From Halorussus sp. MSC15.2 (GTDB taxonomy: Archaea > Halobacteriota > Halobacteria > Halobacteriales > Haladaptataceae): 64,000 bases of DNA. The position numbers and the translations under genes were made by a program. The notes beneath the pieces were generated by a model. It did no database searches. It was given only the letters and a program-made list of their open reading frames with translations, and was not told where the DNA came from. Below, in pieces: positions 1-64,000 of the stretch; positions within the stretch are counted from its first letter, which is position 1; the number at the start of each line of letters is the position of its first letter. Where the stretch lies: assembly GCF_010747475.1 (NCBI RefSeq), contig NZ_VSLZ01000004.1, positions 124,001 to 188,000 of the forward strand. Reading direction: 5' to 3'.

Positions 1-1446
1 CGGCGTGCCCGCCGGTCTGGCCGCCCGAACGTCGGTCTTGACCGGGTTGTTCGCGTGTGGACGCCACGGACCGGTCAGTTCGGGGGCGTGCCAGAGGTAG
101 AGGTTCGTGTTCACCATGTCGTCGCGCTTCGTGAAGAAGAGCCACCACCTGCCGTCGTGACGGACCGGCGTCGGGTCCACGCCCGCGACGTCCGGTATCA
201 GGGTTCGCTCGCGCTCCCACTCGTCGGGCGATTCGACCCGGTACAACGCTATCTCGTTCGCCTCGTGCATCTCGGGCGTCGCGTAGAGGTCGCCCTCGTG
301 TCTGAAGAGGTACGGGTACGAGAGGTGGTAGGGTCTGTCGAGTGCGGTTCCGACGGTGGGGTCGGGGTCGTCGTAGTTCAGGTAGGAGATGTTCCCGGAG
401 TCGTCCTCGTAGGAGTACTTCTCGAAGAAGACGAAGGTGTCGCCGTCTATCGCCGCGGGGAAGGGGTCGGCGACGAACTCGGTGTCGGTCGGCGAGGAGT
501 ACCACTGGACGGTGGGCGACCGCTCGTCGTCCACGAAGTCCCGGACCGACGCGTCCGACACGCCGATGCTCCACTTCTCGTACCCGCGCGCCACCTCCCG
601 GAGCATGGCGGCGGCCCGCCGCGCGTCGAACCGCAGAATCTGGGACGGACTCGGCGACCGATAGACGGGCGCGTCCGTCTTCGAGGGGGGCTGTTCCAGA
701 TACCCCGCCTCCCCGTTCAGGATGTCGGTGGCGACCTGCGCGGGCCACCGCGAGGTACCGGACAGCGTCCGGTCCAAGTTCGTGCTCCACGAGAACGGCA
801 CCGTGGGGAAGTACCCCCGTCGAAGGATGACGCCGCCGTCGAGGCGCTCGGTCAACCGCTGTAACACCGCCCCTGTCACGGAGTCGTCCTCGTATATCTC
901 CCAGAAACACGGCGGCAGGCCCCTGTACTTCTGCTCGTCGCCGTGGTGGAACGACCAGACGCCGTACCGCGACGCGTCGAGAATCTCGCCCTTGATGATT
1001 CCGAAGGCGAACCGCAGAACGAAGTCGAGGTCGAACGACCGAATTCGGTCGACGTCCGACGCCGAGAAGTACTCGGCGTACCCCTCCTCTCGCACGTCGC
1101 AGTGGATTCGCTCGACGCCGTCGAGTTCGGCGGACAGGTCCACCGGCTTTCGCGACTCTCCGTCGCCCGCGACGTGGTGCTTGTACAGTCGCCACGTCAC
1201 CTTGTTCACCGTCTCCCTCGCCCCCTCGGACTCCACCGTCTCGACTACGGACCGCGCCATCTCCGCGACCCGGCCGAGACCCGACTCGGGAGTCGCGTCG
1301 TTCACCCGTCGCTCGTCGACGACGAGGAGTCTCGGCCGGACGTTCTCCACGTCGAGCAGGTGTCGAACACACTCGGCCTGCCAGTGGTCGAACGTCGTGC
1401 CGGTACACATGATGCCGAAGTCCAGCGTCGAACTGTCCTCGCTCAT
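1..1446 (-). CDS. Formyltransferase-like / beta-propeller fusion protein (3' end cut by window)
   Basis: The gene reads off the left edge, leaving 482 codons from an ATG at 1446. Residues 1-230 resemble the formyltransferase N-terminal fold: WSFHHGDEQKYRG near residues 164-176 followed by TGAVLQRLTERLDGGVIL matches the HGSLLPxxRG ... TGVTLHxMxxxxDxGxI pattern of methionyl-tRNA and sugar formyltransferases, although the usual catalytic serine region reads HHGD. From about residue 315 the chain has repeated short blades (DGDTFVFFEKY, HEGDLYATPEM, HDGRWWLFFTK) typical of the GH43-like five-bladed propeller seen next to glycosyltransferases. No signal peptide is visible. At the edge of a glycan locus, a role in N-formylating or otherwise modifying an amino sugar is an inference. 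The alternative is a carbohydrate-binding or hydrolase function carried by the propeller. Confidence 0.75.
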   Translation of the reverse strand, partial: MSEDSSTLDFGIMCTGTTFDHWQAECVRHLLDVENVRPRLLVVDERRVNDATPESGLGRVAEMARSVVETVESEGARETVNKVTWRLYKHHVAGDGESRKPVDLSAELDGVERIHCDVREEGYAEYFSASDVDRIRSFDLDFVLRFAFGIIKGEILDASRYGVWSFHHGDEQKYRGLPPCFWEIYEDDSVTGAVLQRLTERLDGGVILRRGYFPTVPFSWSTNLDRTLSGTSRWPAQVATDILNGEAGYLEQPPSKTDAPVYRSPSPSQILRFDARRAAAMLREVARGYEKWSIGVSDASVRDFVDDERSPTVQWYSSPTDTEFVADPFPAAIDGDTFVFFEKYSYEDDSGNISYLNYDDPDPTVGTALDRPYHLSYPYLFRHEGDLYATPEMHEANEIALYRVESPDEWERERTLIPDVAGVDPTPVRHDGRWWLFFTKRDDMVNTNLYLWHAPELTGPWRPHANNPVKTDVRAARPAGTP

Positions 1447-2000
1447 GTCGCGGGTTCCCCGTGGGTCGCCGACGCGGCGCGGAAACGACTCTCGGTGCTC
1501 TCTGCGGTTGGAAAGACCCCTCTCATGTTCACCCGCCGGGACGACGGCGCGAGCGCTCAAATAGCTCTCGGTAGTTTGACAGCCGCGGCGGCGGGAAATT
1601 ACCGGTTGCGGACCAGGTGGGGTCGATGGTCGTTCGCGGCCGCCGACTGCTCTTCGAATCGACGTCTCGGTATCCGGAGACCGACCGCGTCTTCTGGTGG
1701 TCCGCCGCTGCGTCCGGGGTTTCGGCCGCGTTCCGAACCGGACGTACCACGGTCAGTATACTTATGACGGTCGTCGTGGAAGCTTCCACGAAGCGACCGG
1801 TTCGCGGGAGCGGATGCGAGCGCGGGCGTGGAGGTGGATGGGAATGCGGACGCAGGAGAGAACACGGACGCGAATGGGAAACCGGGAGTGGGGAAGCGCA
1901 GGACCGCATCTGCTATCCGGCGTTTCGGCGACCAGTGGGCACTGAACGAACCGGCAAACCGCGAGACTGCGGGCGAGACGAGACTACGGGGGAGTAGAAC
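1447..2000. other. Intergenic region between divergent genes
   Basis: This 554-bp gap separates the formyltransferase-like gene from the GT-C-like gene. I see no convincing gene in it. It holds a TATA-like stretch (AGTATACTTATGA, about 1756-1768) and, just downstream, an 18-bp perfect palindrome at 1774-1791. The downstream 1800-2000 stretch is purine-rich with weak hexamer periodicity and no clear coding signal. If transcription starts near 1785 the leader of the gene at 2001 would be over 200 nt, unusual for this group. Confidence 0.6.
1774..1791. promoter_or_regulatory. 18-bp perfect palindrome
   Basis: TCGTGGAAGCTTCCACGA is self-complementary over all 18 bases, centred on AAGCTT. It lies 8-25 bp downstream of a TATA-like element, about where transcription would begin. 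It could be a repressor operator or an RNA hairpin in a leader. Confidence 0.5.
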
Positions 2001-3851
2001 GTGGGGCGACGAACACTCAAAGCACTCGGCGTAGCCGCGTTTACGATACTCACGGCGTTGGGCCTGACAGCGGCGTCTTCGAGTGCCGAAGGATACGAAA
2101 TCTCCATCTACGCCGCCTATCCCTCGTGGTTCTGGTGGGGACTCGTCGCCACGTTCGTTCTCGGAACCGTCGTCGTCCTCCACTCGAAGGACGTCGTCCA
2201 CGGGCGACGATACTTGGCGCTCGGGACCGGTATCATGCTGTTCGCCAACGCCTTCCTCCTCCTCATGCCGCTCGCGCGGGGCTACGCCGTCTTCGGCGGC
2301 GGGGACATGTTCACTCATCTCGGCCGCGTCATCGAAATCCTCGAAAACGGCCACCTGAACGAGGGCAACTACTACCCCGGAATCCACCTCCACGCGGTGA
2401 TGCTGATGGAGGTAACGGGGCTGGACTACTACACGATAAAGAACGTGCTGGCACCCGTCTTCTCGGTGGCGTACTGGCTCGGCATCTTGGCGCTGGCGGT
2501 GCGCGTGACCGAGGACTCGACGGCGTTCCACTACTTCGTCCCCTTCGCGCTCCTCCCGATTCTCAAGCGCTCGGAGGTGTACTTCGGCCCGAACGTGCTG
2601 AGTTTCAGCCTCTATCCGCTGCTGCTGTACGCGCTGTTCAGCGTCCGGCGCTCGCGCAATCGGTTCGTGACGCTGGTCGCGCTCGTCTTCTCCTACTTCA
2701 TCTTCACCCATCCGGTCACGACGCTCATCGGACTCGGGACTATCGCGCTGGTGGCGGCGTCGCGTCTCGTGACCGCCCGGGTACGCGGCGACCGACTCCC
2801 GCTCAAGCGGTCGGTCACGGTCGTCACGATTCCCGTCGCCGTCGGCGTCGTCTTCGTCTCGTGGTACTACTCGTTCCTCAAGATTCTGACGATGACGGTG
2901 AGCATGCTCGCGTCGCTTGTATTGGGAATCGGCACGTCCCAGTTGGGCGAGTACTCGAACGCGCTCCAGAACGTGCCACTCTCGCTCGCGGACCTCCTCG
3001 GCGTCGTCGTCTTCCGGAAAGGGACGGAGATTCTGCTCACTGTCGGCACCGTCTTCGTAATCCTCTACCTCGCCTATCACGTCAAGTACCGCGACTTGGA
3101 ACTGCGCTGGGAGTACCTGTTCTGGGTTGCCGGGTTCGGTCTCTTCTGTGCCGTGGCCGCCGTAATGCTCGTCAAACCCATCATGCTCACGTGGACGCGC
3201 GTTTTGAAATTCGCCGAGTTCTTCGCAGTTCTCCTCGTCGCGACGGCCGCGTACGTCTATGCCGGTCGGTCTCGGCGGACGGTCGGAAGACGCGACGTCG
3301 TCGTCGTGGGCGTCGTTCTCGTCTTCGTCACGCTCATTGTGTTCGGGACTTACAACTCGCCCCTCCAGCGAGAGACGAACAGTCACGTCCCCGAGACCCG
3401 AATCGAGGGGATGGAGTGGTACCTCGACCACCGCGACGCCGACCGGTTGGCGTTCGGGTTCACCTACCGATACGAACACGCCTTCGAGGGCGTCAGTCCG
3501 AACCCGCGAGCGTACGCCGAGCGGCCGATACCTGCCCACTTCGGTTACGACGAGAACGCGACGTTCGCCACGCGGAACCGGGCCGGGAGCTACCTGCTCG
3601 TGACTCAGCGTCTGGAGGAGTACTATCCGGCACTCCACCCGGAGTATCCCCAGCACTGGCAGTTCACGCCGCGGGACTTCCGGCGACTCGACCGCGACGA
3701 GCGTCTCGGCAAGATATACGCCAACGGCGGAATCCGCATCTATCTGTCGAGTTCGGAACTGCCCGGGAGGCCCGGCGGCCAGAACGCGACGGCGGCACCC
3801 GCGACGCGCGTCGGTCCTATCCGAGGTGAATCTCGATGGAGTGGAGGATGA
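2001..3851 (+). CDS. Polytopic membrane protein, GT-C glycosyltransferase-like
   Basis: This 616-residue protein starts at the first GTG after an in-frame TAG (1995-1997). A hydrophobic N-terminal segment (KALGVAAFTILTALGLTA) is followed by many membrane helices up to about residue 440 and a soluble tail of about 170 residues. The first large loop carries an acidic motif (GGGDMFTHLGRVIEILENG, near residues 95-115) followed by YYPGIHLHAVML, the layout of GT-C enzymes that use lipid-linked sugars. The gene at the right end of the window has a similar architecture. Its place beside a GT2 enzyme suggests transfer of a sugar from a dolichol-phosphate carrier outside the membrane, but no characterised family motif fixes the substrate. 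The last 35 bp overlap the convergent GT2 gene. Confidence 0.7.
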   Translation: MGRRTLKALGVAAFTILTALGLTAASSSAEGYEISIYAAYPSWFWWGLVATFVLGTVVVLHSKDVVHGRRYLALGTGIMLFANAFLLLMPLARGYAVFGGGDMFTHLGRVIEILENGHLNEGNYYPGIHLHAVMLMEVTGLDYYTIKNVLAPVFSVAYWLGILALAVRVTEDSTAFHYFVPFALLPILKRSEVYFGPNVLSFSLYPLLLYALFSVRRSRNRFVTLVALVFSYFIFTHPVTTLIGLGTIALVAASRLVTARVRGDRLPLKRSVTVVTIPVAVGVVFVSWYYSFLKILTMTVSMLASLVLGIGTSQLGEYSNALQNVPLSLADLLGVVVFRKGTEILLTVGTVFVILYLAYHVKYRDLELRWEYLFWVAGFGLFCAVAAVMLVKPIMLTWTRVLKFAEFFAVLLVATAAYVYAGRSRRTVGRRDVVVVGVVLVFVTLIVFGTYNSPLQRETNSHVPETRIEGMEWYLDHRDADRLAFGFTYRYEHAFEGVSPNPRAYAERPIPAHFGYDENATFATRNRAGSYLLVTQRLEEYYPALHPEYPQHWQFTPRDFRRLDRDERLGKIYANGGIRIYLSSSELPGRPGGQNATAAPATRVGPIRGESRWSGG

Positions 3852-5118
3852 CGGCCGAGAAGCAGGCGAGTCCGCCCGAGAGGATGAAGAACAGCGACGC
3901 GATGGCCAGTCCGACCGGGAAGTCGCCGGTGTGGAACAGGTTGGTGAGCGCCCAGTAACCCAGTCCGAACCCGACGGTGGCCGCTAGGAACCCGGGGACG
4001 CCGATGAGCATGATGGGTCGCTCCTGCTCGATGAGCGTGAGGATGTTCCTGATGAGGACGACGCCGTGCGAGAGGGGATGCTGACTGTTCGAGTTCTCCG
4101 AGTCGTACGTGATACGAGTGCCGACCTCCTCGATGGCGTAGTTCCGGTTGAGCGCGTGGTGGATGATGTCCGTGCTGGCGCTCATTTGGGTTCCGATGGC
4201 GTCGTCCCGGGCGATGGTCCGAATCGCGTCGGTGTCGTACGCCCGGAACCCGCTCTGGGTGTCGCGTATCCACGACCCGTGTCCGATGGTTCCGAGACCG
4301 ACGTTGGTCAGCGTGTTGATGACGAAGAGACCGAACCGGCGATAGAGGGGCACGTCGCTGTCGCCCTCGAACCGACTCCCGATGACTATCTCTGCGCCGC
4401 TCTCGCGCTGGGTCTCGACGAGGTTCGGCACGTCCGCGGGGTCGTGTTGCCCGTCGCCGTCGAGTATCACCAGATGCTCGACGCCGAGGCGGTCGGCCTC
4501 CTCGAACGCGGTCTTGAGCGCGCCGCCGTACCCCTGATTCCGCCGGTGTTTGACGACGGTCGCGCCCGCCTTCTCGGCCCGCTCGGCGGTGTCGTCGTCG
4601 CTGCCGTCGTCCACGACGACGATGCGGTCGGCGAACTGTGCGGTCTCGGAGACGACTTCGCCGATGGTCTCGGCCTCGTTGTACGCGGGAATGGCGACTA
4701 ACACCTCGGTCTGGTCCGCGCAGTCCTCGAACGCCGCCGCCCCGATTGCGGCCTCCACGACGTACTCCTCGGAGGTCTCGAAGTCGTCGATGGTCCGGGA
4801 GTAGTCGATGGGTTCGGAGGGCGTGTCGTGCCATATTAGTCCGCTGAACCCGTACGTCTTCGCCACCCTCACGAGCGTCGATTGGGTCTCATCCGACGAG
4901 TCGGTCGTGTCGAGGACGAGCGCCCCGGCCTCGTCGGCTATCCGGATGGACTCGCGAGTCGCGCTCCTGTCGTGGCTGACCAAGACCGGGTGGTCGCGTA
5001 TCTTCGCCCGCAGGGTGGTGCGGGCGATATCCCCCGGCGTCGCCTTCGTGGCGTCGATGGCCACGGTCGGTCGCTGCGTCTCTGCGACCGACACTGGTTG
5101 GTCCTCTAAGTTCCTCAT
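3817..5118 (-). CDS. Glycosyltransferase family 2, dolichyl-phosphate sugar synthase-like
   Basis: The product has 433 residues. After about 135 residues of unassigned N-terminal domain comes a GT-A catalytic domain: IPAYNEAETIGEVV at 143-156, VVVDDGSDDDT at 168-178, and DGDGQHDPADV at 220-230, the DxD-type metal and nucleotide-binding motif of DPM1-like enzymes. Two hydrophobic segments at about 365-430 anchor the C-terminus. This layout matches haloarchaeal AglD/AglJ-like proteins that load a hexose onto dolichol phosphate for N-glycosylation or lipid-linked glycan assembly. The substrate sugar cannot be read from sequence. An AT-rich box around 5160-5172 may be its promoter. The 3' end overlaps the convergent membrane gene. 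Confidence 0.85.
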   Translation of the reverse strand: MRNLEDQPVSVAETQRPTVAIDATKATPGDIARTTLRAKIRDHPVLVSHDRSATRESIRIADEAGALVLDTTDSSDETQSTLVRVAKTYGFSGLIWHDTPSEPIDYSRTIDDFETSEEYVVEAAIGAAAFEDCADQTEVLVAIPAYNEAETIGEVVSETAQFADRIVVVDDGSDDDTAERAEKAGATVVKHRRNQGYGGALKTAFEEADRLGVEHLVILDGDGQHDPADVPNLVETQRESGAEIVIGSRFEGDSDVPLYRRFGLFVINTLTNVGLGTIGHGSWIRDTQSGFRAYDTDAIRTIARDDAIGTQMSASTDIIHHALNRNYAIEEVGTRITYDSENSNSQHPLSHGVVLIRNILTLIEQERPIMLIGVPGFLAATVGFGLGYWALTNLFHTGDFPVGLAIASLFFILSGGLACFSAVILHSIEIHLG

Positions 5119-5733
5119 GCGTGTCGTTTTCCCCCGCTAGACTCCTGCGCGTGTACCAGCATGAGATACTTAGTTACGTGTTTCGTAGAACAGGCGTTTC
5201 AGACGGTAACGTCCCAGAAATCCCGACTTTCCCGTCGCAACGTCGATTACCGTCGCGTGGAGCGCCGGTATTAGACCGTTGAACGGGCGTTCGACGTCGG
5301 TATCGTCCCGACTGAAACCGCCCGACTGTGCGGAGGTCCGGAGCGTAACGAGCCGTTTTTACTGCGACAACAATTGTCAAACGGAGCCTAGCTTCGCAGT
5401 TCCCGACTACGACCTGTTCGGGCCACTCCGTGAACGCACGAGGTGGATGTGACGGTCACCCTGTTCTGGGGCTACTGGCGCTCCGGCCCGGGGTCGAGAG
5501 GCAGTTCGCCGAGAACCGCGGCGAGCGGACGGCCGAGCCTAAACGGACGAATCGCTCGCCTCGCTCTCGAACCGTCCCGGCAATTTATTAGCCGCTCGCT
5601 GGTAGCGAGGGCGAGACGGAGGACTCGGTACACGGACTCGCGAGTTCCCCGCCATACTCGCGAGAATCGCCGTCACAGCGTCTCCGCGACCGGCACTGAC
5701 CCGAGTCCGGGAAACTCACTGGGGGTACTTCGG
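5119..5733. other. Intergenic region between divergent glycosyltransferase genes
   Basis: The 615-bp gap holds no ORF I believe. The features seen are a TATA-like AATTTATTAG at about 5582-5591, two copies of ACTCGCGAG at 5636-5644 and 5656-5664, and a T-rich GTTTTTAC near 5354. The likely transcript of the rightward gene starts near 5615, giving a leader of about 120 nt that contains both repeats. Confidence 0.5.
5636..5664. repeat. Two ACTCGCGAG copies spaced 20 bp apart
   Basis: ACTCGCGAG occurs at 5636-5644 and again at 5656-5664. The core CTCGCGAG is itself palindromic. Start-to-start spacing is exactly 20 bp, about two helical turns, which would place two bound dimers on the same face of the DNA. 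It sits in the predicted leader of the sialyltransferase-like gene. CpG-rich octamers are common at this GC content, so chance is possible. Confidence 0.4.
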
Positions 5734-6825
5734 ATGACATCGTTGTACATCGCACACACGCCGTACCACGTCGTCTTAGCGAGCGCGCTCGCTTCGGAGC
5801 ACGACGAAACGGAGGGCGACCAGCACCTGCTCGGGATTCTAGACTCGGACATGGAACCGATGCTGGAGTCGATACGAGGAGCGCACGACAACCCGTTCGA
5901 CGAGGTCCGGACGCTGGCCGGGGCGGCCACCTTCGCGTCGAGAATCGCCCACACCTCCCGATTGACGCAGGTCCGAGCGCGGTACAACTGCTTCGCGGTC
6001 CGGCGGTACGTCGCCGACAACCGCACGAACGAGGTGTACTCGTTCAACGACCAGCGACCCGAGGACCAAGCGGCGTTCGACGCGGTGACACGGGACGAAT
6101 CGCTCCGCGACGTCCGGAGGGTCTACGTCGAGGACGGCACCAGCGCGTACACCTACATGAGACGGGAGTGGAGTTGGTTCGAGACGGTGAAGATGAAACT
6201 GTTCTACGGCCGGTGGCGGACGCAGGTCGAGGAACACGGCTCTTCGAAGTGGGTGGACGAGGTCTACGGGTCGTTCCCCGACCACGTTCGGCCCGACCTC
6301 AGAACCCGTCCGGTCTCCGCGCTCCCGCGCGAGGCGGTGCTGGCGCTCGGCGACCGCTCGTGGTTCCGGCGATACTTGGAGGCGTGCCACGTCGCGGATA
6401 CGCTCGACGAACTAGACGGTGTCGTCTTCGTCGCTCTCTCGGAGGACGTGGACTTCGACGGCGAGTACGTCGAGACCATCGAGTCCGTAATCCGGCGGTT
6501 CGCCGACCGCGGCGAGCGAATCGGCGTCAAGTACCACCCGCGGGAGTCCAATGAGTTCCTGAACCTCGACGGGAGTTCTGCGGTGGTCCTCCCGCGGGGT
6601 ATCCCGGCGGAGGTCATCTTCGTCGCCAACCCCGACGGTATCCGGTTCGTCCTCGGCAACGTCTCCACGTCGCTGCTGACGGCGCGATGGTTGTGCGAGG
6701 ACGTGACGGTCCTCTCGCTGGCGCGGGTGTTCCAGAGCGACTTCGAACACCTGATTACGGTGTTCGAGTCGCTGGGGATACGCGTCACCGATAGCCTCTC
6801 GGAAGTCGCAGCGCCGCCGCGCTGA
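5734..6825 (+). CDS. Sialyltransferase-like glycosyltransferase (GT52/polysialyltransferase type)
   Basis: The product has 363 residues from an ATG at 5734, chosen because MTSLYIAHTPYHVVLA begins like a GT-B Rossmann strand, while the upstream in-frame sequence is low-quality Arg/Ser-rich. It carries the three hallmark motifs of bacterial sialyltransferases: an acidic D/E-D/E-G (VEDG, 132-135), an HP motif (KYHPRE, 266-271) and a Ser/Thr motif (GNVSTSLL, 308-315). Those motifs hold the catalytic base and bind the CMP phosphate. No membrane segment is seen. The neighbouring nonulosonic-acid genes fit an enzyme that moves a CMP-activated sialic-like sugar onto a glycan. The acceptor and exact donor are unknown, and overall similarity to characterised members is likely low. 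Confidence 0.72.
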   Translation: MTSLYIAHTPYHVVLASALASEHDETEGDQHLLGILDSDMEPMLESIRGAHDNPFDEVRTLAGAATFASRIAHTSRLTQVRARYNCFAVRRYVADNRTNEVYSFNDQRPEDQAAFDAVTRDESLRDVRRVYVEDGTSAYTYMRREWSWFETVKMKLFYGRWRTQVEEHGSSKWVDEVYGSFPDHVRPDLRTRPVSALPREAVLALGDRSWFRRYLEACHVADTLDELDGVVFVALSEDVDFDGEYVETIESVIRRFADRGERIGVKYHPRESNEFLNLDGSSAVVLPRGIPAEVIFVANPDGIRFVLGNVSTSLLTARWLCEDVTVLSLARVFQSDFEHLITVFESLGIRVTDSLSEVAAPPR

Positions 6826-6874
6826 GCTATCGGGGTCGAAACCGCACCAGCGCCCCCGAACCGGCGGGCGACGG

Positions 6875-6883
6875 ATTTTTACT
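6875..6883 (+). promoter_or_regulatory. TATA-like promoter of the DUF4910 gene
   Basis: A T-rich ATTTTTACT lies about 23-31 bp before the ATG at 6906 in otherwise GC-rich DNA, the usual geometry for a leaderless haloarchaeal transcript. Confidence 0.45.
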
Positions 6884-6905
6884 CGGGTTCGTCGTTTGTA
6901 CCGCC

Positions 6906-8090
6906 ATGGGTGACGGGGAGCCGTCGAGACTCGAATCGCGTTTCGAAGCGCTCTGGCCGATTCCGCGCAGCATCACTGGACCCGGGTTCCGGGAGAGTCT
7001 GGCGGTTCTTCGGAAGGACATCCCACTCGACGTGGAGGGGGTCCCCTCCGGGACGGCGGTCTTCGACTGGGAGATACCCCCGGAGTGGCGGATTCGCGAG
7101 GCGCGGTTGACCGGACCCGACGGCGACGTGTACGCCGACTTCGACGAGACGAACCTCGCCGTGGTGAACTACTCGGAACCGGTGGACGAACGCCGCACGC
7201 TCGACGAACTGGACCCGCACCTCCACACGTTGCCGCGACTGCCGGACGCGACCCCGTACGTGACGAGTTACTACGAACGCGACTGGGGCTTCTGTCTCCC
7301 CCACGACACGTACGAGTCGCTCCCCGAGGGCGAGTACCACGCCTACATCGACAGCGAGTTCGTGGACGGGGAACTGAACTACGGCCACGCGGTTCTGGAA
7401 GGCGAGAGCGACAGGGAAGTCCTCCTCAGTACGTACCTGTGCCACCCGTCGCTCGCCAACAACGAACTGAGCGGACCGCTCGTCCTCACGTCGCTGTACA
7501 AGCGACTCCGGGACTGGGACCGCCGGAAGTTCACCTACCGGTTCGTCGTCGTCCCGGAGACCATCGGGTCGCTGGCGTACCTCTCGCGGTACGGCGCACA
7601 CTTGCGGGAGAAGGTGGTGGGCGGTCTCGTCCTGACCTGCCTCGGCGGGCCAAACGACGACCTCTCGTACAAGCGGACGCGGCGCGGAAACGCCCTTCTC
7701 GACGAGGTCGTCCGACACCTCGACGAGTACACCGACGCCGAGTTCCGGTTCCGGACGTTCGACGCGACCGGGTCCGACGAGCGCCAGTACTGTTCGCCGG
7801 GGTTCGACCTCCCGGTGGGCCAGTTCGCTCGGACCGTTTACGACGAGTACGAGGGGTATCACAACTCCCGGGACACCAAGTCGTTCATGGGCATCGCCCC
7901 GCTCGTCGAGAGCGCCGAGACCATCGAACGCGTTCTCCGCAACTTCGAGCGAGGCGGCTACTACCTGAACCAGAACCCCCACGGAGAGCCGATGATGAGC
8001 AAACGGGACCTCTATCCGACCGTGAACGACCCCGCCGAGGCCGACGGGGTCGTCCCGACGGGTACGCCGACGGCGACCGCGACCTCGTGA
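6906..8090 (+). CDS. DUF4910 aminopeptidase-like protein, frameshifted near the C-terminus
   Basis: This frame encodes 394 residues. The protein belongs to the DUF4910/DUF2172 zinc-aminopeptidase-like family common in surface-polysaccharide loci: LLSTYLCHPSLANNELSG (about 173-190) is the family metal-binding signature, with VVPETIGSLAYL and GFDLPVGQ further on. The family normally ends in a winged-helix domain. Here this frame drifts into PTGTPTATATS and stops, while the missing winged helix is encoded directly downstream in another frame (8096-8281). One extra C in the CCC run at 8054-8056 would restore continuous reading (VVPDGYADGDRDLVTDMMR). The function in glycan loci is not established; it may hydrolyse an amide on an aminosugar precursor. 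Confidence 0.85.
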   Translation: MGDGEPSRLESRFEALWPIPRSITGPGFRESLAVLRKDIPLDVEGVPSGTAVFDWEIPPEWRIREARLTGPDGDVYADFDETNLAVVNYSEPVDERRTLDELDPHLHTLPRLPDATPYVTSYYERDWGFCLPHDTYESLPEGEYHAYIDSEFVDGELNYGHAVLEGESDREVLLSTYLCHPSLANNELSGPLVLTSLYKRLRDWDRRKFTYRFVVVPETIGSLAYLSRYGAHLREKVVGGLVLTCLGGPNDDLSYKRTRRGNALLDEVVRHLDEYTDAEFRFRTFDATGSDERQYCSPGFDLPVGQFARTVYDEYEGYHNSRDTKSFMGIAPLVESAETIERVLRNFERGGYYLNQNPHGEPMMSKRDLYPTVNDPAEADGVVPTGTPTATATS

Positions 8091-8095
8091 CCGAC

Positions 8096-8281
8096 ATGAT
8101 GCGACTCCTCACCTACAGCGACGGGAGCCACTCGGTCGTCGAGATAGCCGAGCGATACGACGCGTCCGTGGAGACGCTCGCCGGTCCGCTCGACCGACTG
8201 CGCGAGGTCGGACTGCTGGAACCCGCCGCGTACACGCCCGACCACTCCGACCGGTTCGATTTACCGGCAGAGGAGCGCTAA
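8096..8281 (+). CDS. Winged-helix C-terminal piece of the DUF4910 protein
   Basis: From ATG 8096 this frame encodes 61 residues (MMRLLTYSDGSHSVVEIAER ... LLEPAAY), a small winged-helix domain that normally closes DUF4910 proteins. It begins 5 bp after the stop of the main frame, and its TAA overlaps the ATG of the next gene (TAATG at 8279-8283). I read it as the displaced end of the upstream gene rather than an independent gene, although a genuine split gene is possible. Confidence 0.7.
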   Translation: MMRLLTYSDGSHSVVEIAERYDASVETLAGPLDRLREVGLLEPAAYTPDHSDRFDLPAEER

Positions 8282-9303
8282 TGGCGCATCTCGCTATCCG
8301 AGCGGACGGCGGTCCGGACATCGGGTACGGACACCTGATTCGGACCGGCGCGCTCGCCGAACGCGTCCTCTCGCGGGGCCACGCGGTCACGTACGCCACG
8401 ACCACGCCCGAGTCCGTCCGGAACGTCTGTCCCGACCCCGTCGAAGTCGCCGAACTCCCGGCGCGCGACGACCCCGCTCCGTTCGTCCGGTGGCTCGATA
8501 CCGCGAACCCGGACGTGGCGTTCACCGACGCCTATCCGGTGGACACGGCGTATCAGCGCCGGGTCCGAGAGGCGGTGCCGCTGGTCGTCACGCAGGACGA
8601 CGACCGACACGCCGTCTGTGCGGACGTGTTCGTGAACGGGAACCTCGACGCCGTTGAGCGCGAGTACACGTTCGTCGGTTCGGCCCCGGAGTTGCGTCTC
8701 GGGACCGACTACGTCCTCCTCCGGAGCGAGATTACGGAACGCGCCCGCCGCGAACCCCCGTGGCGAGAGACGCCCGAGCGCGCCGTCGTCACGATGGGCG
8801 GGAGCGACACGGCCGACCTGACGCCGACCGTCGTCCGCGCGTTCGACGGACTCGACCTCCGCGTGGACGCCGTCGTCGGGCCGGGGTTCTCCGAGAGGCA
8901 AGCGGTGGCAGTCGAGAACGCCGCCGCCGACGTGTCGGCCGACGTGACGGTCCGCCGCGACCCCGACGACTTGGCGGACCGACTGTTCCGGGCCGACTTC
9001 GCGGTGAGTACGGCGAGTAGCACCACGTACGAACTGCTCGCGCTGGGGACGCCCATCGTCTGCGCGCCAGTCGTGGACAATCAGGAGTCGATAGCCGACG
9101 AACTCGACCGGCGGGACGCCGCGACGGTCCTCGGCCGCGATGCCGACGGGGAACGCTTCGTTCGGGGGATAGCGGAGTACGCGTCGAATCCGGACCTCCG
9201 GCGAGAGCGGCGTGAGCGCGGCCGCGAACTCGTGGACGGCCGCGGTTCCGAACGCGTCTGTCGAGAAGTACTCTCGCTGGCGGACGGGGAGTCGGACGCC
9301 TGA
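8281..9303 (+). CDS. pseG: PseG-like UDP-sugar hydrolase (nonulosonic acid pathway)
   Basis: The product has 340 residues. The N-terminus has RADGGPDIGYGHLIRTGALA, the PseG/SpsG signature in which the histidine of GxGH (His18 here) is the catalytic base in Campylobacter PseG. MGGSD at 172-176 matches the nucleotide-binding FGGSD of this GT-B-like family. Family members remove UDP from 2,4-diacetamido-trideoxyhexoses to give the free sugar used by the NeuB-type synthase. The gene overlaps the DUF4910 winged-helix fragment by one base, so the two are probably co-translated. The synthase it should serve lies convergently 29 bp away. SpsG of spore-coat loci is the closest alternative label. Confidence 0.82.
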   Translation: MAHLAIRADGGPDIGYGHLIRTGALAERVLSRGHAVTYATTTPESVRNVCPDPVEVAELPARDDPAPFVRWLDTANPDVAFTDAYPVDTAYQRRVREAVPLVVTQDDDRHAVCADVFVNGNLDAVEREYTFVGSAPELRLGTDYVLLRSEITERARREPPWRETPERAVVTMGGSDTADLTPTVVRAFDGLDLRVDAVVGPGFSERQAVAVENAAADVSADVTVRRDPDDLADRLFRADFAVSTASSTTYELLALGTPIVCAPVVDNQESIADELDRRDAATVLGRDADGERFVRGIAEYASNPDLRRERRERGRELVDGRGSERVCREVLSLADGESDA

Positions 9304-9332
9304 GCAGAGAGTCGGACGTCTGAGGCGGATTC

Positions 9333-10382
9333 CTACTCGTTCACGTCGTCCCACTGGATACCGTCGCCCTTCGAGATGTCCCGGGCCGCGGTGCGTCCCA
9401 CGATGTCGTCGTAGTGTTTCGGTTCGACGCCCGCCTCTCGTTCGCCGGGGCGAAGCACCTTCACGGCGTCCGAGGTGATGGTTTCGTCGGCGGCGATGTC
9501 CCGCGTCGCGTGGACGGCGCGCCGGGCCTTCTCGTGGAGTTCTCGTTCGACGTCTAACACGGTCTTCTCTCCCGACCCGAGCGCCAACTCCGTGTCGCGA
9601 ATCGCCGTCACCATCTCGGCGAGTTCGTCGGGTTCGAGCGCGAACTCGTGGTCCGGTCCTTCCATCGTCTTGTCGAGCGTGAGGTGTTTCTCGACGACGC
9701 TCGCGCCGAGGGCGACGGCGGCGGACGGCGCGACCACGGGGTCGAGCGTGTGGTCGGAGAGACCGGTCGGAACGTCGAACTCTCGGGCGAGCGTCTCGAC
9801 TACCCCGACGTTGGCCTCGTGAATCGGCGTGGGGTAGGAGGCGACGCACTGGAGGAGCGCGAGGTCGGTCGCGCCCGCGTCCCGAAGGACCTCGACCGAC
9901 TCGCGCACCTCCGACAGTTCGTGCGCGCCGGTGGACAGGATAATCGGCTTGTCGGTGTCGGCGAGGTGGCGGAGGAACGGGTGGTGGCTGCTCGTGTAAC
10001 TCGCCACCTTCCACGCGGGCACGTACTCCGCGAGTTCCGCCGCGGACCGCTCGTCGAAGGGCGTAGAGAGGAACTGGACCCCGCGCTCCCGGCAGTAGTC
10101 GTGGAGTTCCGGAATCCACTCGTAGGGCATCTCCATCGCCTCGACGATGTCGTAGATGGAGTCGTCGTCGTTCAGGTACTCGACCTCGCCGCTGTCCTCG
10201 ACGTAGAGGTCCTCAGCCCGGAACGTCTGGAACTTCACGGCGTCGGCCCCGGCGTCGGCGGCGACGTCTATCAACTCCTCGGCGGTGTCGAGGTCCCCGT
10301 TGTGGTTCGACCCGGCTTCCGCGATTACGTACGTCGGCTCACCCGGCCCGATGGGCCGCCCCCCGATGCTGAACCCGTCCAT
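9333..10382 (-). CDS. neuB: NeuB/PseI-type nonulosonic acid synthase
   Basis: The product has 349 residues. It is an N-acetylneuraminate synthase family enzyme: an N-terminal TIM barrel (YVIAEAGSNHNGDLDTA at about 19-35, VKFQTF, GLSDHTLD, VEKHLTLD) followed by a SAF/antifreeze-like domain from about residue 285 (RDIAADETITSDAVKVLRPG). The enzyme condenses a 6-carbon amino sugar with phosphoenolpyruvate to make a nine-carbon sialic, pseudaminic or legionaminic acid. The PseG- and PseC-like neighbours favour a 5,7-diamino nonulosonate over plain sialic acid, but sequence alone does not decide. An AGTTTTAACC box 24-33 bp upstream gives it its own leaderless promoter. Confidence 0.92.
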   Translation of the reverse strand: MDGFSIGGRPIGPGEPTYVIAEAGSNHNGDLDTAEELIDVAADAGADAVKFQTFRAEDLYVEDSGEVEYLNDDDSIYDIVEAMEMPYEWIPELHDYCRERGVQFLSTPFDERSAAELAEYVPAWKVASYTSSHHPFLRHLADTDKPIILSTGAHELSEVRESVEVLRDAGATDLALLQCVASYPTPIHEANVGVVETLAREFDVPTGLSDHTLDPVVAPSAAVALGASVVEKHLTLDKTMEGPDHEFALEPDELAEMVTAIRDTELALGSGEKTVLDVERELHEKARRAVHATRDIAADETITSDAVKVLRPGEREAGVEPKHYDDIVGRTAARDISKGDGIQWDDVNE

Positions 10383-10405
10383 AGGTCACGTACCGACGGC
10401 GCGTC

Positions 10406-10417
10406 GGTTAAAACTAG
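10406..10417 (-). promoter_or_regulatory. TATA-like promoter of the nonulosonate synthase gene
   Basis: The minus strand reads CTAGTTTTAACC in GC-rich surroundings, 24-35 bp ahead of the ATG at 10382. It allows separate transcription from the aminotransferase gene that ends just upstream. Confidence 0.5.
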
Positions 10418-10427
10418 CCGCTACCCC

Positions 10428-11615
10428 TCATCGGTAGTGTCGGTGAAGCCGCGTCACGGCGCGAACGACGTCGTCTACGTCGCCGTCGTCCATCCCCGGG
10501 AACAGCGGTAGCGAGACGAGTCGCTCGTAGACCGTCTCGGTCTCGGGGAACTGTCCGCGCTCGTAGCCGTACTCCTCCTGAAAGAACGGGTGGTAGTGGA
10601 GCGGCACGTAGTGGACCTGCACGTAGACGTTCTCCTCGTGCATCGCGTCGACGAACTCCTCGCGCGAACACCCGAACGCCTCGCCGATTTCGACGGCGTA
10701 GAGGTGTAACATCGGGTCCACGTCCTCGCGGACGACCGGGGTCCGCAGTCCGGGAATTTCCTCGAAGGCTTCGTCGTAGCGGGCCGTAATCTCCTGCCGA
10801 CGGCGTTTGAACTCCTCCAGTCGGTCCACCTGCACGACGCCGAGCGCCGCCTGCATGTCGGTGACGTTGTAGTTGTAGCCCAGTCCCGTGGCCACCTGAT
10901 ACCACGGTTCATCCTCGTGACCGTCGGGTTCGTAGTCCATGTCGAACGAGCGAAGCGACCGGAGACGCCCGGCCAGCGCGTCGTCGTCCGTGACGACCAT
11001 CCCGCCCTCGCCGGTCGTGATGTTCTTGACCGGGTGGAAACTGAAGACCGCCATGTCGCGCTCCGCGCCGACCGGTCTCCCCTCGACTCGCGTCCCGAAC
11101 GCGTGGCTGGCGTCCCAGATGACGGTCAGGTCGTGTTCGTCCGCCACGTCGAGCAGCGCGTCGATGTCGCAGGGGTGACCGCCGTAATGCATCGGGACCA
11201 GTCCCTTCGTGTCGTCGGTTATCGCGTCCCGAACCGCGTCCGGGTCGAGGGTCCGGAGTTCCGGGTCGATGTCCGCCAGCACGGGGTCGGCACCGGTGTG
11301 GCACGCGGGATAGGCGGAGGCAACGAACGTCAGGGGCGTCGTGATAACCTCGTCGCCCGCGCCGAACCCCGCGGCCCGTCCGGCCAACTGGAGCGCGGTC
11401 GTGCCGGAGGTGGTCGCCACGGCGTGTTCGACGCCGACGAACTCCGCGACCGTCTCCTCGAACTCGTCCACTCTCGGCCCGCGGGTGATGTAGTCGGATT
11501 CGAGCGCCTCGACGACTGCCTCCTTCTCCCGTTCGCCGATGCTCTGCCCGCCGTACCCGAGGGGTTCAGTTCGAACCGGCTCGCCGCCGCGAATCGCCGG
11601 CGTCTCGTCGGTCAT
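10428..11615 (-). CDS. PseC-like DegT/DnrJ/EryC1 sugar aminotransferase
   Basis: The product has 395 residues. This is a PLP aminotransferase that acts on 4-keto nucleotide sugars: TSGTTALQLA near 69-78 for phosphate binding, DASHAFGT at 168-175, and the lysine motif FSFHPVKNITTGEGG with the PLP lysine at about 197. FSFHPVK.ITTGEGG is the form typical of PseC, which makes UDP-4-amino-4,6-dideoxy-N-acetyl-altrosamine, although other 4-aminosugar enzymes share it. It follows the epimerase gene with a 4-bp ATGA overlap, so the two are translationally coupled. It is predicted to use the product of the dehydratase at 12807. Confidence 0.88.
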   Translation of the reverse strand: MTDETPAIRGGEPVRTEPLGYGGQSIGEREKEAVVEALESDYITRGPRVDEFEETVAEFVGVEHAVATTSGTTALQLAGRAAGFGAGDEVITTPLTFVASAYPACHTGADPVLADIDPELRTLDPDAVRDAITDDTKGLVPMHYGGHPCDIDALLDVADEHDLTVIWDASHAFGTRVEGRPVGAERDMAVFSFHPVKNITTGEGGMVVTDDDALAGRLRSLRSFDMDYEPDGHEDEPWYQVATGLGYNYNVTDMQAALGVVQVDRLEEFKRRRQEITARYDEAFEEIPGLRTPVVREDVDPMLHLYAVEIGEAFGCSREEFVDAMHEENVYVQVHYVPLHYHPFFQEEYGYERGQFPETETVYERLVSLPLFPGMDDGDVDDVVRAVTRLHRHYR

Positions 11616-12565
11616 GACGCGCCCTCACGCTCCCGGAGCCAGTCGCGGAGTCGTTCGACACCCTCCTCCAGCGACACCTCCGGCGTCCACCCGAGCAGCT
11701 CCTCGGCCTTGCCGGCGTCGCACCGGAGTCGCTGGACCTCGCTCTGGGGATGGTGGTGTTCGACGTGCGTTATCTCGGTCCCCTCCGAGGCGACGACCGC
11801 CGCGAGGTCGTTGATGGAGATGTCGGTCCCGGTACCCGCGTTGATGACCTCGCCCGTCGCCTCGTCGCTGAAGGCGGCCTCGATGATGAACCGCGCGCAG
11901 TCAGTGCAGTAGAGCAGGTCGCGCGTCTGGGTGCCGTCCCCGAAAATCTTCAGCGGTTCCCCCGAGAGGTCGCGGTCCACGAAGATGGAGACGACGCCGC
12001 CCGCCATCCCGGTCTTCTGGTACGGACCGTAGGTGTTGAACGGCCGGACGACGGTCACCGGCAGGTCGAACCCGTGGTAGTAGGACTCGGCTATCTCCTC
12101 GGCCGCCAGTTTCGTGCCGGCGTACGGCGAGTTCGGGTCTGTCGGATGGTCCTCGTCTATCCCGCCGTCCGACGACGCCACGTCGTAGACCATGCACGTC
12201 CCGACGAGCGTCAGCGGGGTGTCGGTCCGTTTGCACGCCGTGAGGACGTTCTGGGTCCCGACGACGTTCGTGTCGAAGTGCGCCTCCGGGTTCTGCAGGC
12301 TGTCTTCTACGTCTATCAGCGCCGCGAGGTGAATGCACTTGTCGATAGTGTCATCGAAGAGCGTCTCCACGTCACCGACGTCTCGAACGTCTCCTTCGAC
12401 GAGTTCGAAGTGCGGGTCCGAGCGAAACTCCCGGACGTTTCGGCGCGACCCGTTCGACAGATTGTCGAGACCGCGAACGCGATAGCCCCGTTCCAGCAAC
12501 CCGTGGACGACCCACCTCCCGATGAACCCCGCCGCTCCGGTCACGGCGACAGTATTCGTTGCCAT
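11612..12565 (-). CDS. NAD-dependent epimerase/dehydratase (extended SDR)
   Basis: The product has 317 residues. It has the N-terminal Rossmann motif TGAAGFIG (9-16), HLAALIDV near 79-86, the active-site YAGTK (Tyr148, Lys152), and RPFNTYGP at 174-181, the pattern of UDP-glucose/GlcNAc 4-epimerases and 4,6-dehydratases. The serine/threonine before the catalytic pair reads GTCMVYD. It is first in a two-gene unit with the PseC-like aminotransferase. It could epimerise a UDP-HexNAc or make a 4-keto intermediate. Legionaminic- and pseudaminic-type pathways need only one dehydratase, so this one may serve another glycan sugar. A TTTCATTA box at 12591-12598 is 26-33 bp upstream. Confidence 0.85.
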   Translation of the reverse strand: MATNTVAVTGAAGFIGRWVVHGLLERGYRVRGLDNLSNGSRRNVREFRSDPHFELVEGDVRDVGDVETLFDDTIDKCIHLAALIDVEDSLQNPEAHFDTNVVGTQNVLTACKRTDTPLTLVGTCMVYDVASSDGGIDEDHPTDPNSPYAGTKLAAEEIAESYYHGFDLPVTVVRPFNTYGPYQKTGMAGGVVSIFVDRDLSGEPLKIFGDGTQTRDLLYCTDCARFIIEAAFSDEATGEVINAGTGTDISINDLAAVVASEGTEITHVEHHHPQSEVQRLRCDAGKAEELLGWTPEVSLEEGVERLRDWLREREGAS

Positions 12566-12590
12566 CGCTGTACGACCACCACTTCCTCGC

Positions 12591-12598
12591 TAATGAAA
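12591..12598 (-). promoter_or_regulatory. TATA-like promoter of the epimerase-aminotransferase unit
   Basis: The minus strand reads TTTCATTA at 26-33 bp before the ATG at 12565, fitting a leaderless transcript. Confidence 0.45.
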
Positions 12599-12806
12599 CG
12601 TTGGGCGTTTCTCGCGGTCGATACGCCCCGCCGACGCTCGTGGCCGTGCGCGGAGATGTCGCGGCTGAGTCCACGCGACTGCGACCGCGTGTTCCGGCCG
12701 TTTCCGCGGGTCTTCTCCGCCGATAATGGACCATTTCCGGGACGGGCGAGCGGAAAGCCTACGAATAACAAAGTACGGACGAACGGTCTATGCCACCTGA
12801 TTACGC

Positions 12807-13823
12807 GTGATAGAGAATCAAAACGTGCTCGTAACCGGCGGGGCGGGGTCGGTCGGCCGGTCGCTGGTTCCGCCGCTCCTCGCGAAGGACCCCAACGTGA
12901 TTCGGTTGTTCGACAGCAACGAGAGCGGTCTGGTGCAGGCCGACCGCGAGTTCAACGACGAGCGCCTCCGGTATCTCCTCGGCAACATCCGGGAGCGGCC
13001 GCGGCTAGCCAGAGCGATGGAGGACATCGACGTCGTCATCCACACCGCCGGAATCAAACACGTGGACATCTCCGAGTACAACCCCTTCGAGGCGGTGAAG
13101 ACCAACGTCCTCGGTCTCCAGAACGTCGTCGAGACGGCCACCGAAGCGGGGGTTGACCGGGTCGTCTTCACGAGCAGCGACAAGGCGGTCACTCCGGCGA
13201 ACACCATGGGAACGTCGAAGCTACTCGGGGAGAAACTCACCACGGCCGGGAACAAGTACCGCGGGTCGTCGGACCTCCGGTTGACGTCGGTCCGCTTCGG
13301 GAACGTCATCAACTCCTCGCGGTCGGTCGTTCCGGTGTTCGAAGAGCAGATTCGGAACGGGGGTCCGGTGACCCTGACTGACGAACGGATGACGCGGTTC
13401 TTCCTGACCTACGGCGACGTGGCCGACCTGATTACGACGGCGATAGAGAAGACCGGCGGCGGCGAAGTCTTCGTCCGGAAGATGCCCGCCGTCCGCATCG
13501 AGGACTTGGCCGAGACCATGATAGACACGCTGGCGGAGAAGTACGGGCACCGCCCCGCGGACATCGACATCGAACTCATCGGCCGGCGGGTCGGCGAGAC
13601 GCTCCACGAGGAGATAATGACCGAGCGCGAGGTCGAACGGACTGTGGAGAACGACGAGTACTACGCGATACAACCCGAGACCACCGAGAAGAATCGGTTC
13701 CTCGAATACGACGGTCTCCCCGATTTCAGTCCCGCGGAGGGCATCGTGCGCTCGTCGAAGCGCGCGGAGAAGATAGACCGCGAGGAGATAGAGCAGATGG
13801 TACTCGACTCTGTCGGCGACTGA
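12807..13823 (+). CDS. CapD/PseB-like UDP-GlcNAc 4,6-dehydratase (short form)
   Basis: The product has 338 residues from a GTG at 12807. It has the Rossmann motif TGGAGSVG (10-17), HTAGIKHVDISEYNPFEAVKTN (about 79-100, a stretch diagnostic of the polysaccharide-biosynthesis CapD/FlaA1/PseB family), SSDKA at 123-127 and the active-site MGTSK (Met134, Lys138), where Met replaces the SDR tyrosine as in FlaA1/WbpM. It lacks the N-terminal membrane region of WbpM. It is predicted to convert UDP-GlcNAc to a 4-keto-6-deoxy sugar, the first step before the PseC-like aminotransferase on the other strand. An AATAACAAAG box lies 34-43 bp upstream. Confidence 0.85.
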   Translation: MIENQNVLVTGGAGSVGRSLVPPLLAKDPNVIRLFDSNESGLVQADREFNDERLRYLLGNIRERPRLARAMEDIDVVIHTAGIKHVDISEYNPFEAVKTNVLGLQNVVETATEAGVDRVVFTSSDKAVTPANTMGTSKLLGEKLTTAGNKYRGSSDLRLTSVRFGNVINSSRSVVPVFEEQIRNGGPVTLTDERMTRFFLTYGDVADLITTAIEKTGGGEVFVRKMPAVRIEDLAETMIDTLAEKYGHRPADIDIELIGRRVGETLHEEIMTEREVERTVENDEYYAIQPETTEKNRFLEYDGLPDFSPAEGIVRSSKRAEKIDREEIEQMVLDSVGD

Positions 13824-13888
13824 TTCGCGGCCGGTCGGTCAGGTATTGGACCACGAGAGACCCGGATACCCGAGTTCGTTCCGACGGT

Positions 13889-14971
13889 CTATCCGCCGGT
13901 TTCGAGATACTCGGCGTACCGCTCGACCTTCTCGGTGTACTCCTCTCTGAACAGGTCTCCGTCGTAGTACTTCTCGCCCCGCGAGAGCGGCCGGGTGGTC
14001 CCGCCGACGCCGCGTTTGAACTGACTGATGTTGACCTCTTTGTCCGAAGCGAGGTGGGGGAACGTCCGGTCGAAGAACTGCCACCCCGGTTCGTAGGTGT
14101 CGAGACCCCGCTCGACCATCCACTTCATCGCCTCCCACTGGAGCAGGTGCCCGATTCCGAGGTCGTAGGTGTCCGAGTCGGGGTCGCGAGCGGACGAGGC
14201 GTAGTAGACCCCGCCGTCGTACGCGAGGAAGTACGAGAATCCGACGTACTCCCCCTCGTACTTCGCTCCGACGAGGAATGCCTCGTCCGCCGTAATCCAG
14301 TCGTACATCATCTCGAACGTCTCGTCGGGTCTGGTCTGTCCCCCCGCGTCCTTGATGTGACACTGTTTGTACTGGTCGTGTATCGATTCGGTGACGTTCT
14401 CGCTGTCGAACACGGTTGCTTCGAAGGTGTCCGCGGCGTCGTCGATGGACCGCCGGTAGTCCCTGCGGAGGTCGGCCCTGATGTCGTCGATATCCCTGTC
14501 GAGGTCCACCAGTTGCGTGTGTATCGAGGTATCGACGAACCCGTGTCGGACGAGGTAGTTGTAGCTCTCCGTCCCGGTGGGTGTTTCCTCCGCGAGCGAC
14601 GGATGTTGCATCTTGACCCGCTGTACACCGTGTTCGGCGGCGCGCTCGTCCACCTCGTCGAATATCATCCCCTCGATGGTGTCGCGCTCGCCCTCCGAGA
14701 GGTCGGCGGAGAAGGCGGGCGTCGGCCCGTATCCCCCGGCGTAGGTGAACTGCCTCACGCCGTCCACCGTCTCCAGAATCAGCGGACAGACGGCGATTAT
14801 CTCCTTGCTGTGGGTCACCATAAACGACTCCGAGGCGGGGTCGAACTCGGGCTTGTAGTTCAGAGTGTAGTCGAGCCAGTCGGTCGTGTGTCGGAACCAC
14901 GCGTCGGGACTCTCCCGACAGAACTCGTCCCACTCCGAGCGCCACTCGGCTGAGAGGTCCCTGACGTTCAT
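13889..14971 (-). CDS. FemAB/GNAT-like acyltransferase
   Basis: The product has 360 residues and is soluble. The N-terminal half has WFRHTTDWLDY and TYAGGYGPTPAFS; the C-terminal half has EYVGFSYFLAYDGGVYY, YDLGIGHLLQWEAMKWM and FKRGVGG, the pattern of the BioF2-like/FemAB branch of the GNAT superfamily often found in exopolysaccharide clusters. Such proteins transfer acyl or aminoacyl groups to amino sugars. In a nonulosonate pathway an N-acyltransferase is required after the aminotransferase, and no PseH/LegH-like gene is otherwise seen here, so it is a candidate for that step. That assignment is inference. The gene stands alone, convergent with the dehydratase gene 65 bp away. Confidence 0.72.
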   Translation of the reverse strand: MNVRDLSAEWRSEWDEFCRESPDAWFRHTTDWLDYTLNYKPEFDPASESFMVTHSKEIIAVCPLILETVDGVRQFTYAGGYGPTPAFSADLSEGERDTIEGMIFDEVDERAAEHGVQRVKMQHPSLAEETPTGTESYNYLVRHGFVDTSIHTQLVDLDRDIDDIRADLRRDYRRSIDDAADTFEATVFDSENVTESIHDQYKQCHIKDAGGQTRPDETFEMMYDWITADEAFLVGAKYEGEYVGFSYFLAYDGGVYYASSARDPDSDTYDLGIGHLLQWEAMKWMVERGLDTYEPGWQFFDRTFPHLASDKEVNISQFKRGVGGTTRPLSRGEKYYDGDLFREEYTEKVERYAEYLETGG

Positions 14972-15252
14972 ACTCGACGGCGACCCCCACCGCGGCGCGT
15001 CCGCTGCCCCACCGTCCCGGCGCTACGCCCCTCACTACCCCCCACAGGATATGCTGTGTAACTCATACTTCTTCGTCTGTTACCCCCTCAACGGAGGCGG
15101 TAATAAAACTCCACCTCGGTTTTGCGGGCGGGACTCGACCAACGAAGACTCGACCGGCGACGTGGACGCTCGGGGTCGCTATCGGGCCGCGAGACGACGT
15201 GAGCGACCACCGTCCCCAAAGGACTACGTGGAGAGGACCGTACAGGGACTGA

Positions 15253-15945
15253 ATGTCCGACGCGACCGAATACGCCGACGCCAATCGGGAGTATTGGGAG
15301 GAGAAGGAGTACACTCGACCGAACGTGGACCACGACGTGTTCCGGTTCTACGGTCTCGTCCTCGGTCCGGACTTCGGCTACTGGGGGGACGACGGCGAGC
15401 GACTCCTCGACTTCGGCTGCGGGCAGGCGGCGTCTACGAACTTCTTCCACGAACACGGGTTCGACGTGTACGGCGTAGACGTGAGCGAGTCCGAACTCGA
15501 CACCGCCCAAGAGCGGTATCCGGACATCGCGGACCGGTTCCGGACCGTCGACCCCGAACCGAGCGCTTCGGACGAGTTCTTCGGCGGCGGGTTCGACGTG
15601 ATAATCGCGCTCCAGTCGCTCTACTACTACAGCGACAGCGACCTGAACACGCGACTCCGGTCCCTGTACCGGAATCTGAACGACGGCGGCGTCCTCTACG
15701 CGACGATGTGCGGCGACAGACACGGTCTCTACTCCCACTCGGAACCCGCCTCGGACGGTCTCCGGAAAGTGACGCTCCCGGAGGCGGACAACCCGGTCTA
15801 CGTGAACTTCACGGAGAGCGAGGACGACCTGCGCGACACGTTCGACATGTTCGACCCCGTCCACGTCGGATTCTACAACTATCGGTTCCGCAACGACAGC
15901 GGGGAGAGCTTCCACTACACGTTCGTCGGGCAGAAGTCGGCCTGA
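15253..15945 (+). CDS. SAM-dependent methyltransferase (class I)
   Basis: The product has 230 residues. Motif I is LLDFGCGQAASTNFF (about 54-68), followed by DVYGVDVSESELDTA (motif II acidic residue) and FDVIIALQSLYYY (motif IV/post I). No membrane segment or signal peptide is present. The position inside the glycan locus suggests O- or N-methylation of a sugar, but the family has very broad substrates. It is a single gene, convergent with the sulfatase-fold gene. The intergenic region to the left carries GGTAATAAAAC about 140 bp upstream, too far for a leaderless promoter. Confidence 0.82.
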   Translation: MSDATEYADANREYWEEKEYTRPNVDHDVFRFYGLVLGPDFGYWGDDGERLLDFGCGQAASTNFFHEHGFDVYGVDVSESELDTAQERYPDIADRFRTVDPEPSASDEFFGGGFDVIIALQSLYYYSDSDLNTRLRSLYRNLNDGGVLYATMCGDRHGLYSHSEPASDGLRKVTLPEADNPVYVNFTESEDDLRDTFDMFDPVHVGFYNYRFRNDSGESFHYTFVGQKSA

Positions 15946-15987
15946 CGACCGGACTGGTCGGCCCGAGATACGGTATCGACCAGACGG

Positions 15988-16953
15988 TCACAGATACCCG
16001 AGCGCGGCCAGTTGGTCGTCGGTCACCTCGGTCGTCCGGTCGCGTTCCTCCGGCGGGTCGGCCCGAATCTCCCGCCGTTCGTCGGTTGGTAACTCGAACC
16101 ACGGCACTGAGACCAGATTCCCGTAGTGGACGAACGGTTCGTGGCCGTAGAGTCTGGCGGGAATCGGACGCGTCCGCTCGCCGAACAGTTCGCCGTGGTC
16201 CGCGGTTATCACCGTCTTCCCGTCGAGGTTCGACGCGAGTCGCTCCGCCTCGTCCAGCGCTATCTCCAGATTCTCCCGGTAGGCCTTCTTCACCATCTCG
16301 ACGTCGAGGGGGTGGTTGGGGTCCCAAACGACCTCCTCCATCCACCTCGCTCCGGCCACCTCCTTTCCGCCGAGGTATTCTGACTGGAGGTACTGGCCGT
16401 ACTCCCCGATGAACGGGGCGTGAGGCTGCATGTAGTGGACGACGAGGCGCTTGTTCGGGAACTCCTCGTGTGCGGCGATAGCCTCCTCGGTCATCTTGTC
16501 CGGGCGAATCGCTCTGAACGTGTCGTAGGCCTCCAACAGGGAGTTGACGCTGTGGAACGTCCCCTCGGACAGTTCCCTGACGTACGGGTTCGCCGTCACG
16601 TACACCGTGTCGTGGAGTTCCCTCCCCTCGAAATTCCGGTGGACGAACTCGATGCTGTGGGAAGCGCCCGACCTGACGCGGTGTAAGTCACCGTCGAGCC
16701 AGTTCGTCTGGGTGAACACGTCGTATCGCGTGGCGTCCAAGATGACGAGCGTGTCCCAGTCGGCGGCCATCACGTCGAGCGCGTCCGAGTCGTCCACGTA
16801 CCGGTAGTAGAGTTTGTTCAGATTCACGCCGAGACTGTTGAGTTCGCGACGGACGGCCCACGGCTTGTGGACGGCGGTCTTGAGACTCCCCAAGTCGTAC
16901 TTCTCGAATCTCTCCCGCACCCACCGCGAGAACGTGAACTTCTCTATCCCCAT
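15988..16953 (-). CDS. Sulfatase/alkaline-phosphatase-fold protein
   Basis: The product has 321 residues from the ATG at 16953, chosen because MGIEKFTFSRW is preceded by a TATA-like CATAATA 28-37 bp upstream and by unconserved sequence in the longer frame. Motifs of the alkaline phosphatase superfamily are visible: LVILDATRYDVF near 69-80 (first metal aspartate and nucleophile region), VVHYMQPHAPF in the middle, and TVITADHGELFGE in the C-terminal half (second metal site). No signal peptide is seen, so it probably acts in the cytosol. Similar proteins recur in haloarchaeal surface-glycan loci, where they may handle sulfated or phosphorylated sugars. The substrate is unknown. Confidence 0.8.
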   Translation of the reverse strand: MGIEKFTFSRWVRERFEKYDLGSLKTAVHKPWAVRRELNSLGVNLNKLYYRYVDDSDALDVMAADWDTLVILDATRYDVFTQTNWLDGDLHRVRSGASHSIEFVHRNFEGRELHDTVYVTANPYVRELSEGTFHSVNSLLEAYDTFRAIRPDKMTEEAIAAHEEFPNKRLVVHYMQPHAPFIGEYGQYLQSEYLGGKEVAGARWMEEVVWDPNHPLDVEMVKKAYRENLEIALDEAERLASNLDGKTVITADHGELFGERTRPIPARLYGHEPFVHYGNLVSVPWFELPTDERREIRADPPEERDRTTEVTDDQLAALGYL

Positions 16954-16980
16954 TTCCGCTACTGTAGATGACCTTCTTCC

Positions 16981-16990
16981 TATTATGCGT
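16981..16990 (-). promoter_or_regulatory. TATA-like promoter of the sulfatase-fold gene
   Basis: The minus strand reads ACGCATAATA at 28-37 bp before the ATG at 16953, in a local AT-rich patch. Confidence 0.5.
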
Positions 16991-17120
16991 TTGCCCGGTC
17001 GAAGTTCGTGGGAGAAAACCGGTAGAAAACGTAGGGGTGTCGAGATTCCCGCCCGAATCGTCGAAGTCCGACTGCCGACTCGTCGTCTCAGGTATCGAGG
17101 TTCTGCTCGCCCGCGCAAGC

Positions 17121-17128
17121 TATTACTT
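17121..17128 (+). promoter_or_regulatory. TATA-like element ahead of the oxidoreductase gene
   Basis: TATTACTT lies 28-35 bp before an ATG at 17156 and about 100 bp before the oxidoreductase ATG at 17224. The predicted transcript would start almost at the short upstream reading frame. Confidence 0.4.
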
Positions 17129-17155
17129 GATGGCGGGCATATCGGTGCGTCGGCA

Positions 17156-17227
17156 ATGAACGGGAGTACATCGGGTCGTGTCGGCACGAGAGGCACGCTG
17201 GCGTCTATCGCCGACGGCGAACGATGA
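17156..17227 (+). CDS. Possible 23-codon upstream reading frame
   Basis: An ATG at 17156 opens a 23-residue frame (MNGSTSGRVGTRGTLASIAD...) whose TGA overlaps the ATG of the oxidoreductase gene as ATGA. It would be read almost from the 5' end of the predicted transcript, so translation of the main gene could depend on it by coupling. It is too short to judge by codon use, and a chance frame is a real alternative. Confidence 0.3.
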   Translation: MNGSTSGRVGTRGTLASIADGER

Positions 17228-18240
17228 ACGGACCGCCTGCCGGGGACGAGTGTTCCTCGGCACTGATAGTGGGGTGCGGGTCCATCGGGTCGCGTCACGC
17301 GCGGAATCTGTCCGAACTGGGTCTTGAACTCTCCGTGTTCGACCTCGACGAGGCGCGCCAGACGCGTCTCGCGTCCGAGGTGGACGCGTCCGCACCGAGT
17401 TCGCTGGACGCCGCGCTGCAGACCCGACCGGACGTGACCGTCGTCGCCACGCCGTCGAACCACCACGTGGAACCCGCTCTGGCGGCCGCCCGGGCGGGGT
17501 CGCACCTGTTCGTCGAGAAACCGCTGTCGAACGACACCGAGGGAGTCGGCGAACTCCTCGACGTCGTCCGGGACCGGGACCTCGTGACGATGGTCGGGTC
17601 GAACTTCCGGTTCCACCCGGCAATCGAGACGATTCGCGAACTTGTGACCGACGGACGCGTCGGGAACGTCGTCTCGGCCCGCATCGAGGCGGGGTCGTAC
17701 CTCCCGGAGTGGCACCCCGAGGAGGACTACCGGGACCTCTACTCCGCGAAGGAAGGGGTCGGCGGAGCGGTGCTGGACTTCGTCCACGAGCTAAATTACG
17801 CTCGATGGCTGTTCGGCGAGGCGGAGGCGGTCACGGCGATGCTCGGCCGGGAGAGTTCGCTGGAGATAGAGACCGAGGACACCGCGAGCATCGTCGCTCG
17901 GTTCGAGGACGGCACGCTCTGCGAGATTCACCTCGACTTCGTCCAGCGCGCGTACAGTCGGTCGTGTCACGTCATCGGCGAGCGCGGGACCGTCAGGTGG
18001 GAGTGGGAGGAGTCGGCGGTCCGACGCTACGACTCCCGGCGGGAGTCGTGGGTCGAGGAAGCGGCGTGGGGCGACGACTGGGAGGTGAACCGGATGTACC
18101 GCGACGAGATGGAACACTTCCTCCGGTGCGCGGCGGAGCACCGCGAGACGCGGACGCCGCTGACCGAGGGCCGTGCCGACCTCGAACTGGCGCTCGCGGC
18201 GAAGGAGTCGGCGGCGACCGGTCGGCACGTCCGACTGTGA
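17224..18240 (+). CDS. Gfo/Idh/MocA-family sugar oxidoreductase
   Basis: The product has 338 residues. The N-terminal Rossmann motif is LIVGCGSIGSRHARNL (about 14-29), followed by VVATPSNHHVEPALAA and VEKPLSND (about 98-105, with the EKP lysine typical of the family). The C-terminal alpha/beta domain has the substrate-site GGAVLDFVHELNYARWL. The enzyme uses NAD(P) to oxidise or reduce a sugar hydroxyl. It is the first of three co-directional genes with the cytidylyltransferase and the class III aminotransferase (gaps 98 and 49 bp), so it may make the keto group that the aminotransferase then aminates. That pairing is inference. Confidence 0.88.
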   Translation: MNGPPAGDECSSALIVGCGSIGSRHARNLSELGLELSVFDLDEARQTRLASEVDASAPSSLDAALQTRPDVTVVATPSNHHVEPALAAARAGSHLFVEKPLSNDTEGVGELLDVVRDRDLVTMVGSNFRFHPAIETIRELVTDGRVGNVVSARIEAGSYLPEWHPEEDYRDLYSAKEGVGGAVLDFVHELNYARWLFGEAEAVTAMLGRESSLEIETEDTASIVARFEDGTLCEIHLDFVQRAYSRSCHVIGERGTVRWEWEESAVRRYDSRRESWVEEAAWGDDWEVNRMYRDEMEHFLRCAAEHRETRTPLTEGRADLELALAAKESAATGRHVRL

Positions 18241-18338
18241 GGTGACGTCGGAGGCGAATCCTGCGCGTCGGTTCCGGTCACGCTGATGGGGGACCGTACG
18301 CTGCGAATACTCAAGGGGCGCTACGTCGTGGTACCGAC

Positions 18339-19082
18339 ATGCGAGAGAGGACCGTCGCAATCGTCCAAGCGCGGATGGGTTCGACTCGCCTCCCCGAGAA
18401 GGTTCTGGCGGACATCGGCGACGAACCGATGCTGTGGCACGTCCACGAGCGAGCGCGGAGCGCGTCACTCGTGGACGACGTGGTCGTCGCCACGTCCACG
18501 GAGTCGCAAGACGACGCCGTCGCGGAGTTCTGCGAGGACCGCGGTATCACGTACCACCGGGGGAGCGAGGAGGACGTGCTGGACCGCTACTACGAGGCGG
18601 CGACCCGGAACGACGCCGACGTCGTCGTCCGCATCACGGCCGACTGTCCGTTCCTGTCGCCGCCCGTAATCGACCGGGTCGTCCGGACGTACGAGAACGG
18701 CGACGCCGACTACGTGACCAACACGCTGGAGTACACCCACCCGGACGGACTCGACGTCGAGGTGTTCGGGTACGAAGCGCTCGAACGCGCGTGGAACGAG
18801 GCCGACGACCCGGCGGAGCGCGAACACGTCACCTACTACCTGCGCGAGTCCGACGAGTTCAGTTCGCGGAACGTCGAGAACGTACTGGACACGTCGATGT
18901 ACGAGTTCACCGACGAGGACACGATTCTCCGATGGACGGTGGATTATCCGGCGGACTTGGAGTTCGTTCGGGCGGTGTACGACCGCCTGACAGAACGCGG
19001 TCACTGGCTGTTCGACCAGCAGTCGGTCTTCGAACTGCTCGAACGCGAACCGGCGCTGCGTGAGGTCAACGAGGACCGCTGA
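18339..19082 (+). CDS. SpsF-like cytidylyltransferase
   Basis: The product has 247 residues. The N-terminus has VAIVQARMGSTRLPEKVL (about 6-23), the nucleotide-binding loop of the SpsF/NeuA/KdsB cytidylyltransferase family, followed by VVVRITADCPFLSPPVID near 92-109 with the metal-binding aspartate. NeuA-like members activate nonulosonic acids as CMP-sugars; SpsF itself is the spore-coat member. With NeuB- and PseG-like genes in the same locus, this is the best candidate for the CMP-nonulosonate synthetase that would feed the sialyltransferase-like enzyme. It lies between an oxidoreductase and an aminotransferase gene on the same strand. Confidence 0.85.
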   Translation: MRERTVAIVQARMGSTRLPEKVLADIGDEPMLWHVHERARSASLVDDVVVATSTESQDDAVAEFCEDRGITYHRGSEEDVLDRYYEAATRNDADVVVRITADCPFLSPPVIDRVVRTYENGDADYVTNTLEYTHPDGLDVEVFGYEALERAWNEADDPAEREHVTYYLRESDEFSSRNVENVLDTSMYEFTDEDTILRWTVDYPADLEFVRAVYDRLTERGHWLFDQQSVFELLEREPALREVNEDR

Positions 19083-19100
19083 CCCGGTTCCGGCACGAAC

Positions 19101-19110
19101 AGTTATTAGG
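19101..19110 (+). promoter_or_regulatory. TATA-like promoter of the class III aminotransferase gene
   Basis: AGTTATTAGG lies 22-31 bp before the ATG at 19132, suggesting a leaderless transcript separate from the upstream genes. Confidence 0.45.
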
Positions 19111-19131
19111 AGCATTGTCGATACTGACGGT

Positions 19132-20475
19132 ATGCCTGACCGGTCTGATAGCTCGGGGAGTCGCGCTCGCCGCGAGAAGACTCACGAGCGCTACGAACGC
19201 GCGAAGGAACTCATCCCCGGCGGGACCCAACTCCTCTCGAAGCGGGCGGAGATGATGGCTCCCGACCAGTGGCCCGCCTACTACAGCGAGGCCGAGGGGG
19301 CGCGCGTCACCGACTTGGACGGGAACGAGTACGTCGATATGAGTTTCATGGGTATCGGAGCGTGCGTCCTCGGGTACGGAGACGAAGACGTGGACGCCAG
19401 CGCCAGACGGGCCATCGACGAGGGGGTGATGGCCACGCTGAACTGCCCGCAGGAGGTAGAACTCGCCGAGGAACTCGTGAAGATGCACCCGTGGGCCGAC
19501 ATGGTCCGGTTCGGCCGACCGGGCGGGGAGGCGATGGCGATGGCGGTCCGACTGGCGCGGGCGTACTCGGGCGAGGAGACCGTGGCGTTCTGCGGCTATC
19601 ACGGCTGGCACGACTGGTACCTCGCGGCGAATCTGGAGACCGACGAGAACCTCGAAGGCCACCTGCTGCCGGGTCTCGACCCGAACGGCGTCCCCGAGAG
19701 CCTCGAAGGGACGAGCAAACCGTTCCACTACAACGAAATCGAGGAACTGGTACGCATCGCACGCGAGAACGACCTCGGCGCGATAGTGATGGAACCGATA
19801 CGGAACGAGGAACCCCGAGACGGCTTTCTGGAGCGCGTCAGGGAAATCGCAGACGAGGAAGACGCTCCGCTCGTGGTGGACGAGATTACGTCGGGCTTCC
19901 GGGCCACTCCCGGCGGCTACCACGCCGCGCTGGACCTCGACCCCGACGTCGCCGTCTACGGGAAGGCGATGGGGAACGGCTATCCCATCGCGGCGGTCGT
20001 CGGCCGCGAGCGCGTGATGGACGAGGCCGAGGAGAGTTTCCTGAGCAGCACGTACTGGACCGAACGCGTCGGGCCGAGCGCCGCCCTCGCCACGCTCCGG
20101 AAGTTCCGCTCGGAGAACGTCCACGACCACCTCGTGAGCATCGGCGAGCAGGTCACCAGCGGATGGGAGGACCTCGCCGAGGACCACGGCGTCGAGATAG
20201 CGACCAAGGGATTGGCCCCGCTCACGAAGTTCGTCGTGAAACACGACGAGGGGCAGGCGGCCAAGACCCTGTTCACGCAGGAGATGCTCGACCGCGGATA
20301 CCTCGCGGGGAACGCCATCTACACGAGTTACGCGCACACCGAACCGATGGTCGAAGCGTATCTGGACGCGGCGGACGACGCGTTCGCGTCGGTGGCAACC
20401 GCGCTGGAGGAGGGGAGCGTCCGCGAACGACTGAACGGACCGGTAGCTCACACCAAGTTCGAGCGACTGAACTGA
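19132..20475 (+). CDS. Class III PLP aminotransferase (glutamate-1-semialdehyde aminomutase-like)
   Basis: The product has 447 residues from the ATG at 19132, which follows a TATA-like box and begins MPDRSDSSGSRARREK before the conserved RAKELIPGGTQLLSKR. The fold is that of GSA aminomutase: DLDGNEYVDMSF, FGRPGGEAMAMAVRLA, GYHGWHDWY, VVDEITSGFR, and the PLP lysine in YGKAMGNGYP (Lys278). HemL for haem synthesis would normally sit elsewhere and carry GSEA in place of GGEA. Its company with a cytidylyltransferase and a sugar oxidoreductase suggests it aminates a keto-sugar or a keto-nonulosonate. Comparable gene sets occur in bacterial glycan loci; the product is not predictable. Confidence 0.85.
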   Translation: MPDRSDSSGSRARREKTHERYERAKELIPGGTQLLSKRAEMMAPDQWPAYYSEAEGARVTDLDGNEYVDMSFMGIGACVLGYGDEDVDASARRAIDEGVMATLNCPQEVELAEELVKMHPWADMVRFGRPGGEAMAMAVRLARAYSGEETVAFCGYHGWHDWYLAANLETDENLEGHLLPGLDPNGVPESLEGTSKPFHYNEIEELVRIARENDLGAIVMEPIRNEEPRDGFLERVREIADEEDAPLVVDEITSGFRATPGGYHAALDLDPDVAVYGKAMGNGYPIAAVVGRERVMDEAEESFLSSTYWTERVGPSAALATLRKFRSENVHDHLVSIGEQVTSGWEDLAEDHGVEIATKGLAPLTKFVVKHDEGQAAKTLFTQEMLDRGYLAGNAIYTSYAHTEPMVEAYLDAADDAFASVATALEEGSVRERLNGPVAHTKFERLN

Positions 20476-20485
20476 GCGCCGGTAC

Positions 20486-21610
20486 TCAGTCGCCGACCGG
20501 CCCGACGGCCTCGTTCCGCGAGTCGGTGACGTTCACCCAGAGGTGAGTCTCCTCGTAGGCGTTCGCCACGCGTGGGTCGGCGGGCGGTTCGCCGCGATAC
20601 AGCAGGTACTGGAGTCGGAGGTTCGGCCCGGTCATCGTCGGCGTCACGGTGTGGCGGTGCTGCCACGTCTCGTTCGGCCCGAGGACTGTCCGGAATCGGT
20701 GGAGGTCCCGGCGTTCGACCACCGTGGCGTTCCCGCTCCCGTTGTCCGCGACGCGCTGGAGTTCGACGACCACGGTGTAGTTGGTGCGCTCGCCCTCGCG
20801 GTTGGTGACGCCGACGGTCAGTCGCTTGCTCTCCCCGCGGACGAACTCGGTCGGGTAGTTCTCCGCGGTCAGTTGCCCGTCGCCGGTGGACGAGAGCAGG
20901 TAGAACTCGGTGTACTGCTGGCCGCGTTCGGCGGACGTGACCGCGTACCCGACGCTTCCGAGCGCTAGTATCATCGACACCGCGAGCGCGACGTTCAGCA
21001 GTCGGTCGGTGCGCGTCTCCCCGGCGAGGAGACCGGACCGGGCCGCGGCGTACCACTCCCGGTACGGGACGCGGAATCGGTCCCGTGGCGGGAGGCTCCA
21101 CCGGCGCACGGCGGCGACGACCGCCGTAGCGGCCGTGAACGCACCGACCGAGAACACGATGGGAACGAGTCGGACGCCGACCGGCGTGAAGTTGAGTACC
21201 ACCCCGAGCAGCGGGACGACGGCGAGACTCAGGCCCAGCGACAGCGCGAGGCGTTCCCAACCACCGATGGCCCGGAGTCGTCGGACGCCGGAGAGAAACG
21301 TCACGTTCCCCCTCGCGCTCTCGGTGGACTCCGGGTCGGTGGAGTCGGCGTCCTCGCAGCCGAGGTTCGCCGGTCCAGCGTCTTCGCTTCCGGCGGGGCC
21401 GCGCTCCGGGAACAGCGCCGCCGTGAGCGCGTATCCGGGCGCGAGGAGCGCGAACGCCAGTCCGAGACCGACGCGGAGCGACGAGTCCGCGAGGACCGGC
21501 AGGAAGACGACGAGACAGGTCGCCGCGTCGAGCGCGAGGACCGCCGCGAGGTCCGCGGGGAAGCGTCGCACCGGACGCGGGACCAGCAGTCGGAGGGTAC
21601 GGCGGTCCAT
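20486..21610 (-). CDS. DUF1616 membrane protein
   Basis: The product has 374 residues from the ATG at 21610 (MDRRTLRLL); longer frames upstream are out of character and lie over the neighbouring gene. The N-terminal third has membrane helices including VVFLPVLADSSLRVGLGLAF and LLAPGYALTAALFPERG (about 30-70), the DUF1616 signature; two more pairs follow around 130-180, then a helix near 230 and an extracellular domain of about 140 residues with several N-glycosylation sequons (NYT, NGS, NAT, NET, NVT). The start lies 2 bp from the stop of the DUF4129 gene, so they form an operon. It is probably part of the MoxR-associated envelope cluster; the function is unknown. Confidence 0.8.
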   Translation of the reverse strand: MDRRTLRLLVPRPVRRFPADLAAVLALDAATCLVVFLPVLADSSLRVGLGLAFALLAPGYALTAALFPERGPAGSEDAGPANLGCEDADSTDPESTESARGNVTFLSGVRRLRAIGGWERLALSLGLSLAVVPLLGVVLNFTPVGVRLVPIVFSVGAFTAATAVVAAVRRWSLPPRDRFRVPYREWYAAARSGLLAGETRTDRLLNVALAVSMILALGSVGYAVTSAERGQQYTEFYLLSSTGDGQLTAENYPTEFVRGESKRLTVGVTNREGERTNYTVVVELQRVADNGSGNATVVERRDLHRFRTVLGPNETWQHRHTVTPTMTGPNLRLQYLLYRGEPPADPRVANAYEETHLWVNVTDSRNEAVGPVGD

Positions 21611-21612
21611 GG

Positions 21613-23814
21613 TCAGTCCGCGCCCCTCCCGGTCGGTCCGGCGTCCGCGTTCGTTCTGGTTGCCCCGGCGTCCGCCTCGGTCTGCTCGACCAGCGACGAC
21701 CCCGCGCTCAGCGCGGCCTCCGCCGTCTCGGCCGAGAGTCCCCGCGAGGAGAAACGCGCCCGCTCGTAGGCCTGCGTCACGCGGCGGAGCGCGTCGAGTT
21801 GGTCGTCCGGCAGACCGGCGTTCCGACAGCGGGCGTAGAGTTCGGCGTGGGTGACCGGGCGGTCGTCCTCGAACTCGCTCGCGAATCTCCGACGGACCGC
21901 GGCGTACGCCGTGTTGACCGCGGAGTCGGCGTCGCCGCGGTCGAGTTGCTGTCGCGCGAGCGGGAGGAGTACCGTCCGGTGGTCGCCGACTGATTCGGCG
22001 GTCGAACCGCTCCCGCGGTCGGTCTCGGGCCGTCCGCTCCCGCCGTCCGATTCGTCGCGGTCCGGCCGGAACCGCCCGGCGAGCGCGTATCCCGACAGCG
22101 CGACTCCGCATCCGACGAGCAGGAGCGCCCACCACGGCGCGGTCGTGACCGTCCGGACCGCGGCCTCCAGCGCCGAACCGGGTCCGCCCGGTGTGGGAAC
22201 GGCGAGCGTCTCGGCGCTTCGCGCCGGCAGTAACCCGCGATTACCGTCGAACGACGCGGCGGCGGTGACGTTCCCGTCCTCGCGCGCGGACTCGGGAATC
22301 TCGATTCGCGCGTCGTAGCGACCCGCGCCGTCAGTTTCGGCCACCACGAGCGCCTCGTTCCCGTCCAACTCGACGTGAATCGCTCGGCCCGCGAGCGGTT
22401 CGCCGTCCGCGGTGGTGAGTCTGCCCGCGGCGCGGAGCGTCGTCCCGTTTCGGGAGGCGTTCAGCGAAATCGCGGTATCGACGCGCTCGACGGGGACGGT
22501 CGTCGTCGCGTTCGCGGGAGCGAGCGCGGCGTTCCGAAGCGGGAGCGAGACCGCTACCGTACTCCGGTTGGCGGTGACTGCGGTGGGGAACCGCCCCGAG
22601 ACGACGAATCCGCCGTTCTCGCCCGTCCTGGCGTTGCCGAGGTACTCGTCGCTCGCGGTGAGTCGGACCGGGACGCCCGGCACCGGCGTCCCGTTCACCG
22701 TCACGTTCCCTCGCACGGTGACAGTCCGATTGGAGGCGACGCTGTCGGGCGTCTGCGTGAGGCGAACGGTCGGTTCCACCCGCCGGACGTCCACCGGAAT
22801 CGACGCGTTCGAGGTCCGGTAGACCGACCGATTGTCCGGGACGAACCGAACTCTGACTGCGGAGGCGTCCGGCGAGAGATACGTGGGTCGGTACGCGACG
22901 CGGAACTCGCCGGTGGCGTCGGTGCGCGCGGTGACGTTGGTCTCGCCGACGCGGAACGTGGCCGTCCGGTTCGCCACCGGCGTTCCGTTGGCCGCCCGGA
23001 GTCGGCCGGTGACCACCAGCGGGTCGGTGAACGACGCGGTCCGGTCGCCGTTCGCGCCCACGGTCAGTTCGGTCCGCACGAACGACTCCCGTTCGACCTC
23101 CCGCTGGCGGGCGGTGACGTTGGCCGTCCGGTTGGCGACGATGCGGCGACTCTCCGAGAAGTTGGTGTCGGTCACGTTCGCGGCCGCCCGGTAACTCGCC
23201 AGCAGCGCGTCACCGCGGCGCTGGACGCGGTTCGAGACGCTCCGGAGTTCACGCGCGAGTCGCCGGGCGCGACGCTCGCTCCCGTTCTCGCGGGCGGTTC
23301 GATACCGGTCGTACGTGCGCTCGTACTTCCTCACCGCCGTCAGGAACGCCTGTTGCTGCTTCCGGGCGCGTTCGAGCGCATCGACGTTCGCTGACTTGCC
23401 TTCCATCTCGTCGGTGATATCGGCGTACTGCTCGTACTCCTCTTGGTACTCTTCACCGACGACCTTCTTGGCGGCCTCGTACTCGCCCTTCTCCAACTGC
23501 TTCGAACTGCGCTCGAAGCGCTTCCCGAGTTTACCGGCCAGCCACGCCTCCACGCTCCCGAGACCCTCGTTCTCCTCGATGTCCGACGGGTTCACCTGCC
23601 GGACCGTGGAGTTGTTGCCCGACTGGCCGTCGTCGGGCGGTGGTGCGGAGTCACCCGGCGCTGACGCCGTCGGACCCGTTTCGGCGATTCCGCCGCCCGA
23701 AGCCGACTCGGCTCCGACGCCACCGCCGAGCAGACCGACGACCAGCGTCGCGGAGACGAGCGCGACTGCTAGACGGTCACCTCTCGCGCCGTGTCTCTGT
23801 AGTAGGTCTCTCAT
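21613..23814 (-). CDS. Secreted Ig-like repeat protein with C-terminal DUF4129 domain
   Basis: The product has 733 residues from the ATG at 23814 (MRDLLQRHG). A signal-like segment (LAVALVSATLVVGLLGG, about 16-32) is followed by an acidic low-complexity region, a charged coiled-coil stretch (about 85-200) and at least four Ig-like/carboxypeptidase-regulatory-like beta domains (about 240-540) rich in Asn-X-Thr sequons. A membrane helix (WWALLLVGCGVALSGYAL) comes near residue 570, and a cytoplasmic DUF4129 domain contains RRRFASEFEDDRPVTHAELY. DUF4129 proteins accompany MoxR and DUF58 proteins in many prokaryotes. The long extracellular part suggests contact with the S-layer, which is inference. 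An AT-rich AGAATAAAAA box lies 47-56 bp upstream. Confidence 0.8.
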   Translation of the reverse strand: MRDLLQRHGARGDRLAVALVSATLVVGLLGGGVGAESASGGGIAETGPTASAPGDSAPPPDDGQSGNNSTVRQVNPSDIEENEGLGSVEAWLAGKLGKRFERSSKQLEKGEYEAAKKVVGEEYQEEYEQYADITDEMEGKSANVDALERARKQQQAFLTAVRKYERTYDRYRTARENGSERRARRLARELRSVSNRVQRRGDALLASYRAAANVTDTNFSESRRIVANRTANVTARQREVERESFVRTELTVGANGDRTASFTDPLVVTGRLRAANGTPVANRTATFRVGETNVTARTDATGEFRVAYRPTYLSPDASAVRVRFVPDNRSVYRTSNASIPVDVRRVEPTVRLTQTPDSVASNRTVTVRGNVTVNGTPVPGVPVRLTASDEYLGNARTGENGGFVVSGRFPTAVTANRSTVAVSLPLRNAALAPANATTTVPVERVDTAISLNASRNGTTLRAAGRLTTADGEPLAGRAIHVELDGNEALVVAETDGAGRYDARIEIPESAREDGNVTAAASFDGNRGLLPARSAETLAVPTPGGPGSALEAAVRTVTTAPWWALLLVGCGVALSGYALAGRFRPDRDESDGGSGRPETDRGSGSTAESVGDHRTVLLPLARQQLDRGDADSAVNTAYAAVRRRFASEFEDDRPVTHAELYARCRNAGLPDDQLDALRRVTQAYERARFSSRGLSAETAEAALSAGSSLVEQTEADAGATRTNADAGPTGRGAD

Positions 23815-24165
23815 GGCGGCGTGTGTTCGACTGCTCCGGACCGACGAACGGGCCGCAGATAGAATAAAAACCACGACCGTTTTATTGAAGCTGACTGTTT
23901 TGCTCCCGGCGGAACCGTCCGGAGAGAACTGCTGGATGGGAGAGGCCCTGAGGGGCCGGTCGTCGTCTATCGGACGCTCCGAACACTGCGACCCGCTTCG
24001 AGACCGCCGTTATCGTCGAATTAGTCGGACTGTACTGGCTTCCTCACACACAGCACCGTATCGCGACCCCGAGCCAGCGAGAAGACGCCGACGAGTAGTC
24101 GGTGAAACAGACGGCGCTTAGACCGCCGTATCCGGACGTTACCGAACGAACGACCGATATATTCA
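23815..24165. other. Divergent intergenic region of the MoxR-type cluster
   Basis: The 351-bp gap drives genes in both directions. The left part holds AT-rich AGAATAAAAA (23861-23870) and GTTTTATTGAAG (about 23879-23890), likely promoters of the leftward operon. The right part holds GATATATTC right before the ATG at 24166, too close for a standard TATA box of a leaderless gene. I see no gene in it. Confidence 0.5.
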
Positions 24166-25644
24166 ATGCTAACGCCGAAGTTACGTTCCGTCGTGCGAGC
24201 CGAGCGACGCTACTGGGGGGTGGCCGTCGTCGGCGCGTTGCTCGCGCTCTCGGCCGTCACCCTCGACCGACCCGTGCTCCTCGCGGGAGCCGCGGGTATC
24301 GGCGCGTGGTTGCTCTCCCGCCAGTTCGACTTCATCCGGGCCTCGACCGCGGTGCGGTCGGACCTCCAAATCGAGCAGGACCCCGACCGCCTGACGACGC
24401 TCACGGACCAGCGGGTGCCGGTCACTCTCGGGGCGCGACTCGCGGGTCCCTCGGCGCTCTCGCTCCGCGTGGAGTCGCGCCCGCCCGTCTCGATGCGCCG
24501 CGCCGCGGGCGGCGACCGGAGCGCGGAGCGTACCGACGGCCCGGTCCTCAGGCTCCCGCCCGGCGAAACCTCCGCACGGCGGACCGACACCTACGAGTCA
24601 CCGGTCGCCGGGGACCACGCGTTCGACGCGCCGAGGGTCACCGCGGCGGACCCCGCGGGCCTGTTCAGCCAGCGGTTCCCTCACGGTCCCGAGGCGACGA
24701 TTTCCGTGGAACCCCGCCGACCGCGCGACGTCCACGTCGGCGAGGGCGGCGAGCGAGTGATGGCGACGGGCGGCGACCGCTCCGGTCGCCGCAGCGAGAG
24801 CGGACTCGAATTCGCGGAACTGCGCGAGTATGTCACCGGCGACCCCGCCCGGAACATCGACTGGAAGACGACTGCCCGGATGGGCGAACCGTACGTCCGG
24901 GAGTACGAGAGCCAACCGAGACATGCGACCGCGCTGGTGTTCGACCACCGGGCGTCGCTCGGGCAGGGACCCGACGGCGCGACCAAACTCGACTACCTCC
25001 GGCAGGTCGCGCTGGCGGTCGCGCGGAACGCCCGAGAGCGCGGGGACCCCGTCGGACTCTACGCGGTCGGCGACGAGGGACCGACCGAACTCCTCGGCCC
25101 GGAAGTCGAGGACCGGCGATACGAGGAGGTCCGACGAGCGCTACGCGAATCGACCCCGACCGCGGCGGTCGGCGGTTCGGGCCCGAGCGTGACCCCGGCG
25201 ACCGCCCGCCGTCGGGCCGACGACCTCGACGGCGACGCGAGCGAGTACGCGACGACGCTCCGGCCGTACTTCGAGGCCGCCGACCGCTACGTCTCGCAGT
25301 TGGACGACCACCCGCTGGCCGAGACCGTTCGGGTCGCTCGCTCGCGGTTCAAGTCCGCGGACCTGAACGTGCTGTTCACCGACGACGCCGACCCCGTCGA
25401 GACTATCGAGACCGTCAAACTCCTGCAACAGGGCGAGAGTCGCGTACTGGTGTTTCTCGCGCCGAGCGTCCTCTTCGAACCGGGCGGGTTGGCCGACTTC
25501 GAGCGGGGATACGCCCGGTATCTGGAGTTCGAGGAGTTCCGTCGCAGACTCGAACGCCTCGACCGCGTGACCGCCTTCGAGGTCGGACCGGGCGACCGGG
25601 TGGACGCCATCCTCGACGACCGCCGACGCAGGGCCGAGACGTAG
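24166..25644 (+). CDS. DUF58 family protein
   Basis: The product has 492 residues. Two membrane segments lie near the N-terminus (VAVVGALLALSAVTL and a second at about 38-52), then an Ig-like region, then the DUF58 core: LEFAELREYVTGDPARNIDWKTTAR (about 205-230) with the conserved R.IDWK..AR motif, followed by a von-Willebrand-A-like fold (TALVFDHRASLG near 258-270). DUF58 proteins act with MoxR AAA+ ATPases, proposed as chaperone systems for maturation of membrane or secreted complexes. It is followed at 9 bp by two membrane-protein genes, forming an operon. Confidence 0.87.
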   Translation: MLTPKLRSVVRAERRYWGVAVVGALLALSAVTLDRPVLLAGAAGIGAWLLSRQFDFIRASTAVRSDLQIEQDPDRLTTLTDQRVPVTLGARLAGPSALSLRVESRPPVSMRRAAGGDRSAERTDGPVLRLPPGETSARRTDTYESPVAGDHAFDAPRVTAADPAGLFSQRFPHGPEATISVEPRRPRDVHVGEGGERVMATGGDRSGRRSESGLEFAELREYVTGDPARNIDWKTTARMGEPYVREYESQPRHATALVFDHRASLGQGPDGATKLDYLRQVALAVARNARERGDPVGLYAVGDEGPTELLGPEVEDRRYEEVRRALRESTPTAAVGGSGPSVTPATARRRADDLDGDASEYATTLRPYFEAADRYVSQLDDHPLAETVRVARSRFKSADLNVLFTDDADPVETIETVKLLQQGESRVLVFLAPSVLFEPGGLADFERGYARYLEFEEFRRRLERLDRVTAFEVGPGDRVDAILDDRRRRAET

Positions 25645-25653
25645 TTCACGACC

Positions 25654-26142
25654 ATGACAGCGAACCTACCACCGACGGAACGGCCGGGCGCAATCGAATC
25701 GCGAACGACGGCGACCGGCGTCGCCGCGCTCCTCGCGGGGGTCGCACTGGTCGCCGGTATCGGGACGACGAGCGCGGGTATCGCCGCGGGCGCACTCGTC
25801 GTCGGAACGTGGGCGCTCGCGGGACCCGTCTACGCCTTCGCCTTCGGACAGATTCTGTTCGCGGCGTTCGCGCCCGCTCCGACCGGCGTCGAACTCGCGG
25901 TCGCGCAGGCCGGACTGTTCGGCCTGCTCGCAGTCCCCGTGAACCGGGACGCGCCGCTTCGGACGGTGGGTGCGTTCGTCGTCGCCAGCGCCGGACTGGT
26001 CGGCGTCGGTGCGGGCGTCCGGGACGCGACCGGCGAACTCTGGCCCGCGGCGCTGGCGGTCGGCGCGGCGGTGGCGCTCGTGGCGTACGGTCTCCACCGC
26101 TACGAACTCGTGGTACTCGACCTCGTGGAGGCCGACGCGTGA
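25654..26142 (+). CDS. Small polytopic membrane protein of the MoxR cluster
   Basis: The product has 162 residues, almost wholly hydrophobic, with about five to six predicted helices (VAALLAGVALVAGIGTTSAG, then ALVVGTWALAGPVYAFAFGQ and others). I do not recognise a characterised domain; similar small proteins follow DUF58 genes in haloarchaea. It starts 9 bp after the DUF58 gene and its TGA overlaps the GTG start of the next gene (GTGA), so the three are co-translated. Confidence 0.75.
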   Translation: MTANLPPTERPGAIESRTTATGVAALLAGVALVAGIGTTSAGIAAGALVVGTWALAGPVYAFAFGQILFAAFAPAPTGVELAVAQAGLFGLLAVPVNRDAPLRTVGAFVVASAGLVGVGAGVRDATGELWPAALAVGAAVALVAYGLHRYELVVLDLVEADA

Positions 26143-27098
26143 GCCGTCGGACGAACTCTCGGGACTCCGAGTTTTCGGGTTCCGAGTCCCCGAACGGTGG
26201 GTCGTCGAGTTCCGAATCACCGCCTTCCGACGCGCCGAACGCTGACCCGGACGACGAGGCAGTCGCCGACGAGTCGGGGACCGAACGACTTCGGGCGCGG
26301 GTCGCGGTGTTGGAGGAGGAGAACGAGCGACTCCGGCGCGAGTACGCCCGTTCGAAGCGGGCGCGACACCGCCGCACCGCGCTCGGTCTGTTCGCCGTGG
26401 GGGCGGCGGCCATCGTCGGCGGTCTCGCGCTCCCGCCGAGCAGGGAGGTGCTGTTCGCGCTCGGCGGCACGGGACTGTTCGCGGGCGTGCTGACGTACTT
26501 TCTGACGCCCGAGCGCTTCCTCCCGGCGGACGTCGGAGAGAGCGTCTACGACGCGCTCGCGGAGACACGGAGCGCGATTCGCGCGGAGTTGGGTCTCGCC
26601 GACGTTACCGTTTACGTCCCCCCGTCCGAAGGACGGACGCGTTCGTCGCGCGTCTTCGTCCCGCAACGGGCTGACTACGAACTGCCCGACCGGGACGCGC
26701 TCTCGCGAACGTTCGTCACCGCCGAGGGGAACCGTCGCGGCGTCGCGTTCGACCCCACCGGCGAGGCACTGGTCGATGCGTTCGAGCGCGCGCTGTCGTC
26801 GTCGCTGGCCGACGACCCCGAGACGCTGGCCGACCAACTCGCGGACGGCGTGGTCCAGCAGTTCGAACTCGCGGAGAGCGCGAGCGCCGACACGGACGAG
26901 CGGCGAGTCACGTTCGGGGTCTCGGGGAGCGCGTTCGGCGGCGTGGACCGCTTCGACCACCCGATTCCGTCGGTCCTCGCGGTCGGTCTCGCACGCGGAC
27001 TCGCCCGCCCTGTCGAGGTCGAGACGGTTCGGGCGTCGGACGACGACGAGTACGAGTATCTCGTGACGTGTCGCTGGCGTTCGGCCGACGAGACGTAG
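26139..27098 (+). CDS. Coiled-coil membrane protein of the MoxR cluster
   Basis: The product has 319 residues from a GTG at 26139 that overlaps the preceding stop by 4 bp. An acidic serine-rich N-terminus (about 1-45) leads to a short coiled coil (RLRARVAVLEEENERLRREY, about 50-69), two membrane helices (LGLFAVGAAAIVGGLALPP and VLFALGGTGLFAGVLTYFL), and a C-terminal cytosolic domain of about 200 residues. No known catalytic motif is seen. The gene order DUF58, small membrane protein, coiled-coil protein is repeated in other haloarchaea. It probably tethers or senses for the MoxR system; this is inference. Confidence 0.75.
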   Translation: MSRRTNSRDSEFSGSESPNGGSSSSESPPSDAPNADPDDEAVADESGTERLRARVAVLEEENERLRREYARSKRARHRRTALGLFAVGAAAIVGGLALPPSREVLFALGGTGLFAGVLTYFLTPERFLPADVGESVYDALAETRSAIRAELGLADVTVYVPPSEGRTRSSRVFVPQRADYELPDRDALSRTFVTAEGNRRGVAFDPTGEALVDAFERALSSSLADDPETLADQLADGVVQQFELAESASADTDERRVTFGVSGSAFGGVDRFDHPIPSVLAVGLARGLARPVEVETVRASDDDEYEYLVTCRWRSADET

Positions 27099-27154
27099 CG
27101 AGTTCTCGGCACGCCAAATACGAGCGGACCGCGTCGGTCGGCGAGGAGGGCGCG

Positions 27155-28147
27155 TCAGTCGGTGGTGTCGGTGCTCGGCGGTCGTGCGGGTTCGACCTCG
27201 GTCTCGCTCCCCGGCGGTTCCACGCCGTCGAGAACGTCGTCCACGACGTGCTCGGGCGACACGTCCGCGAGTTCGGTGTCGGCCTCCAGTACGAGTCGGT
27301 GGACCAACGTCGGTCGGGCGAGCGCCTTCACGTCGTCGGGGATGACGTAGTCGCGGTCCCGGATGGCGGCCCGCGCCTTGCTCACGTGGAGGAGCGCCAG
27401 CGTCGCCCGCGGCGACGCGCCGTACGCAATCTGGGAGTTCGACCGGGTCCCGGCCACCACGTCGAGGAGGTACTCGCGCACTGGCTCGGCGACGTGAACG
27501 TCACGAACTGCGTCGGCTGCCTCGTAGAGTTCTTCGACCGAGACGACAGACTCCACGTCCTCAGCGGTGAGGTCGGGGTCACGCTCGAACCGGTCGAGGA
27601 TGGTCCGCTCGTCGTCCCGGTCGGGGATGTCGATGTCGAGTTTGAACTGGAACCGGTCGCGCTGGGCTTTCGGGAGTTCGAAGGTGCCCTCCATCTCGAT
27701 GGGGTTCTGGGTCGCGACGACGATGAACGGCGTCGGGAGCTGGTGGGTGTCACCTTCGATAGTGACTTGGCCCTCTTGCATGGCCTCCAGCAGGGCGCTC
27801 TGGGTCTTCGGCGTCGCGCGGTTTATCTCGTCCACCATCACGACGTTGGCGAAGACAGGACCGCGCTGGAGTTGGAACTCGCCGGTGGACTCCCGGTAGA
27901 CGTGAGTCCCCGTCACGTCGGCGGGGAGGACGTCCGGCATCATCTGAATCCGATTGTACTCCAAGTCGATGGCGGAGGCGAACAGGCGCGCGATAGTCGT
28001 CTTGGCGACGCCCGGCACGCCTTCGAGGATGACGTGACCGTCGGTCAGGAGCGCGATAGTGAGTAGTTCGACCGCGTCGTCGTTCGCCACGAGGACGCGA
28101 CTGGTCTCGTCGGCGACCGCCTGATAGAGTTCCGCCGGGTCAGTCAT
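27155..28147 (-). CDS. MoxR family AAA+ ATPase
   Basis: The product has 330 residues. It has Walker A GVPGVAKT (about 43-50), Walker B VVMVDEINRA (about 105-114), sensor region ATQNPIEMEGTFELP, and the lid motif SPRATLALLHVSKARA, all typical of the MoxR/RavA branch. A short acidic, proline-rich tail ends the protein. MoxR ATPases remodel or mature partner proteins together with DUF58/vWA proteins. The partner gene lies convergently 56 bp away, and the DUF4350 gene follows upstream on the same strand with a 51-bp gap, so this is the first step of the cluster in function though not first in the transcript. Confidence 0.92.
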   Translation of the reverse strand: MTDPAELYQAVADETSRVLVANDDAVELLTIALLTDGHVILEGVPGVAKTTIARLFASAIDLEYNRIQMMPDVLPADVTGTHVYRESTGEFQLQRGPVFANVVMVDEINRATPKTQSALLEAMQEGQVTIEGDTHQLPTPFIVVATQNPIEMEGTFELPKAQRDRFQFKLDIDIPDRDDERTILDRFERDPDLTAEDVESVVSVEELYEAADAVRDVHVAEPVREYLLDVVAGTRSNSQIAYGASPRATLALLHVSKARAAIRDRDYVIPDDVKALARPTLVHRLVLEADTELADVSPEHVVDDVLDGVEPPGSETEVEPARPPSTDTTD

Positions 28148-28198
28148 TCTCGGAATACTGTCGAGACGGCCGATGATACATCTTTTGCCAGTAACGGC

Positions 28199-29404
28199 CT
28201 ATTTCCGACCGTCTCGGGACTCGGCCGAGTCGCCCGATGCGTCGGGTCCCGACCCTCGGTCGGAGGGATTCGACTCTCCCGGACCCCGGTCGAGTCGGCG
28301 GGCGACCCGGCGCACCCTGTCGTCGCTCCACTCGGGGTGGCGACGCTGGACCGCGGCCACCACCTCGTCGGTGGAGAGCGTCGGCGACCGACCGTCCGAC
28401 GCCGATTCGCCGCGGATACGGGCGGAAAGCCGACCCGCCAGTCCCGACCGGGACTGGTCGGCCCGCGTCCAGCGCGAGCGCATCTCGTCCGAGCGCGTCC
28501 AGACGCCGACGAGCGCCAGTCCGAACGCGCCGACCGCGACCTGCGCGAGCGGCGAGGCCCGGAGGTCGAGGACAGTCGCGACGAGCGGCGGCACCCCCGC
28601 CGAGTGAGAGTAGTCGAGGAGGACGCGGTCGCCGGTGGCCAGCAGCGACCGGGCGAACGCCCGGTTGTCCGACCGGTCGAGCATCGCGTTGACGAACACG
28701 CTGGGGTCGCTCACGACCACGACCCGGCCCGCGCCGACCCGCTCGACCGTCGCCACGGGACGGCGCTCGGGCGTCTCGGACGAGTCGAGCGTCCCGTTCC
28801 GGTTCCGGTCGAGGTAGGCGTACTCGGAGGTGTTGACCAGAACGGTCGCGCCGCCGGGTCGCACGACGGTCCCGTAGTTCAGCGTGAGCGCCGACACGTT
28901 TCCGACGAGCGGGTGGTCTGAACTGTTCGTCGCCACCGGGAGCGACGCCGTCCGGTAGTTGTGTCGCTCGTCGCGGACCGGCGTCCCGTCGATGCGGGCG
29001 CTGGTCCCCACCGCGGCCAGCAGCGGATTGGCGTTGCGACCGACGTCCGCGGCGACGACGAGCGTCCCGCCGCGGTCCACGAACTCGGCGACGCGTGCCG
29101 TCTCGTCGGGCCGGTAGGCGCTGTCGGGCGAGAGGACCACCGCCACGGAGTCGCTCGGCGCGACGGAATCGTAGTCCCGAGTGTCCCGGACGATGCTGAC
29201 CTCCGCGCCGACCGCCTCGGCTTGCGTCCGTAGTTCCGACGTGCCGTCCCACCCGTAGTTGTACGCTCCGAACGCGGCGTCCGAGGTGGCGGCCCCCGTC
29301 ACGCCCGCCGCGGCGACTGCGACGACGAGCGCGACGAGGAGCACGCGCGGCCAGTCGATGTCGGAGCGGTCGAACGCCCGCGCGTCGGGACCGTCGTCGG
29401 TCAC
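28199..29404 (-). CDS. DUF4350 membrane protein
   Basis: The product has 401 residues from a GTG at 29404 that overlaps the stop of the preceding small gene (GTGA). An N-terminal helix (VLLVALVVAVAAAGVTGAA, about 18-36) is followed by an extracytoplasmic DUF4350 domain with a GATase-like fold (FVDRGGTLVVAADVG near 109-123, VVVVSDPSVFVNAML further on), a second helix near 300, and a cytosolic tail with a predicted helical domain (STDEVVAAVQRRHPEW). DUF4350 proteins are regular members of MoxR-DUF58-DUF4129 clusters. It has no known enzyme activity. Confidence 0.82.
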   Translation of the reverse strand: MTDDGPDARAFDRSDIDWPRVLLVALVVAVAAAGVTGAATSDAAFGAYNYGWDGTSELRTQAEAVGAEVSIVRDTRDYDSVAPSDSVAVVLSPDSAYRPDETARVAEFVDRGGTLVVAADVGRNANPLLAAVGTSARIDGTPVRDERHNYRTASLPVATNSSDHPLVGNVSALTLNYGTVVRPGGATVLVNTSEYAYLDRNRNGTLDSSETPERRPVATVERVGAGRVVVVSDPSVFVNAMLDRSDNRAFARSLLATGDRVLLDYSHSAGVPPLVATVLDLRASPLAQVAVGAFGLALVGVWTRSDEMRSRWTRADQSRSGLAGRLSARIRGESASDGRSPTLSTDEVVAAVQRRHPEWSDDRVRRVARRLDRGPGESNPSDRGSGPDASGDSAESRDGRK

Positions 29405-29679
29405 GGCATCGCTCCCTCCGGCATGAGTTCGAGGATGCGCCTGCCGAGGACGTACGCGAAGACGAGGAGACCCAGCAGGACGAACCACTTGAGTCGCCTG
29501 CGCCACGCCGGAGTCACGTCGAACGGCGCGGTGAACTCCATCATCACGAGGAATCCGACCAGCGACGCGACCAGAAACACGCGCAGCGATAGCCCATCGA
29601 CCACCGCGAGGACGAGGACCGCCGCGAGCATCCACGCCGTCTGCCCGTAGACGAACCGCCAGCGACGCGGGGTAGCCAT
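29401..29679 (-). CDS. Small membrane protein upstream of DUF4350
   Basis: The product has 92 residues from the ATG at 29679 (MATPRRWRFVYGQTAWM), chosen over an upstream ATG because the basic start and first helix follow directly. Three hydrophobic segments are visible (about 14-30, 33-45 and 60-80). No known domain is recognised. It is the first gene of the leftward unit small protein-DUF4350-MoxR, joined by overlapping stop and start codons. Confidence 0.68.
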   Translation of the reverse strand: MATPRRWRFVYGQTAWMLAAVLVLAVVDGLSLRVFLVASLVGFLVMMEFTAPFDVTPAWRRRLKWFVLLGLLVFAYVLGRRILELMPEGAMP

Positions 29680-29900
29680 TGGACGCACTTCTACGGCTTC
29701 TCCATTGAAGCTACCGCCCGTTCTCCGTGTCGTCATCGGAATCGACTGTCGAGTTCGCCGCGGCGGCGACCGGGGCGCAGCGCGGGGACAGGGTAGCCAC
29801 CGCTTGTCGGCCCAAAGCGTGTCGTCCCGACGGTTCGGCGAACCCCGAACTCCCTGCCGCCTGACGGACCTTTTTACGCGCGCCGAGCGACTATCGGTCC

Positions 29901-30875
29901 ATGGAGTACACGACGCTCGGCGACACGGGTATGGAGGTCAGTCGAATCTGTCTCGGCTGTATGAGTTTCGGGTCGAGCGACTGGCGGCCGTGGGTACTCG
30001 ACCCCGAGGAGGGCGAGGAGATACTCGAGCGCGCCATCGACCTCGGCATCAACTTCTTCGACACCGCCAACATGTACTCGAACGGCGAGAGCGAGCGCGT
30101 CCTCGGCGACGCCCTCGACGGCCGCCGCGACGAGAGCGTGGTCGCGACGAAAGCCTACTTCCAGATGGACGAGGACGACCCCAACTCCGGGGGGCTGTCG
30201 CGGAAGGCTCTCGAACAGGAGTTGGAGAACAGCCTCGACCGACTGGGGATGGACACCATCGACCTGTACCAGATTCACCGATGGGACTACGACACGCCCA
30301 TCGAGCAGACGCTGCGCGCGCTGGACGACGCGGTGCGCCGGGGGAAGGTTCGTCACGTCGGGGCGTCCTCGATGTGGGCTCGACAGTTCGCCGACGCGCT
30401 CTACACCAGCGACCGACTCGGACTCGAACGCTTCCAGACGATGCAGAACCACTACAACCTCGTCTACCGCGAGGAGGAGCGCGAGATGCTCCCGCTCTGT
30501 GACGAGGAGAACGTCGGCGTGCTGCCGTGGAGTCCGCTCGCTCGCGGCTACCTCACCCGCCCGCACGAGGACATCGACGCGACGACGCGGGGCGAGTCCG
30601 AGGAACACATGTACGAACATCCGTACCGCGAGGGCGGCGGAAAGGAGATTAACGAGCGCGTGCAGGAACTCGCCGCCGACAAGGGCGTGACGATGGCCCA
30701 GATTTCGCTCGCGTGGCTCCTCCACAAGGACTGGGTGGACGCGCCCATCGTCGGCACCACGAGCGTCGAGCATCTGGAAGACGCGGTGGAGGCCCTCGAT
30801 ATCGACCTCTCGGCCAGCGATATCGCGTATCTGGAGGAACCGTACGAACCGGTCGAGGTGTCGGGCCACGACTGA
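29901..30875 (+). CDS. Aldo/keto reductase
   Basis: The product has 324 residues with a complete (beta/alpha)8 AKR pattern. The catalytic tetrad is visible as Asp in FFDTANMYSNGESE, the Tyr in the same segment, Lys in VATKAYF and His in YQIHRWD. The C-terminal NADPH loop is present as IVGTTSVEHLEDAVEAL. It is close to the YajO/YghZ-like group that reduces small aldehydes and ketoses. The substrate is not predictable. It stands alone between the MoxR cluster and the lipoprotein module. Confidence 0.92.
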   Translation: MEYTTLGDTGMEVSRICLGCMSFGSSDWRPWVLDPEEGEEILERAIDLGINFFDTANMYSNGESERVLGDALDGRRDESVVATKAYFQMDEDDPNSGGLSRKALEQELENSLDRLGMDTIDLYQIHRWDYDTPIEQTLRALDDAVRRGKVRHVGASSMWARQFADALYTSDRLGLERFQTMQNHYNLVYREEEREMLPLCDEENVGVLPWSPLARGYLTRPHEDIDATTRGESEEHMYEHPYREGGGKEINERVQELAADKGVTMAQISLAWLLHKDWVDAPIVGTTSVEHLEDAVEALDIDLSASDIAYLEEPYEPVEVSGHD

Positions 30876-31060
30876 GGAGTGTCGAGACGCGACCGAGCGG
30901 CGACCGGGGAGGCGCCGAGCAATCCGCCGTAAAACGGTTCGTTTCGAGGCTTCCGGTGGCGATTATTCGGACTGGAGAGGGCCACTTAGGACCACATAGG
31001 GTCTTGGAGAAGGTACGCACCGAGAGGTGACACTGTGGCGAACAGCTAATTCAATAAACT

Positions 31061-31069
31061 CTTTAACCC
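31061..31069 (+). promoter_or_regulatory. TATA-like promoter of the lipoprotein module
   Basis: CTTTAACCC lies 22-30 bp before the ATG at 31091, preceded by AT-rich AATTCAATAAA, the strongest AT patch between 30875 and 31091. Confidence 0.5.
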
Positions 31070-31090
31070 GGTCACGAAAAGACAGCACTC

Positions 31091-31789
31091 ATGCGACGCC
31101 GCGAATTCATCGCCGGTTCTGGCATCGTCGCCGCCTCCGCCCTCGCTGGCTGTACCGGAAGCAAGTCCCCGCCGCCTCGAAAGTCGAACGTCTTCCAGAC
31201 CATCGAGACGAAAAGCGGGAAACTGAGAGTGGACCTCGAAGACAACACGTGGGTCAAGTCACGCTACGACGGTGGCGGCCAGAACGCGCTGGCCGACCCC
31301 GACGATGTCGGCGGTCTCAGTCCGGTCGGCGGTGCCCGCGCGAAGGGCAAAGGCGGTGGCGGCGGCCGCGGAGCCACGGGTCGCGCGACCGGCGGCTACG
31401 CCAGCGCACCCAAGACCGGCCACGGCCGGGCGTGGTGGCACGGCGGCGACTACGCCGACGACTGGTACGAGAACCACCAAGACGAGGTGTCGAAGTACGG
31501 CGTGGCCGTCGCCACCGTCGGCGTCGCCTACCTCGGCAGTTCCGCGGCGATGGAAGACGACAAACCCGGCGCGGGTCCCGTCCCGTGGGACTGCCGCGTC
31601 GATAACCCCGACGACACGGAGGCCTGCCAAATCGGTACCGACGGCTGGTATCGAGTCGGCGCGGAACTCCGAGAGAAGAACGGCCACGACTTCGATTGGG
31701 AGTGCGTGGACCTGAAGGTGGACGAGACGACCGGTTCCGACGCCGGATACGAAGTCGAAAAGCAGTGGAAGGTCTCGCCTCGAATCTGA
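31091..31789 (+). CDS. Tat-exported lipoprotein, paralogue of the next gene
   Basis: The product has 232 residues. The N-terminus MRRREFIAGSGIVAASALAG-C is a twin-arginine signal with a lipobox (LAGC, Cys21), so the mature protein should be lipid-anchored outside the cell. A glycine-rich linker (about 78-100) precedes a conserved block, GHGRAWWHGGDYADDWYENH (about 112-131), and a C-terminal block ending EKQWKVSPRI. Three cysteines in the last third (CRVD, ACQIG, WECVD) may matter. I do not recognise a database domain. It is the first gene of a co-directional run with its paralogue, a membrane spermidine-synthase-like gene and DUF2617. Similar small lipoproteins accompany such synthases in bacteria. 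Confidence 0.8.
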   Translation: MRRREFIAGSGIVAASALAGCTGSKSPPPRKSNVFQTIETKSGKLRVDLEDNTWVKSRYDGGGQNALADPDDVGGLSPVGGARAKGKGGGGGRGATGRATGGYASAPKTGHGRAWWHGGDYADDWYENHQDEVSKYGVAVATVGVAYLGSSAAMEDDKPGAGPVPWDCRVDNPDDTEACQIGTDGWYRVGAELREKNGHDFDWECVDLKVDETTGSDAGYEVEKQWKVSPRI

Positions 31790-31903
31790 CATCCGGTAGC
31801 GTCCTCGCCCGACTCGGCCGATTCGCCCGGCCACTCGGCAGACTCGACCGACGCCCCTCCGATACCACGAAGATTACAAATGATACCTGAATACGTAGGC
31901 GCG

Positions 31904-32592
31904 ATGCGACGCCGCGAGTTTCTCGCCGGAACCGGCCTCGCCGGCGTCGGCGGTCTTGCTGGTTGTCTCGGCGGCGCGGACCCGACGCCCCCGCCGCGAA
32001 AGTCGTTCGTTCTCCCCGAACTCGAAACCGACGCCAAGACGCTCCGAATCCGAATCGAGGACGCGCCGTCGGTGCGAGTCCGAGCGGACGCGAGCGGTCC
32101 CAGCACAACCGGTTCCGGACCGACGACGGTCCCGGCGCGACCGGTCGGACCGGCGACGCCGACGACTTCGAGGCGGCCCCCAAGACCCGCCACGGCCGGG
32201 CGTGGTGGCACGGCGGAGAATACGCAGCCAAGTGGTACACCGACCACCGCGGGGAGGTGACCAAACGCGACGTGACCGTCGAGGAGGTCGGCGTCGCGTT
32301 CTTCTACAACCACTGGGGCAGATTCGACCAACCGGCCCTCCCCGGCGCGGGACCGGTCGATTGGGACCGGACCTTCGGACCCGAAGCGGTCGGTGAACTC
32401 ACCGACTCCGACGACGCGCTGACTCACGACCTCGACTCTCGGGACCGGTACCGCGTCGGCGCGCACGTCGTCACCGAGTCGGGCCGCGACCTCGGGTGGG
32501 AGTGCGTCGATTTCACGGCCGAACCCGAGACCAAAGACGGCACGCCGGGGTACTACGTCTCCGACCCGTGGAAGGTCTCGCCCCGAATCTGA
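31904..32592 (+). pseudogene. Second Tat lipoprotein gene, broken by a frameshift
   Basis: From ATG 31904 one frame gives MRRREFLAGTGLAGVGG with lipobox LAGC and the PPPRKSFVLPELETD block, parallel to the upstream gene. After about 32115 similarity moves to another frame, which continues HGRAWWHGGEYAAKWYTDH through DPWKVSPRI and ends at 32592. One G added to the GG at 32117-32118 would join them (GTDDGPGATGRTGDADD). Apart from this the two paralogues align end to end, and both end in KVSPRI. Recent decay or a base-calling error are both possible. Its stop is 20 bp from the next gene. Confidence 0.8.
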
Positions 32593-32612
32593 GGACTCCT
32601 CAACACCGAACC

Positions 32613-34382
32613 ATGCCGAACCCCTCTCGAACCAAGACGCTGACGCTACTCGCCATCACCTACGTCGTCTCGTTCTGTAGCTTCGCCTACGAGTTCGTCT
32701 ACTCCGAGTTACTGACGGTGATGTACGGCGGCACCGTGACCCAGTACGTCATCACCGTCGGCCTCTACTTCTTCAGTCTCGGCATCGGGTCGGCGCTCTC
32801 CGACGAGTTGCAGGGCGAGGCGCCGTCGAACTTCTTCCGGACCGAGGTGTACCTCGCCGCGGTCGCACCCGCCGGATTCATGCTCGTCGTCGGTCTGAAC
32901 AGCGTCGCCATCCCGGAGACCGTCCCGCCCGAACTCGTCTGGGTCGTGGCCCGACTTCCCGCCGTCGCGGTCGGGTTCCTTTCGGGCTTCGAACTCCCGC
33001 TGCTGACCCGGATGGTCGAGCGGACCGACGAGTCGGGCACGCTACTCCCTTCGAGTGTCGTCCGCATCTTCGAGCGAGTCCACGGGGTCGTCCTCGGCGT
33101 CTTCGCATGGTTCTGGAGCGTCGAACGGACGACGGGCGACCGGAGCGGCCTGTCGGTGGTGCTGGCGATGGACTACGTCGGCGGTCTGTTCGGCGCTATC
33201 GTCTACGCGAAGGTACTCTACCCCGCGCTCGGACTGGTTCCGACTATATTCGTGCTGGCGCTGCTGAACTGCGTCGCCGCGCTGGTCTTCGTCGTCCGGT
33301 TCAGCGAGCGCCCGTGGGGACTGTTCGCCGACGAGCGCCGCGGACTGGTGAGTCGGGAGTCCGGAGCGCTGTTGGCGGTCTGTCTCCTGTTGACCGCCGG
33401 GTACGCGGGCGCCGTCGCCAACCACCGACAGGTGGACCGGAGCGTGACCGAACTCTACCTCGAACAGCAGATAGAGTCCGAGTACGACAGGGGTGCGATG
33501 GACGCCGAAATCACGAGTCAGTGGACCACTCAGTACCAGCACGTCGTCCGGTACGACCGGACGTGGACCGGTTCGGGACCGAACCCGCACTTCTCGGGGA
33601 AGACCGAGCAGTGTCTGCGTCTCGGCACCGCGGTCCAACTCTGCGAGAGTTGGGCCGACTCCTACCATCAGGGACTGGTGGACGTGCCGATGTCGATGTA
33701 CGAGAACTCGCCCGAGACGAACGTCCTCGTCGTCGGCGGCGGCGACTGGATAGCCATCGACCACCTCCGGCAGTACGACGTCAGCGTGGACCACGTGGAC
33801 CTCGACGGCGAGTTCATGCGCCACGCGCGAAACGAGTCGTTCTTCTCGCGCTGGCACGACGACGCCTACCAGTACGACCGACTGAACACCACGGTGGGCG
33901 ACGGCTACGCGTACCTCCAGAACACCGACGAGAGCTACGACCTCGTGTTGCTCGACATCCCCGGCGCGACCGACGACGACCTGCTCAAACTCTACTCGAA
34001 GGAGTTCTACGGGTCGCTCCGGCGGCACCTCGAACCCGACGGTACGGTCGTCGCGTGGGGGTACTCCCAGTACGGGTTCCCCGAGCATCACAAGGCGTAC
34101 GTGAACACGGTCCGGGCGGCCGGGTTCGACCAGTTCGTCCCGTACTGGGCGTGGGAAGACGTGGACGGCGACGGCGAGACCGAACGCGTCGAGCAGTTCT
34201 ACGTCCTCGCGTCCGGCCAGCGCCCGGAGTTCCCCGCGCCCGACTCGGCCGAAGCGACCGACTACGTTCGAACGTACAGTGACCGCTATCGCGACCTGCG
34301 ATGGCGCGAGATTCCCCGCTACCGCGGCGTGAGGGTGAACTCGCTGTTCCACCCCAACTACGACATCCTCGTCGATACCTGA
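32613..34382 (+). CDS. Membrane-fused spermidine synthase-like protein
   Basis: The product has 589 residues from the ATG at 32613. The N-terminal half is hydrophobic with about seven helices (from LTLLAITYVVSFCSFAYEF to LLAVCLLLTAGYAGAV). The C-terminal half is a spermidine-synthase-like Rossmann domain: NVLVVGGGDW (about 368-377, where the usual GGGDG has Trp for the last Gly), VDHVDLDGEFM with the acidic adenosine ligand, VGDGYAYL and VLLDIPGATDDD at the active-site aspartate position. Because the GGGDG glycine is replaced, polyamine synthesis is uncertain. Such membrane fusions occur with DUF2617, DUF350 and DUF4178 genes in bacteria, and a membrane-stress role has been suggested there. 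Confidence 0.86.
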   Translation: MPNPSRTKTLTLLAITYVVSFCSFAYEFVYSELLTVMYGGTVTQYVITVGLYFFSLGIGSALSDELQGEAPSNFFRTEVYLAAVAPAGFMLVVGLNSVAIPETVPPELVWVVARLPAVAVGFLSGFELPLLTRMVERTDESGTLLPSSVVRIFERVHGVVLGVFAWFWSVERTTGDRSGLSVVLAMDYVGGLFGAIVYAKVLYPALGLVPTIFVLALLNCVAALVFVVRFSERPWGLFADERRGLVSRESGALLAVCLLLTAGYAGAVANHRQVDRSVTELYLEQQIESEYDRGAMDAEITSQWTTQYQHVVRYDRTWTGSGPNPHFSGKTEQCLRLGTAVQLCESWADSYHQGLVDVPMSMYENSPETNVLVVGGGDWIAIDHLRQYDVSVDHVDLDGEFMRHARNESFFSRWHDDAYQYDRLNTTVGDGYAYLQNTDESYDLVLLDIPGATDDDLLKLYSKEFYGSLRRHLEPDGTVVAWGYSQYGFPEHHKAYVNTVRAAGFDQFVPYWAWEDVDGDGETERVEQFYVLASGQRPEFPAPDSAEATDYVRTYSDRYRDLRWREIPRYRGVRVNSLFHPNYDILVDT

Positions 34383-34414
34383 CCGCTCCGACCGAACACC
34401 ACCACCATCAGACC

Positions 34415-35026
34415 ATGTCATCCACCGAAACTCGCCGACTCCACTTCGCGTACGCCGCCAGCGAACCGAATCTGGCGGCGTTCGACGTGAAGCGCGTCGT
34501 CCCGAGTCAGTTGCTCGGCGCGCCCGCCGCCCTGACCGTCATCGGCGCGTCCCACTACGTCGGCGTCCCCGAACTGAACTTCCACGAGGTCTGCTCGTGC
34601 GAGCCGATTTCCGGCGAATCGACCGCCGAGACGCCTCTCCGACGTGGCGTCGAGCGAGAGTTCGCGTTCGAGAACGACCGCGTCCGCGTCGAGACCAGCG
34701 CAGAGGTGCGACCTATCGACGCGTTCCCCGGTTCGGAGGCGGCCGACGCCGCCTTCCGATTCGGCCCGGACGCGTGGACGACTATCGAACTCGCCGCGTC
34801 CGACGACTCAGAGCGGTCCTCCGCTTCCGAATCCGCGGCGTACGAGACGTACCACACGTACCCCGAACACGGTCTCGCGGTGTACACGGAGACGACGCTC
34901 CGTCGGACGCGAGCGTCCACCGACCCTCAGAAACAGCAACAGTCTCGGACTGCCGAGCAGACCGACGATTCGACCGACGCTGTTCGAACGACCGGCGACC
35001 GACCCATCCCCGGAGACTCACGATGA
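34415..35026 (+). CDS. DUF2617 family protein
   Basis: The product has 203 residues from the ATG at 34415. The N-terminal 130 residues (LHFAYAASEPNLAAFDVKRV, LTVIGASHYVGV, CEPISGES, FENDRVRVETSAEVR) match the DUF2617 pattern, a family of unknown function that in actinobacteria sits next to spermidine-synthase, DUF350, DUF4178 and DUF4247 genes. The C-terminal 60 residues are polar and probably disordered. It lies 32 bp after the synthase-like gene, and its stop overlaps the next start (ATGA), so the three form one operon. Confidence 0.72.
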   Translation: MSSTETRRLHFAYAASEPNLAAFDVKRVVPSQLLGAPAALTVIGASHYVGVPELNFHEVCSCEPISGESTAETPLRRGVEREFAFENDRVRVETSAEVRPIDAFPGSEAADAAFRFGPDAWTTIELAASDDSERSSASESAAYETYHTYPEHGLAVYTETTLRRTRASTDPQKQQQSRTAEQTDDSTDAVRTTGDRPIPGDSR

Positions 35027-35979
35027 CCGACCAGACTTCAGAACCCTACGACGGCGACGTAACGCTCACCGGCCACGAAGACGCTCCCGTCGCGGTCCGC
35101 GACCCGGAGGACGTGTTCATCCGGGCCGACGGCGTGGCGGGCGACCTCGAACTCCGGAACCCCGAGTACGTCTTCACCCACTATCGGACAGGCGGCGGCG
35201 CGGACGTGGGCGACCCGGAGACGGTCGTCCGAGGTGACTTAGAGGACGGCTACGCCGAACCCGAGGGCGTGACCGGCGACGCCGCCGTCGCCGACGCGGA
35301 GGACGTGTTCGTCTCGGCCGGGGCGGTCGGCGGCCACCTCTCGGTCGTCGGCCCGGAGAACGTCTACGCCGACGAGGTCGAACCGCCCCGCGACCCCGGC
35401 GACTACGACGTGTCGCTCACGGGGTGGAAGCAGTCCGGCAGTTCCAGCGACCCCGACGCGGGCGTCCGGGTCACGGGCGCGCACCACGAGGTCACCGTCG
35501 AGCGAACCCGCACCGACATCGACGTGTACGTCGCGGGTCACGACCACGAGATAGAGATTACGGGACGCAGCGCCAGCGTCTCGGTGTACCTGCTGGGCTA
35601 CGACAACACCGTCACGGTCGGGCCGTATCTCGACAGCGAGGTGGTCGCGGACACCGGATTCGACAACGAAGTCGATGCCCAACCCTATCCGGTCGAGGAC
35701 CTCATCGAGACGACGAAGGAGGAGGCGTTCGACCGGGCCGGGTTCGGCCGCCGGAAAGTGACCTATCAGGTTCCCGCCGACGACGACTGGTGTCCCAACT
35801 GCGGGGAACCCGCCGACGCCATCGTGGCGCGCCACCAGATGGAGGCGCTGTTCGTGTTCGGGCATCCCATCAGGACCTACGAGCGCAGCACGAACCCCGC
35901 CAAGGAGTGCGAACACTGCTCGCGGAGCGCCTTCGACGCCGAACTCACCGAGAGCGAGCGCAAGGACGTGTTGCGGTGA
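35023..35979 (+). CDS. Beta-repeat protein with C-terminal zinc ribbon
   Basis: The product has 318 residues. The first 220 residues are a chain of short beta-rich repeats with recurring D-x-E-D-V-F and Y-x-x-x-x-V patterns (PEDVFIRADG, AEDVFVSAG, VSVYLLGYDN), suggesting a right-handed solenoid. The C-terminus holds a zinc ribbon, WCPNCGEPAD near 255-265 paired with ECEHCS near 295-300. No signal peptide or membrane helix is seen. It is translationally coupled to DUF2617. The fold and zinc site are inferences from pattern; I do not recognise the family. It precedes a pentapeptide-repeat channel gene by 146 bp. Confidence 0.72.
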   Translation: MTDQTSEPYDGDVTLTGHEDAPVAVRDPEDVFIRADGVAGDLELRNPEYVFTHYRTGGGADVGDPETVVRGDLEDGYAEPEGVTGDAAVADAEDVFVSAGAVGGHLSVVGPENVYADEVEPPRDPGDYDVSLTGWKQSGSSSDPDAGVRVTGAHHEVTVERTRTDIDVYVAGHDHEIEITGRSASVSVYLLGYDNTVTVGPYLDSEVVADTGFDNEVDAQPYPVEDLIETTKEEAFDRAGFGRRKVTYQVPADDDWCPNCGEPADAIVARHQMEALFVFGHPIRTYERSTNPAKECEHCSRSAFDAELTESERKDVLR

Positions 35980-36025
35980 GCGCAGATTCCCGACGGAGGA
36001 GTTCGCGTCGGTTTCGAAACACCTA

Positions 36026-36036
36026 ATCTATATATC
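36026..36036 (+). promoter_or_regulatory. TATA-like element upstream of the channel gene
   Basis: ATCTATATATC lies about 90-100 bp before the ATG at 36126 in GC-rich DNA. It is too far for a leaderless start, so a leader of about 70 nt is implied, or a short ATG frame at 36050 is used first. Confidence 0.4.
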
Positions 36037-36125
36037 GGTGGGGTGAACAATGACGGTACGTGTGACAGTCCCCCTCGAATCGCTCGCGAAACGCCCTCCG
36101 GCCGCTCGACCACGCGACCACACCC

Positions 36126-38453
36126 ATGGCACGAACTGAAGAACGGACCGCCGCCGACTCGACAGCCACCTGCCGATACACGTTCGACCCGTCCAAACGG
36201 ACCGAGGCGCGCCTCCAGACGACGTGGGAGTGCCCGCACGAACCGTACGGCGACAGCGACTACTGTCCGTTCCACATGTCGCGGGACGAACGGACCAGCA
36301 ACGACGTGTCCGGAGAGGACATCGTCGAGCGACTCAAACGGAACCTCGAATCGGAGGACGTGCGCGCCAACGAGTACGTGGGCGCGGACCTCCCGCACCT
36401 CTCGCTGACGTATCAGGACATCAGCGGCGGTAACAACCACGCACTCAACTTCCAGCACGCCGACATCGACGGGTTCGACATCACGAACGGGCATCTCGAA
36501 CAGGGACTCAATCTCCGCGGTGCCACGGTGGGCGCGCTCAAGTTCGAAGGCGCGACCGTCGGCGGTGCCCTCGAAGCCGACCGGATTTCGGTCGAAGGGA
36601 CGTTCTCGGCGTACGAGGCGACGTTCCGCGAGGACGTATCGTTCGCGGACGCGAGCTTCCACGGGGAAGTGAACTGCGACGAGACGACGTTCCGCGACGA
36701 CACGAGTTTCGAGAACGTGACGTTCCACGCCCCGGCCCACTTCCGGAACGTCGAGACGACCGGCACCAGCCACGTCCTCGACGACCACATCTCGTTCGGG
36801 GGCGCGACGTTCCGCGACGACGCGAGCTTCCGGCAAGCGACGTTCCAGTACGTCACCTTCACCGACGTGGCGTTCCACGCCGAGTCCGACTTCGAACACG
36901 TCGAGTTCGAGGGCGACAGCCAGTTCGGTGGGGTCGTGTTCGACCGCATGGCCGACTTCGACGAGGCCAAGTTCCACGACGACGCCTGCTTCGAGAACGC
37001 CCGGTTCAACGCCGTGGCCGAGTTCAGGGGCGTCGAGTTCAACGGCGGGAGTCGGACCACCAGCGACGACGTGACCTTCGAGAGCGCGCAGTTCGAGGAC
37101 GAAGCCGACTTCAAACTCGCGCGATTCCGATTCGCCGACTTCAAAGACGCCACCTTCGACGCCGAGTTCAATCTCGACCGGGCGGTCTTCGACGCCCGCG
37201 CCGACTGCCACCGCATCGACGTGGCGGGACGCGCCAACTTCGAGGCCACGGAGTTCCGCGACGGCGTGGCCTTCGACGAGGGCGCGTTCGCGGGCGACGT
37301 GGAGGCGGTCGAGGCCGAGTTCCACGGCGACGCCGACTTCGTCGGCGTGACGTTCCGCTCCCGCGCCCGGTTCACCGAAGCGCGGTTCCGCGAGGACGCC
37401 AGTTTCCGGGGAGCGACGTTCGAGGACGACGCCGTCTTCCGGGGTGCGATTTTCGAGGGCGAGGCAAAACATCTGGAGGAGAACGCCTGCTTCGACGAGG
37501 TGACGTTCGATGCGCTGGCGGACTTCGAGACCGCGAGTTTCACGAACGGGTCGTTCAGAGACGTGACGTTCGACGCCGAGTGCAACTTCCGAGGCGCGGA
37601 GTTCCTCGACGCGGTCCGGTTCCGAGTAGACGGGACCGGGAGAGGCGATACCTACGTGGACCTGTCGGGGGCGACGCTCGCCGGCGGTAGTATCGTCGTG
37701 ACTGCGGGCAACGTCGTCATCTACGACCTGACGAAGGCGACGCTCGGCGACCTCCAGTTGGAGAGCGAGACGAGCGAACACGAACTCCTCGACCACTTCC
37801 GGTTCTGTCTGACTGACTTCGACCGCTTCGACTTCAGCGACCACCACGCCTCGCTCGAACGCAACGACTGGAACCTCCACGACTTCGTCGGCGACGAGAC
37901 CTCCGGCCGGTACGACGTTGAGATGTCGAACGAGGTCGTCGAGGAGACCTACCGGAAGGCCCAAGACAGCGCCGACGCCGTCGGCGACACGCCCGCGATG
38001 CGGGAGTTCGAGTTCAAGCGGTACTTCTACAACCGCCGGAAGAACATCGACATCGTCCTCCACGAGTACTCAATCGACGCGTGGACTCGGGCGAAGAAGG
38101 CGTCCAGCGTCGGTCTCAACTTCTTCATGCAGTTCACCTGCGGCTACGGCAACCGTCTGCCCCGCATCGCCGCGCTCACCTTCCTGCTCCCCGCGCTGTT
38201 CGGCCTCTTCTACGTTCTCGGCGGCCCGCTGGAGACGGGGGCCGGAGTCGTCTGGGAGGCGAGCGCGCCCGCGACGACGTTGTTCGACGGACTGTACTAC
38301 AGTTACATCAGCTTCAGTACCATCGGTTACGGCGACATCGGACCCGTGGGCTGGGCGGCCAAGATTCTGGCCGCGAGTCAGGGGATGCTGAACGGGTTGT
38401 TCTTCACCCTACTCACGTTCACCCTGTTCAAGCGAGTGCTGGGCGGGAGCTAA
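36126..38453 (+). CDS. Pentapeptide-repeat protein fused to a 2TM potassium channel
   Basis: The product has 775 residues in one intact frame. The N-terminus carries a Cys/His cluster (CRYTF ... WECPHEPYGDSDYCPFH, about 16-58) likely to bind zinc. Residues of about 90-560 are pentapeptide-like repeats of the form A-x-F-x-x (GATFRDDASFRQATFQ), a quadrilateral beta helix. The C-terminal 110 residues hold two membrane helices (ALTFLLPALFGLFYVLGG and AKILAASQGMLNGLFFTLL) around a pore loop with the selectivity filter STIGYGD at about 730-736. The pore predicts a tetrameric K+-selective channel with a large cytosolic solenoid. What the repeat domain senses or binds is unknown. It is co-directional with the DUF2617 module. 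Confidence 0.88.
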   Translation: MARTEERTAADSTATCRYTFDPSKRTEARLQTTWECPHEPYGDSDYCPFHMSRDERTSNDVSGEDIVERLKRNLESEDVRANEYVGADLPHLSLTYQDISGGNNHALNFQHADIDGFDITNGHLEQGLNLRGATVGALKFEGATVGGALEADRISVEGTFSAYEATFREDVSFADASFHGEVNCDETTFRDDTSFENVTFHAPAHFRNVETTGTSHVLDDHISFGGATFRDDASFRQATFQYVTFTDVAFHAESDFEHVEFEGDSQFGGVVFDRMADFDEAKFHDDACFENARFNAVAEFRGVEFNGGSRTTSDDVTFESAQFEDEADFKLARFRFADFKDATFDAEFNLDRAVFDARADCHRIDVAGRANFEATEFRDGVAFDEGAFAGDVEAVEAEFHGDADFVGVTFRSRARFTEARFREDASFRGATFEDDAVFRGAIFEGEAKHLEENACFDEVTFDALADFETASFTNGSFRDVTFDAECNFRGAEFLDAVRFRVDGTGRGDTYVDLSGATLAGGSIVVTAGNVVIYDLTKATLGDLQLESETSEHELLDHFRFCLTDFDRFDFSDHHASLERNDWNLHDFVGDETSGRYDVEMSNEVVEETYRKAQDSADAVGDTPAMREFEFKRYFYNRRKNIDIVLHEYSIDAWTRAKKASSVGLNFFMQFTCGYGNRLPRIAALTFLLPALFGLFYVLGGPLETGAGVVWEASAPATTLFDGLYYSYISFSTIGYGDIGPVGWAAKILAASQGMLNGLFFTLLTFTLFKRVLGGS

Positions 38454-38634
38454 GCCGGCGGTCCTCGTTCTCGTTGGCCTGTCGGCGGCCACGCGTTCGG
38501 TAGCGACTCTGTCGGTGACCACCAGTCAGACCACCGACACTGCTCTCGGTCGATACCGACCGTGGTTTCGCTTTGAAATCACCGTTTGCTCCGAAAAGGT
38601 TACTTCTCGATTGACCCGGTTCCTCGGGCCGAGG

Positions 38635-38790
38635 CTACGCTTCGACTTCGTTCCACTCGGGTTCCGAATCGTCCTTCAGCAGTTCCGGTTTGCCGACGGG
38701 GAGCGACCCGAACAGCACGTAGTGGACCGCGAAACCGAGCGCGAGTAGTCCGACGAACCCGTACAGACCGCGTTGAAGCTTGGAACCCAT
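38635..38790 (-). CDS. Small single-span membrane protein (51 aa)
   Basis: A complete ATG-to-TAG frame encodes MGSKLQRGLYGFVGLLALGF..., one hydrophobic helix at about 9-30 followed by an acidic tail rich in Glu and Asp with a PEW motif. Codon use is G/C-rich at third positions, as for real genes here, and the frame fills a gap otherwise empty between the channel gene and the next gene. Tiny membrane proteins of this shape are common in haloarchaea. The function is unknown. Confidence 0.68.
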   Translation of the reverse strand: MGSKLQRGLYGFVGLLALGFAVHYVLFGSLPVGKPELLKDDSEPEWNEVEA

Positions 38791-38907
38791 GTGCTCCGAT
38801 AGGGACTCGCTCGAAATGAGAACTGCGATTGGTCGTCAGAACGTCCCGTCGTCGCGGGAAATTACCTCGACGGAAATTATTTTCCGGTCTCGGTCGTAGC
38901 TACGGAT

Positions 38908-39186
38908 ATGACCGACGATAGAACCGAACTCCGCGAAGCAGCGGAGCGACTCGACTCGGTGCGAGACGACAGTTCGGACGACGAGACCCGTGAGCGACTC
39001 GAATCGCTCGCCGAGCGGCTTCGAACGATGGCCGACGCCGAGCGCGGTCCCGACCACGGTCAGCTCGCGCGCCTCGAACACAACCTTCAGGACGTGCAAT
39101 CGAATCTCGACGACGAACAGGCCGAGAGAGTACAGGCTGCGCTCGGAGACGTTCGGTCCTACCGGGAGACGGTAGAGGGCGTCTGA
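38908..39186 (+). CDS. Short acidic alpha-helical protein
   Basis: The product has 92 residues, almost wholly helical and charged, with heptad-like spacing (ERLESLAERLRTMADAERG, RLEHNLQDVQSNLDDEQAER) that suggests a two-helix coiled coil. No enzyme motif is present. It looks like a conserved haloarchaeal family of unknown role. An AT-rich GGAAATTATTTTCC lies 23-36 bp before the ATG and may be its promoter; GGAAATTA occurs twice there, 15 bp apart. Confidence 0.7.
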   Translation: MTDDRTELREAAERLDSVRDDSSDDETRERLESLAERLRTMADAERGPDHGQLARLEHNLQDVQSNLDDEQAERVQAALGDVRSYRETVEGV

Positions 39187-39260
39187 CTCCGGAAGTTGCT
39201 CCTGCGAGACGAGGCGAACTGCAACGAGCGAAGCGACTCTTCGCGCCGATTCTGTCGCGG

Positions 39261-40640
39261 TTAGTCGGCCGTGGTCGTCTCTCGTTCTCGGACCGGCCGT
39301 AGTTCCGCACTGAAGTGGCGCAGTTCCGCCATCTCGGGTTCATCGACGATTTCGAGTCCCGTGATTTCGCCCGCGTCGCGACGCTCGGCCACTTTCTCGA
39401 ACGTCTCGGCGACGTGGTCGAGGTGGTCCGCACCGTACGTCCGGCGCGGAAGCGAAAGACGAACGAGTTCCGGTCGGTCCGTCTCGGGGAAGGCGAAGCT
39501 CCCGAGTTCGACGCCGCGGACGGCCCCCTCGCGGTAGAGTTCGCAGACCAACGCCTGACCGGGGAACTCGTCGTCCGGAATGTCGGGCAGGAACTCGGCG
39601 GCGTTCACGTACACCGCGTGACCGCCGGTGGGTCGCTGGACCGGTACGTTGCGGTCGGCGAGCAGGTCGCCGAGTCGCTGGACCTGCCCGACGCGGTCGG
39701 CGATGTACGATTCCTCGACCGCCTCGCGGAGACCGACCGCCATCGCTTCGAGGTCTCGCCCCGCCATCCCGCCGTAGGTCGTGAACCCCTCGTAGAGGAT
39801 ACCGCGCTCGCGGGCCTCGGCGTAGAGGTCGTCGAACGCCTCGTCGTCCCGGACGGCGACGAACCCGCCGACGTTGACCAATCCGTCCTTCTTCCCGCTC
39901 ATGACGAGCGCGTCGGCGTACGAGAGCTGTTCGCGGGCCACGTCCGCGACCGAGGCGTCCTCGAACTCCGCCTCGCGCTCCCGGACGAAGTAGGCGTTCT
40001 CGGCGAAGCGGCAGGCGTCGACGACGAAGGTGGCGTCCAGTTCGTCGGCCACCTCGCGGGCCGCCCGGACGTTCTCGACGCTCACCGGTTGGCCAGCCAG
40101 CGAGTTGTTAGTGATGGTGAGCAGGACCGCCGGAATGTTCTCGGCGCCCACTTCGTCGGCCAGACTCCGAACCGCTTCCACGTCGAGGTCGCCCGCGAAC
40201 GCTCGGTCGTCGTCGAGCGCACCTTCGCGTGGGCAATCGACCGGCTTCGCTCCGTTGTTGGCGATATGTGCCCGAGTCGTGTCGAAGTGGGTGTTGTTGG
40301 GGACGTAGTCGCCCTCCTCGACCAACGCGCCGTAGAGGACGTTCTCTGCGCCACGGCCCTGATGGGCGGGGATGATGCGCTCGAAGCCCATGACGTCCGA
40401 GACCGCCTCCTGCAGTCGTTCGAAACTCCGACTCCCGGCGTATGCCTCGTCGCCCGACAGCATGGCGGCCCACTGGGACTCGCTCATCGTCCCGGTCCCG
40501 CTGTCGGTCAACAGGTCCACGAACACGCCATCGGAATCGAGATTGAAGACGTTGTATCCCGCCCGCTCCAGATTCGCCTCGCGTTCCTCGCGGTCGGGGA
40601 GTCGAATCGGCGTGACCATCTTCGATTTGTACGCTCGCAT
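39261..40640 (-). CDS. tnaA: Tryptophanase (beta-eliminating lyase family)
   Basis: The product has 459 residues, close to the 471 of E. coli TnaA. It has the family start KMVTPIRLPDREEREANLE, the aromatic-binding VDLLTDSGTGTMS (about 41-53), PAHQGRGAE, TNNSLAGQPVS, and the PLP lysine in MSGKKDGLVN (second lysine, about 251). The enzyme splits L-tryptophan to indole, pyruvate and ammonia; tyrosine phenol-lyase is the close alternative and cannot be excluded by eye. No tnaC-like leader peptide or TnaB permease gene is near. A divergent DUF7344-type regulator gene starts 249 bp away and may control it. Confidence 0.88.
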   Translation of the reverse strand: MRAYKSKMVTPIRLPDREEREANLERAGYNVFNLDSDGVFVDLLTDSGTGTMSESQWAAMLSGDEAYAGSRSFERLQEAVSDVMGFERIIPAHQGRGAENVLYGALVEEGDYVPNNTHFDTTRAHIANNGAKPVDCPREGALDDDRAFAGDLDVEAVRSLADEVGAENIPAVLLTITNNSLAGQPVSVENVRAAREVADELDATFVVDACRFAENAYFVREREAEFEDASVADVAREQLSYADALVMSGKKDGLVNVGGFVAVRDDEAFDDLYAEARERGILYEGFTTYGGMAGRDLEAMAVGLREAVEESYIADRVGQVQRLGDLLADRNVPVQRPTGGHAVYVNAAEFLPDIPDDEFPGQALVCELYREGAVRGVELGSFAFPETDRPELVRLSLPRRTYGADHLDHVAETFEKVAERRDAGEITGLEIVDEPEMAELRHFSAELRPVRERETTTAD

Positions 40641-40785
40641 ATCGGAGGGGTCGGCGTCCTCGAACGTATTGCTTGCGAGACAGCTCTGAACGAGCGTGGT
40701 CTAATGGGGCCGCTGTCATCCGGTTCTGGACACTCACCGACGGAGTTGTCGGAGTGGCAGTTCGGTCAGTCGCCAAGTCGTTTTC

Positions 40786-40803
40786 GTTTACGCAAACGTA
40801 AAC
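40786..40803. promoter_or_regulatory. Inverted repeat between tnaA and the divergent regulator gene
   Basis: GTTTACGCAAACGTAAAC has perfect 7-bp arms GTTTACG/CGTAAAC around CAAA. It lies 146 bp upstream of tnaA and 87 bp upstream of the regulator gene, in an AT-enriched patch. It is a plausible operator for either gene. Confidence 0.45.
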
Positions 40804-40889
40804 CCCGAACCGGTCCCGGTTTGAATTTACCGAGCACGTCGCGTTCGCCCGACAGAAATAAGCGCACCGTAGCTCTGACACTAGTTATC

Positions 40890-41384
40890 ATGTGTGATGA
40901 CACCTCCGAGGGTGGAGGTGACGACGAGACTCCGCCGTGCAGTCGTGACGTATCGGCCGAAGGGGAACGCGTCGACGACCTCTTCGACATCGTGTCGGAC
41001 CGTCGGACCCGAGACGTTCTCGCGCACCTCGAATCGCTCTCGGTGGACGTGGTCGAACTCGACGACATCGTGGATTACGTGGTAGAGTGCGAGCGACGGC
41101 GTACCGGCGAGTGTGACACGGGAGGGGAGGACAGCAGAGAGACCGAAACCAACCCCGGGACCGACTCGTCTGCAGACGCGAAACCACGCTGTGAAACTGG
41201 GTCCAACACCGACCCCGAACGACACCACCAGCGCGTTGCAGTGTCACTCCATCACAACTGTCTCCCCAAACTGGACCGCACCTCCGTTCTCGATTACGAC
41301 CCTCGCTCGAAGACCGTCCGTTACCGCGGCGACGAGCGAGTGACGGCGTTTCTCGAACTGATAGAGTCGGTCGAGGACCCCTAA
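40890..41384 (+). CDS. DUF7344-type winged-helix protein, putative regulator
   Basis: The product has 164 residues from the ATG at 40890. The N-terminal part has LFDIVSDRRTRDVLAHLESL (about 31-50) and the C-terminal part HHNCLPKLDRTSVLDYDPRS (about 119-138), two halves of the DUF7344 helix-turn-helix fold common in haloarchaea and related to ArsR regulators. Between them lies a polar low-complexity insert. Clusters of cysteines (CDD, PCS, ECER, ECDT, RCET) are scattered. It is divergent from tnaA, so local regulation is plausible but not shown. Confidence 0.75.
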   Translation: MCDDTSEGGGDDETPPCSRDVSAEGERVDDLFDIVSDRRTRDVLAHLESLSVDVVELDDIVDYVVECERRRTGECDTGGEDSRETETNPGTDSSADAKPRCETGSNTDPERHHQRVAVSLHHNCLPKLDRTSVLDYDPRSKTVRYRGDERVTAFLELIESVEDP

Positions 41385-41569
41385 CGAGGTCCCTCACGGA
41401 CCCCGTTCGATGCGCGACGAGGGAACGCTAATTCGAGACCGTAGCCGATAAGTATATCAACGTCGCCACACTATTCGTTCGTCATCACCGGAGACGGAAC
41501 CGACGACCGAACTACGGGCGACGAGAGTCCCCCGTTCGGTTCCTTCCGAAGGCGACTGCACCACCGAGT

Positions 41570-41869
41570 ATGATGGAACCTAACGAAACCGGAGACGACG
41601 CCGCCGAGGACCGAACGCGCTACGTTCACTACGACCCGACGACCGGCGAACGGCCCAGCGAGATGCTGGTGGTAACCGTCGCCGACATAGCCGACGCGGA
41701 CCCGCTGGAGTTGGAACCGCTCTTCGAGACCGTCGAACCCGACACGCTCGACGACTTCGTCGGGACGGGCGGGTTGCCCGACGTGGGCGGTCACATGTCG
41801 TTCACGTACGAGAATTACGACGTGACCGTCCACTCCAGCGGTCTCCTCGAAATCGAGTCCGCGGACTGA
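41570..41869 (+). CDS. HalOD1 output-domain protein
   Basis: The product has 99 residues. The pattern VVTVADIADADPLELEPLFETVEPDTLDDF (read in pieces) followed by MSFTYENYDVTVHSSGLLEI is that of HalOD1, a small domain found alone or as output of haloarchaeal two-component regulators. The molecular function is unknown. A TATA-like AAGTATATC lies around 41450, implying a leader of about 90 nt. Confidence 0.78.
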   Translation: MMEPNETGDDAAEDRTRYVHYDPTTGERPSEMLVVTVADIADADPLELEPLFETVEPDTLDDFVGTGGLPDVGGHMSFTYENYDVTVHSSGLLEIESAD

Positions 41870-41969
41870 GATTCCTCGACGGAGACCGTCTGCCGTCTCG
41901 TCCCCGGGTTGGAGATTACGTCGGGACCCCGTCACTTCTTTGTGTTCTTCGCATCGTAGTTACGCGATA

Positions 41970-43097
41970 ATGGACTCGCTTCGAATTGCGGGTCGCCTCG
42001 CCGCTGGTGTACTGCTCATACTGGCGAACGGGTTCTTCGTCGCTATCGAGTTCGCGCTGACTCGCGCACGCCAGTTCTCCGAGGACGAGTTCGTCGACGG
42101 AACCCCCGCGTTGGAGCGGGCGTGGGAGATGACGCACAACCTCGAAATCTATCTCACCACCTGTCAGGTCGGAATCACCGCGTCCAGCATCGCCGTCGGT
42201 ATCGTCGCCGAACCCGCCCTCGCCGCCATCTTCGAACCCGTCTTCGCGAACACGGTGCTGGCGTCGTTCGGTTCGGGCGCGATTCTCGCCTTCCTCCTCA
42301 TCAATCTCGTCCACCTGACCCACGGCGAGCAGACCCCGACCTATCTCGGCGTCGAGCGCTCCCGGACGGTGTGCCGGTACGGCGCAACGCCGTTGTACTG
42401 GTTCAACTACCTCATCTCGCCGCTCATCACCCTCGGCGACTGGGTCGCGAAAGCGACGCTCAAACTGTTCGGAGTCGAGATGACGGGTGCGTGGCTCGAA
42501 ACCGAGGAGCAGGCCATCGAGTCGCGGGCCGACCTCCGCAACCGACTCGGGTCCGTCCTCGAACGCGGTGACCTGTCGGACGAGCGACGGGACGAGGTGA
42601 TGAACGCGCTCCGAATCGGCGAGCAGTCGGTCCGCGAGGTGATGATTCCCGCCGAGGAAATCGTCGCGCTGTCCACCGAAGCCGATACCGAGGAGAACTT
42701 CCGGCGTATGTCGGACCGACCCCAGACCCGGTATCCGCTGGTCGGCGAGGAACTGACCGACTTCCGTGGCATCGTCTACGTTCCGGTCCTCTTGCGCCAC
42801 CGCGAGAGGTTGTCGGAGGGGGACCTCGACTTCGAGGAGTTGGCCGCGCCGCCGATGACGCTCTCGCCGGACGCCGACGTGAGCGACGCCATCGACCAGT
42901 TCCAGACCGAGACTCAGGAACTCGCGCTAGTGGTCGAAGACGGCGAAGTCGTCGGACTCGTGACCGTGACCGACGCGTTGGAGGCGGTCACGGGCGACAT
43001 CGAGGACCGCTCGACCGGGGACACTCCGCGGCGGCCGGCGGGGTGTAGCGCTCCCGAGGCGACTCGTCTGTTCTGCCCCCATCCCACCACTCATTAG
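41970..43097 (+). CDS. CNNM/CBS-domain transporter (HlyC/CorC family), C-terminus frameshifted
   Basis: The product has 375 residues in this frame. A DUF21/CNNM membrane domain with about four helices (AAGVLLILANGFFVAIEFAL, TTCQVGITASSIAVGI and others, to about residue 170) is followed by a CBS pair (VREVMIPAEEIVAL, ELALVVEDGEVVGLVTVTDA). Such proteins export or sense Mg2+ or other divalent ions. After GDIED the frame reads RSTGDTPRRPAGCSAPE with odd Cys and Pro content. Adding one C to the CC at 43007-43008 gives EDPLDRGHSAAAGGV and a TAG at 43046-43048, restoring the family ending GxIEDPLD. I favour that shorter end. Confidence 0.85.
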   Translation: MDSLRIAGRLAAGVLLILANGFFVAIEFALTRARQFSEDEFVDGTPALERAWEMTHNLEIYLTTCQVGITASSIAVGIVAEPALAAIFEPVFANTVLASFGSGAILAFLLINLVHLTHGEQTPTYLGVERSRTVCRYGATPLYWFNYLISPLITLGDWVAKATLKLFGVEMTGAWLETEEQAIESRADLRNRLGSVLERGDLSDERRDEVMNALRIGEQSVREVMIPAEEIVALSTEADTEENFRRMSDRPQTRYPLVGEELTDFRGIVYVPVLLRHRERLSEGDLDFEELAAPPMTLSPDADVSDAIDQFQTETQELALVVEDGEVVGLVTVTDALEAVTGDIEDRSTGDTPRRPAGCSAPEATRLFCPHPTTH

Positions 43098-43119
43098 CGG
43101 GGCCGCCGACGCATCAGAC

Positions 43120-44370
43120 ATGAACGTGGACGCCGAGCGCCTCCGGACGGACATCGAGCGAAACGCCGAGTTCGGCGACGTCGAGTCCGACGAAGGGCGC
43201 GGACGCACCGTACTGACCGGCACCGAGGCCAACCGCCACGCGCGAGAGTATCTGGTCTCCCGACTGGAAGACGCCGGACTCGACGTGCGAATCGACGCGG
43301 TGGGGAACGTCGCGGGACGGTGGACCCCCGAAAGCGCCGACCCCGACGCCGACCCGGTCGCGGCAGGGAGCCACCTCGACTCCGTCCCGGAAGGCGGCAT
43401 CTTCGACGGTCCGCTCGGCGTCTACGCCGCGCTGGAAGCCGTCCGGGCGATGCAGGAGGCGGGAGCCGAACCGACGCGCCCGGTCGAGGTCGTCTCGTTC
43501 ACCGAGGAGGAGGGCCAGCGCTTCGCTTCGGGCCTGCTCGGGTCGTCGGTCGCGGCGGGCGAGCGCTCCGTAGAGGACGCGCTCGCGCTCGAAGCGGACG
43601 ACGGGACCACGCTGGAGACCGCCCTGACCGACATCGGCTTTCGGGGCGAGGGCCGCCTCGACGCCGGCGACTGGGACGCGTGGCTCGAACTCCACGTCGA
43701 GCAGAGCGAGCGACTGGCGGACGCGGGCGTCCCGGTGGGCGTCGTCACCGCCATCACGGGCATCACCCACTGCGAGGTGACGATACGCGGCGAGGCCGAC
43801 CACGCCGGGGCGACCCCGATGGGCGACCGGACCGACGCGCTCGCGGCGGCAAGCGAGTTCGTACTCGACGTCGAACGGGCCGCGAACGAGGTGGTCGCCG
43901 GGGAGAGCGACACCGCGGTGGGGACCGTGGGAAGCTTCGGCGTGCGCCCGAACGCGACCAACGTGGTTCCCGGGGAAGTCACGGCGGGCGTGGACGTTCG
44001 AGACGTGGACCGCGACGCCATTGACGAAATCGTCCAGCGAGCGCGCCGAAGTCTCGCGCGCCTCGAACGCGAGCGTGGGGTCGAAACCGACCTACGCCGT
44101 CCCTTCGACCTCGCGCCCACGCCCATGAGTGACCGCGTTCGCACGGCCGCTCACGACGCGAGTGCGGCCGCCGGAATCGAGACGCTCGACCTGCACTCGG
44201 GGGCGGCCCACGACACCATGCACGTCGCCGAGGTCACGGACGCCGGACTCCTGTTCGCGCCCTCGCGGGACGGCATCTCGCACAACCCGAAGGAGTGGAC
44301 CGACTGGGACGACTGCGCGACCGCGACGCGGGTGCTGGCAGACGCGTTGGCAAAGTTATCGGGCACGTAA
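43120..44370 (+). CDS. Zn-dependent amidase/carbamoylase (M20, hydantoinase/carbamoylase family)
   Basis: The product has 416 residues. Metal and substrate motifs are AGSHLDSVPEGGIFDGPLGV (about 86-105), SFTEEEGQRFASGLLGS (about 127-143), the dimerisation-domain ITGITHCEVTIRGEADHAGA, and GAAHDTMHVA near the end, all in the order seen in N-carbamoyl-L-amino acid hydrolases, allantoate amidohydrolases and beta-ureidopropionases. It hydrolyses N-carbamoyl or ureido groups in nucleobase or amino-acid breakdown; the precise substrate is open. It follows the transporter gene by a short gap on the same strand. Confidence 0.9.
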   Translation: MNVDAERLRTDIERNAEFGDVESDEGRGRTVLTGTEANRHAREYLVSRLEDAGLDVRIDAVGNVAGRWTPESADPDADPVAAGSHLDSVPEGGIFDGPLGVYAALEAVRAMQEAGAEPTRPVEVVSFTEEEGQRFASGLLGSSVAAGERSVEDALALEADDGTTLETALTDIGFRGEGRLDAGDWDAWLELHVEQSERLADAGVPVGVVTAITGITHCEVTIRGEADHAGATPMGDRTDALAAASEFVLDVERAANEVVAGESDTAVGTVGSFGVRPNATNVVPGEVTAGVDVRDVDRDAIDEIVQRARRSLARLERERGVETDLRRPFDLAPTPMSDRVRTAAHDASAAAGIETLDLHSGAAHDTMHVAEVTDAGLLFAPSRDGISHNPKEWTDWDDCATATRVLADALAKLSGT

Positions 44371-44493
44371 ACCACTACGAAGGGGGTTGGGCGACTTCTC
44401 TATCTTCCGACCGGGACGAAGAGTCAGAACGAAGCGGCCGAACAGTCTGGATACCAGATTGTCGCATCACGAAGAAATGAGTTCGAGGCGTCC

Positions 44494-46314
44494 TTACGAC
44501 GTCTCGTTTCCTGTCGTTTGATTCGTAGCAGGCGTCTCGGTTCGGTTCGCGGTGGTCGTTTCGTTCCCGGTCGGTCTCTCGGTAGCGTTCACGTTGACCT
44601 GCTGGTCGCCCTCCTCCGGTGGCACGATTTTGTAGACCTTCCCCGTCTCGCCCCTCGGGAGCAGTTTGTCGTTCACGAGGACGTACAGTTCGCCGTCGCC
44701 GTCCCGACCGAACTGACGCACGTAGTGGTTGGGCGTTCCGTCTTCGGTCCCGACGACGTTCAGTTCCGCCATGTCCCAGAGTTGGTCGAACGGGAAGTCG
44801 TTCTTCGCGTTGTTCTTGTCGACCAGCGCGTCGCTCAACTTCTGGCCCTTCTGGACTTCGTCGCTGGACGGATTGATGAACTCGGATGGGACGTTCGCAT
44901 CCTCCGGGAAGTTCGGTTCGAGGTCTTTCAGCGTAATCTCCCCGAGTTCGCCGTCGGGCGGCGCGGCCGTGAGCAATCGGCCCTTCGATTGCTTCCGACT
45001 CTTGAAGAACGCCCCGTAGACGTACTTACCTTGCAATTGCTGGATGGCGTCGCCCTCGTATCGGTGCCCGCCGATGACGACTTCACCGACTTTGTTCCCC
45101 TCGTACTCGTGCGGGAACTCCACGATGGGGTCGATTAGGGGTTCGACACCGTCGCCGGTCGGCGACGGGGCGTAGTCGGGGCACTTCGTCGGCGGCTTGT
45201 CGTGATTCTCCGCGTCGAAACAGTGCGTTCCCTCCTTGATGTTCCAGCCGTAGTTGCCGCCCTTCACGACGACGTTCACCTCCTCGTACAGCGCCTCGCC
45301 GGCGTCGGCTTGGAACAGGTTGCCGTTGGAGTCGAACGAGAGACCGAACGGGTTACGGAACCCGTAGGCGTATATCTCGTCGAGACCGGTGTTGTCCCCA
45401 CCGGCGAACGGATTGTCGTCCGGGACACCGTACGGTCGGTCTTGGTTTCCGGAGGTACCCGTTCGGACCGGGTCCGCCTGCGGATTCCCGCCGTCCACGT
45501 CGAGGCGCAGGATACTGCCGTACAGGTTCTCGTCCACGTCTTGGCCGTTTCCGCCGCCGTTGAGACCGAACCAGTCGTCGACGTGACCGTAGAACGTGTC
45601 GTTCTTGCCACCGCCGTCGCCGATAGGGAAGTAGAGGTAGCCGTCGGGACCGAACGCCATCGGTCCGGCGTTGTGGTTCATCTGCGGATGCGGTACGTGC
45701 AACAGCCGCCGTTCGGTTTCCGGGTCGGCGGTGTTCAGGTCTTGGCCCGCCCGGAACTCCGAAAGGACGGTGTAGTGGTCCCACCTGTCGGGAAGTTCCT
45801 CGTCGGGTGCGCCGCTGTAATGCAGATAGAACTTCCGGTTTTCTGCAAACTTCGGGTGGAACACGATGCCGAGCAGTCCGCGCTCGTCGTACTGGAGACC
45901 CGGCTTCTCCGGAGGGAACTGACCGTACATGTTCCCCAGTTCCACCATCTGGTCTTTGACGCTGATGAACTGCTGGAGTTCACCGTCCTCCTTGTAGTAG
46001 GCCTGCCCGGTCTGGTCGGTGACGAACCACCGTTCGCGCTCCTCGTTTGCGACGGCGAAGGCGGTGGGTGCGGTGAGTCCACCCGCGACCTGCTTCAGGC
46101 CGACGTCCGTTCCCTGCTCGAAGTACCCAGTCCCCTGCTCGTCGTCACGTACATCGGTTTTTCCACTGATTACACTTTCTGGAAGTGATGCGAATCCTCC
46201 GACGAACCCCGAACCGCCGATGGCCCCGGTCGCCTGCAGTACACTCCGTCGGGACGGCCCCTGTTCGGATTCGTCGCTTCGTTCCTCTGACCCTGTCTCA
46301 CGTTCGTTCCCCAT
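44494..46314 (-). CDS. Tat-exported PQQ-dependent sugar dehydrogenase-like protein
   Basis: The product has 606 residues from the ATG at 46314. The N-terminus has a twin-arginine signal (SRRSVLQATGAIGGSGFVGG, about 21-40). The core is a glucose/sorbosone dehydrogenase six-bladed propeller: GLLGIVFHPKFAENRKFYL, the NHNAGPMAFGPDGYLYFPIG catalytic-histidine block, AYGFRNPFGLSFDSNG, GGNYGWNIKEG. The C-terminal 35 residues are Thr/Asn-rich with many NxT sequons, a likely glycosylated linker at the surface. It oxidises aldose sugars outside the cell if PQQ is supplied; no PQQ synthesis genes are in view. An AT-rich TTTAAATATTT at 46354-46364 is its likely promoter. Confidence 0.87.
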   Translation of the reverse strand: MGNERETGSEERSDESEQGPSRRSVLQATGAIGGSGFVGGFASLPESVISGKTDVRDDEQGTGYFEQGTDVGLKQVAGGLTAPTAFAVANEERERWFVTDQTGQAYYKEDGELQQFISVKDQMVELGNMYGQFPPEKPGLQYDERGLLGIVFHPKFAENRKFYLHYSGAPDEELPDRWDHYTVLSEFRAGQDLNTADPETERRLLHVPHPQMNHNAGPMAFGPDGYLYFPIGDGGGKNDTFYGHVDDWFGLNGGGNGQDVDENLYGSILRLDVDGGNPQADPVRTGTSGNQDRPYGVPDDNPFAGGDNTGLDEIYAYGFRNPFGLSFDSNGNLFQADAGEALYEEVNVVVKGGNYGWNIKEGTHCFDAENHDKPPTKCPDYAPSPTGDGVEPLIDPIVEFPHEYEGNKVGEVVIGGHRYEGDAIQQLQGKYVYGAFFKSRKQSKGRLLTAAPPDGELGEITLKDLEPNFPEDANVPSEFINPSSDEVQKGQKLSDALVDKNNAKNDFPFDQLWDMAELNVVGTEDGTPNHYVRQFGRDGDGELYVLVNDKLLPRGETGKVYKIVPPEEGDQQVNVNATERPTGNETTTANRTETPATNQTTGNETS

Positions 46315-46683
46315 TGTTGTACCCCCGCGGCCACCGGCTACCACACCAGTATTGTTTAAATATTTGGCCACGTCGGCCACAGTTAATGAGTATTTTTGGA
46401 GATAGTCGGTTAATTTGCTGATAGTTGTGGAATAACTGAGGCTATTGGCCCAGACTGTTACTCCAACTTCTGACCCGTTACCTCCTCGTCGGGTCGTTCG
46501 GCGTGCTCCGTCCGGCGACGACGAGACCGACTGTCGGCTCACCGACAGCGGAACAACTCGTCGTTCCGGGACTGGCCCTCGCTGTAGTGTCGTGTCGTTC
46601 GTATGGTGCGACCGGTCATTGCTCGACTGGCAACACAGTAGTCCAGTCCGCTTCGGAGACCCAAAATCGAAGGCGGGTCCTCC
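46315..46683. other. Intergenic region upstream of the sugar dehydrogenase
   Basis: The 369-bp gap between the dehydrogenase start and the radA stop has no gene I can support. The left 120 bp are unusually AT-rich (TTTAAATATTT at 46354, AGTATTTTTGG near 46390, GGTTAATTTGC near 46410) and contain a direct repeat GGCCAC separated by GTC (about 46367-46380). The right part is ordinary GC-rich sequence. Confidence 0.5.
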
Positions 46684-47697
46684 TCACTCCGGTTTCAGTC
46701 CGTCGTTAGTGACCCGCATCACGGCCTCGCCGTCGGCGAGGTTGGGCGCGTCCACGAGGCGGACGATGCGCTTGTTCCCCTTCGACTTCCGGAGGTACAT
46801 GCGGAACGTCGAGGCGTGCCCGAGGATGTTGCCGCCGATGGGCTTGGTGGGGTCGCCGAAGTAGGAGTCGGGGTTCGACTGGACCTGATTGGTCACCACC
46901 ACGGCCACGTCGTGGAGACTCGCCACGCGAACGAGGTCGTGGAGGTGCTTGTTGAGTTTCTGCTGGCGCTCGGCGAGTTCGCCCCGGCCGACGTACTCCG
47001 CCCGGAAGTGAGCCGTCAGCGAATCGACGCAGACCATCCGTATCGGTACCTCGGAGTCGGCCCGGTCCTTGATGAGTTCCTCGGCCTTCTCGGCCAGCAG
47101 CATCTGGTGGTTGGAGTTGAACGCCTTGGCGACGTGAATCCGGTCGAGCATCGCCTCGACCAGTTCGTCCTCGGTCTGAACGCCGTAGCGCTGGGCGGCG
47201 GCGCGCTTGGCGTCGTCTTCGAGGCCCCGAACCATGTCGTCGATGCGCTCGGGCCGGAACGTGTCCTCGCTATCCACGAAGAGGACACCGCCTTCAAGTC
47301 CGCCGTGGTCCCGCGGAAGCTGAGCGTTGACCGACAGTTGGTGGGTGACCTGCGACTTCCCGGCCCCGAACTCGCCGTACACCTCGGTGATAGACTGGGT
47401 CTCCACGCCGCCGCCGAGCATCTCGTCCACTGCTGGGACGTTCCACGACGACTTGCCGATGTCGGCCCTGCGCTTCAGCACCTCCGCGCCGGTCTCGAAA
47501 CTACCAACGTCGGCCTCGTCGCGGGCCGCCCGGATGATGTCGGCGGCGTTGGACTCGCCGACGTCGGCGGTGTTCGAGAGTTCGCCGGGACTCGCCACGG
47601 CGATGGAGACGAACGTGTCGTACCCCGCGCCGCGCAGTTTCTCGGCCGTCGCCGGTCCTACTCCGGGGAGCGTGTCGAGTTTCTCTGTTGCTGCCAT
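46684..47697 (-). CDS. radA: DNA repair and recombination protein RadA
   Basis: The product has 337 residues from the ATG at 47697 ([20 protein letters not shown]). A helix-hairpin-helix N-terminal domain (about 1-60) precedes the RecA/Rad51 ATPase core: Walker [10 protein letters not shown] (108-116), Walker [16 protein letters not shown], and the L2-region [18 protein letters not shown]. The archaeal strand-exchange recombinase is complete and intein-free here; many haloarchaeal and other archaeal genes carry inteins at such Walker sites. A TATA-like AGTATACG lies about 35-42 bp upstream. Confidence 0.97.
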
Positions 47698-47922
47698 CGA
47701 GTGTGGTTGGCGTCGCAGGGAGATAAGGTGGCGTATACTGGAGAGTGAAAGTGAAACTGGTCGCGGACCGTTCCCCGGCGCCTTCGCTCGTGAATCGACG
47801 GAGTCGTCGTGTCGTAAGTCGAACCTAACCGGACCTAGCGTCGGCCGAAACGGACTCGACCAGTCGTCGTGGTGGCGTATCAGAGCGTTACGCGCGTGAA
47901 CGGTCCGAAACGGTCGCTCTCG

Positions 47923-47930
47923 TTTATTCG
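47923..47930 (+). promoter_or_regulatory. TATA-like promoter of the DUF7282 gene
   Basis: TTTATTCG lies 27-34 bp before the ATG at 47957 in GC-rich DNA, the usual leaderless geometry. Confidence 0.5.
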
Positions 47931-47956
47931 TAGTGCGACCGAGAGTCCGAGGGAGA

Positions 47957-48532
47957 ATGACACGAAACGCGACGTTCGGTGCGCTCGTCTTCACACTGCT
48001 GCTGGTTACGACCGGTCTGTCGGGCGCGGTCGGTGCGGTACCCGCGGCGGGCACGGCCCCCGACGCATCGCCTGCACCGCTCGCACAGGAGACCACGACG
48101 CAAGGCAACCAGACCGCGAACGAGTCCGCGTCGGTCACTTTCGAGGACCAGCGTTCGAACGGGTCGGCCGTCACGGTTGCCGAGGTGAACCTCTCTGCCG
48201 GCGGTTACGTGGTCGTCTTCGCCCAGAACGGCACCGTTCTCGGCAACACGACCTACCTCGAACCCGGGACCCACGAGAACCTGACCGTCTCGTTGGAGAT
48301 GCCCATCGGTCGCTCGCAGGTTCTCATCGCGACGCCTCACCTCGACACGAACGAGAATCAGACGTTCGATTTCAACGCGACTCAGGCCCAAGCGGTAGGG
48401 CCGGCGAACGCCACCGACAGGCCCTACCTCGAACCGACCGGACTCCCGGTCAACGCCGTCGCGTTCGTCACCGTCGGGAACGAGACACGCCGAGGAACCA
48501 CCACGGCGAGCAGAGTAGTGAGGGGACGGTAA
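47957..48532 (+). CDS. Exported DUF7282-like protein
   Basis: The product has 191 residues from the ATG at 47957 ([12 protein letters not shown]), preferred over an upstream ATG because of the promoter spacing. A Sec-type signal peptide ([22 protein letters not shown], read in pieces, about 5-26) is followed by a polar linker with NQT/NES sequons and a domain with [34 protein letters not shown] and [18 protein letters not shown], the pattern of the haloarchaeal DUF7282 repeat. The last 17 residues are basic and unlike the rest. The function is unknown; a surface role is likely. Confidence 0.75.
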
Positions 48533-48620
48533 CTGCAGATTCGACCAGTTTTCTCGCCTCGCGAGGTTCCGACGGACCGAAGTTCGGAGGTATCGCGCTC
48601 AGGTTGTCGCCATCTGCCAA

Positions 48621-48630
48621 GGATTAACTG
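48621..48630 (+). promoter_or_regulatory. TATA-like promoter of the O-methyltransferase gene
   Basis: GGATTAACTG lies 23-32 bp before the ATG at 48653. Confidence 0.45.
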
Positions 48631-48652
48631 TCCACCTCGCAACCGTTCGTGC

Positions 48653-49324
48653 ATGGAGCTACTGCCCGAGGAGACCGAACGGTTCGTCCGCGCGATGGTG
48701 CCCGACCGCGACGACACGTTGCGGGAGATGGAGACCCACGGCGAAGAAATCGGCTTCCCGACGGTCGGCCCGGCGGTCGGCGGGTTCCTCCGTCTCGTGG
48801 CGCGGATGGTGGACGCCGAACGAATCTTCGAGTTCGGGTCGGGATTCGGTTACTCGGCATACTGGTTCGCTGCGGCGTTACCGGAAGACGGCGAGGTCGT
48901 CCTGACCGAACACGACCCAGCGGAACTCGCCGACGCCCGGGAGTATCTTGCTCGCGGCGGGTACGCCGACCGGGCTATCTTCGAGGAGGGCGACGCGTTC
49001 GAGACCGTCGAACGGTACGACGGACCCTTCGACGTGGTGCTGGTCGATTGCCACAAAGACGGTTACCCCGACGCCTTCGACGCGGTGCGCGAGAAGGTGG
49101 CCGAGGGCGGTGTCGTCGTCGCCGACAACGCGATGGAGAGCGGGGCGCAGGATTTCCACTCGATTCTCGAACTGCTCGAAGGCCGCGACCCCGGCGACGT
49201 GGACGACCAGACCCGCGGCGTCGCCGACTACCTCCGGGCCGTTCGTGACGACCCGGCGTTCGAGACGGTCGGGGTTCCTCTCGGTCAAGGTCTCTCGCTG
49301 AGTTATCGAACGTCGTCCGTCTGA
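48653..49324 (+). CDS. O-methyltransferase (SAM-dependent, family 3-like)
   Basis: The product has 223 residues. It has FEFGSGFGYSAYWFA (about 62-76, motif I), VVLTEHDPAELADAREYLA (motif II), FDVVLVDCHKDGYPDAFD (about 125-142, the metal-binding D.HK..Y segment typical of the cation-dependent catechol/caffeoyl-CoA O-methyltransferase group) and VVVADNAMESG. No substrate can be named. It is a single gene between DUF7282 and DUF7504 genes on the same strand, each with its own promoter. Confidence 0.88.
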   Translation: MELLPEETERFVRAMVPDRDDTLREMETHGEEIGFPTVGPAVGGFLRLVARMVDAERIFEFGSGFGYSAYWFAAALPEDGEVVLTEHDPAELADAREYLARGGYADRAIFEEGDAFETVERYDGPFDVVLVDCHKDGYPDAFDAVREKVAEGGVVVADNAMESGAQDFHSILELLEGRDPGDVDDQTRGVADYLRAVRDDPAFETVGVPLGQGLSLSYRTSSV

Positions 49325-49352
49325 CGTTCAATTTCCCTATAGTGGATGGGGA

Positions 49353-49369
49353 AAATTTATAACTTATAG
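49353..49369 (+). promoter_or_regulatory. TATA-like promoter of the DUF7504 gene
   Basis: AAATTTATAACTTATAG lies 27-43 bp before the ATG at 49396 and is the most AT-rich stretch in this gap. Confidence 0.55.
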
Positions 49370-49371
49370 AG

Positions 49372-49386
49372 TGTGATTCTATCACA
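49372..49386. promoter_or_regulatory. Inverted repeat at the DUF7504 transcription start region
   Basis: TGTGATTCTATCACA has perfect 6-bp arms TGTGAT/ATCACA around TCT. It sits between the TATA-like box and the ATG at 49396, so a protein bound there could block transcription. The arms resemble CRP/FNR-type half-sites, a family not usual in archaea, so the likeness may be chance. Confidence 0.45.
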
Positions 49387-49395
49387 AGACAAGCG

Positions 49396-50142
49396 ATGGC
49401 GACAGATAGCTCCGGCAGTCGGGATTCCGACGCGACCGCCGAGGACCTCGCCGATTTCCTCGGGCTGTTGAACGAACTCAAAGCCACCGGCTGTACCCTG
49501 CTGGTCGTCGGAGACGCCCGACCCGAACTGTTCACGCGCGCGAGCGCGAACCTGTTCGGCGACCCGGCGGCCACGCGGTACCGACTGCTGGCGGCGACCG
49601 ACGCGGAGGCGCGGAGCATCGCCGACCGCCTCCCCGACCCGGACGCGACCCCGCGTCCGGTGTCAGAGACGACGAAAATCGTCAATCACGCCGACGCACC
49701 GCGGTCGATTACGTCGGCCGCGCGTTCGAGCGACTCGGCGAAGGCGGTGATTCCCGAGACTCGAGTCACCGACCCACGACTCGACGGACTTCAATCCGCG
49801 CTCGTTGAGTCCATCGAGGAGTTCGCGCGCGACGCCAAGGGTCTCCGCCCCGGGGAGTTGCGCGTCGGTATCGACTCGCTCGGAACGCTGTTCGACCACC
49901 ACGGCCGGGAGGTGGTTCGACGGTGCCTCCGGAAGGTCGGTGCCTCGGTCCGCGACCACGACGCGATGGCCCACTACCTCTTAGAGGACGACTACGACAG
50001 CGAGCGTACACGGGCACTCGCTCCCGACGTGGACGCGGTCATCGAAATCCGGTCAGATGATGCGGCGACCCACCGTCACGACGCCCAACAGCGGTGGCAC
50101 GTCCCCAGCCGCGACTTGACCACCGACTGGGTCCGGTTGTAG
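49396..50142 (+). CDS. DUF7504-like RecA-fold protein without an obvious Walker A
   Basis: The product has 248 residues. It has LNELKATGCTLLVVGDARPELFTRASANLFGDP near the N-terminus (read in pieces) and GELRVGIDSLGTLFDHHG in the middle, the pattern of a haloarchaeal family that resembles RecA/KaiC-like folds and has lost the phosphate-binding loop. It ends DLTTDWVRL. Such proteins often accompany signalling genes. The function is unknown. An inverted repeat lies at its promoter. Confidence 0.65.
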   Translation: MATDSSGSRDSDATAEDLADFLGLLNELKATGCTLLVVGDARPELFTRASANLFGDPAATRYRLLAATDAEARSIADRLPDPDATPRPVSETTKIVNHADAPRSITSAARSSDSAKAVIPETRVTDPRLDGLQSALVESIEEFARDAKGLRPGELRVGIDSLGTLFDHHGREVVRRCLRKVGASVRDHDAMAHYLLEDDYDSERTRALAPDVDAVIEIRSDDAATHRHDAQQRWHVPSRDLTTDWVRL

Positions 50143-50171
50143 CTCGGACGTCGCCCCTCGAATCCGGTCGG

Positions 50172-50954
50172 TCAGGCGACGTGGCCGCCGCCGTCCACCC
50201 AGACGGTCTCGCCGGTCACGTACGACGCAGCGTCGCTCGCCAGAAAGAGGTAAGCTCCGGCCAACTCCGCCGGGTCGGCCGCCCGCATGGGGAGGTCGGG
50301 GGTCTCTCCCTCCGGTGCCATCTCCTCGGCCTCTTCGGACCACCCCTCGCGAATTTCGGTGGCGACGGGACCGGGCGCGACGGCGTTGACCCGCACGCCC
50401 TCGGTGGCGAGTTCGAGGGCCGCGCTCCGCGTTATCATTCGAATCGCCCCCTTCGTCGCGGCGTAGTGAGAGTGGTCCCACGCCGCTCGGCCCTGCGTGT
50501 CCGAGGAAGTGTTGATGACGACCCCGGGGTCGCCGCGGTCTATCATGTCGTTCGCGGCGAACTGCGTCCCGAAGAAGGTCCCCCGCGCGTTGACCGCGTG
50601 GACTTCCTCGAACTCCGCGGGCGTGACCTCGCGGAACCGGCGCTTCGTGTAGACGCCAGCGTTGTTCACCATCACGTCCACGCCGCCGAACTCGCGGGCC
50701 GACTCGATTAGCGTCCGAATCTGGTCTGGGTCCGAGACGTCGGTCTCGACGTACTCGGCGTCGCCGCCGCCGTCGCGGATTCGCTCGTGGGTCGGGACCG
50801 ATTCGCCCTCGGCCTTCGGGTCCTCGCGCACGTCGGCGACGACGACGGTCGCGCCCGCGTCGCCGAACGCGAGCGCACCCGCTCTGCCGATGCCCGCACT
50901 CGCGCCCGTGACGATAACTGTGGAGTCAGAGAAGTCGGGGTTCAGTGTTCCCAT
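50172..50954 (-). CDS. Short-chain dehydrogenase/reductase (SDR)
   Basis: The product has 260 residues from the ATG at 50954 (MGTLNPDFSDSTVIVTGASA). It has the NAD(P) motif TGASAGIG (about 16-23), NNAG near 93-96, the catalytic Ser in INTSSDTQG and YAATK (Tyr and Lys four apart), and the C-terminal YLFLASDAASYVTGETVWVDGG. A classical SDR with open substrate range. It is the last of a leftward group with two small membrane proteins and a creatininase, but gaps of 47-65 bp do not prove an operon. Confidence 0.92.
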   Translation of the reverse strand: MGTLNPDFSDSTVIVTGASAGIGRAGALAFGDAGATVVVADVREDPKAEGESVPTHERIRDGGGDAEYVETDVSDPDQIRTLIESAREFGGVDVMVNNAGVYTKRRFREVTPAEFEEVHAVNARGTFFGTQFAANDMIDRGDPGVVINTSSDTQGRAAWDHSHYAATKGAIRMITRSAALELATEGVRVNAVAPGPVATEIREGWSEEAEEMAPEGETPDLPMRAADPAELAGAYLFLASDAASYVTGETVWVDGGGHVA

Positions 50955-51017
50955 GCCGTGTTCACGGTCACGACGAGAGTCCGTAACCGCACCGGCCCGC
51001 ATCGCCGGGTCGCCGCC

Positions 51018-51419
51018 TCACGTCATCCAGTCGATTATCCACGCTATCACGCCGATGGTGATGAGACCGATACCGATGGCGGAAGTAGCGGGTTCCGGGA
51101 AGAAGAACAGCACGACGCCCACCAAGAGCAGCGCGCCGATGAGTCCCTCGTCCCACCAGCTACCGTCGTCCTCGTCGGTCCCCGCGCGGTCGGTTCGCTC
51201 GTCGTACTCACCTTCGGTCCCGTCGTAGTCGGCGTCCACGGTGTCGCCGCCGGGCCAGACGCCCCACCCGGTCGGGTAGAGCGACCCGCCGACGCCCGAC
51301 GGGAAGAAGGTGTCGTCGGTCGCACCGTCGCCGGTGTACTCGTCGCGCGTCGGTTCGTCCCCGTGGACTTCTCTGTATGTGTCGTCGTACTCGTCGTCCG
51401 TGTACGGGTCGTTCGCCAT
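51018..51419 (-). CDS. Small two-span membrane protein, acidic N-terminus
   Basis: The product has 133 residues from the ATG at 51419 (MANDPYTDDEYDDTYREVHG). The first 95 residues are strongly acidic and probably unfolded; two helices follow (LIGALLLVGVVLFFF and SAIGIGLITIGVIAWII) joined by PEPAT. The next gene upstream encodes a shorter protein with the same helix-PEPAT-helix hairpin, so they are paralogues or a recent duplication. The function is unknown. Confidence 0.65.
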   Translation of the reverse strand: MANDPYTDDEYDDTYREVHGDEPTRDEYTGDGATDDTFFPSGVGGSLYPTGWGVWPGGDTVDADYDGTEGEYDERTDRAGTDEDDGSWWDEGLIGALLLVGVVLFFFPEPATSAIGIGLITIGVIAWIIDWMT

Positions 51420-51466
51420 GTGCAAAAAGAGGGTCCTGACATGGTTATGGCCTGTGGCCGACCCCG

Positions 51467-51730
51467 TCACGTCAACGCGTCGAGGACAACGAGGCTGATG
51501 GCGAACGCCAACAGTAGGAACCCAGTCACCGTGGTCGCAGGTTCGGGGAAGAGGACGAGCGCCGCTCCGACCACCGCGAGCGCCGCGGCGACGCCGACGT
51601 CCCAGAACCCGTCGCCCGACCCTTCGTCGGCGGTGACGCGTTCGTCGGTCGTGTCGCTCTCGTCGATTCGGAGTCGCTCCGTGTTCTCCACGTCGTCGTC
51701 CGGGTCGTCCGCGGCCGTGTACCTGCTCAT
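51467..51730 (-). CDS. Small two-span membrane protein, paralogue of the neighbour
   Basis: The product has 87 residues. An acidic N-terminus of about 45 residues precedes two helices (VAAALAVVGAALVLF and VTGFLLLAFAISLVVL) joined by PEPAT, the same hairpin as in the adjacent 133-residue protein. Both end with a short Asp-x-(Met/Leu)-Thr tail (DWMT and DALT). The function is unknown. Confidence 0.65.
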   Translation of the reverse strand: MSRYTAADDPDDDVENTERLRIDESDTTDERVTADEGSGDGFWDVGVAAALAVVGAALVLFPEPATTVTGFLLLAFAISLVVLDALT

Positions 51731-51794
51731 GTCCGGACGTAGGAGTGGCGACCGGTTAGGGATTCGGGCCGCCCGTCGAGGTTCGAGGACGACG

Positions 51795-52589
51795 CTACCG
51801 CCGACTGCCGGGTCGCGGTTCCACGTGGGGCTTCGCCATCAGGTCCTCGAACCGCCGCTCGTCGAGCCACGTCGCCAGTTGTGCCAACTGGTCGCTCGCG
51901 GCTTCGAAGAGTTTTCGGCCCTTCTCGGGAGTGGCGTCGGTCTGGTCGCCGAGGACGCCGTTGTCGGTGTTGTCGATGGCGTCGTAGAAGTTGCGCGCGC
52001 CGTGGACGAACGCGTCGTCGAGCGGCCAGTCGGACGCGCCGCCGTCTCGCGCTTCTTCGAGGTTCTCCGTCCGCACGTTCTCGGGGTCGAGGTGCATCAT
52101 CATCGCGGTCTCCTTCGGGCCGCCGTGGGGTCCGTTGACCGCGAAGAGGTCGTCCACGAGGTCGGTGATGGACTCGTCCCACATCCACTCCACGGCGTAG
52201 GCCACCTCGTCCTCGCGCAGGCGACGGCCGACCTCCCGGAGGTGGGTCTGATTGCCGCCGTGGGCGTTGACGAAGACGATGCGGTCGATGCCGTGGTACG
52301 CGAGGTTTCTGGAGAAACTCTCGACGTAGTCGCGGAACTCCGGCGGGTCAACCCACATCGTTCCGTGGAACTGCTTGTGGTGGGGGCTGACGCCGACGTT
52401 CACGGTCGGCGTGCAGAGGTAGCCGGTCCGGTCGGCCGTTTCGCGCGCGAGACCCTCCGCAATCGCGTGGTCGGTGGAGAGCGGGAGGTGCGGTCCGTGC
52501 TGTTCGGTCGAACCCAGCGGCACGAACGCCAACGACTCCTCGGCAACGTAGTCGCCCAACTCCGGCCACGTCTGGTCTGCGAGGTACAT
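51795..52589 (-). CDS. Creatininase family protein
   Basis: The product has 264 residues. It has FVPLGSTEQHGPHLPLSTDHAIAEGLA (about 23-49, read in pieces), with the metal-binding Glu and His residues, VNAHGGNQTHL in the middle, and EKGRKLFEAAS near the C-terminus, the standard creatininase/amidohydrolase pattern. In archaea relatives include the ArfB formamide hydrolase of the coenzyme F420 and riboflavin pathway; that function or a general cyclic amide hydrolase is possible. It is the first gene of the leftward run. Confidence 0.9.
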   Translation of the reverse strand: MYLADQTWPELGDYVAEESLAFVPLGSTEQHGPHLPLSTDHAIAEGLARETADRTGYLCTPTVNVGVSPHHKQFHGTMWVDPPEFRDYVESFSRNLAYHGIDRIVFVNAHGGNQTHLREVGRRLREDEVAYAVEWMWDESITDLVDDLFAVNGPHGGPKETAMMMHLDPENVRTENLEEARDGGASDWPLDDAFVHGARNFYDAIDNTDNGVLGDQTDATPEKGRKLFEAASDQLAQLATWLDERRFEDLMAKPHVEPRPGSRR

Positions 52590-52736
52590 GTCGGTAGGCC
52601 GGGCGCGAGCGGGTAAAGGTCTTGCCTGCTGCGGACGACGTGTCCACCGGGTTCTCCCCGCGGAAACGTGGGATTTACTACCGGGGACTCCCGGCAGTTA
52701 CCGAGCAGTAACCTCGTTTCATCGGGGTTAGGAAAC

Positions 52737-52744
52737 GTATAATC
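52737..52744 (+). promoter_or_regulatory. TATA-like promoter of the winged-helix regulator gene
   Basis: GTATAATC lies 27-34 bp before the ATG at 52771. Confidence 0.5.
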
Positions 52745-52770
52745 CGTTGGCGTCCGACGCTACGAACACG

Positions 52771-53052
52771 ATGACTGATTGTCTCGACGACGACGCCCCG
52801 CCGAGCGCGAAACTGGTCGTGAAGGTACTTGAGTACAACGACGAGGCGCTGACCCAGCAACAAATCAGCGACCGGACTCGCCTCTCGCCCCGGACGGTCC
52901 GCAGTTCCATCAAGCGCCTCAAGGAGCAGGGCGTCATCGAGGAGCGCGTGTACATCCCCGACGCCCGCAAGCAACTCTACACCCTCACCGACTCGGTGCA
53001 GGAGTGTCTGCAGGCAGGAGAGACCGGTCCCGAGAGCGCCGAGGCGGTCTGA
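52771..53052 (+). CDS. MarR-like winged-helix regulator
   Basis: The product has 93 residues. SAKLVVKVLEYNDEALTQQQ (about 12-31) and ISDRTRLSPRTVRSSIKRLK (about 32-51, the recognition helix) followed by EQGVIEERVYIPDARKQLYTL match the small single-domain winged-helix proteins conserved across haloarchaea. They bind DNA as dimers. The target is unknown. The downstream gene starts 40 bp later on the same strand. Confidence 0.85.
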   Translation: MTDCLDDDAPPSAKLVVKVLEYNDEALTQQQISDRTRLSPRTVRSSIKRLKEQGVIEERVYIPDARKQLYTLTDSVQECLQAGETGPESAEAV

Positions 53053-53091
53053 CCGAAACGGTTTCAGTGCTGCCGTGAGGACCGTTCCGCC

Positions 53092-53399
53092 GTGACCGAG
53101 TACGACAAACTCGTCCGCGACCGGATTCCGGCGTCGTTCGCGAGAACGACGAGACGCCCGTGACCCACGTCGCAGACGGCGAGGAGTACCGACGCCGCCT
53201 GCGCGAGAAACTCTGCGAAGAGAGCGAGGAGTTCCGCGAAAGCGGCGACCCGGAGGAACTCGCCGACGTGCTGGAGGTAGTCGCGGCGATTCAAGACGCG
53301 GCCGAGTTCGGTTCGGGGGACCTGGAGCGCCTCCGAGAGGAGAAGGCAGAAGAACGCGGCCGATTCGACGACGGCGTGGTTTTAGAGCGAGTGGAGTGA
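53092..53399 (+). pseudogene. MazG-like nucleoside triphosphate pyrophosphohydrolase, frameshifted
   Basis: From a GTG at 53092 the frame begins VTEYDKLVRDRIP, the family start (YDKLVRDKIP), then loses register. The frame that ends at 53399 gives RENDETPVTHVADGEEYRRR followed by LREKLCEESEEFRESGDPEELADVLEV (read in pieces), with the EEXXE...EXXD metal motif of MazG-like enzymes. One G added to GG at 53130-53131 yields continuous IPGVVRENDETPVTHV. A full protein would be about 102 residues. Such enzymes hydrolyse non-canonical or excess NTPs. A sequencing error is at least as likely as real loss. Confidence 0.82.
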
Positions 53400-53423
53400 A
53401 CGCCGGAAACGTACCGCTTTGTA

Positions 53424-53443
53424 TAGCCTAAAATTTTAGGCTA
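53424..53443. promoter_or_regulatory. 20-bp perfect palindrome at the promoter of the cysteine-rich protein gene
   Basis: TAGCCTAAAATTTTAGGCTA is fully self-complementary. Directly downstream is AAATATTA (about 53446-53453), a TATA-like box 32-39 bp before the ATG at 53485. The site therefore overlaps the BRE/upstream-promoter position where an archaeal regulator could control initiation. The TTAGGCTA/TAGCCTAA units resemble parts of DtxR-family metal-regulator sites, but the arms face outward rather than inward, so the likeness is only partial. Confidence 0.65.
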
Positions 53444-53484
53444 GAAATATTAACTCTCTAACTATAAACGTGGATGTGCAGTCC

Positions 53485-54090
53485 ATGAAACCAAACGACA
53501 CGACCATCGACCGACGTTCGCTCCTGAAGCGAGTCGCGGTGGCGGGCGCGACGACCGGTCTCGCCGCCGGGAGCGCCGCCGCGGCCGACTCCGAGAAACC
53601 CGGTCGCCCCGCGCGCCGAGACGAGTCCGAACAGTTGCTCGAATCGTACGGGAGTGACTTACTGACGTTGCTCTCCGAAGAAGGTGTCCTCGACGCCCCC
53701 GATGTCAGTGAACTCCCGACCGACCGCCCGGCATCACCCCACGCCTCGCTGCGCGGTGAATCGGGGACGGCGTTCGTGGAGTCAGACGTTCAACCGGCCA
53801 AACTCGTCACCGTGACTGAGGTCGCGCAGGGGACGCTCACGCTCTCGGTCGAACCGGGGACGGGACAGTCGTACGCCCTCCTCGACGACGGTGACTCGGT
53901 GACCGTGTTCAATCCCGAAGTCGGAACGCTCGACGCCGAGGATACCGTGACGACCCAGAGTTGCAGTCAGTACGCCTGTCCGCCCGATGCTGACGGGTCG
54001 TGTTACGCATCGAGTGCCATCACGTACGACGGTGACCGCGTGGCGACGCAGGCGTCGTGTTGCTCGTACTACCAGTGTACGGACCCCTGA
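53485..54090 (+). CDS. Tat-exported protein with cysteine-rich C-terminus
   Basis: The product has 201 residues from the ATG at 53485, although a GTG at 53470 is possible. The signal is twin-arginine (DRRSLLKRVAVAGATTGLAA, about 9-28), with likely cleavage after SAAAA. The middle is soluble and polar. The last 45 residues hold six cysteines: SCSQYACPPDADGSCYASS, then SCCSYYQC just before the stop, spaced for disulfides. I recognise no family. Peptide antimicrobials (halocins) and small secreted lectin-like modules are possible analogues, but nothing in the sequence decides. A perfect palindrome marks its promoter and a T6 tract follows the stop. Confidence 0.75.
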   Translation: MKPNDTTIDRRSLLKRVAVAGATTGLAAGSAAAADSEKPGRPARRDESEQLLESYGSDLLTLLSEEGVLDAPDVSELPTDRPASPHASLRGESGTAFVESDVQPAKLVTVTEVAQGTLTLSVEPGTGQSYALLDDGDSVTVFNPEVGTLDAEDTVTTQSCSQYACPPDADGSCYASSAITYDGDRVATQASCCSYYQCTDP

Positions 54091-54103
54091 CGCGGTCGGT
54101 TCC

Positions 54104-54109
54104 TTTTTT
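54104..54109 (+). terminator. T-tract terminator
   Basis: TTTTTT begins 14 bp after the TGA of the cysteine-rich protein gene, in GC-rich DNA. Oligo-T tracts are the normal intrinsic termination signal in archaea. Confidence 0.55.
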
Positions 54110-54168
54110 CGGTCGCGGGTCCCGTCGGAGCGGACAGTCAGCGAGGGTCCCGTCGCTCGAACGCCCCG

Positions 54169-55599
54169 TCAGTCGTCCGCGGACGGGTACTCGCGGTCGA
54201 GGTTCACGTCTTCGAGCGGTGCGCCATCGACCTCGTGAGTGCCGACCGGCGGTCGGTTGACTTCCGCCGCGGGGGAGGCATCCACGTCGGTCTCCTCGGC
54301 TATCTCGCTCATCTCGCCGTCTGCGTCCCGAGCGTCTTGGTCGATGCGCATCGAGCAGAACTCCGCGCCGCACATCGAACAGAAGCGGGCTTCTTTGTAG
54401 TTGTCGCCGGGGAGCGTCTGGTCGTGGTACGACCGGGCGCGCTCGGGGTCGAGCGCGAGGTCGAACTGGCGTCGCCAGTCGAAGTCGTACCGGGCCTCCG
54501 AGAGGGCGTCGTCCCAGTCGCGGGCGCCCTCGCGTCCGTTCGCCACGTCGGCGGCGTGGGCCGCGATGCGGTAGGCCGCGAGTCCGTCGCGCACGTCCTC
54601 GGCGTCGGGGAGTCCGAGGTGTTCCTTCGGCGTGACGTAACAGAGCATCGCGGCCCCCGCACGGGCGGCCTCGGTCGCGCCGATTGCGCTCGTGATGTGG
54701 TCGTAGCCCGGTGCCACGTCGGTCACGAGGGGACCGAGGACGTAGAATGGCGCGCCGTCGCAGACCTCCTGCTGGCGCTCGACCTGCCCCGAAATCTGGT
54801 CCATCGGGACGTGCCCCGGTCCCTCGACCATCACCTGCACGCCGTGGTCGTGCGCGATACTGGTGAGTTCGCCGAGCGTCTCCAACTCCGCGTACTGGGC
54901 GTCGTCGCCCGCGTCGGCCAGACACCCGGGGCGGAGACCGTCCCCGAGACTGAACGTCACGTCGTACTCCGCGAAGATTTCGCAGATGTCCTCGAACTTG
55001 GCGTAGAGTGGGTTCTGCATCCCGTTCTCCTCCATCCACTGGGCGAGGATGGACCCGCCGCGCGAGACGATGCCGGTCTTGCGGCCGTCGGTCAGCGGCA
55101 GGTGTTCCATCAGGATGCCGGCGTGAATCGTCTGGTAATCGACGCCCTGCTGGGCCTGCTTCTCGATGACATCGAGCAGGAGTTCGTGAGTGATGTCCTC
55201 GACGCTCTCGGCGCGCTTGACCGCCTCGTAAATCGGTACGGTCCCGAGGGGGACCGGCGAGTGTTCGACGTTGGCCGTCCGAATCCGGTCGAGGTCGCCG
55301 CCGGTACTGAGGTCCATCACGGTGTCCGCGCCGTAGTGGACCGCGGCGTGCAACTTCTCCAACTCCTCCTCGACACCGCTGTCCGTCTCGCTGTTGCCGA
55401 TGTTGGCGTTGACCTTCGTGGCGAACTCGCGCCCGATAATCATCGGGTCGAGTCGGTCGTGCTCGACGTTGGCCGGAATCACGGCCCGTCCGTCTGCGAC
55501 CTGCTGGCGGACGAACTCGGGGTCCACCTGTTCGCGTTCGGCGACCCGTTCCATCGCATCGGTGACCGTTCCTTCGCGGGCACGCTGGAGTTGCGTCAT
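54169..55599 (-). CDS. thiC: Phosphomethylpyrimidine synthase ThiC
   Basis: The product has 476 residues. It has the radical-SAM-type cluster motif in [11 protein letters not shown] (about 405-415), [33 protein letters not shown] and [18 protein letters not shown], all ThiC hallmarks. The enzyme converts aminoimidazole ribotide to hydroxymethylpyrimidine phosphate for thiamine. Its ATG is 22-31 bp from a strong TATA-like box, leaving no room for a TPP riboswitch in the leader, so control must act at the promoter. The C-terminal 60 residues are acidic and not part of the core. Confidence 0.97.
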
Positions 55600-55620
55600 G
55601 GATTACTAGGTTGTACTACC

Positions 55621-55630
55621 GGATAATAAA
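55621..55630 (-). promoter_or_regulatory. TATA-like promoter of thiC
   Basis: The minus strand reads TTTATTATCC at 22-31 bp before the thiC ATG, fitting a leaderless transcript and excluding a structured 5' leader. Confidence 0.6.
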
Positions 55631-55685
55631 TTCGGCGGTCGATGTGTTTGGTCAGGGTGGGACCGTACCGAACGAGAAGTCGTAC

Positions 55686-56438
55686 CTACCCCAGTCGTAT
55701 CGTCCGATAGTACGCGACGGCGGTGACGACGCTCACAGCACCGAGGTAGAGTACCGCCCGGCCGAGCGGTTCGAACGCGACCGACGCCGACAGTCCGGCG
55801 TCCACGGCGACCGCCGTCGCGTAGTGGCCGGGGAGCGACGACGCGAGCCAGTGAGGGTCCGAAACTATCGGATTCTGGAAGAAGAACACGTCCACCATCG
55901 GGGCGAACAGCAAGAGGTAGACCCCCGCCAACCGCGAGAGGACGAGTCCGGCGAGCGCCCCGACGAGTCCGTAGGTGAGACCCGCCAGCACCGACGCGAC
56001 CGCGAACCACCCGAGTCGGTCGGGGACCACCTCGACGGAGAGAACCGCGAGCGAGACCGCGGCCGCGACCGCCGCGGCGACGGCGAGAAGGCCGACACGG
56101 GCGAACAGTAACTGCGCCGGTCGGTAGCCCGCGACCGCGAGACGGCCGTCCGCGTCGCGGGCGGTCAGCATCAGAAAGAGTCCCGCGATACCGCCGACGA
56201 GCGCGCACATCAGCGGGACGAGCAGGATTCCGTAGAGTTGCGAAGACGGGAGCGTGACGGTCCCTCTCCCGGCAACCTCGACGGGAACCGGGGAGTCGGG
56301 CAGGAGGAAGACGAGGACGCCGACGAAGTACGCCGGGAGGAAGACCAGCAGCGCGAGCAACACCGGCGTCCGGGCGTACTCGCGGAGACCCATCTCGAAC
56401 GCCGTGGCGGTGGGACCTCGCCGACTGATTCGGCTCAC
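55686..56438 (-). CDS. ABC-2 type transporter permease
   Basis: The product has 250 residues from a GTG at 56438 that overlaps the upstream stop (GTGA). About six membrane helices are visible, from TPVLLALLVFLPAYFVGVLV to AVLYLGAVSVVTAVAYY, with a short extracytoplasmic loop after the first. It lacks an ATP-binding domain and depends on the ATPase at the start of the operon. The cargo is unknown. Confidence 0.82.
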   Translation of the reverse strand: MSRISRRGPTATAFEMGLREYARTPVLLALLVFLPAYFVGVLVFLLPDSPVPVEVAGRGTVTLPSSQLYGILLVPLMCALVGGIAGLFLMLTARDADGRLAVAGYRPAQLLFARVGLLAVAAAVAAAVSLAVLSVEVVPDRLGWFAVASVLAGLTYGLVGALAGLVLSRLAGVYLLLFAPMVDVFFFQNPIVSDPHWLASSLPGHYATAVAVDAGLSASVAFEPLGRAVLYLGAVSVVTAVAYYRTIRLG

Positions 56439-57223
56439 GCCGATACACCCCCGTCGCCGGTCACTCGGGCGTAGACGACCAGCGCCACCGCGAACGCGAC
56501 CCCGAGGTAGGCGGTCCCGGCGAGCGCGTTCCCGACTGCGACCGTTCCGTCGAACACGGCGGACCGGAACAGGTCGTGCGGATAGTGAAGCGGCAGGAGA
56601 ACGAGGAAGGGCGAATCCACGTCGAGCAGTCCGCTGGAGAGGAAGTCGTCGAAGTCCACGAGGAAGACGAGGACGAGCGACCCTTCGAGCGCCCGCGGCA
56701 GGACCGCGCCCACGAGCATGCCGACCAGTCCGTACAACAGCGCCGCGAGCGTCAGCGCGCCGAACGCGGCGAGCGGGGCCTCGGGTTCGACGCGCCACCA
56801 GAGGACCGCGGTCGTGACGCCCGCGACCAGCGCACTCCCGAGGACCACCGCGACCAACCGCGAGGCGAACAGTTCGGCGCGGTCGTACCCGCAGACGCCG
56901 AGTCGCTCGTCGGCCTGCACCGCTCCGAGTATCTGAAACAGGCCGAGGATTCCGGCGAGGAACGCGGCGGCGTAGATGGCGCCGTTGACTCGTCCCATCT
57001 CGGCCATCGTCCCGCCGTCGAGGTGCGGAAACTGGGGGAACGCCGCCATCGCCGTTCCGTAGCCCTCCACGACCACGACCGGGAGGACGACGAGCAATGC
57101 GACGTTCATAGGTGTGCGAACGAAGGCGCGGACGTGAGAACTCACCCCGACTCGGAGGCGGCGGAGTCGGCTTGCCTGTCGCCCGCCACTCGCTCGGTTC
57201 TGTGGTCTCGCACTCTCAGGCAT
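56435..57223 (-). CDS. ABC-2 type transporter permease
   Basis: The product has 262 residues. A basic N-terminal region (about 1-40) is followed by six helices (MNVALLVVLPVVVVEGYG, AFLAGILGLFQILGAV and others), similar in plan to the neighbour permease. The start overlaps the ATPase stop by 8 bp, so three genes form one translated unit. The pair of permeases presumably forms a heterodimer with two copies of the ATPase. Confidence 0.82.
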   Translation of the reverse strand: MPESARPQNRASGGRQASRLRRLRVGVSSHVRAFVRTPMNVALLVVLPVVVVEGYGTAMAAFPQFPHLDGGTMAEMGRVNGAIYAAAFLAGILGLFQILGAVQADERLGVCGYDRAELFASRLVAVVLGSALVAGVTTAVLWWRVEPEAPLAAFGALTLAALLYGLVGMLVGAVLPRALEGSLVLVFLVDFDDFLSSGLLDVDSPFLVLLPLHYPHDLFRSAVFDGTVAVGNALAGTAYLGVAFAVALVVYARVTGDGGVSA

Positions 57224-58007
57224 CGGTCTCGACCTCCCGGGCGGCCGATTCGGGGTCCCCGGCGGTACTACCGGGGTCTCGGGGGTCTTCGGTCGGGCGG
57301 TCCGCGAGGTCGGCGTCGGTCACGTCGGTCAGTCGGCCGCCTTCGAGTTCGAGGATGCGGTCGAACCGCTCGCGCTCGCTCACGAAGTGCGAGATGACCG
57401 CGATGGCGACGCCGCGGTCGGTCAGTTCCTCGGTCAACTCCCAGAACGCGAGGTAGGTCTGCCAGTCGAACCCGGTGTACGGTTCGTCCAGAAACAGCAC
57501 GTCCGGGTCGGCCAGTATCGCGACGCTCAGGTTGACCTTCTGTCGGTTCCCACCGCTGAGTTGGTCGATGCGGTAGTCGAGGAACTCCTCGAAGCCCAGT
57601 CGGTCGGCCAGACGGTCCCGGGCGTCCCGAATCTCGCCGTCGGTCATCCCGTAAGCGGTCCCGAACAACCGGAACGTCTCGGCCACGGTGAGGCGGTCGT
57701 ACAGCAGGGGGTCCTGCGGGCACCATCCCGCCGTGCCGTCCACGGCGACGTCGCCGTCGTCGGGGTCGAGCGCGCCGACGAGAATCTTCATCAGCGTGGA
57801 CTTCCCGCTCCCGTTCTCGCCCACGATGCCGACGATTTCGCCCCGGCGGACGTCGAGGTCCGCGCCGCGGAGGACTTCGACCGAGCGTGTAAACGGCAGG
57901 GGTGAGTCGTACGTCTTCGTCACGTTCCGGCCGCGAACGACGAGTTCGTCGCCGAGGTCGGCCCCGTCAGTCGCATCGTCCCGAACTCTATTTTCTATAT
58001 TCGACAT
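57216..58007 (-). CDS. ABC transporter ATPase
   Basis: The product has 263 residues from the ATG at 58007, the first in-frame start downstream of the operator. It has Walker A GENGSGKST (about 62-70), Q-loop GWCPQDPLLYDR, signature LSGGNRQKV, Walker B VLFLDEPYTGFD and the H-loop ISHFVSERE, all intact. The ATP-binding subunit powers the two downstream permeases. A 20-bp palindrome overlaps its start codon and the divergent gene encodes a GbsR/MarR-like regulator, so it is probably repressed by its neighbour. Confidence 0.93.
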   Translation of the reverse strand: MSNIENRVRDDATDGADLGDELVVRGRNVTKTYDSPLPFTRSVEVLRGADLDVRRGEIVGIVGENGSGKSTLMKILVGALDPDDGDVAVDGTAGWCPQDPLLYDRLTVAETFRLFGTAYGMTDGEIRDARDRLADRLGFEEFLDYRIDQLSGGNRQKVNLSVAILADPDVLFLDEPYTGFDWQTYLAFWELTEELTDRGVAIAVISHFVSERERFDRILELEGGRLTDVTDADLADRPTEDPRDPGSTAGDPESAAREVETDA

Positions 58008-58026
58008 ATACCGAATATTCTGTATA
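58007..58026. promoter_or_regulatory. 20-bp near-perfect palindrome between the ABC operon and its regulator
   Basis: TATACCGAATATTCTGTATA pairs at 9 of 10 positions in each arm; only the sixth differs. It touches the ATG of the ABC ATPase gene and lies next to a TATA-like ATTTATTAG (58032-58040) that could serve promoters in both directions. This is a convincing operator for the divergent winged-helix regulator. Confidence 0.7.
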
Positions 58027-58030
58027 CCAC

Positions 58031-58040
58031 GATTTATTAG
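58031..58040. promoter_or_regulatory. Shared TATA-like element of the divergent ABC/regulator genes
   Basis: GATTTATTAG lies 24-33 bp from the ABC ATPase ATG on the minus strand and 30-39 bp from the regulator ATG on the plus strand. One AT-rich box may serve both leaderless genes. Confidence 0.5.
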
Positions 58041-58069
58041 TTTCGGCGGCGAACGTTCGACCGACCCGA

Positions 58070-58645
58070 ATGACCGACTCTGACGCCGGTTCCGCCGACG
58101 AACCAACCGACGAAGGCGACCCCGACGAGGCGGCCGTTCGCCGCGCCCGCGAGGAAGTAATCGAGGCGATGGCCCGCGCGGCGGAGGTGTACGGCATCAA
58201 GCCGAGTTACGGACGACTCTACGGCCTGCTCTACTTCGCCGACGAACCGCTGTCGCTCGACCGCCTCGCCGACGAGAGCGACTACGCCAAGTCCACGGTC
58301 AGCACCGCGATGTCCGCGATGGAGCGCTACCACTTCGCCCACCGGCGGTCGATACCCGGTGAGGGGAAGAAGGCCTACTACGAGGCCGAGACCGACCTCT
58401 GGCACGTTTTCCAGCAGTTGCTCAATCAGGAGGTCCGGAGCGAGGTCCGCATCATGACGCGGGCGCTCGACGAAGCGGCCGAGACGCTTCGGGACGCCGA
58501 CTCCGAGCGCGCCGAGCGCGACCTGCGGAAGGTCCGGAAGTTGCAGGGCGTCTACGAAAAGGCCGACAAGGCTCTCACGGTCCTGACGAGTTCCTCGCTC
58601 GACAGAATCACGGACCTGCTCGGCCGCCTTCGGTCCGGGGAGTAG
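58070..58645 (+). CDS. GbsR/MarR family transcriptional regulator
   Basis: The product has 191 residues. A winged helix with YGRLYGLLYFADEPLSLDRL (about 46-65) and DESDYAKSTVSTAMSAMERY (about 67-86) as helix-turn-helix is followed by a long helical C-terminus with predicted coiled coil (EAAETLRDADSERAERDL), the GbsR layout. It is divergent from the ABC exporter with a 62-bp gap that contains a palindrome, so it most likely controls that operon and itself. GbsR-type proteins often sense osmolytes or small ligands; the ligand here is unknown. Confidence 0.85.
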   Translation: MTDSDAGSADEPTDEGDPDEAAVRRAREEVIEAMARAAEVYGIKPSYGRLYGLLYFADEPLSLDRLADESDYAKSTVSTAMSAMERYHFAHRRSIPGEGKKAYYEAETDLWHVFQQLLNQEVRSEVRIMTRALDEAAETLRDADSERAERDLRKVRKLQGVYEKADKALTVLTSSSLDRITDLLGRLRSGE

Positions 58646-58733
58646 TGGCCGCACGAAGTGCGGTCGCCGTCGCGGAGTCGGCGACCGACGCTAACCCCAA
58701 TCCATTACACCGTCCCCCGAAAATCACCACCTG

Positions 58734-60365
58734 ATGGAAACGTGGAAGCGCCGAACGCTCTACTACGTCTCGACGCTCGTCGCCGTCTTCGTCGGGTACG
58801 CGCTGATTTACGACTACGGGATGGCCGTCCACGAGGGCCACACCCAACCGTTCTACCAGTCCATGCAGGTCGTGGTGGAGACGTTCACAACGACCGGGTA
58901 CGGGTCGGACGCGCCGTGGGAGACCCCCGAGATGAACCTGTTCGTCATGCTCATGGACCTGACCGGCGTGGTCCTCATCTTCGCGGCCTTGCCGGTGTTC
59001 GTCGTCCCGTTGTTCGAGGACGCGCTCTCGACCACGCTCCCGACGTCGGTCGAGGACCTCGAGGACCACGTCGTTATCTGTACGCACACTCCACGGGCCG
59101 AGACGCTCATCTCCGAACTGGAGTCGTGGGACGTCGAGTACGTCGTCGTCGAACCCGACCGCGAGACCGCACTGGACCTCTACGAGTCGGACTACTCGGT
59201 GATTCACGGCGACCCCGAGTCGGTCGAGACGCTGGAGAACGCGAACCTCGACGCCGCGACCGCACTCGTCGCCGACGCCGGCGACGAAGTGGACGTGAGT
59301 ATCGTGCTGACGGCGCGGGAGGCCGCCGAAGACGTGCGCATCGTCAGCGTCGTCGAGGAACCCGACCACGAGGCGTACCACGAACTCGCGGGCGTGGACG
59401 AGGTCCTCTCGCCGCGGCGACTCGTCGGCGAGAGTCTGGCGGACAAGATTACCACCGCCGTCTCGACGGAACTCGGCGACGTGGTCGAAATCGGTTCGGA
59501 CTTCGAAATCGCGGAACTCTCGGTCCAGCGCGGGAGCGAACTCGTCGGTCACACCCTCGCCGAGAGCGGTATCCGCGAGCGCTCGGGAGCGAACGTCATC
59601 GGGGCGTGGACTCGCGGCGAGTTCGAGACGCCGCCGTCGCCGGAGACCGAACTCGCCGCGGGGACGGTCCTGCTGGTCGCCGGGCGACAGGCCCAACTCG
59701 AACGTCTCAACGACCTCGCGAGTTCGACCGCCCGGAGTCCCCGGCGGGGGACGGTCCTCGTGGTCGGTCACGGCGAGGTCGGTTCGACCGTCACCGACGC
59801 GCTCGCCGCCGCGAACATCTCCTACACCGTGGTGGACGTCGCGGACAAACCCGGTGTGGACGTGCAGGGCGACACGACCAACCCCGAAACGCTGGAGCAG
59901 GCGGGCATCGAACAGGCCCGAACCGTGGTGTTCACCGTCGCCGACGACACGCTGACCGGATTCGGGACGCTGGTTGCGCGCGACCTGAACCCCGACATCG
60001 AGGTGTTGGCCCGGGCCGAGGAGACCGGGAACGTCAAGAAACTCTACCGGGCCGGGGCCGACTACGTGCTGGCGCTGGCCACCGTCTCGGGGCGGATGCT
60101 CGCCTCGACGATTCTGGAGCGCGAGGAGGTCATCTCGATGGACAAGCAGGTCGAAATCGTCCGGACGACGGCCACGGAGTTCGTCGGCCAGAGTCTCGCC
60201 GAGACCGACATCCGCGCCCGAACCGGGTGTACGGTCGTGGCGGTCGAACGCGACGGCAGTGTCGTCACGGAACTGGGACCGGACTTCCACTTCCGGCGGG
60301 GCGACGACGTCATCGTCGCGGGCACCGACGAGAGCGTCGGTCGGTTCACGACGCTGGCGAACTGA
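58734..60365 (+). CDS. Potassium channel with two TrkA/RCK modules
   Basis: The product has 543 residues. Two membrane helices (about 8-28 and 68-90) flank a pore with FTTTGYGSD (51-59), the K+ selectivity filter. Two TrkA-N Rossmann domains follow (VVICTHTPRAETLISELESW near 113-132 and VLVVGHGEVGSTVTDALAAA near 341-360), each with a TrkA-C domain (AELSVQRGSELVGHTL and TATEFVGQSLAETDI). The first N-domain lacks the GxGxxG glycine string, reading CTHTPRAE, so it may not bind nucleotide. It mediates regulated K+ flux, central to the salt-in strategy. Confidence 0.92.
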   Translation: METWKRRTLYYVSTLVAVFVGYALIYDYGMAVHEGHTQPFYQSMQVVVETFTTTGYGSDAPWETPEMNLFVMLMDLTGVVLIFAALPVFVVPLFEDALSTTLPTSVEDLEDHVVICTHTPRAETLISELESWDVEYVVVEPDRETALDLYESDYSVIHGDPESVETLENANLDAATALVADAGDEVDVSIVLTAREAAEDVRIVSVVEEPDHEAYHELAGVDEVLSPRRLVGESLADKITTAVSTELGDVVEIGSDFEIAELSVQRGSELVGHTLAESGIRERSGANVIGAWTRGEFETPPSPETELAAGTVLLVAGRQAQLERLNDLASSTARSPRRGTVLVVGHGEVGSTVTDALAAANISYTVVDVADKPGVDVQGDTTNPETLEQAGIEQARTVVFTVADDTLTGFGTLVARDLNPDIEVLARAEETGNVKKLYRAGADYVLALATVSGRMLASTILEREEVISMDKQVEIVRTTATEFVGQSLAETDIRARTGCTVVAVERDGSVVTELGPDFHFRRGDDVIVAGTDESVGRFTTLAN

Positions 60366-60521
60366 GACCCCCGGATTGGGCGGTGTCGGTTCGGAACAGT
60401 TCCGCCCCCGGCGCTTGGCCGGTCCTACCGACGGTAACGCCGCGTTTCGGTTCGGGGGTTTTTGTCGCTCGCCGACGTACTCGGGTCAGCGGAAAACCCA
60501 CACGGGGGACCGGGGTACACG

Positions 60522-61784
60522 ATGAACGTCATCGAAGGGGCACGAATCAGTTGGCGCAACATTCGCGAACACAAACTTCGCTCGACGCTGACCACGCTCG
60601 GGGTCATCATCGGCGTCGCGGCGGTCATCACGTTCGTGACGCTCGGGGCGAGTCTCCAGCAGGACATCATCAGTACCGTCGCCGGCGGCAACGCCGCGAC
60701 GATGTACGTGACGGCTCAGTCACCGGGCGATAGCAGGCTTCCGTCGCTCGGGGGCGGCGGGTCGGTCGTCTTCACCCAGTACGACGTCCAACAGATACGG
60801 CAACTAGAGGGCGTCGAACTCGCCGCGCCAGAGAGCGGCATCGCCGCCTCGACCGTCACGTACAACAACTCGACGGTGGGCAGACAGTGGATTACGGTGT
60901 CGTCGCCCGGTTACTTCCGGGTGCGGAACATCTCGTTCGTGGAGGGACGACCGTATCGGATGGGGGAACGCGAGGTGGTCCTGAACCGACCGGCCACCCA
61001 GATGTTCGCGGACAACGTCACCGTCGGTGACAACATCACGTTCACGCGGGCGGCCAACGACGAGAAACTGAACGCCACGGTCGTCGGCATCGTCGAGACT
61101 CAGAGCGGGGGCAGCGTCCTCGGAATCGGACAGGGCGAGGCGCAACCGAAAATATACGCGCCCACGCAGCCCTACTACGAGCGGACGGTGGTGAGTCCGA
61201 GCCTCCGCGCCCGCCAGTTGGTCTACGGGCGGATACTCGTCAAGGCCGAGTCGCCGGGACAGGTCGATGCGGTGCAGGGGCGGGTGTTCAACTACCTCGG
61301 CGAGCAGTCCGACGCCCGCCAACTCAAGTCCCAGTCCTACCAGTTTGAGGTGACGACGCAGGGTCAGATTATCGGCCAGATAAAGCAGTTGACCAGCACG
61401 TTCACCGCCTACATCACGGGAATCGCGGTCATCTCGCTCATCGTGGGGTCCATCGGCATCGCCAACATCATGCTGGTGAGCGTGACCGAGCGCACCCGCG
61501 AAATCGGCATCATGAAAGCGGTCGGCGCGCAGAACCGCGACGTGCTCCAGTTGTTCCTCGTCGAGGCGGTCATGCTCGGGGTGCTGGGGTCGGCGCTCGG
61601 TGCGGTCGTGGGCATCGCGGGCGGGTACGCCGGCGCGCAGGCCATCGGACTCCCGCTGGCGTTCCAGCCGATATGGTTCGTGGCCTCGGTCGCGGTGGGC
61701 GTCGTGGTCGGAGTCCTCGCGGGACTCTATCCCGCGTGGGACGCCGCCCACACCGACCCCATCGACGCGCTCAGGTACGAGTGA
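60522..61784 (+). CDS. MacB-type ABC permease without adjacent ATPase
   Basis: The product has 420 residues from the ATG at 60522. It has the MacB start ARISWRNIREHKLRSTLTTLG with first helix about 20-40, a large extracytoplasmic MacB_PCD domain, then three helices near the C-terminus around RTREIGIMKAVGAQNRDVLQ, the FtsX/MacB coupling motif. It exports or works on lipoproteins, peptides or drugs with an ATPase and usually a periplasmic partner, neither of which is adjacent. A T-rich GGTTTTTGTCG about 55-65 bp upstream may be its promoter. Confidence 0.87.
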   Translation: MNVIEGARISWRNIREHKLRSTLTTLGVIIGVAAVITFVTLGASLQQDIISTVAGGNAATMYVTAQSPGDSRLPSLGGGGSVVFTQYDVQQIRQLEGVELAAPESGIAASTVTYNNSTVGRQWITVSSPGYFRVRNISFVEGRPYRMGEREVVLNRPATQMFADNVTVGDNITFTRAANDEKLNATVVGIVETQSGGSVLGIGQGEAQPKIYAPTQPYYERTVVSPSLRARQLVYGRILVKAESPGQVDAVQGRVFNYLGEQSDARQLKSQSYQFEVTTQGQIIGQIKQLTSTFTAYITGIAVISLIVGSIGIANIMLVSVTERTREIGIMKAVGAQNRDVLQLFLVEAVMLGVLGSALGAVVGIAGGYAGAQAIGLPLAFQPIWFVASVAVGVVVGVLAGLYPAWDAAHTDPIDALRYE

Positions 61785-62029
61785 GAGCAGTGCTCGGAAC
61801 TCGCTCGCGGCGCGTCGAACCGCTCGACCACGTGTGGCCGAAAGATGTAACCCTCGATTCGTACTGTGTTCGGTAACGAGCGACCGTAAACGACGATTTC
61901 CGCGACGTAACACCGTCGGGGTCCGCGCCGCCCGGGACGGGGGACGGAGTAGCCACTGGATAACAAAGGAGGACCGACGCGAACCGCAGCCGAGACGAGA
62001 GCGCTCGTTTTGAGCGCAGGGAGACCGCT

Positions 62030-63682
62030 ATGACGGAACAGAATCTCGCACAGAAGACGACAGTACGCACTCAGAAGTACAAACGGGAGTTGCTATGGCT
62101 CGCACCCGCGCTCCTCGCGGCGGCGGTGCTGTTCACCGTCTATCTGCGCTCGCATCCGTACCCGTCGTTCGGAGCGGGACTCTACCTCCTCATCGCCGAG
62201 CGCATCTCCGAGATGGGGTACGCGCTCCCGAAGACGATTCCCTACTACACGGAGGGCGGCGTCCCCTTCGCGTACCCGCCGCTGATGTTCTACGCGGTGG
62301 CCGCAATCCGTGACCTCACGGGACTCGACCCCATCACCATCACGCGGGTGTTGCCGGGACTGGTGACGATGCTCTACCTCGTTCCGCTCTACCTGCTGGC
62401 CCGAGACTTGCTCGGGTCGCGCCCCGAGGCCGCGCTGACCAGTCTCGTCGTGGCGGTGAGTCCGCCCGTGCTCCAGTGGCACATCTCGGCCGGCGGAATC
62501 GTCCGCGCGCCCGGCTTCCTGTTCGCGCTGTCGGGCATCTACGCGGGACTCCGCCTCTACCGCGACCGGGACCAGCGGTGGGTCGTCCCCTCGCTCGCGC
62601 TGTTCACGCTCACCGTCCTCACTCATCCCCTCTACACTGCCTTCTTCGCGCTGTCGTATTTCCTGCTGTTCCTCGCGTTCGACCGAACGCTGTGGGGTCT
62701 CGTCCGCGGTGCGGTGGTCGGCGGCGGCGGCCTCCTGCTGGCCGCGCCGTGGTGGATACAGGTGATGTCCTACCACGGCGTAGACGTGTTCACGAGCGCG
62801 GCCGGGACCCACGGCGGCATCGGCGGCGGTCTCCAGTCGCTGCAGGCGCTCGTGCAGTTCAACGTCCACGGCGCGCTGGTCGGGCAGATGTGGGCCGTCG
62901 TCCCGTTGTTCGGCATCGCGTACCTCCTGAAGGAGCGCCGGTACTTCCTCCCGGTCTGGTTCGTCACGGTGATGCTGGCGTTCGGTAAGCCCCGACTCTC
63001 CGTCACCGTCGGGGCCTTCATCATCGCCGTCTTCCTGCTCGAAGGCGTCGGCCCGTGGCTGAAGCGCGAGACCCCGCTCCCGGTCGGTCGTCGCGAGGTC
63101 GTCACCGCCGCTGTCGTGTTAATCGCCACAGTCGGTCTCGCCGGGGGCGCGATGTACGCGACCAGCGACGTGGACGCCCACGCCGGGAGTCCGTCGCTCC
63201 CGCAGTTCATCACCCACGACGACGTGGAGGCGATGGAGTGGGTGGAGACGAACACCGACCCGAGCGCCACGTTCGTCGTGCAGGGCGACGCCGCCGAGTG
63301 GTTCCCCCAGCAGACGCATCGAACGATGCTCGTGGGTCCGTGGGGCGTCGAGTGGAAGGGCCACGAACCGTACAACCGCCAGTTGAACCTCTTCCGGGAC
63401 ATCTCCTCGTGTAACAGCGCCCACTGCATGTCCCAGACCCTCTCGGCGGCCGGGGTGAGTCCCGACTACATCTACCTGCCGAAGGGGACGTTCACGGTCC
63501 GGGGGATGCAGTACCAGCGCACCAGCAAACTGGCGATGTCGATGCATCTCTCGCCCAAGTACCGCACCGTCTTCGAGAACGACGGCGTCATCGTCTTCGA
63601 GGTGATGGACGGCGAGCGGGGCGAGAGCCAGACCGGGACGGGACCCGGTAGCGACGGCGGTGGAAACTCCCGCGACCGCTGA
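62030..63682 (+). CDS. Polytopic membrane protein, GT-C glycosyltransferase-like
   Basis: The product has 550 residues. An N-terminal basic segment leads to about ten helices (LLWLAPALLAAAVLFTVYL first) with GAGLYLLIAERISEMGYALP and YYTEGGVPFAYPPLMFYAVA (about 50-100) in the first loop, the region where GT-C enzymes such as ArnT and PMT carry catalytic acids. The last 170 residues form an extracytoplasmic domain. It resembles in plan the gene at 2001 near the other end of the window, but the two are far apart and the loop motifs differ. It is likely a lipid-linked sugar transferase; the substrate is unknown. Confidence 0.7.
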   Translation: MTEQNLAQKTTVRTQKYKRELLWLAPALLAAAVLFTVYLRSHPYPSFGAGLYLLIAERISEMGYALPKTIPYYTEGGVPFAYPPLMFYAVAAIRDLTGLDPITITRVLPGLVTMLYLVPLYLLARDLLGSRPEAALTSLVVAVSPPVLQWHISAGGIVRAPGFLFALSGIYAGLRLYRDRDQRWVVPSLALFTLTVLTHPLYTAFFALSYFLLFLAFDRTLWGLVRGAVVGGGGLLLAAPWWIQVMSYHGVDVFTSAAGTHGGIGGGLQSLQALVQFNVHGALVGQMWAVVPLFGIAYLLKERRYFLPVWFVTVMLAFGKPRLSVTVGAFIIAVFLLEGVGPWLKRETPLPVGRREVVTAAVVLIATVGLAGGAMYATSDVDAHAGSPSLPQFITHDDVEAMEWVETNTDPSATFVVQGDAAEWFPQQTHRTMLVGPWGVEWKGHEPYNRQLNLFRDISSCNSAHCMSQTLSAAGVSPDYIYLPKGTFTVRGMQYQRTSKLAMSMHLSPKYRTVFENDGVIVFEVMDGERGESQTGTGPGSDGGGNSRDR

Positions 63683-63773
63683 CTGAACCCGTAAAACGAC
63701 AGCGATACGCGACGAAAACGGCAGGAACAGCGTGGTGTGGTGAAACGACAGGAACCGACGAGACAGAAACGAC

Positions 63774-64000
63774 TCAGAACAGCGGGTCGAGTTCGCCGTC
63801 GTCGTCCTCGATGAGGTCGGTGGTGTTCTGCTGGCTTTCGGACCGAATCTCGTCGATGTTGTCTTGGGCCTCGATGGCCACGTCCTGTAACTCCTCGACC
63901 CGGGGGACCTGCGAGACGCCCGACAGCAGGACGACGCCAGCGACTTGGTCGGCGTCGCCGGTCGGGTAGTCCCCGCCGCGGACCTCCATCGACCCGGTCT
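63774..64000 (-). CDS. C-terminal end of a conserved protein, possibly RPA-associated (cut by window)
   Basis: The reading frame enters from the right edge and ends at a TGA at 63774-63776, giving 75 codons before the stop. It reads GSMEVRGGDYPTGDADQVAG, SGVSQVPRVEELQDVAIEAQ and ends DDDGELDPLF. The start is outside the window. It recalls OB-fold proteins of the RPA-associated group but the visible part is too short to be sure. Confidence 0.5.
   Translation of the reverse strand, partial: TGSMEVRGGDYPTGDADQVAGVVLLSGVSQVPRVEELQDVAIEAQDNIDEIRSESQQNTTDLIEDDDGELDPLF

Follow-up and report, generated by a model that had tools for sequence, protein, structure and literature searches.

A locus in the haloarchaeon Halorussus sp. 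MSC15.2 quite probably encodes a Pen/Pal-type pathway for a CMP-activated nonulosonic acid (NulO) together with the corresponding transferase. The gene families, the predicted fold of the transferase and the conserved gene neighbourhood support this directly; we infer all substrates, the stereochemistry, the acyl group and the acceptor.

Gene content of the locus

The window, i.e. the whole 64 kb stretch of DNA that was analysed, contains the following genes in and beside the locus:

3817-5118, minus strand: GT2 family glycosyltransferase (PF00535, 86.9 bits), left flank of the exchanged cassette
5734-6825, plus: polysialyltransferase-family (PF07388) glycosyltransferase, probable NulO transferase
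6906-8090, plus: DUF4910/DUF2172 putative peptidase-like protein (PF16254, 279 bits; PF09940, 109 bits)
8281-9303, plus: PseG/SpsG-like UDP-sugar hydrolase (TIGR03590)
9333-10382, minus: NeuB/PseI/SpsE-type nonulosonate synthase with SAF domain (PF03102, 286 bits; PF08666, 50 bits)
10428-11615, minus: PseC-like DegT aminotransferase (PF01041, TIGR03588; PLP lysine 197 presumed from the motif)
11612-12565, minus: Pal-like SDR, second step of the Pen/Pal route (6bwl_A match)
12807-13823, plus: Pen/PseB-like UDP-GlcNAc dehydratase (PF02719, Polysacc_synt_2, 298.5 bits)
13889-14971, minus: FemX/GNAT-like acyltransferase, candidate for the N-acyl step (PF13480, 43 bits)
15253-15945, plus: SAM-dependent methyltransferase, sugar methylation possible (PF08242, 49 bits)
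15988-16953, minus: uncharacterised protein, sulfatase-like by eye only (25% identity to a G366-locus protein)
17224-18240, plus: Gfo/Idh/MocA oxidoreductase, opening a three-gene unit (PF22725, PF02894, PF01408)
18339-19082, plus: SpsF-like CMP-nonulosonate cytidylyltransferase (PF02348, CTP_transf_3, 134.6 bits)
19132-20475, plus: class III aminotransferase, glutamate-1-semialdehyde aminomutase-like (PF00202, 140 bits; PLP lysine 278 presumed)

The six genes that a sequence-only reading had named (dehydratase, PseC, PseG, NeuB, SpsF and transferase) are open, full-length reading frames, and profile searches place them in the named families, though all NCBIfam equivalog scores fall below cut-off. 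The Pal-like SDR, the FemX-like GNAT, the DUF4910 protein, the Gfo/Idh oxidoreductase and the class III aminotransferase are additional to that list. The sole PDB match of the DUF4910 protein is 3k9t, a 'putative peptidase' (317 bits), and a Pfam scan of the 15988-16953 product gave no family above cut-off. A tRNA-Pro call at 20640 overlaps a DUF1616-type gene and is probably false. The contig is 405 kb long and may be a plasmid. H. aquaticus carries the same gene set at 91-98% protein identity, and both have retained the GNAT gene.

Core pathway enzymes

Since the NCBIfam equivalog scores of the pathway proteins are all under the curated cut-offs, these models do not fix the substrates. The hydrolase reaches 145.6 bits with the PseG model, just below the cut-off of 153.55, the aminotransferase 385.8 with the PseC model against 423.5 (DegT, 399.5 bits) and the dehydratase 290 with the PseB model against 407.75; for these three proteins the top-scoring models are Pse models. 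The synthase scores 357 with the NeuB model and 314 with the PseI model, both below cut-off, and its closest PDB sequence is SpsE (1vli, 291.6 bits). The nearest solved relative of the dehydratase is 6bwc (248.9 bits), which we take to be Pen, against 206.9 bits for 2gn4 from H. pylori. The SDR matches 6bwl_A, labelled 'Pal', with 336.5 bits, far above the next solved SDR (162.8 bits), and shares a TCMVYD stretch with it. The aminotransferase, UDP-sugar hydrolase, PEP-condensing synthase and cytidylyltransferase of the Pen/Pal pathway are likewise present, at the family level only, so that each step has a family match except for a clear acyl step.

The locus resembles the Bacillus thuringiensis pathway of the Pen/Pal type. 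Because Pen-like and Pal-like first steps point to a pseudaminic-type rather than a legionaminic-type sugar, the former appears the more likely product; legionaminic acid as the default product was set aside on the Pal match and is weighed below as a rival.

The earlier remark that the N-acyltransferase step is not obvious holds. The acyltransferase slot is occupied in three archaeal relatives and empty in this locus, and only the FemX/GNAT-like 13889-14971 product is a candidate: its FemX matches are weak (E 0.011), and the FemX-like model has a pLDDT of 45.6, built from a two-row alignment. The Natronomonas and H. caseinilyticus loci each carry a formyltransferase gene. A comparison of the 64 kb window with the relatives' proteins gave no match for a formyltransferase, a hexapeptide enzyme, NeuC or NeuA; for want of a match in the window, a formyltransferase was set aside as the acyl enzyme. 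A genome search with PF18216 (N_formyltrans_C) also gave no match, but this search matched no control genome either.

The PF07388 transferase

The 5734-6825 product is probably the NulO transferase. It matches PF07388 with 47.2 bits (cut-off 23.3), most strongly over the C-terminal part only. The structural modelling that the sequence-only reading had proposed for this protein gave a model with pLDDT 81.6 and pTM 0.85, whose top structural matches are the bacterial polysialyltransferase entries 5wc6 and 5wcn (Z 22.3 and 22.2; next entry 19.9). The best alignment covers 318 residues of a GT-B fold at an rmsd of 4.7, and the same enzyme ranks first in Foldseek. Compared with the polysialyltransferases, epimerases fit the model with lower rmsd but lower Z, at equal Foldseek TM-scores. 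The entries 5wc6/5wcn presumably belong to CAZy GT38, and 5wcn was solved with CDP. A phmmer search with the protein matched no solved sialyltransferase.

The protein has EDG at 133, KYHP at 266 and ST at 311, and we take the S motif to be that of the polysialyltransferase family. All 7 closer archaeal proteins carry EDG unchanged, and the HP and S-T positions are kept in all nine aligned. D/E-D/E-G and HP motifs of such transferases are described in the available parts of PMC5811610 and PMC7439481.

The suggestion that an archaeal sialyltransferase would be new stands in part: we found no functional study of an archaeal sialyltransferase in the open-licence literature, but the H. aquaticus orthologue already bears the NCBI name 'alpha-2,8-polysialyltransferase family protein', PF07388 also matches in M. 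jannaschii and M. acetivorans, and a GT29 sequence from an archaeon is in print (PMC5811610, available text). A full-protein scan of the G172 protein gave no PF07388 match.

Distribution and gene neighbourhoods

A Pal-like gene was found in 29 of 391 Halobacteria genomes, always within 5.3 kb of neuB (29/29) and mostly within 10 kb of a PseG match (24/29). PF07388 occurs in seven of the 391 genomes of this class sample, all seven among the 78 with neuB (chance 1e-5). When three further Halorussus genomes are added, neuB lies within 17.3 kb in 10/10 haloarchaeal PF07388 loci (one match being weak), and this linkage spans two pathway types, PseG-type and NeuC-type. Of the 35 haloarchaeal genomes in which PseG matches strongly, only 4 also match PF07388, so other transferases must serve the rest.

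The core (transferase, SpsF, PseG, NeuB, PseC, Pal and Pen) recurs in loci of Natronorubrum, Natronomonas and Halostagnicola, at identities of 57-75% for NeuB, 71% for PseC, 69-72% for Pal and 63-64% for Pen; such recurrence in distant haloarchaea is not due to chance. A 14 kb contig of Halanaerobium saccharolyticum carries PseB-, PseC-, SpsF-, NeuB-, formyltransferase- and PseG-like genes together with the same transferase family. The flanking GT2 glycosyltransferase (3817-5118) is 83% identical to that of the H. caseinilyticus flank. The locus suggests an exchange of complete nonulosonate cassettes at a single plasmid site, with the transferase family being retained.

The oxidoreductase-SpsF-aminotransferase unit

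The unit formed by the oxidoreductase, SpsF and class III aminotransferase (NF004856, 251.8 bits, below its cut-off) recurs in bacterial NulO clusters, where the counterpart consists of an aldo/keto reductase and SpsF-aminotransferase, often fused. A tree was used to ask whether SpsF might be a bacterial replacement in an archaeal pathway. In it, four archaeal sequences form one clade that excludes the window's SpsF (support 97/99); a topology that unites all archaeal SpsF falls just short of rejection (p-AU 0.056), and one that joins the window's SpsF to bacterial SpsF linked to an aminotransferase also withstands the test (p-AU 0.266). A Methylomagnum plasmid has a class III aminotransferase relative beside SpsF-like and NeuB-family genes. 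Relatives with 34-37% identity, among the matches listed, lie on other haloarchaeal plasmids, and the two such neighbourhoods inspected list neither neuB nor a cytidylyltransferase, so the aminotransferase alone is no marker. No further pathway gene was seen within the 12 kb inspected around a Halopiger plasmid SpsF.

Tailoring of the sugar is the probable role of the Gfo/Idh, class III aminotransferase and methyltransferase genes. A bolder and rather improbable proposal is that, in the free or CMP-bound acid, the three-gene unit oxidises a hydroxyl group and puts an amino group in its place (e.g. at C8); the archaeal PF07388 enzyme would then attach an as yet undescribed amino-nonulosonate. 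No literature was found that contains both 'triamino' and 'nonulosonic', and the recurrent unit may point to undescribed sugars.

Proposed pathway and alternative explanations

In the proposed pathway, the Pen-like enzyme (12807-13823) would dehydrate UDP-GlcNAc and the Pal-like enzyme (11612-12565) would yield UDP-4-keto-6-deoxy-L-AltNAc, followed by amination by the PseC-like enzyme (10428-11615) and N-acylation, for which 13889-14971 is the candidate. The PseG-like hydrolase (8281-9303) would release UDP, the NeuB-type synthase (9333-10382) would condense the product with PEP, SpsF (18339-19082) would activate the acid with CTP, and the PF07388 glycosyltransferase (5734-6825) would move it, most likely as a pseudaminic-type acid, onto a surface glycan. 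That the locus could make, activate and attach a nine-carbon acid, as first suggested from the sequence, is backed by profiles, predicted transferase fold and gene neighbourhood.

A legionaminic-type product, made by a UDP-linked route like that of B. subtilis sps with the Pal-like SDR feeding a D-gluco 4-keto sugar, is possible but doubtful. The synthase is closest to SpsE, whose pathway was shown to yield legionaminic acid (Leg), SpsM/C/D/G/E/F belong to the same enzyme classes, and an spsM mutant regained Leg with pen and pal together (PMC7439481, available sections); haloarchaeal Leg is also known from the portion available of PMC6137143. However, the available text of PMC7439481 describes SpsM as the first sps enzyme with no Pal partner, whereas all 29 Pal-like genes lie beside neuB, and the dehydratase, aminotransferase and hydrolase score highest on Pse models.

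It is unlikely that the PF07388 protein is a GT-B glycosyltransferase with another donor, a different enzyme attaching the nonulosonate. Among ten bacterial genomes with relatives of the transferase, four have no NeuB match and a fifth only a weak one, which, like the rarity of PF07388 beside strong PseG matches and the phmmer result, fits that reading; the linkage to neuB in every haloarchaeal locus, across both pathway types, the CDP in 5wcn and the conserved motifs argue for a nonulosonate donor. We consider it very improbable that this is plasmid cargo, decayed or not expressed, whose pathway lacks an acyl step and hence a final product: the empty acyl slot, the PF18216 result with its unmatched controls and the possible plasmid are in line with decay, but every reading frame is intact and the set, GNAT gene included, is closely conserved in H. 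aquaticus.

Comparison with known systems

The CMP-pseudaminic acid pathway of Bacillus thuringiensis, reportedly described by Li in 2015, comprises Pen, Pal and five further enzymes. The archaeal locus shares Pen-/Pal-like first two steps, a DegT aminotransferase, a PseG-type hydrolase, a PseI/SpsE-type synthase and a cytidylyltransferase, but is without a clear 4-N-acetyltransferase and adds the Gfo/Idh, class III aminotransferase, methyltransferase and PF07388 transferase genes. Pen and Pal are also described in the available parts of PMC5109656 and PMC7439481. With the legionaminic sps pathway of B. subtilis it has in common a UDP-linked route, SpsF- and SpsG-like steps and SpsE as closest solved synthase, whereas B. 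subtilis has SpsM as first step and no GT38/42/52/80 enzyme; the accessible text of PMC7439481 presents that first step as one without Pal, and the archaeal locus differs in having a Pal-like gene in its core. The same text notes that, as of 2020, a bacterial transferase for Leg was still unreported.

As judged by listed annotations, the O-antigen cluster of L. pneumophila serogroups 6 and 12 (PMC3694923, available part) shares PseG, a GSA-like aminotransferase, a cytidylyltransferase, DegT, CapD, NeuB, a methyltransferase and an aminopeptidase, and has an aldo/keto reductase in place of Gfo/Idh. The bacterial polysialyltransferase 5wc6/5wcn shares the GT-B fold, PF07388 being Pfam's polysialyltransferase family, but identity over the structural alignment is 17-18% and the donor here is probably not Neu5Ac.

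The legionaminic pathway of Halorubrum sp. PV6 likewise yields a nonulosonate in a haloarchaeon, through a NeuB-type synthase and activation to the CMP form, but it uses NeuC-type LegG and NeuA-type LegF, and the transferase of its acid is not assigned in the accessible text of PMC6137143. No PF02350, the family of the PV6-type NeuC hydrolysing 2-epimerase, was found in the 14 locus proteins scanned, nor any NeuC match in the window. Compared with that NeuC type, the 29 Pal-bearing genomes of the Halobacteria sample represent a second, Pen/Pal-like nonulosonate route, and in the PF07388 enzymes the locus provides a small transferase family that is linked to neuB in haloarchaea and amenable to testing.

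Gene content of the locus

Thirteen intact genes were counted in the locus at 5734-20475. Profile searches placed their products in the polysialyltransferase family PF07388, DUF4910, PseG-like, NeuB, PseC-like DegT, SDR, PseB/CapD-like dehydratase, FemX-type GNAT, methyltransferase, Gfo/Idh, SpsF-like cytidylyltransferase and class III aminotransferase families, with one of the 13 proteins matching no family above cut-off. The six genes that the sequence-only reading had assigned to a nonulosonate pathway, including a sialyltransferase-like enzyme, were thereby confirmed.

5734-6825, PF07388-type transferase
6906-8090, DUF4910/DUF2172 putative peptidase
8281-9303, PseG-like protein
9333-10382, NeuB
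10428-11615, PseC-like aminotransferase
11612-12565, Pal-like SDR
12807-13823, Pen/PseB-like dehydratase
13889-14971, GNAT
17224-18240, Gfo/Idh oxidoreductase
18339-19082, SpsF
19132-20475, class III aminotransferase

The combination of an archaeal Pen/Pal-like nonulosonate pathway with a polysialyltransferase-family enzyme is considered real. Previous surveys of archaea, such as that of Kandiba and Eichler (2013; cited in PMC6137143), may already have noticed parts of such a pathway. The host contig comprises 405,066 bases, and since the locus proteins are 91-98% identical to counterparts on a Halorussus aquaticus plasmid of 434,135 bases, it may be a plasmid as well. The putative peptidase lies between the transferase and PseG; an 'aminopeptidase' entry also occurs in the cluster table for Legionella serogroup 12 in PMC3694923. 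A tRNA-Pro (cgg) reported by ARAGORN at 20640-20734, overlapping a DUF1616-type gene on the opposite strand, is probably spurious.

First steps and the acyl step

The top solved relative of the SDR, which the first reading had overlooked, is 6bwl ('Pal', 336.5 bits; runner-up 162.8), and the dehydratase scores 248.9 bits against 6bwc and 206.9 bits against 2gn4, a UDP-GlcNAc C6 dehydratase. We take 6bwc and 6bwl to be Pen and Pal of Bacillus thuringiensis, and 2gn4 is presumably FlaA1/PseB of H. pylori. Judged by the Pal match of the SDR and the 6bwc match of the dehydratase, the locus looks like a Pen/Pal pathway. According to passages in PMC5109656 and PMC7439481, Pen and Pal jointly perform the step of PseB; the Pen/Pal structure paper appears by title in the references of PMC8987622.

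That the N-acyltransferase step is not obvious was borne out. Three further archaeal genera share the PseG-type core, and in them the gene between PseG and NeuB encodes a hexapeptide/LpxD-like acyltransferase (Natronorubrum and Halostagnicola) or a formyltransferase with PF00551 and PF18216 (Natronomonas); this slot is empty in the window, where the gap is 29 bases, and neither type of enzyme was matched within its 64 kb. The GNAT at 13889-14971, with its weak FemX likeness, is the sole acyl-step candidate of the locus. In Halorubrum, an N-formylated form of legionaminic acid has been described (PMC6137143).

Identity of the transferase

The protein encoded at 5734-6825 scores above the PF07388 cut-off, and phmmer against solved structures returned no relative, just two unrelated chains (E 0.4-0.5). 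An AlphaFold model built on nine archaeal sequences (mean pLDDT 81.6) was compared by VIA-align, in which the bacterial polysialyltransferase entries 5wc6 and 5wcn ranked highest (Z 22.3 and 22.2), followed by 8ahe (Z 19.9; protein not identified in the entry title) and by UDP-GlcNAc 2-epimerases from Z 19.6 downward, several with smaller rmsd than the polysialyltransferases. Polysialyltransferases lead in Foldseek by E-value with TM-scores similar to those of epimerases, so that the predicted fold by itself is not decisive. E-D-G, K-Y-H-P-R-E and S-T are invariant among the seven closer archaeal proteins; across all nine, K-x-H-P-R-E and S-T are retained, one distant protein has D-E-G, and an E-D-G-type motif is absent at that position in one.

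Distribution and the link to NeuB

Among 391 sampled Halobacteria genomes, matches were found for NeuB in 78, PseG in 38 (3 of them weak), Pal-like proteins (E <= 1e-90) in 29 and PF07388 in 7. PseG lies less than 10 kb from NeuB in 33 of 38 cases; every Pal match lies within 5.3 kb of NeuB (29/29), and 24 of the 29 within 10 kb of PseG. No PseG match was found in 3 of the 29 Pal genomes, nor a Pal match in 9 of the 35 strong PseG genomes.

All seven PF07388 genomes fall inside the 78 NeuB genomes (hypergeometric 1e-5; 5e-5 without haloarchaeal genome G172, the weak member, whose protein had no PF07388 match in the full scan). With three further Halorussus genomes added, the PF07388 gene lies at most 17.3 kb from NeuB in all ten loci (the G172 match being weak). 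Five are PseG-type (the window, H. aquaticus, Natronorubrum sulfidifaciens, Natronomonas sp. CBA1123 and Halostagnicola sp. A-GB9-2) and five carry a NeuC-like gene (genomes G058, G172 and G366, H. caseinilyticus and H. salinisoli). The family thus follows nonulosonates and not a single pathway type.

The link is looser in bacteria than in haloarchaea. A scan of genome contigs yielded ten bacterial genomes with a transferase relative, six of which have a NeuB-family match (one weak); no such match was found in the other four (a Sulfuricurvum MAG, Arenimonas, Coralloluteibacterium and Pseudofulvimonas). Within the stretches compared, reaching up to 10 kb on either side, NeuB occurs in three of ten loci and a NeuA-like gene alone in one more, the most complete locus being that of Halanaerobium saccharolyticum. 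Thiomicrospira sp. WB1 has a tandem pair of PF07388-type matches (locus L064, 10001-12204).

Comparison with bacterial systems

Among 274 genomes of Gammaproteobacteria, to which Thiomicrospira genome G409 belongs, 11 contain a relative of the class III aminotransferase (E <= 1e-60), with identities of 50-52% in four and 35-40% in seven. SpsF is present in all 11 loci, directly adjoining in 10 and in a single open frame in 7; in eight the gene immediately upstream encodes an aldo/keto reductase (seven by Pfam, one by similarity), with no such match in the remaining three. NeuB is present in nine, and the other two contigs end nearby. A Pseudosulfitobacter plasmid carries a relative (52%) likewise fused to SpsF. 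Such fusion or adjacency, mostly behind an aldo/keto reductase, was seen in gammaproteobacterial and roseobacter nonulosonate clusters (loci L099-L109 and L056, 12530-14563). On Methylomagnum plasmid NZ_AP019784.1 (locus L083, 5223-11668), SpsF-like, transketolase pair, class III aminotransferase, SDR, NeuB-family and HAD hydrolase genes follow one another and may represent a further ulosonate pathway.

We propose that the unit of oxidoreductase, SpsF and class III aminotransferase may oxidise and then aminate the sugar. Its upstream gene in the window is Gfo/Idh, whereas most of the bacterial units have aldo/keto reductase, another oxidoreductase family; among the haloarchaeal loci compared, the Gfo/Idh gene is common only to the window and H. 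aquaticus. An SpsF-aldo/keto reductase fusion is described for a Vibrio cluster in PMC7371886, and the diacetyl-Pse mass reported there argues for an ordinary product in that Vibrio.

Between the window (3817-20475) and H. caseinilyticus (NZ_CP119810.1, 338856-359528), protein identity is 73-83% in the left flank and 62-82% in the right. Between these flanks the window has a PseG-type set and the H. caseinilyticus plasmid a NeuC-type set plus a formyltransferase; the two transferases are 49% identical and occupy different left-flank positions. Entire PseG-type and NeuC-type cassettes appear to have been swapped at one Halorussus plasmid locus with conserved flanks, an exchange resembling bacterial O-antigen switching.

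Follow-up and report, generated by a model that had tools for sequence, protein, structure and literature searches.

A pentapeptide-rod potassium channel linked to a spermidine-synthase-like membrane protein in haloarchaea

In the haloarchaeon Halorussus sp. MSC15.2 a single gene joins a long pentapeptide-repeat beta-helix – a rod – to a two-helix pore that carries an intact potassium selectivity filter. The fusion is widespread among haloarchaea, where it is linked to, and co-occurs with, a membrane protein resembling spermidine synthase, and its modelled fold is related to that of the phage-defence channel HalA. We propose, with confidence that is evenly balanced, that the protein is a K+ channel gated from the side of its N-terminal rod and that it serves as the output of a five-gene, aminopropyltransferase-like membrane module.

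Results

Architecture of the channel

The gene occupies positions 36126..38453 on the plus strand of the window, by which we mean the whole stretch of 64,000 nucleotides that was analysed. It is a single frame of 775 amino acids without internal stop, delimited by the open reading frame, Pfam, an AlphaFold2 model and orthologues. Reading from the N terminus, with all features on the plus strand, the sequence begins with a zinc-knuckle-like Cys/His cluster (C16-C36-H38-C47-H50; 36171..36275), which is followed by a pentapeptide-type beta-helix at residues 85-548 (36378..37769; PF13576, model and a 5/11/22 periodicity). Conserved linker helices come next (residues 602-672; 37929..38141; alignment and model), and lead into a motif, CG[YH]GxRxxRI, defined by alignment at residues 672-681 (38139..38168). 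The first transmembrane helix, TM1, spans residues 678-697 (38157..38216; hydropathy and model), the pore helix and selectivity filter TIGYGD residues 715-737 (38268..38336; model and Ion_trans_2), and TM2 residues 743-771 (38352..38438; sequence and model).

Both halves are recognized by Pfam: Pentapeptide_3 (PF13576) matches at 148 bits (E 8e-44; cut-off 27) and Ion_trans_2 (PF07885) at 38.8 bits (E 8.6e-10; cut-off 22.5). The AlphaFold2 model, built with 42 homologues, has a mean pLDDT of 87.2; in it the beta-helix takes up some 465 residues (approximately 85-548, pLDDT mostly 85-98), and a pore helix (715-731) and then the filter (732-737) lie between TM1 and TM2. A preliminary description of this DNA had placed a Cys/His cluster, a pentapeptide solenoid and a two-helix STIGYGD pore in one frame at these coordinates, and Pfam and the model bear it out.

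The regularity of the rod is not a product of chance. Residues 85-550 contain 26 Phe-Phe pairs at a spacing of five, against a mean of 7.0 and a maximum of 15 after shuffling. Phe-Phe spacings peak at 5, 11 and 22, from which the coils look to be about 22 residues long (5+6+5+6) rather than a strict 20. At the other end, the protein terminates four residues past TM2; there is thus no C-terminal gating domain, and the cytosolic part would lie wholly before TM1. Both transmembrane helices are flanked by basic residues on one and the same side (R677, R680, K769, R770).

For the pore module, the PDB sequence-profile matches listed belong to K+ channels such as TOK, Kv, KirBac and KcsA, and a fold search with the C-terminal part alone likewise matches many K+ channels. 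The channel is very probably K+-selective, and would conduct K+; a tetramer bearing four rods can reasonably be inferred. Elsewhere in the window (58734-60365) a 543-aa open reading frame with TTTGYGSD near its N terminus looks, from its sequence, like a second K+ channel.

Conservation and distribution

Frame and length of the channel are kept in orthologues ranging from 96 to 31% identity. No variation is seen among 16 aligned members in the filter's GYG core, in linker residues E606, T608, Y609, E627, F628 and R637, or in the pre-TM1 motif C672-G-[YH]-G-x-R-x-x-R-I; bacterial relatives, too, have the GYG core of that motif. Within the rod, conservation falls mostly on the hydrophobic ladder. 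The T[IV]GYG filter is intact in all 38 operon-type close relatives, which rules out a degenerate pore for this clade; degeneration is true only of some paralogues, the filter having been lost in four that form an outgroup (L042-L045).

Paralogues of this kind, with the same rod, linker and two transmembrane helices, lie at L042:9356-11017, L043:7793-9967, L044:7969-9879 and L045:8366-10072, and also at loci L112 and L114. They have no GYG filter (examples of what they carry are SILLGSTFF, TLVLGGAAE, TFLLGTAP and TGNRYGG) and may conduct a different species or be non-conducting sensors. The Cys/His cluster, which the preliminary description had counted as part of the architecture, is retained in 21-22 of 42 family rows and is therefore accessory; its absence from about half of the relatives rules it out as an essential zinc sensor.

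A scan of named genomes returned 57 channel relatives, all archaeal, and the same fusion, when sought in other taxa, is thus found across Halobacteria: in Haloferax, Natrinema, Haloarcula, Haloquadratum, Natrialba, Halosimplex, Halorientalis and others, plus Actinarchaeum. Together with full-length orthologues of 64-96% identity in the genus and family, these loci rule out an oddity of a single genome. Fusions with shorter rods extend to further lineages of the phylum, to other archaea, and to Aeromonas and Nostoc; the relative from Aeromonas caviae has the Cys/His cluster, the rod, a CGYGEAP motif and TLGYGD. The closest named record is a plasmid of Halorussus aquaticus. Its channel (95.6% identical) bears no annotation beyond 'pentapeptide repeat-containing protein', and the neighbouring genes are labelled spermidine synthase, DUF2617 and hypothetical proteins. 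We found no description of a pentapeptide-rod/K+ pore fusion in the literature. The preliminary description is borne out in joining a large N-terminal beta-helix to a K+-type pore, but overstates in calling this architecture unusual: the fusion is widespread and has a probable precedent in HalA.

Channel loci are often found on megaplasmids, patchily within genera and with scars of loss; in the 57-locus scan they are often chromosomal too. At one scar all that is left of the channel is its C-terminal 176 codons (L038:8797-9354, genome G016), at a second only the lipoprotein and a 34-codon fragment of the synthase-like gene described below (L089, G017), and at a third the channel is frame-broken (L041:8640-10016, G003).

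A conserved five-gene unit

What the preliminary description missed is that the channel belongs to a conserved five-gene unit, and this is the best lead to its gating. The unit comprises a Tat-type lipoprotein, a membrane-bound spermidine-synthase-like protein, a DUF2617 protein, a zinc-ribbon/DUF3060 protein and the channel, and in the window all partner genes lie upstream of the channel, on the plus strand. The lipoprotein (MRRREF...ALAGC; 31091..31789) is recognized from its sequence. The synthase-like protein (32613..34382) is a membrane protein with a C-terminal domain of the GGGDW type, as in HVO_B0357 (PF01564, 2.8e-16, and alignment). The DUF2617 protein (34415..35026; PF10936 and conservation) has invariant H47, E58, H147 and E151, and the DUF3060 protein (35023..35979; PF11259, 8e-7, and conservation) an invariant four-Cys zinc ribbon (C257, C260, C296, C299). 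Sequence comparison reveals a second lipoprotein of the same family at 31880..32592, which in the window spans two frames, the interruption being either a mutation or a sequencing error; in the H. aquaticus copy it is intact and 40% identical to the first. A gap of 146 bp with a TATA-like stretch precedes the channel, which may therefore have its own promoter. The stretch (CTATATATCG) lies at window positions 36025-36045, about 90 bp upstream of the channel start.

The five-gene set is kept in Halorussus and neighbouring genera, and further afield in several of the order's families. Of the 57 loci, 43 have the synthase-like gene no more than 8 kb from the channel, and the lipoprotein family, the DUF3060 gene and DUF2617 are near it in 44, 44 and 45, respectively; several different gene orders and orientations are represented. 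Between genes of the operon, pairwise distances are correlated (0.83-0.91). In a survey of 195 genomes the channel was present in 21 of 21 that have the synthase-like gene and in 4-5 of the 174 that do not (Fisher 1.6e-24, kinship being ignored); for two genomes (G050 and G034) the channel was counted from a sighting in the gene neighbourhood. It is highly likely, in our estimation, that the five genes form one functional unit.

The partnership has its exceptions. Four genomes have the channel without the synthase-like gene; two others (G035 and G029) have no adjacent channel, but one elsewhere in the genome; and in Haloferax larsenii the two genes share a plasmid at a distance of some 160 kb. 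Identity to the copy in the Halorussus window is 58-66% for the synthase-like protein at four loci (L147, L157, L164 and L170) but only 31-38% for the channel. One-to-one partnership of channel and synthase is therefore loose, as if the place had been filled by another kind of channel from the family or the channel had diverged faster. On one Halorussus plasmid (genome G013) the operon is present twice (L032 and L033), with a stop codon splitting the synthase-like gene of one of the copies.

The synthase-like partner

The domain that gives the partner its name aligns with solved spermidine synthases in the PDB (1.3e-15) and retains GGGDW, D393, D396, D430 and D448. The second aspartate of the D-x-x-D-P motif, which has a role in spermidine synthases, corresponds in this family to G451. 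Ordinary spermidine synthesis by the partner is unlikely given that the AdoMet decarboxylase PF02675 was absent from all 44 genomes in a profile search whose control matched in 8; in the search for the class-2 decarboxylase the control itself gave no match. DUF2617 (PF10936) was detected solely in genomes with the synthase-like gene, Haloferax volcanii being one of two control genomes that match it. DUF350 (PF03994) was found in none of 13 genomes, with matches to the controls.

Passages of an earlier study report that halophiles have no AdoMet decarboxylase and no spermidine, and that putrescine-binding residues have been lost (PMC5178350). The same passages leave the role of HVO_0255 and HVO_B0357 open, and record no phenotype under the conditions tested when HVO_B0357 was deleted in Haloferax volcanii. 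The two proteins are told apart by their motifs, GGGD(W/Y) in HVO_B0357 and GG(GA)G(F/Y) in HVO_0255, in a passage of PMC6267482.

Relationship to HalA

For the full channel model the sole PDB fold match below 1e-3 is 9nyi_A, HalA bound to oligodeoxyadenylate (E 3.1e-4, probability 1.00, target TM-score 0.42). When only the C-terminal part is used, HalA has an E-value (0.084) no better than those of the other K+ channels, and its query TM-score is among the highest for the non-redundant full pores that were listed; it is not among the PDB sequence-search matches listed. The HalA profile NF051894 matches 6 of 18 pore/linker members, weakly (best 1.4e-5), and matches the relatives from Nostoc (170-468 to HalA 50-338, 5.7e-6) and Aeromonas (179-328 to HalA 204-338). 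The part of the profile at about positions 50-130 also picks up plain pentapeptide proteins; positions 185-338 match the linker and pore of the channel family. The curated cut-off of 250 bits was exceeded in none of 148 genomes, and the Halorussus genome itself gave no match.

Scores so far below the cut-off mean that the proteins of this family are not HalA. HalA, we infer, is a short and distant representative of the pentapeptide-rod channel architecture, and since it is apparently a short version, a pore gated by a beta-helix has a probable precedent. Membership of the Hailong system is ruled out by the cut-off and by the neighbouring genes: no nucleotidyltransferase, the HalB-type partner, was recognized among the conserved neighbours of the channel (lipoprotein, synthase-like, DUF2617 and DUF3060). 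A search with the channel protein against phages was empty. The best viral fold match is a 351-aa protein of Paracoccus phage Shpa (BFVD A0A0U2C121, 8.9e-4), possibly a relative of HalA or of the channel family carried by a phage.

Discussion

We envisage a tetrameric two-TM K+ channel whose gate would be controlled from the N-terminal, presumably cytosolic, side: the capping strands of the beta-helix and the linker helices would push or pull TM1 through the CG[YH]GxRxxRI segment. The channel would then be the ion-conducting output of a module made up of the lipoprotein, the aminopropyltransferase-like, DUF2617 and zinc-ribbon/DUF3060 proteins and the channel itself. The lipoprotein would be external and the aminopropyltransferase-like protein embedded in the membrane, and the module would most likely sense envelope or ionic stress. 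A metabolite or protein state arising from the aminopropyltransferase-like/DUF2617 pair would be read by the rod, and would set channel opening. That the gating signal comes from the synthase-like protein is a suggestion we make tentatively, with less than even confidence, and the identity of the signal or ligand is presumptive.

A bolder version can be put forward, which we regard as rather doubtful. Pentapeptide-rod K+ channels would constitute a ligand-gated class that crosses domains and includes HalA as its one studied member. The haloarchaeal signal would be made by an orphan aminopropyltransferase-like protein that uses another donor or acceptor in place of decarboxylated AdoMet and putrescine, and the operon would be a device for metabolite-to-K+ signalling.

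Several of the same observations admit other readings. A long, regular beta-helix conserved mostly in its hydrophobic ladder could be mainly a scaffold or force sensor, opening on osmotic or envelope strain or on binding of the DUF3060/zinc-ribbon protein, without a small ligand. A unit that consists mostly of lipoprotein, membrane and predicted complex-forming proteins, in organisms that depend on very high internal K+, would suit such a function; yet the enzyme-like genes are retained as tightly as the rest of the unit, and the closest structural relative, HalA, is ligand-bound. This explanation strikes us as unlikely. Another reading is an ordinary, ungated K+ leak or uptake channel whose place in the operon is incidental. 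The canonical filter speaks for such a channel, but linkage and co-occurrence far above chance (kinship again ignored) and the large conserved, presumably cytosolic part make it very improbable.

The relationship to HalA invites a further reading: a defence effector, held shut like HalA by a bound signal, that opens on virus attack and halts the host cell. Besides the fold match and the profile matches in 6 of 18 pore/linker members and Nostoc 170-468, the frequent location on megaplasmids, the patchiness within genera and the loss scars are as this reading would have it. Against it stand the lack of a recognized nucleotidyltransferase among the conserved neighbours and a HalA cut-off that is never attained. 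PADLOC left the channel unmatched; within the unit it picked out only the synthase-like domain, which weakly matches a Mads protein (E 8.7e-7). Moreover, the five-gene composition is stable class-wide and often chromosomal, unlike that of typical defence cassettes; we consider a defence role improbable. The rod-gated channel as output of the five-gene module is the reading we carry forward.

Haloarchaea balance a molar, very high internal K+, and a regulated K+ pore therefore bears directly on their physiology. If our proposal is true, there exists a widespread and unstudied class of K+ channel, gated by a beta-helix from the N-terminal side and tied by descent to a phage-defence channel. Proteins of the HVO_B0357 type would gain a testable role in organisms that do not synthesize spermidine, and the gene set is present in Haloferax, a genetically tractable genus.

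Comparison with known systems

The pore resembles those of KirBac3.1, KcsA and TOK in its succession of TM1, pore helix, T[IV]GYG-type filter and TM2. Kir and RCK-type channels have their main cytosolic gating domains C-terminal to TM2, whereas the presumed cytosolic part of the Halorussus channel precedes TM1 in its entirety. With HalA the channel shares a soluble N-terminal part, a linker and a C-terminal two-TM pore that ends the protein. HalA differs in being about 338 aa long and paired with an enzyme system that makes single-stranded DNA; the Halorussus channel has a 465-residue rod and other partner genes. In Hailong anti-phage defence, as a passage of PMC12657230 describes it, single-stranded DNA oligomers suppress the effector.

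Among the partners, the synthase-like protein (32613-34382) has the GGGD(W/Y) motif and the 7TM-plus-synthase layout of HVO_B0357, the SpeE-like membrane protein of Haloferax volcanii, which in the passages concerned of PMC5178350 and PMC6267482 is handled alone, without a link to DUF2617 or to a pentapeptide channel. The unit as a whole resembles bacterial operons in which DUF2617, DUF350 and a K+ channel that senses ligands inside the cell accompany either a 7TM spermidine synthase or different polyamine genes (PMC11237479). The haloarchaeal unit differs from these in that its channel is of the pentapeptide type, in the addition of the DUF3060/zinc-ribbon gene, and in that DUF350 and class-1 AdoMet decarboxylase were not found with it; among its neighbours, none was recognized as belonging to a PspA/CesT-Tir dyad. 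There is a parallel in layout with these polyamine/PspA operons (7TM spermidine synthase, DUF350, DUF2617/DUF4247 and K+ channel): both have a spermidine-synthase-like protein in the membrane, together with DUF2617, a lipoprotein and a K+ channel, and the invariant H47, E58, H147 and E151 of DUF2617 broadly agree with the enzyme prediction made for it in PMC11237479.
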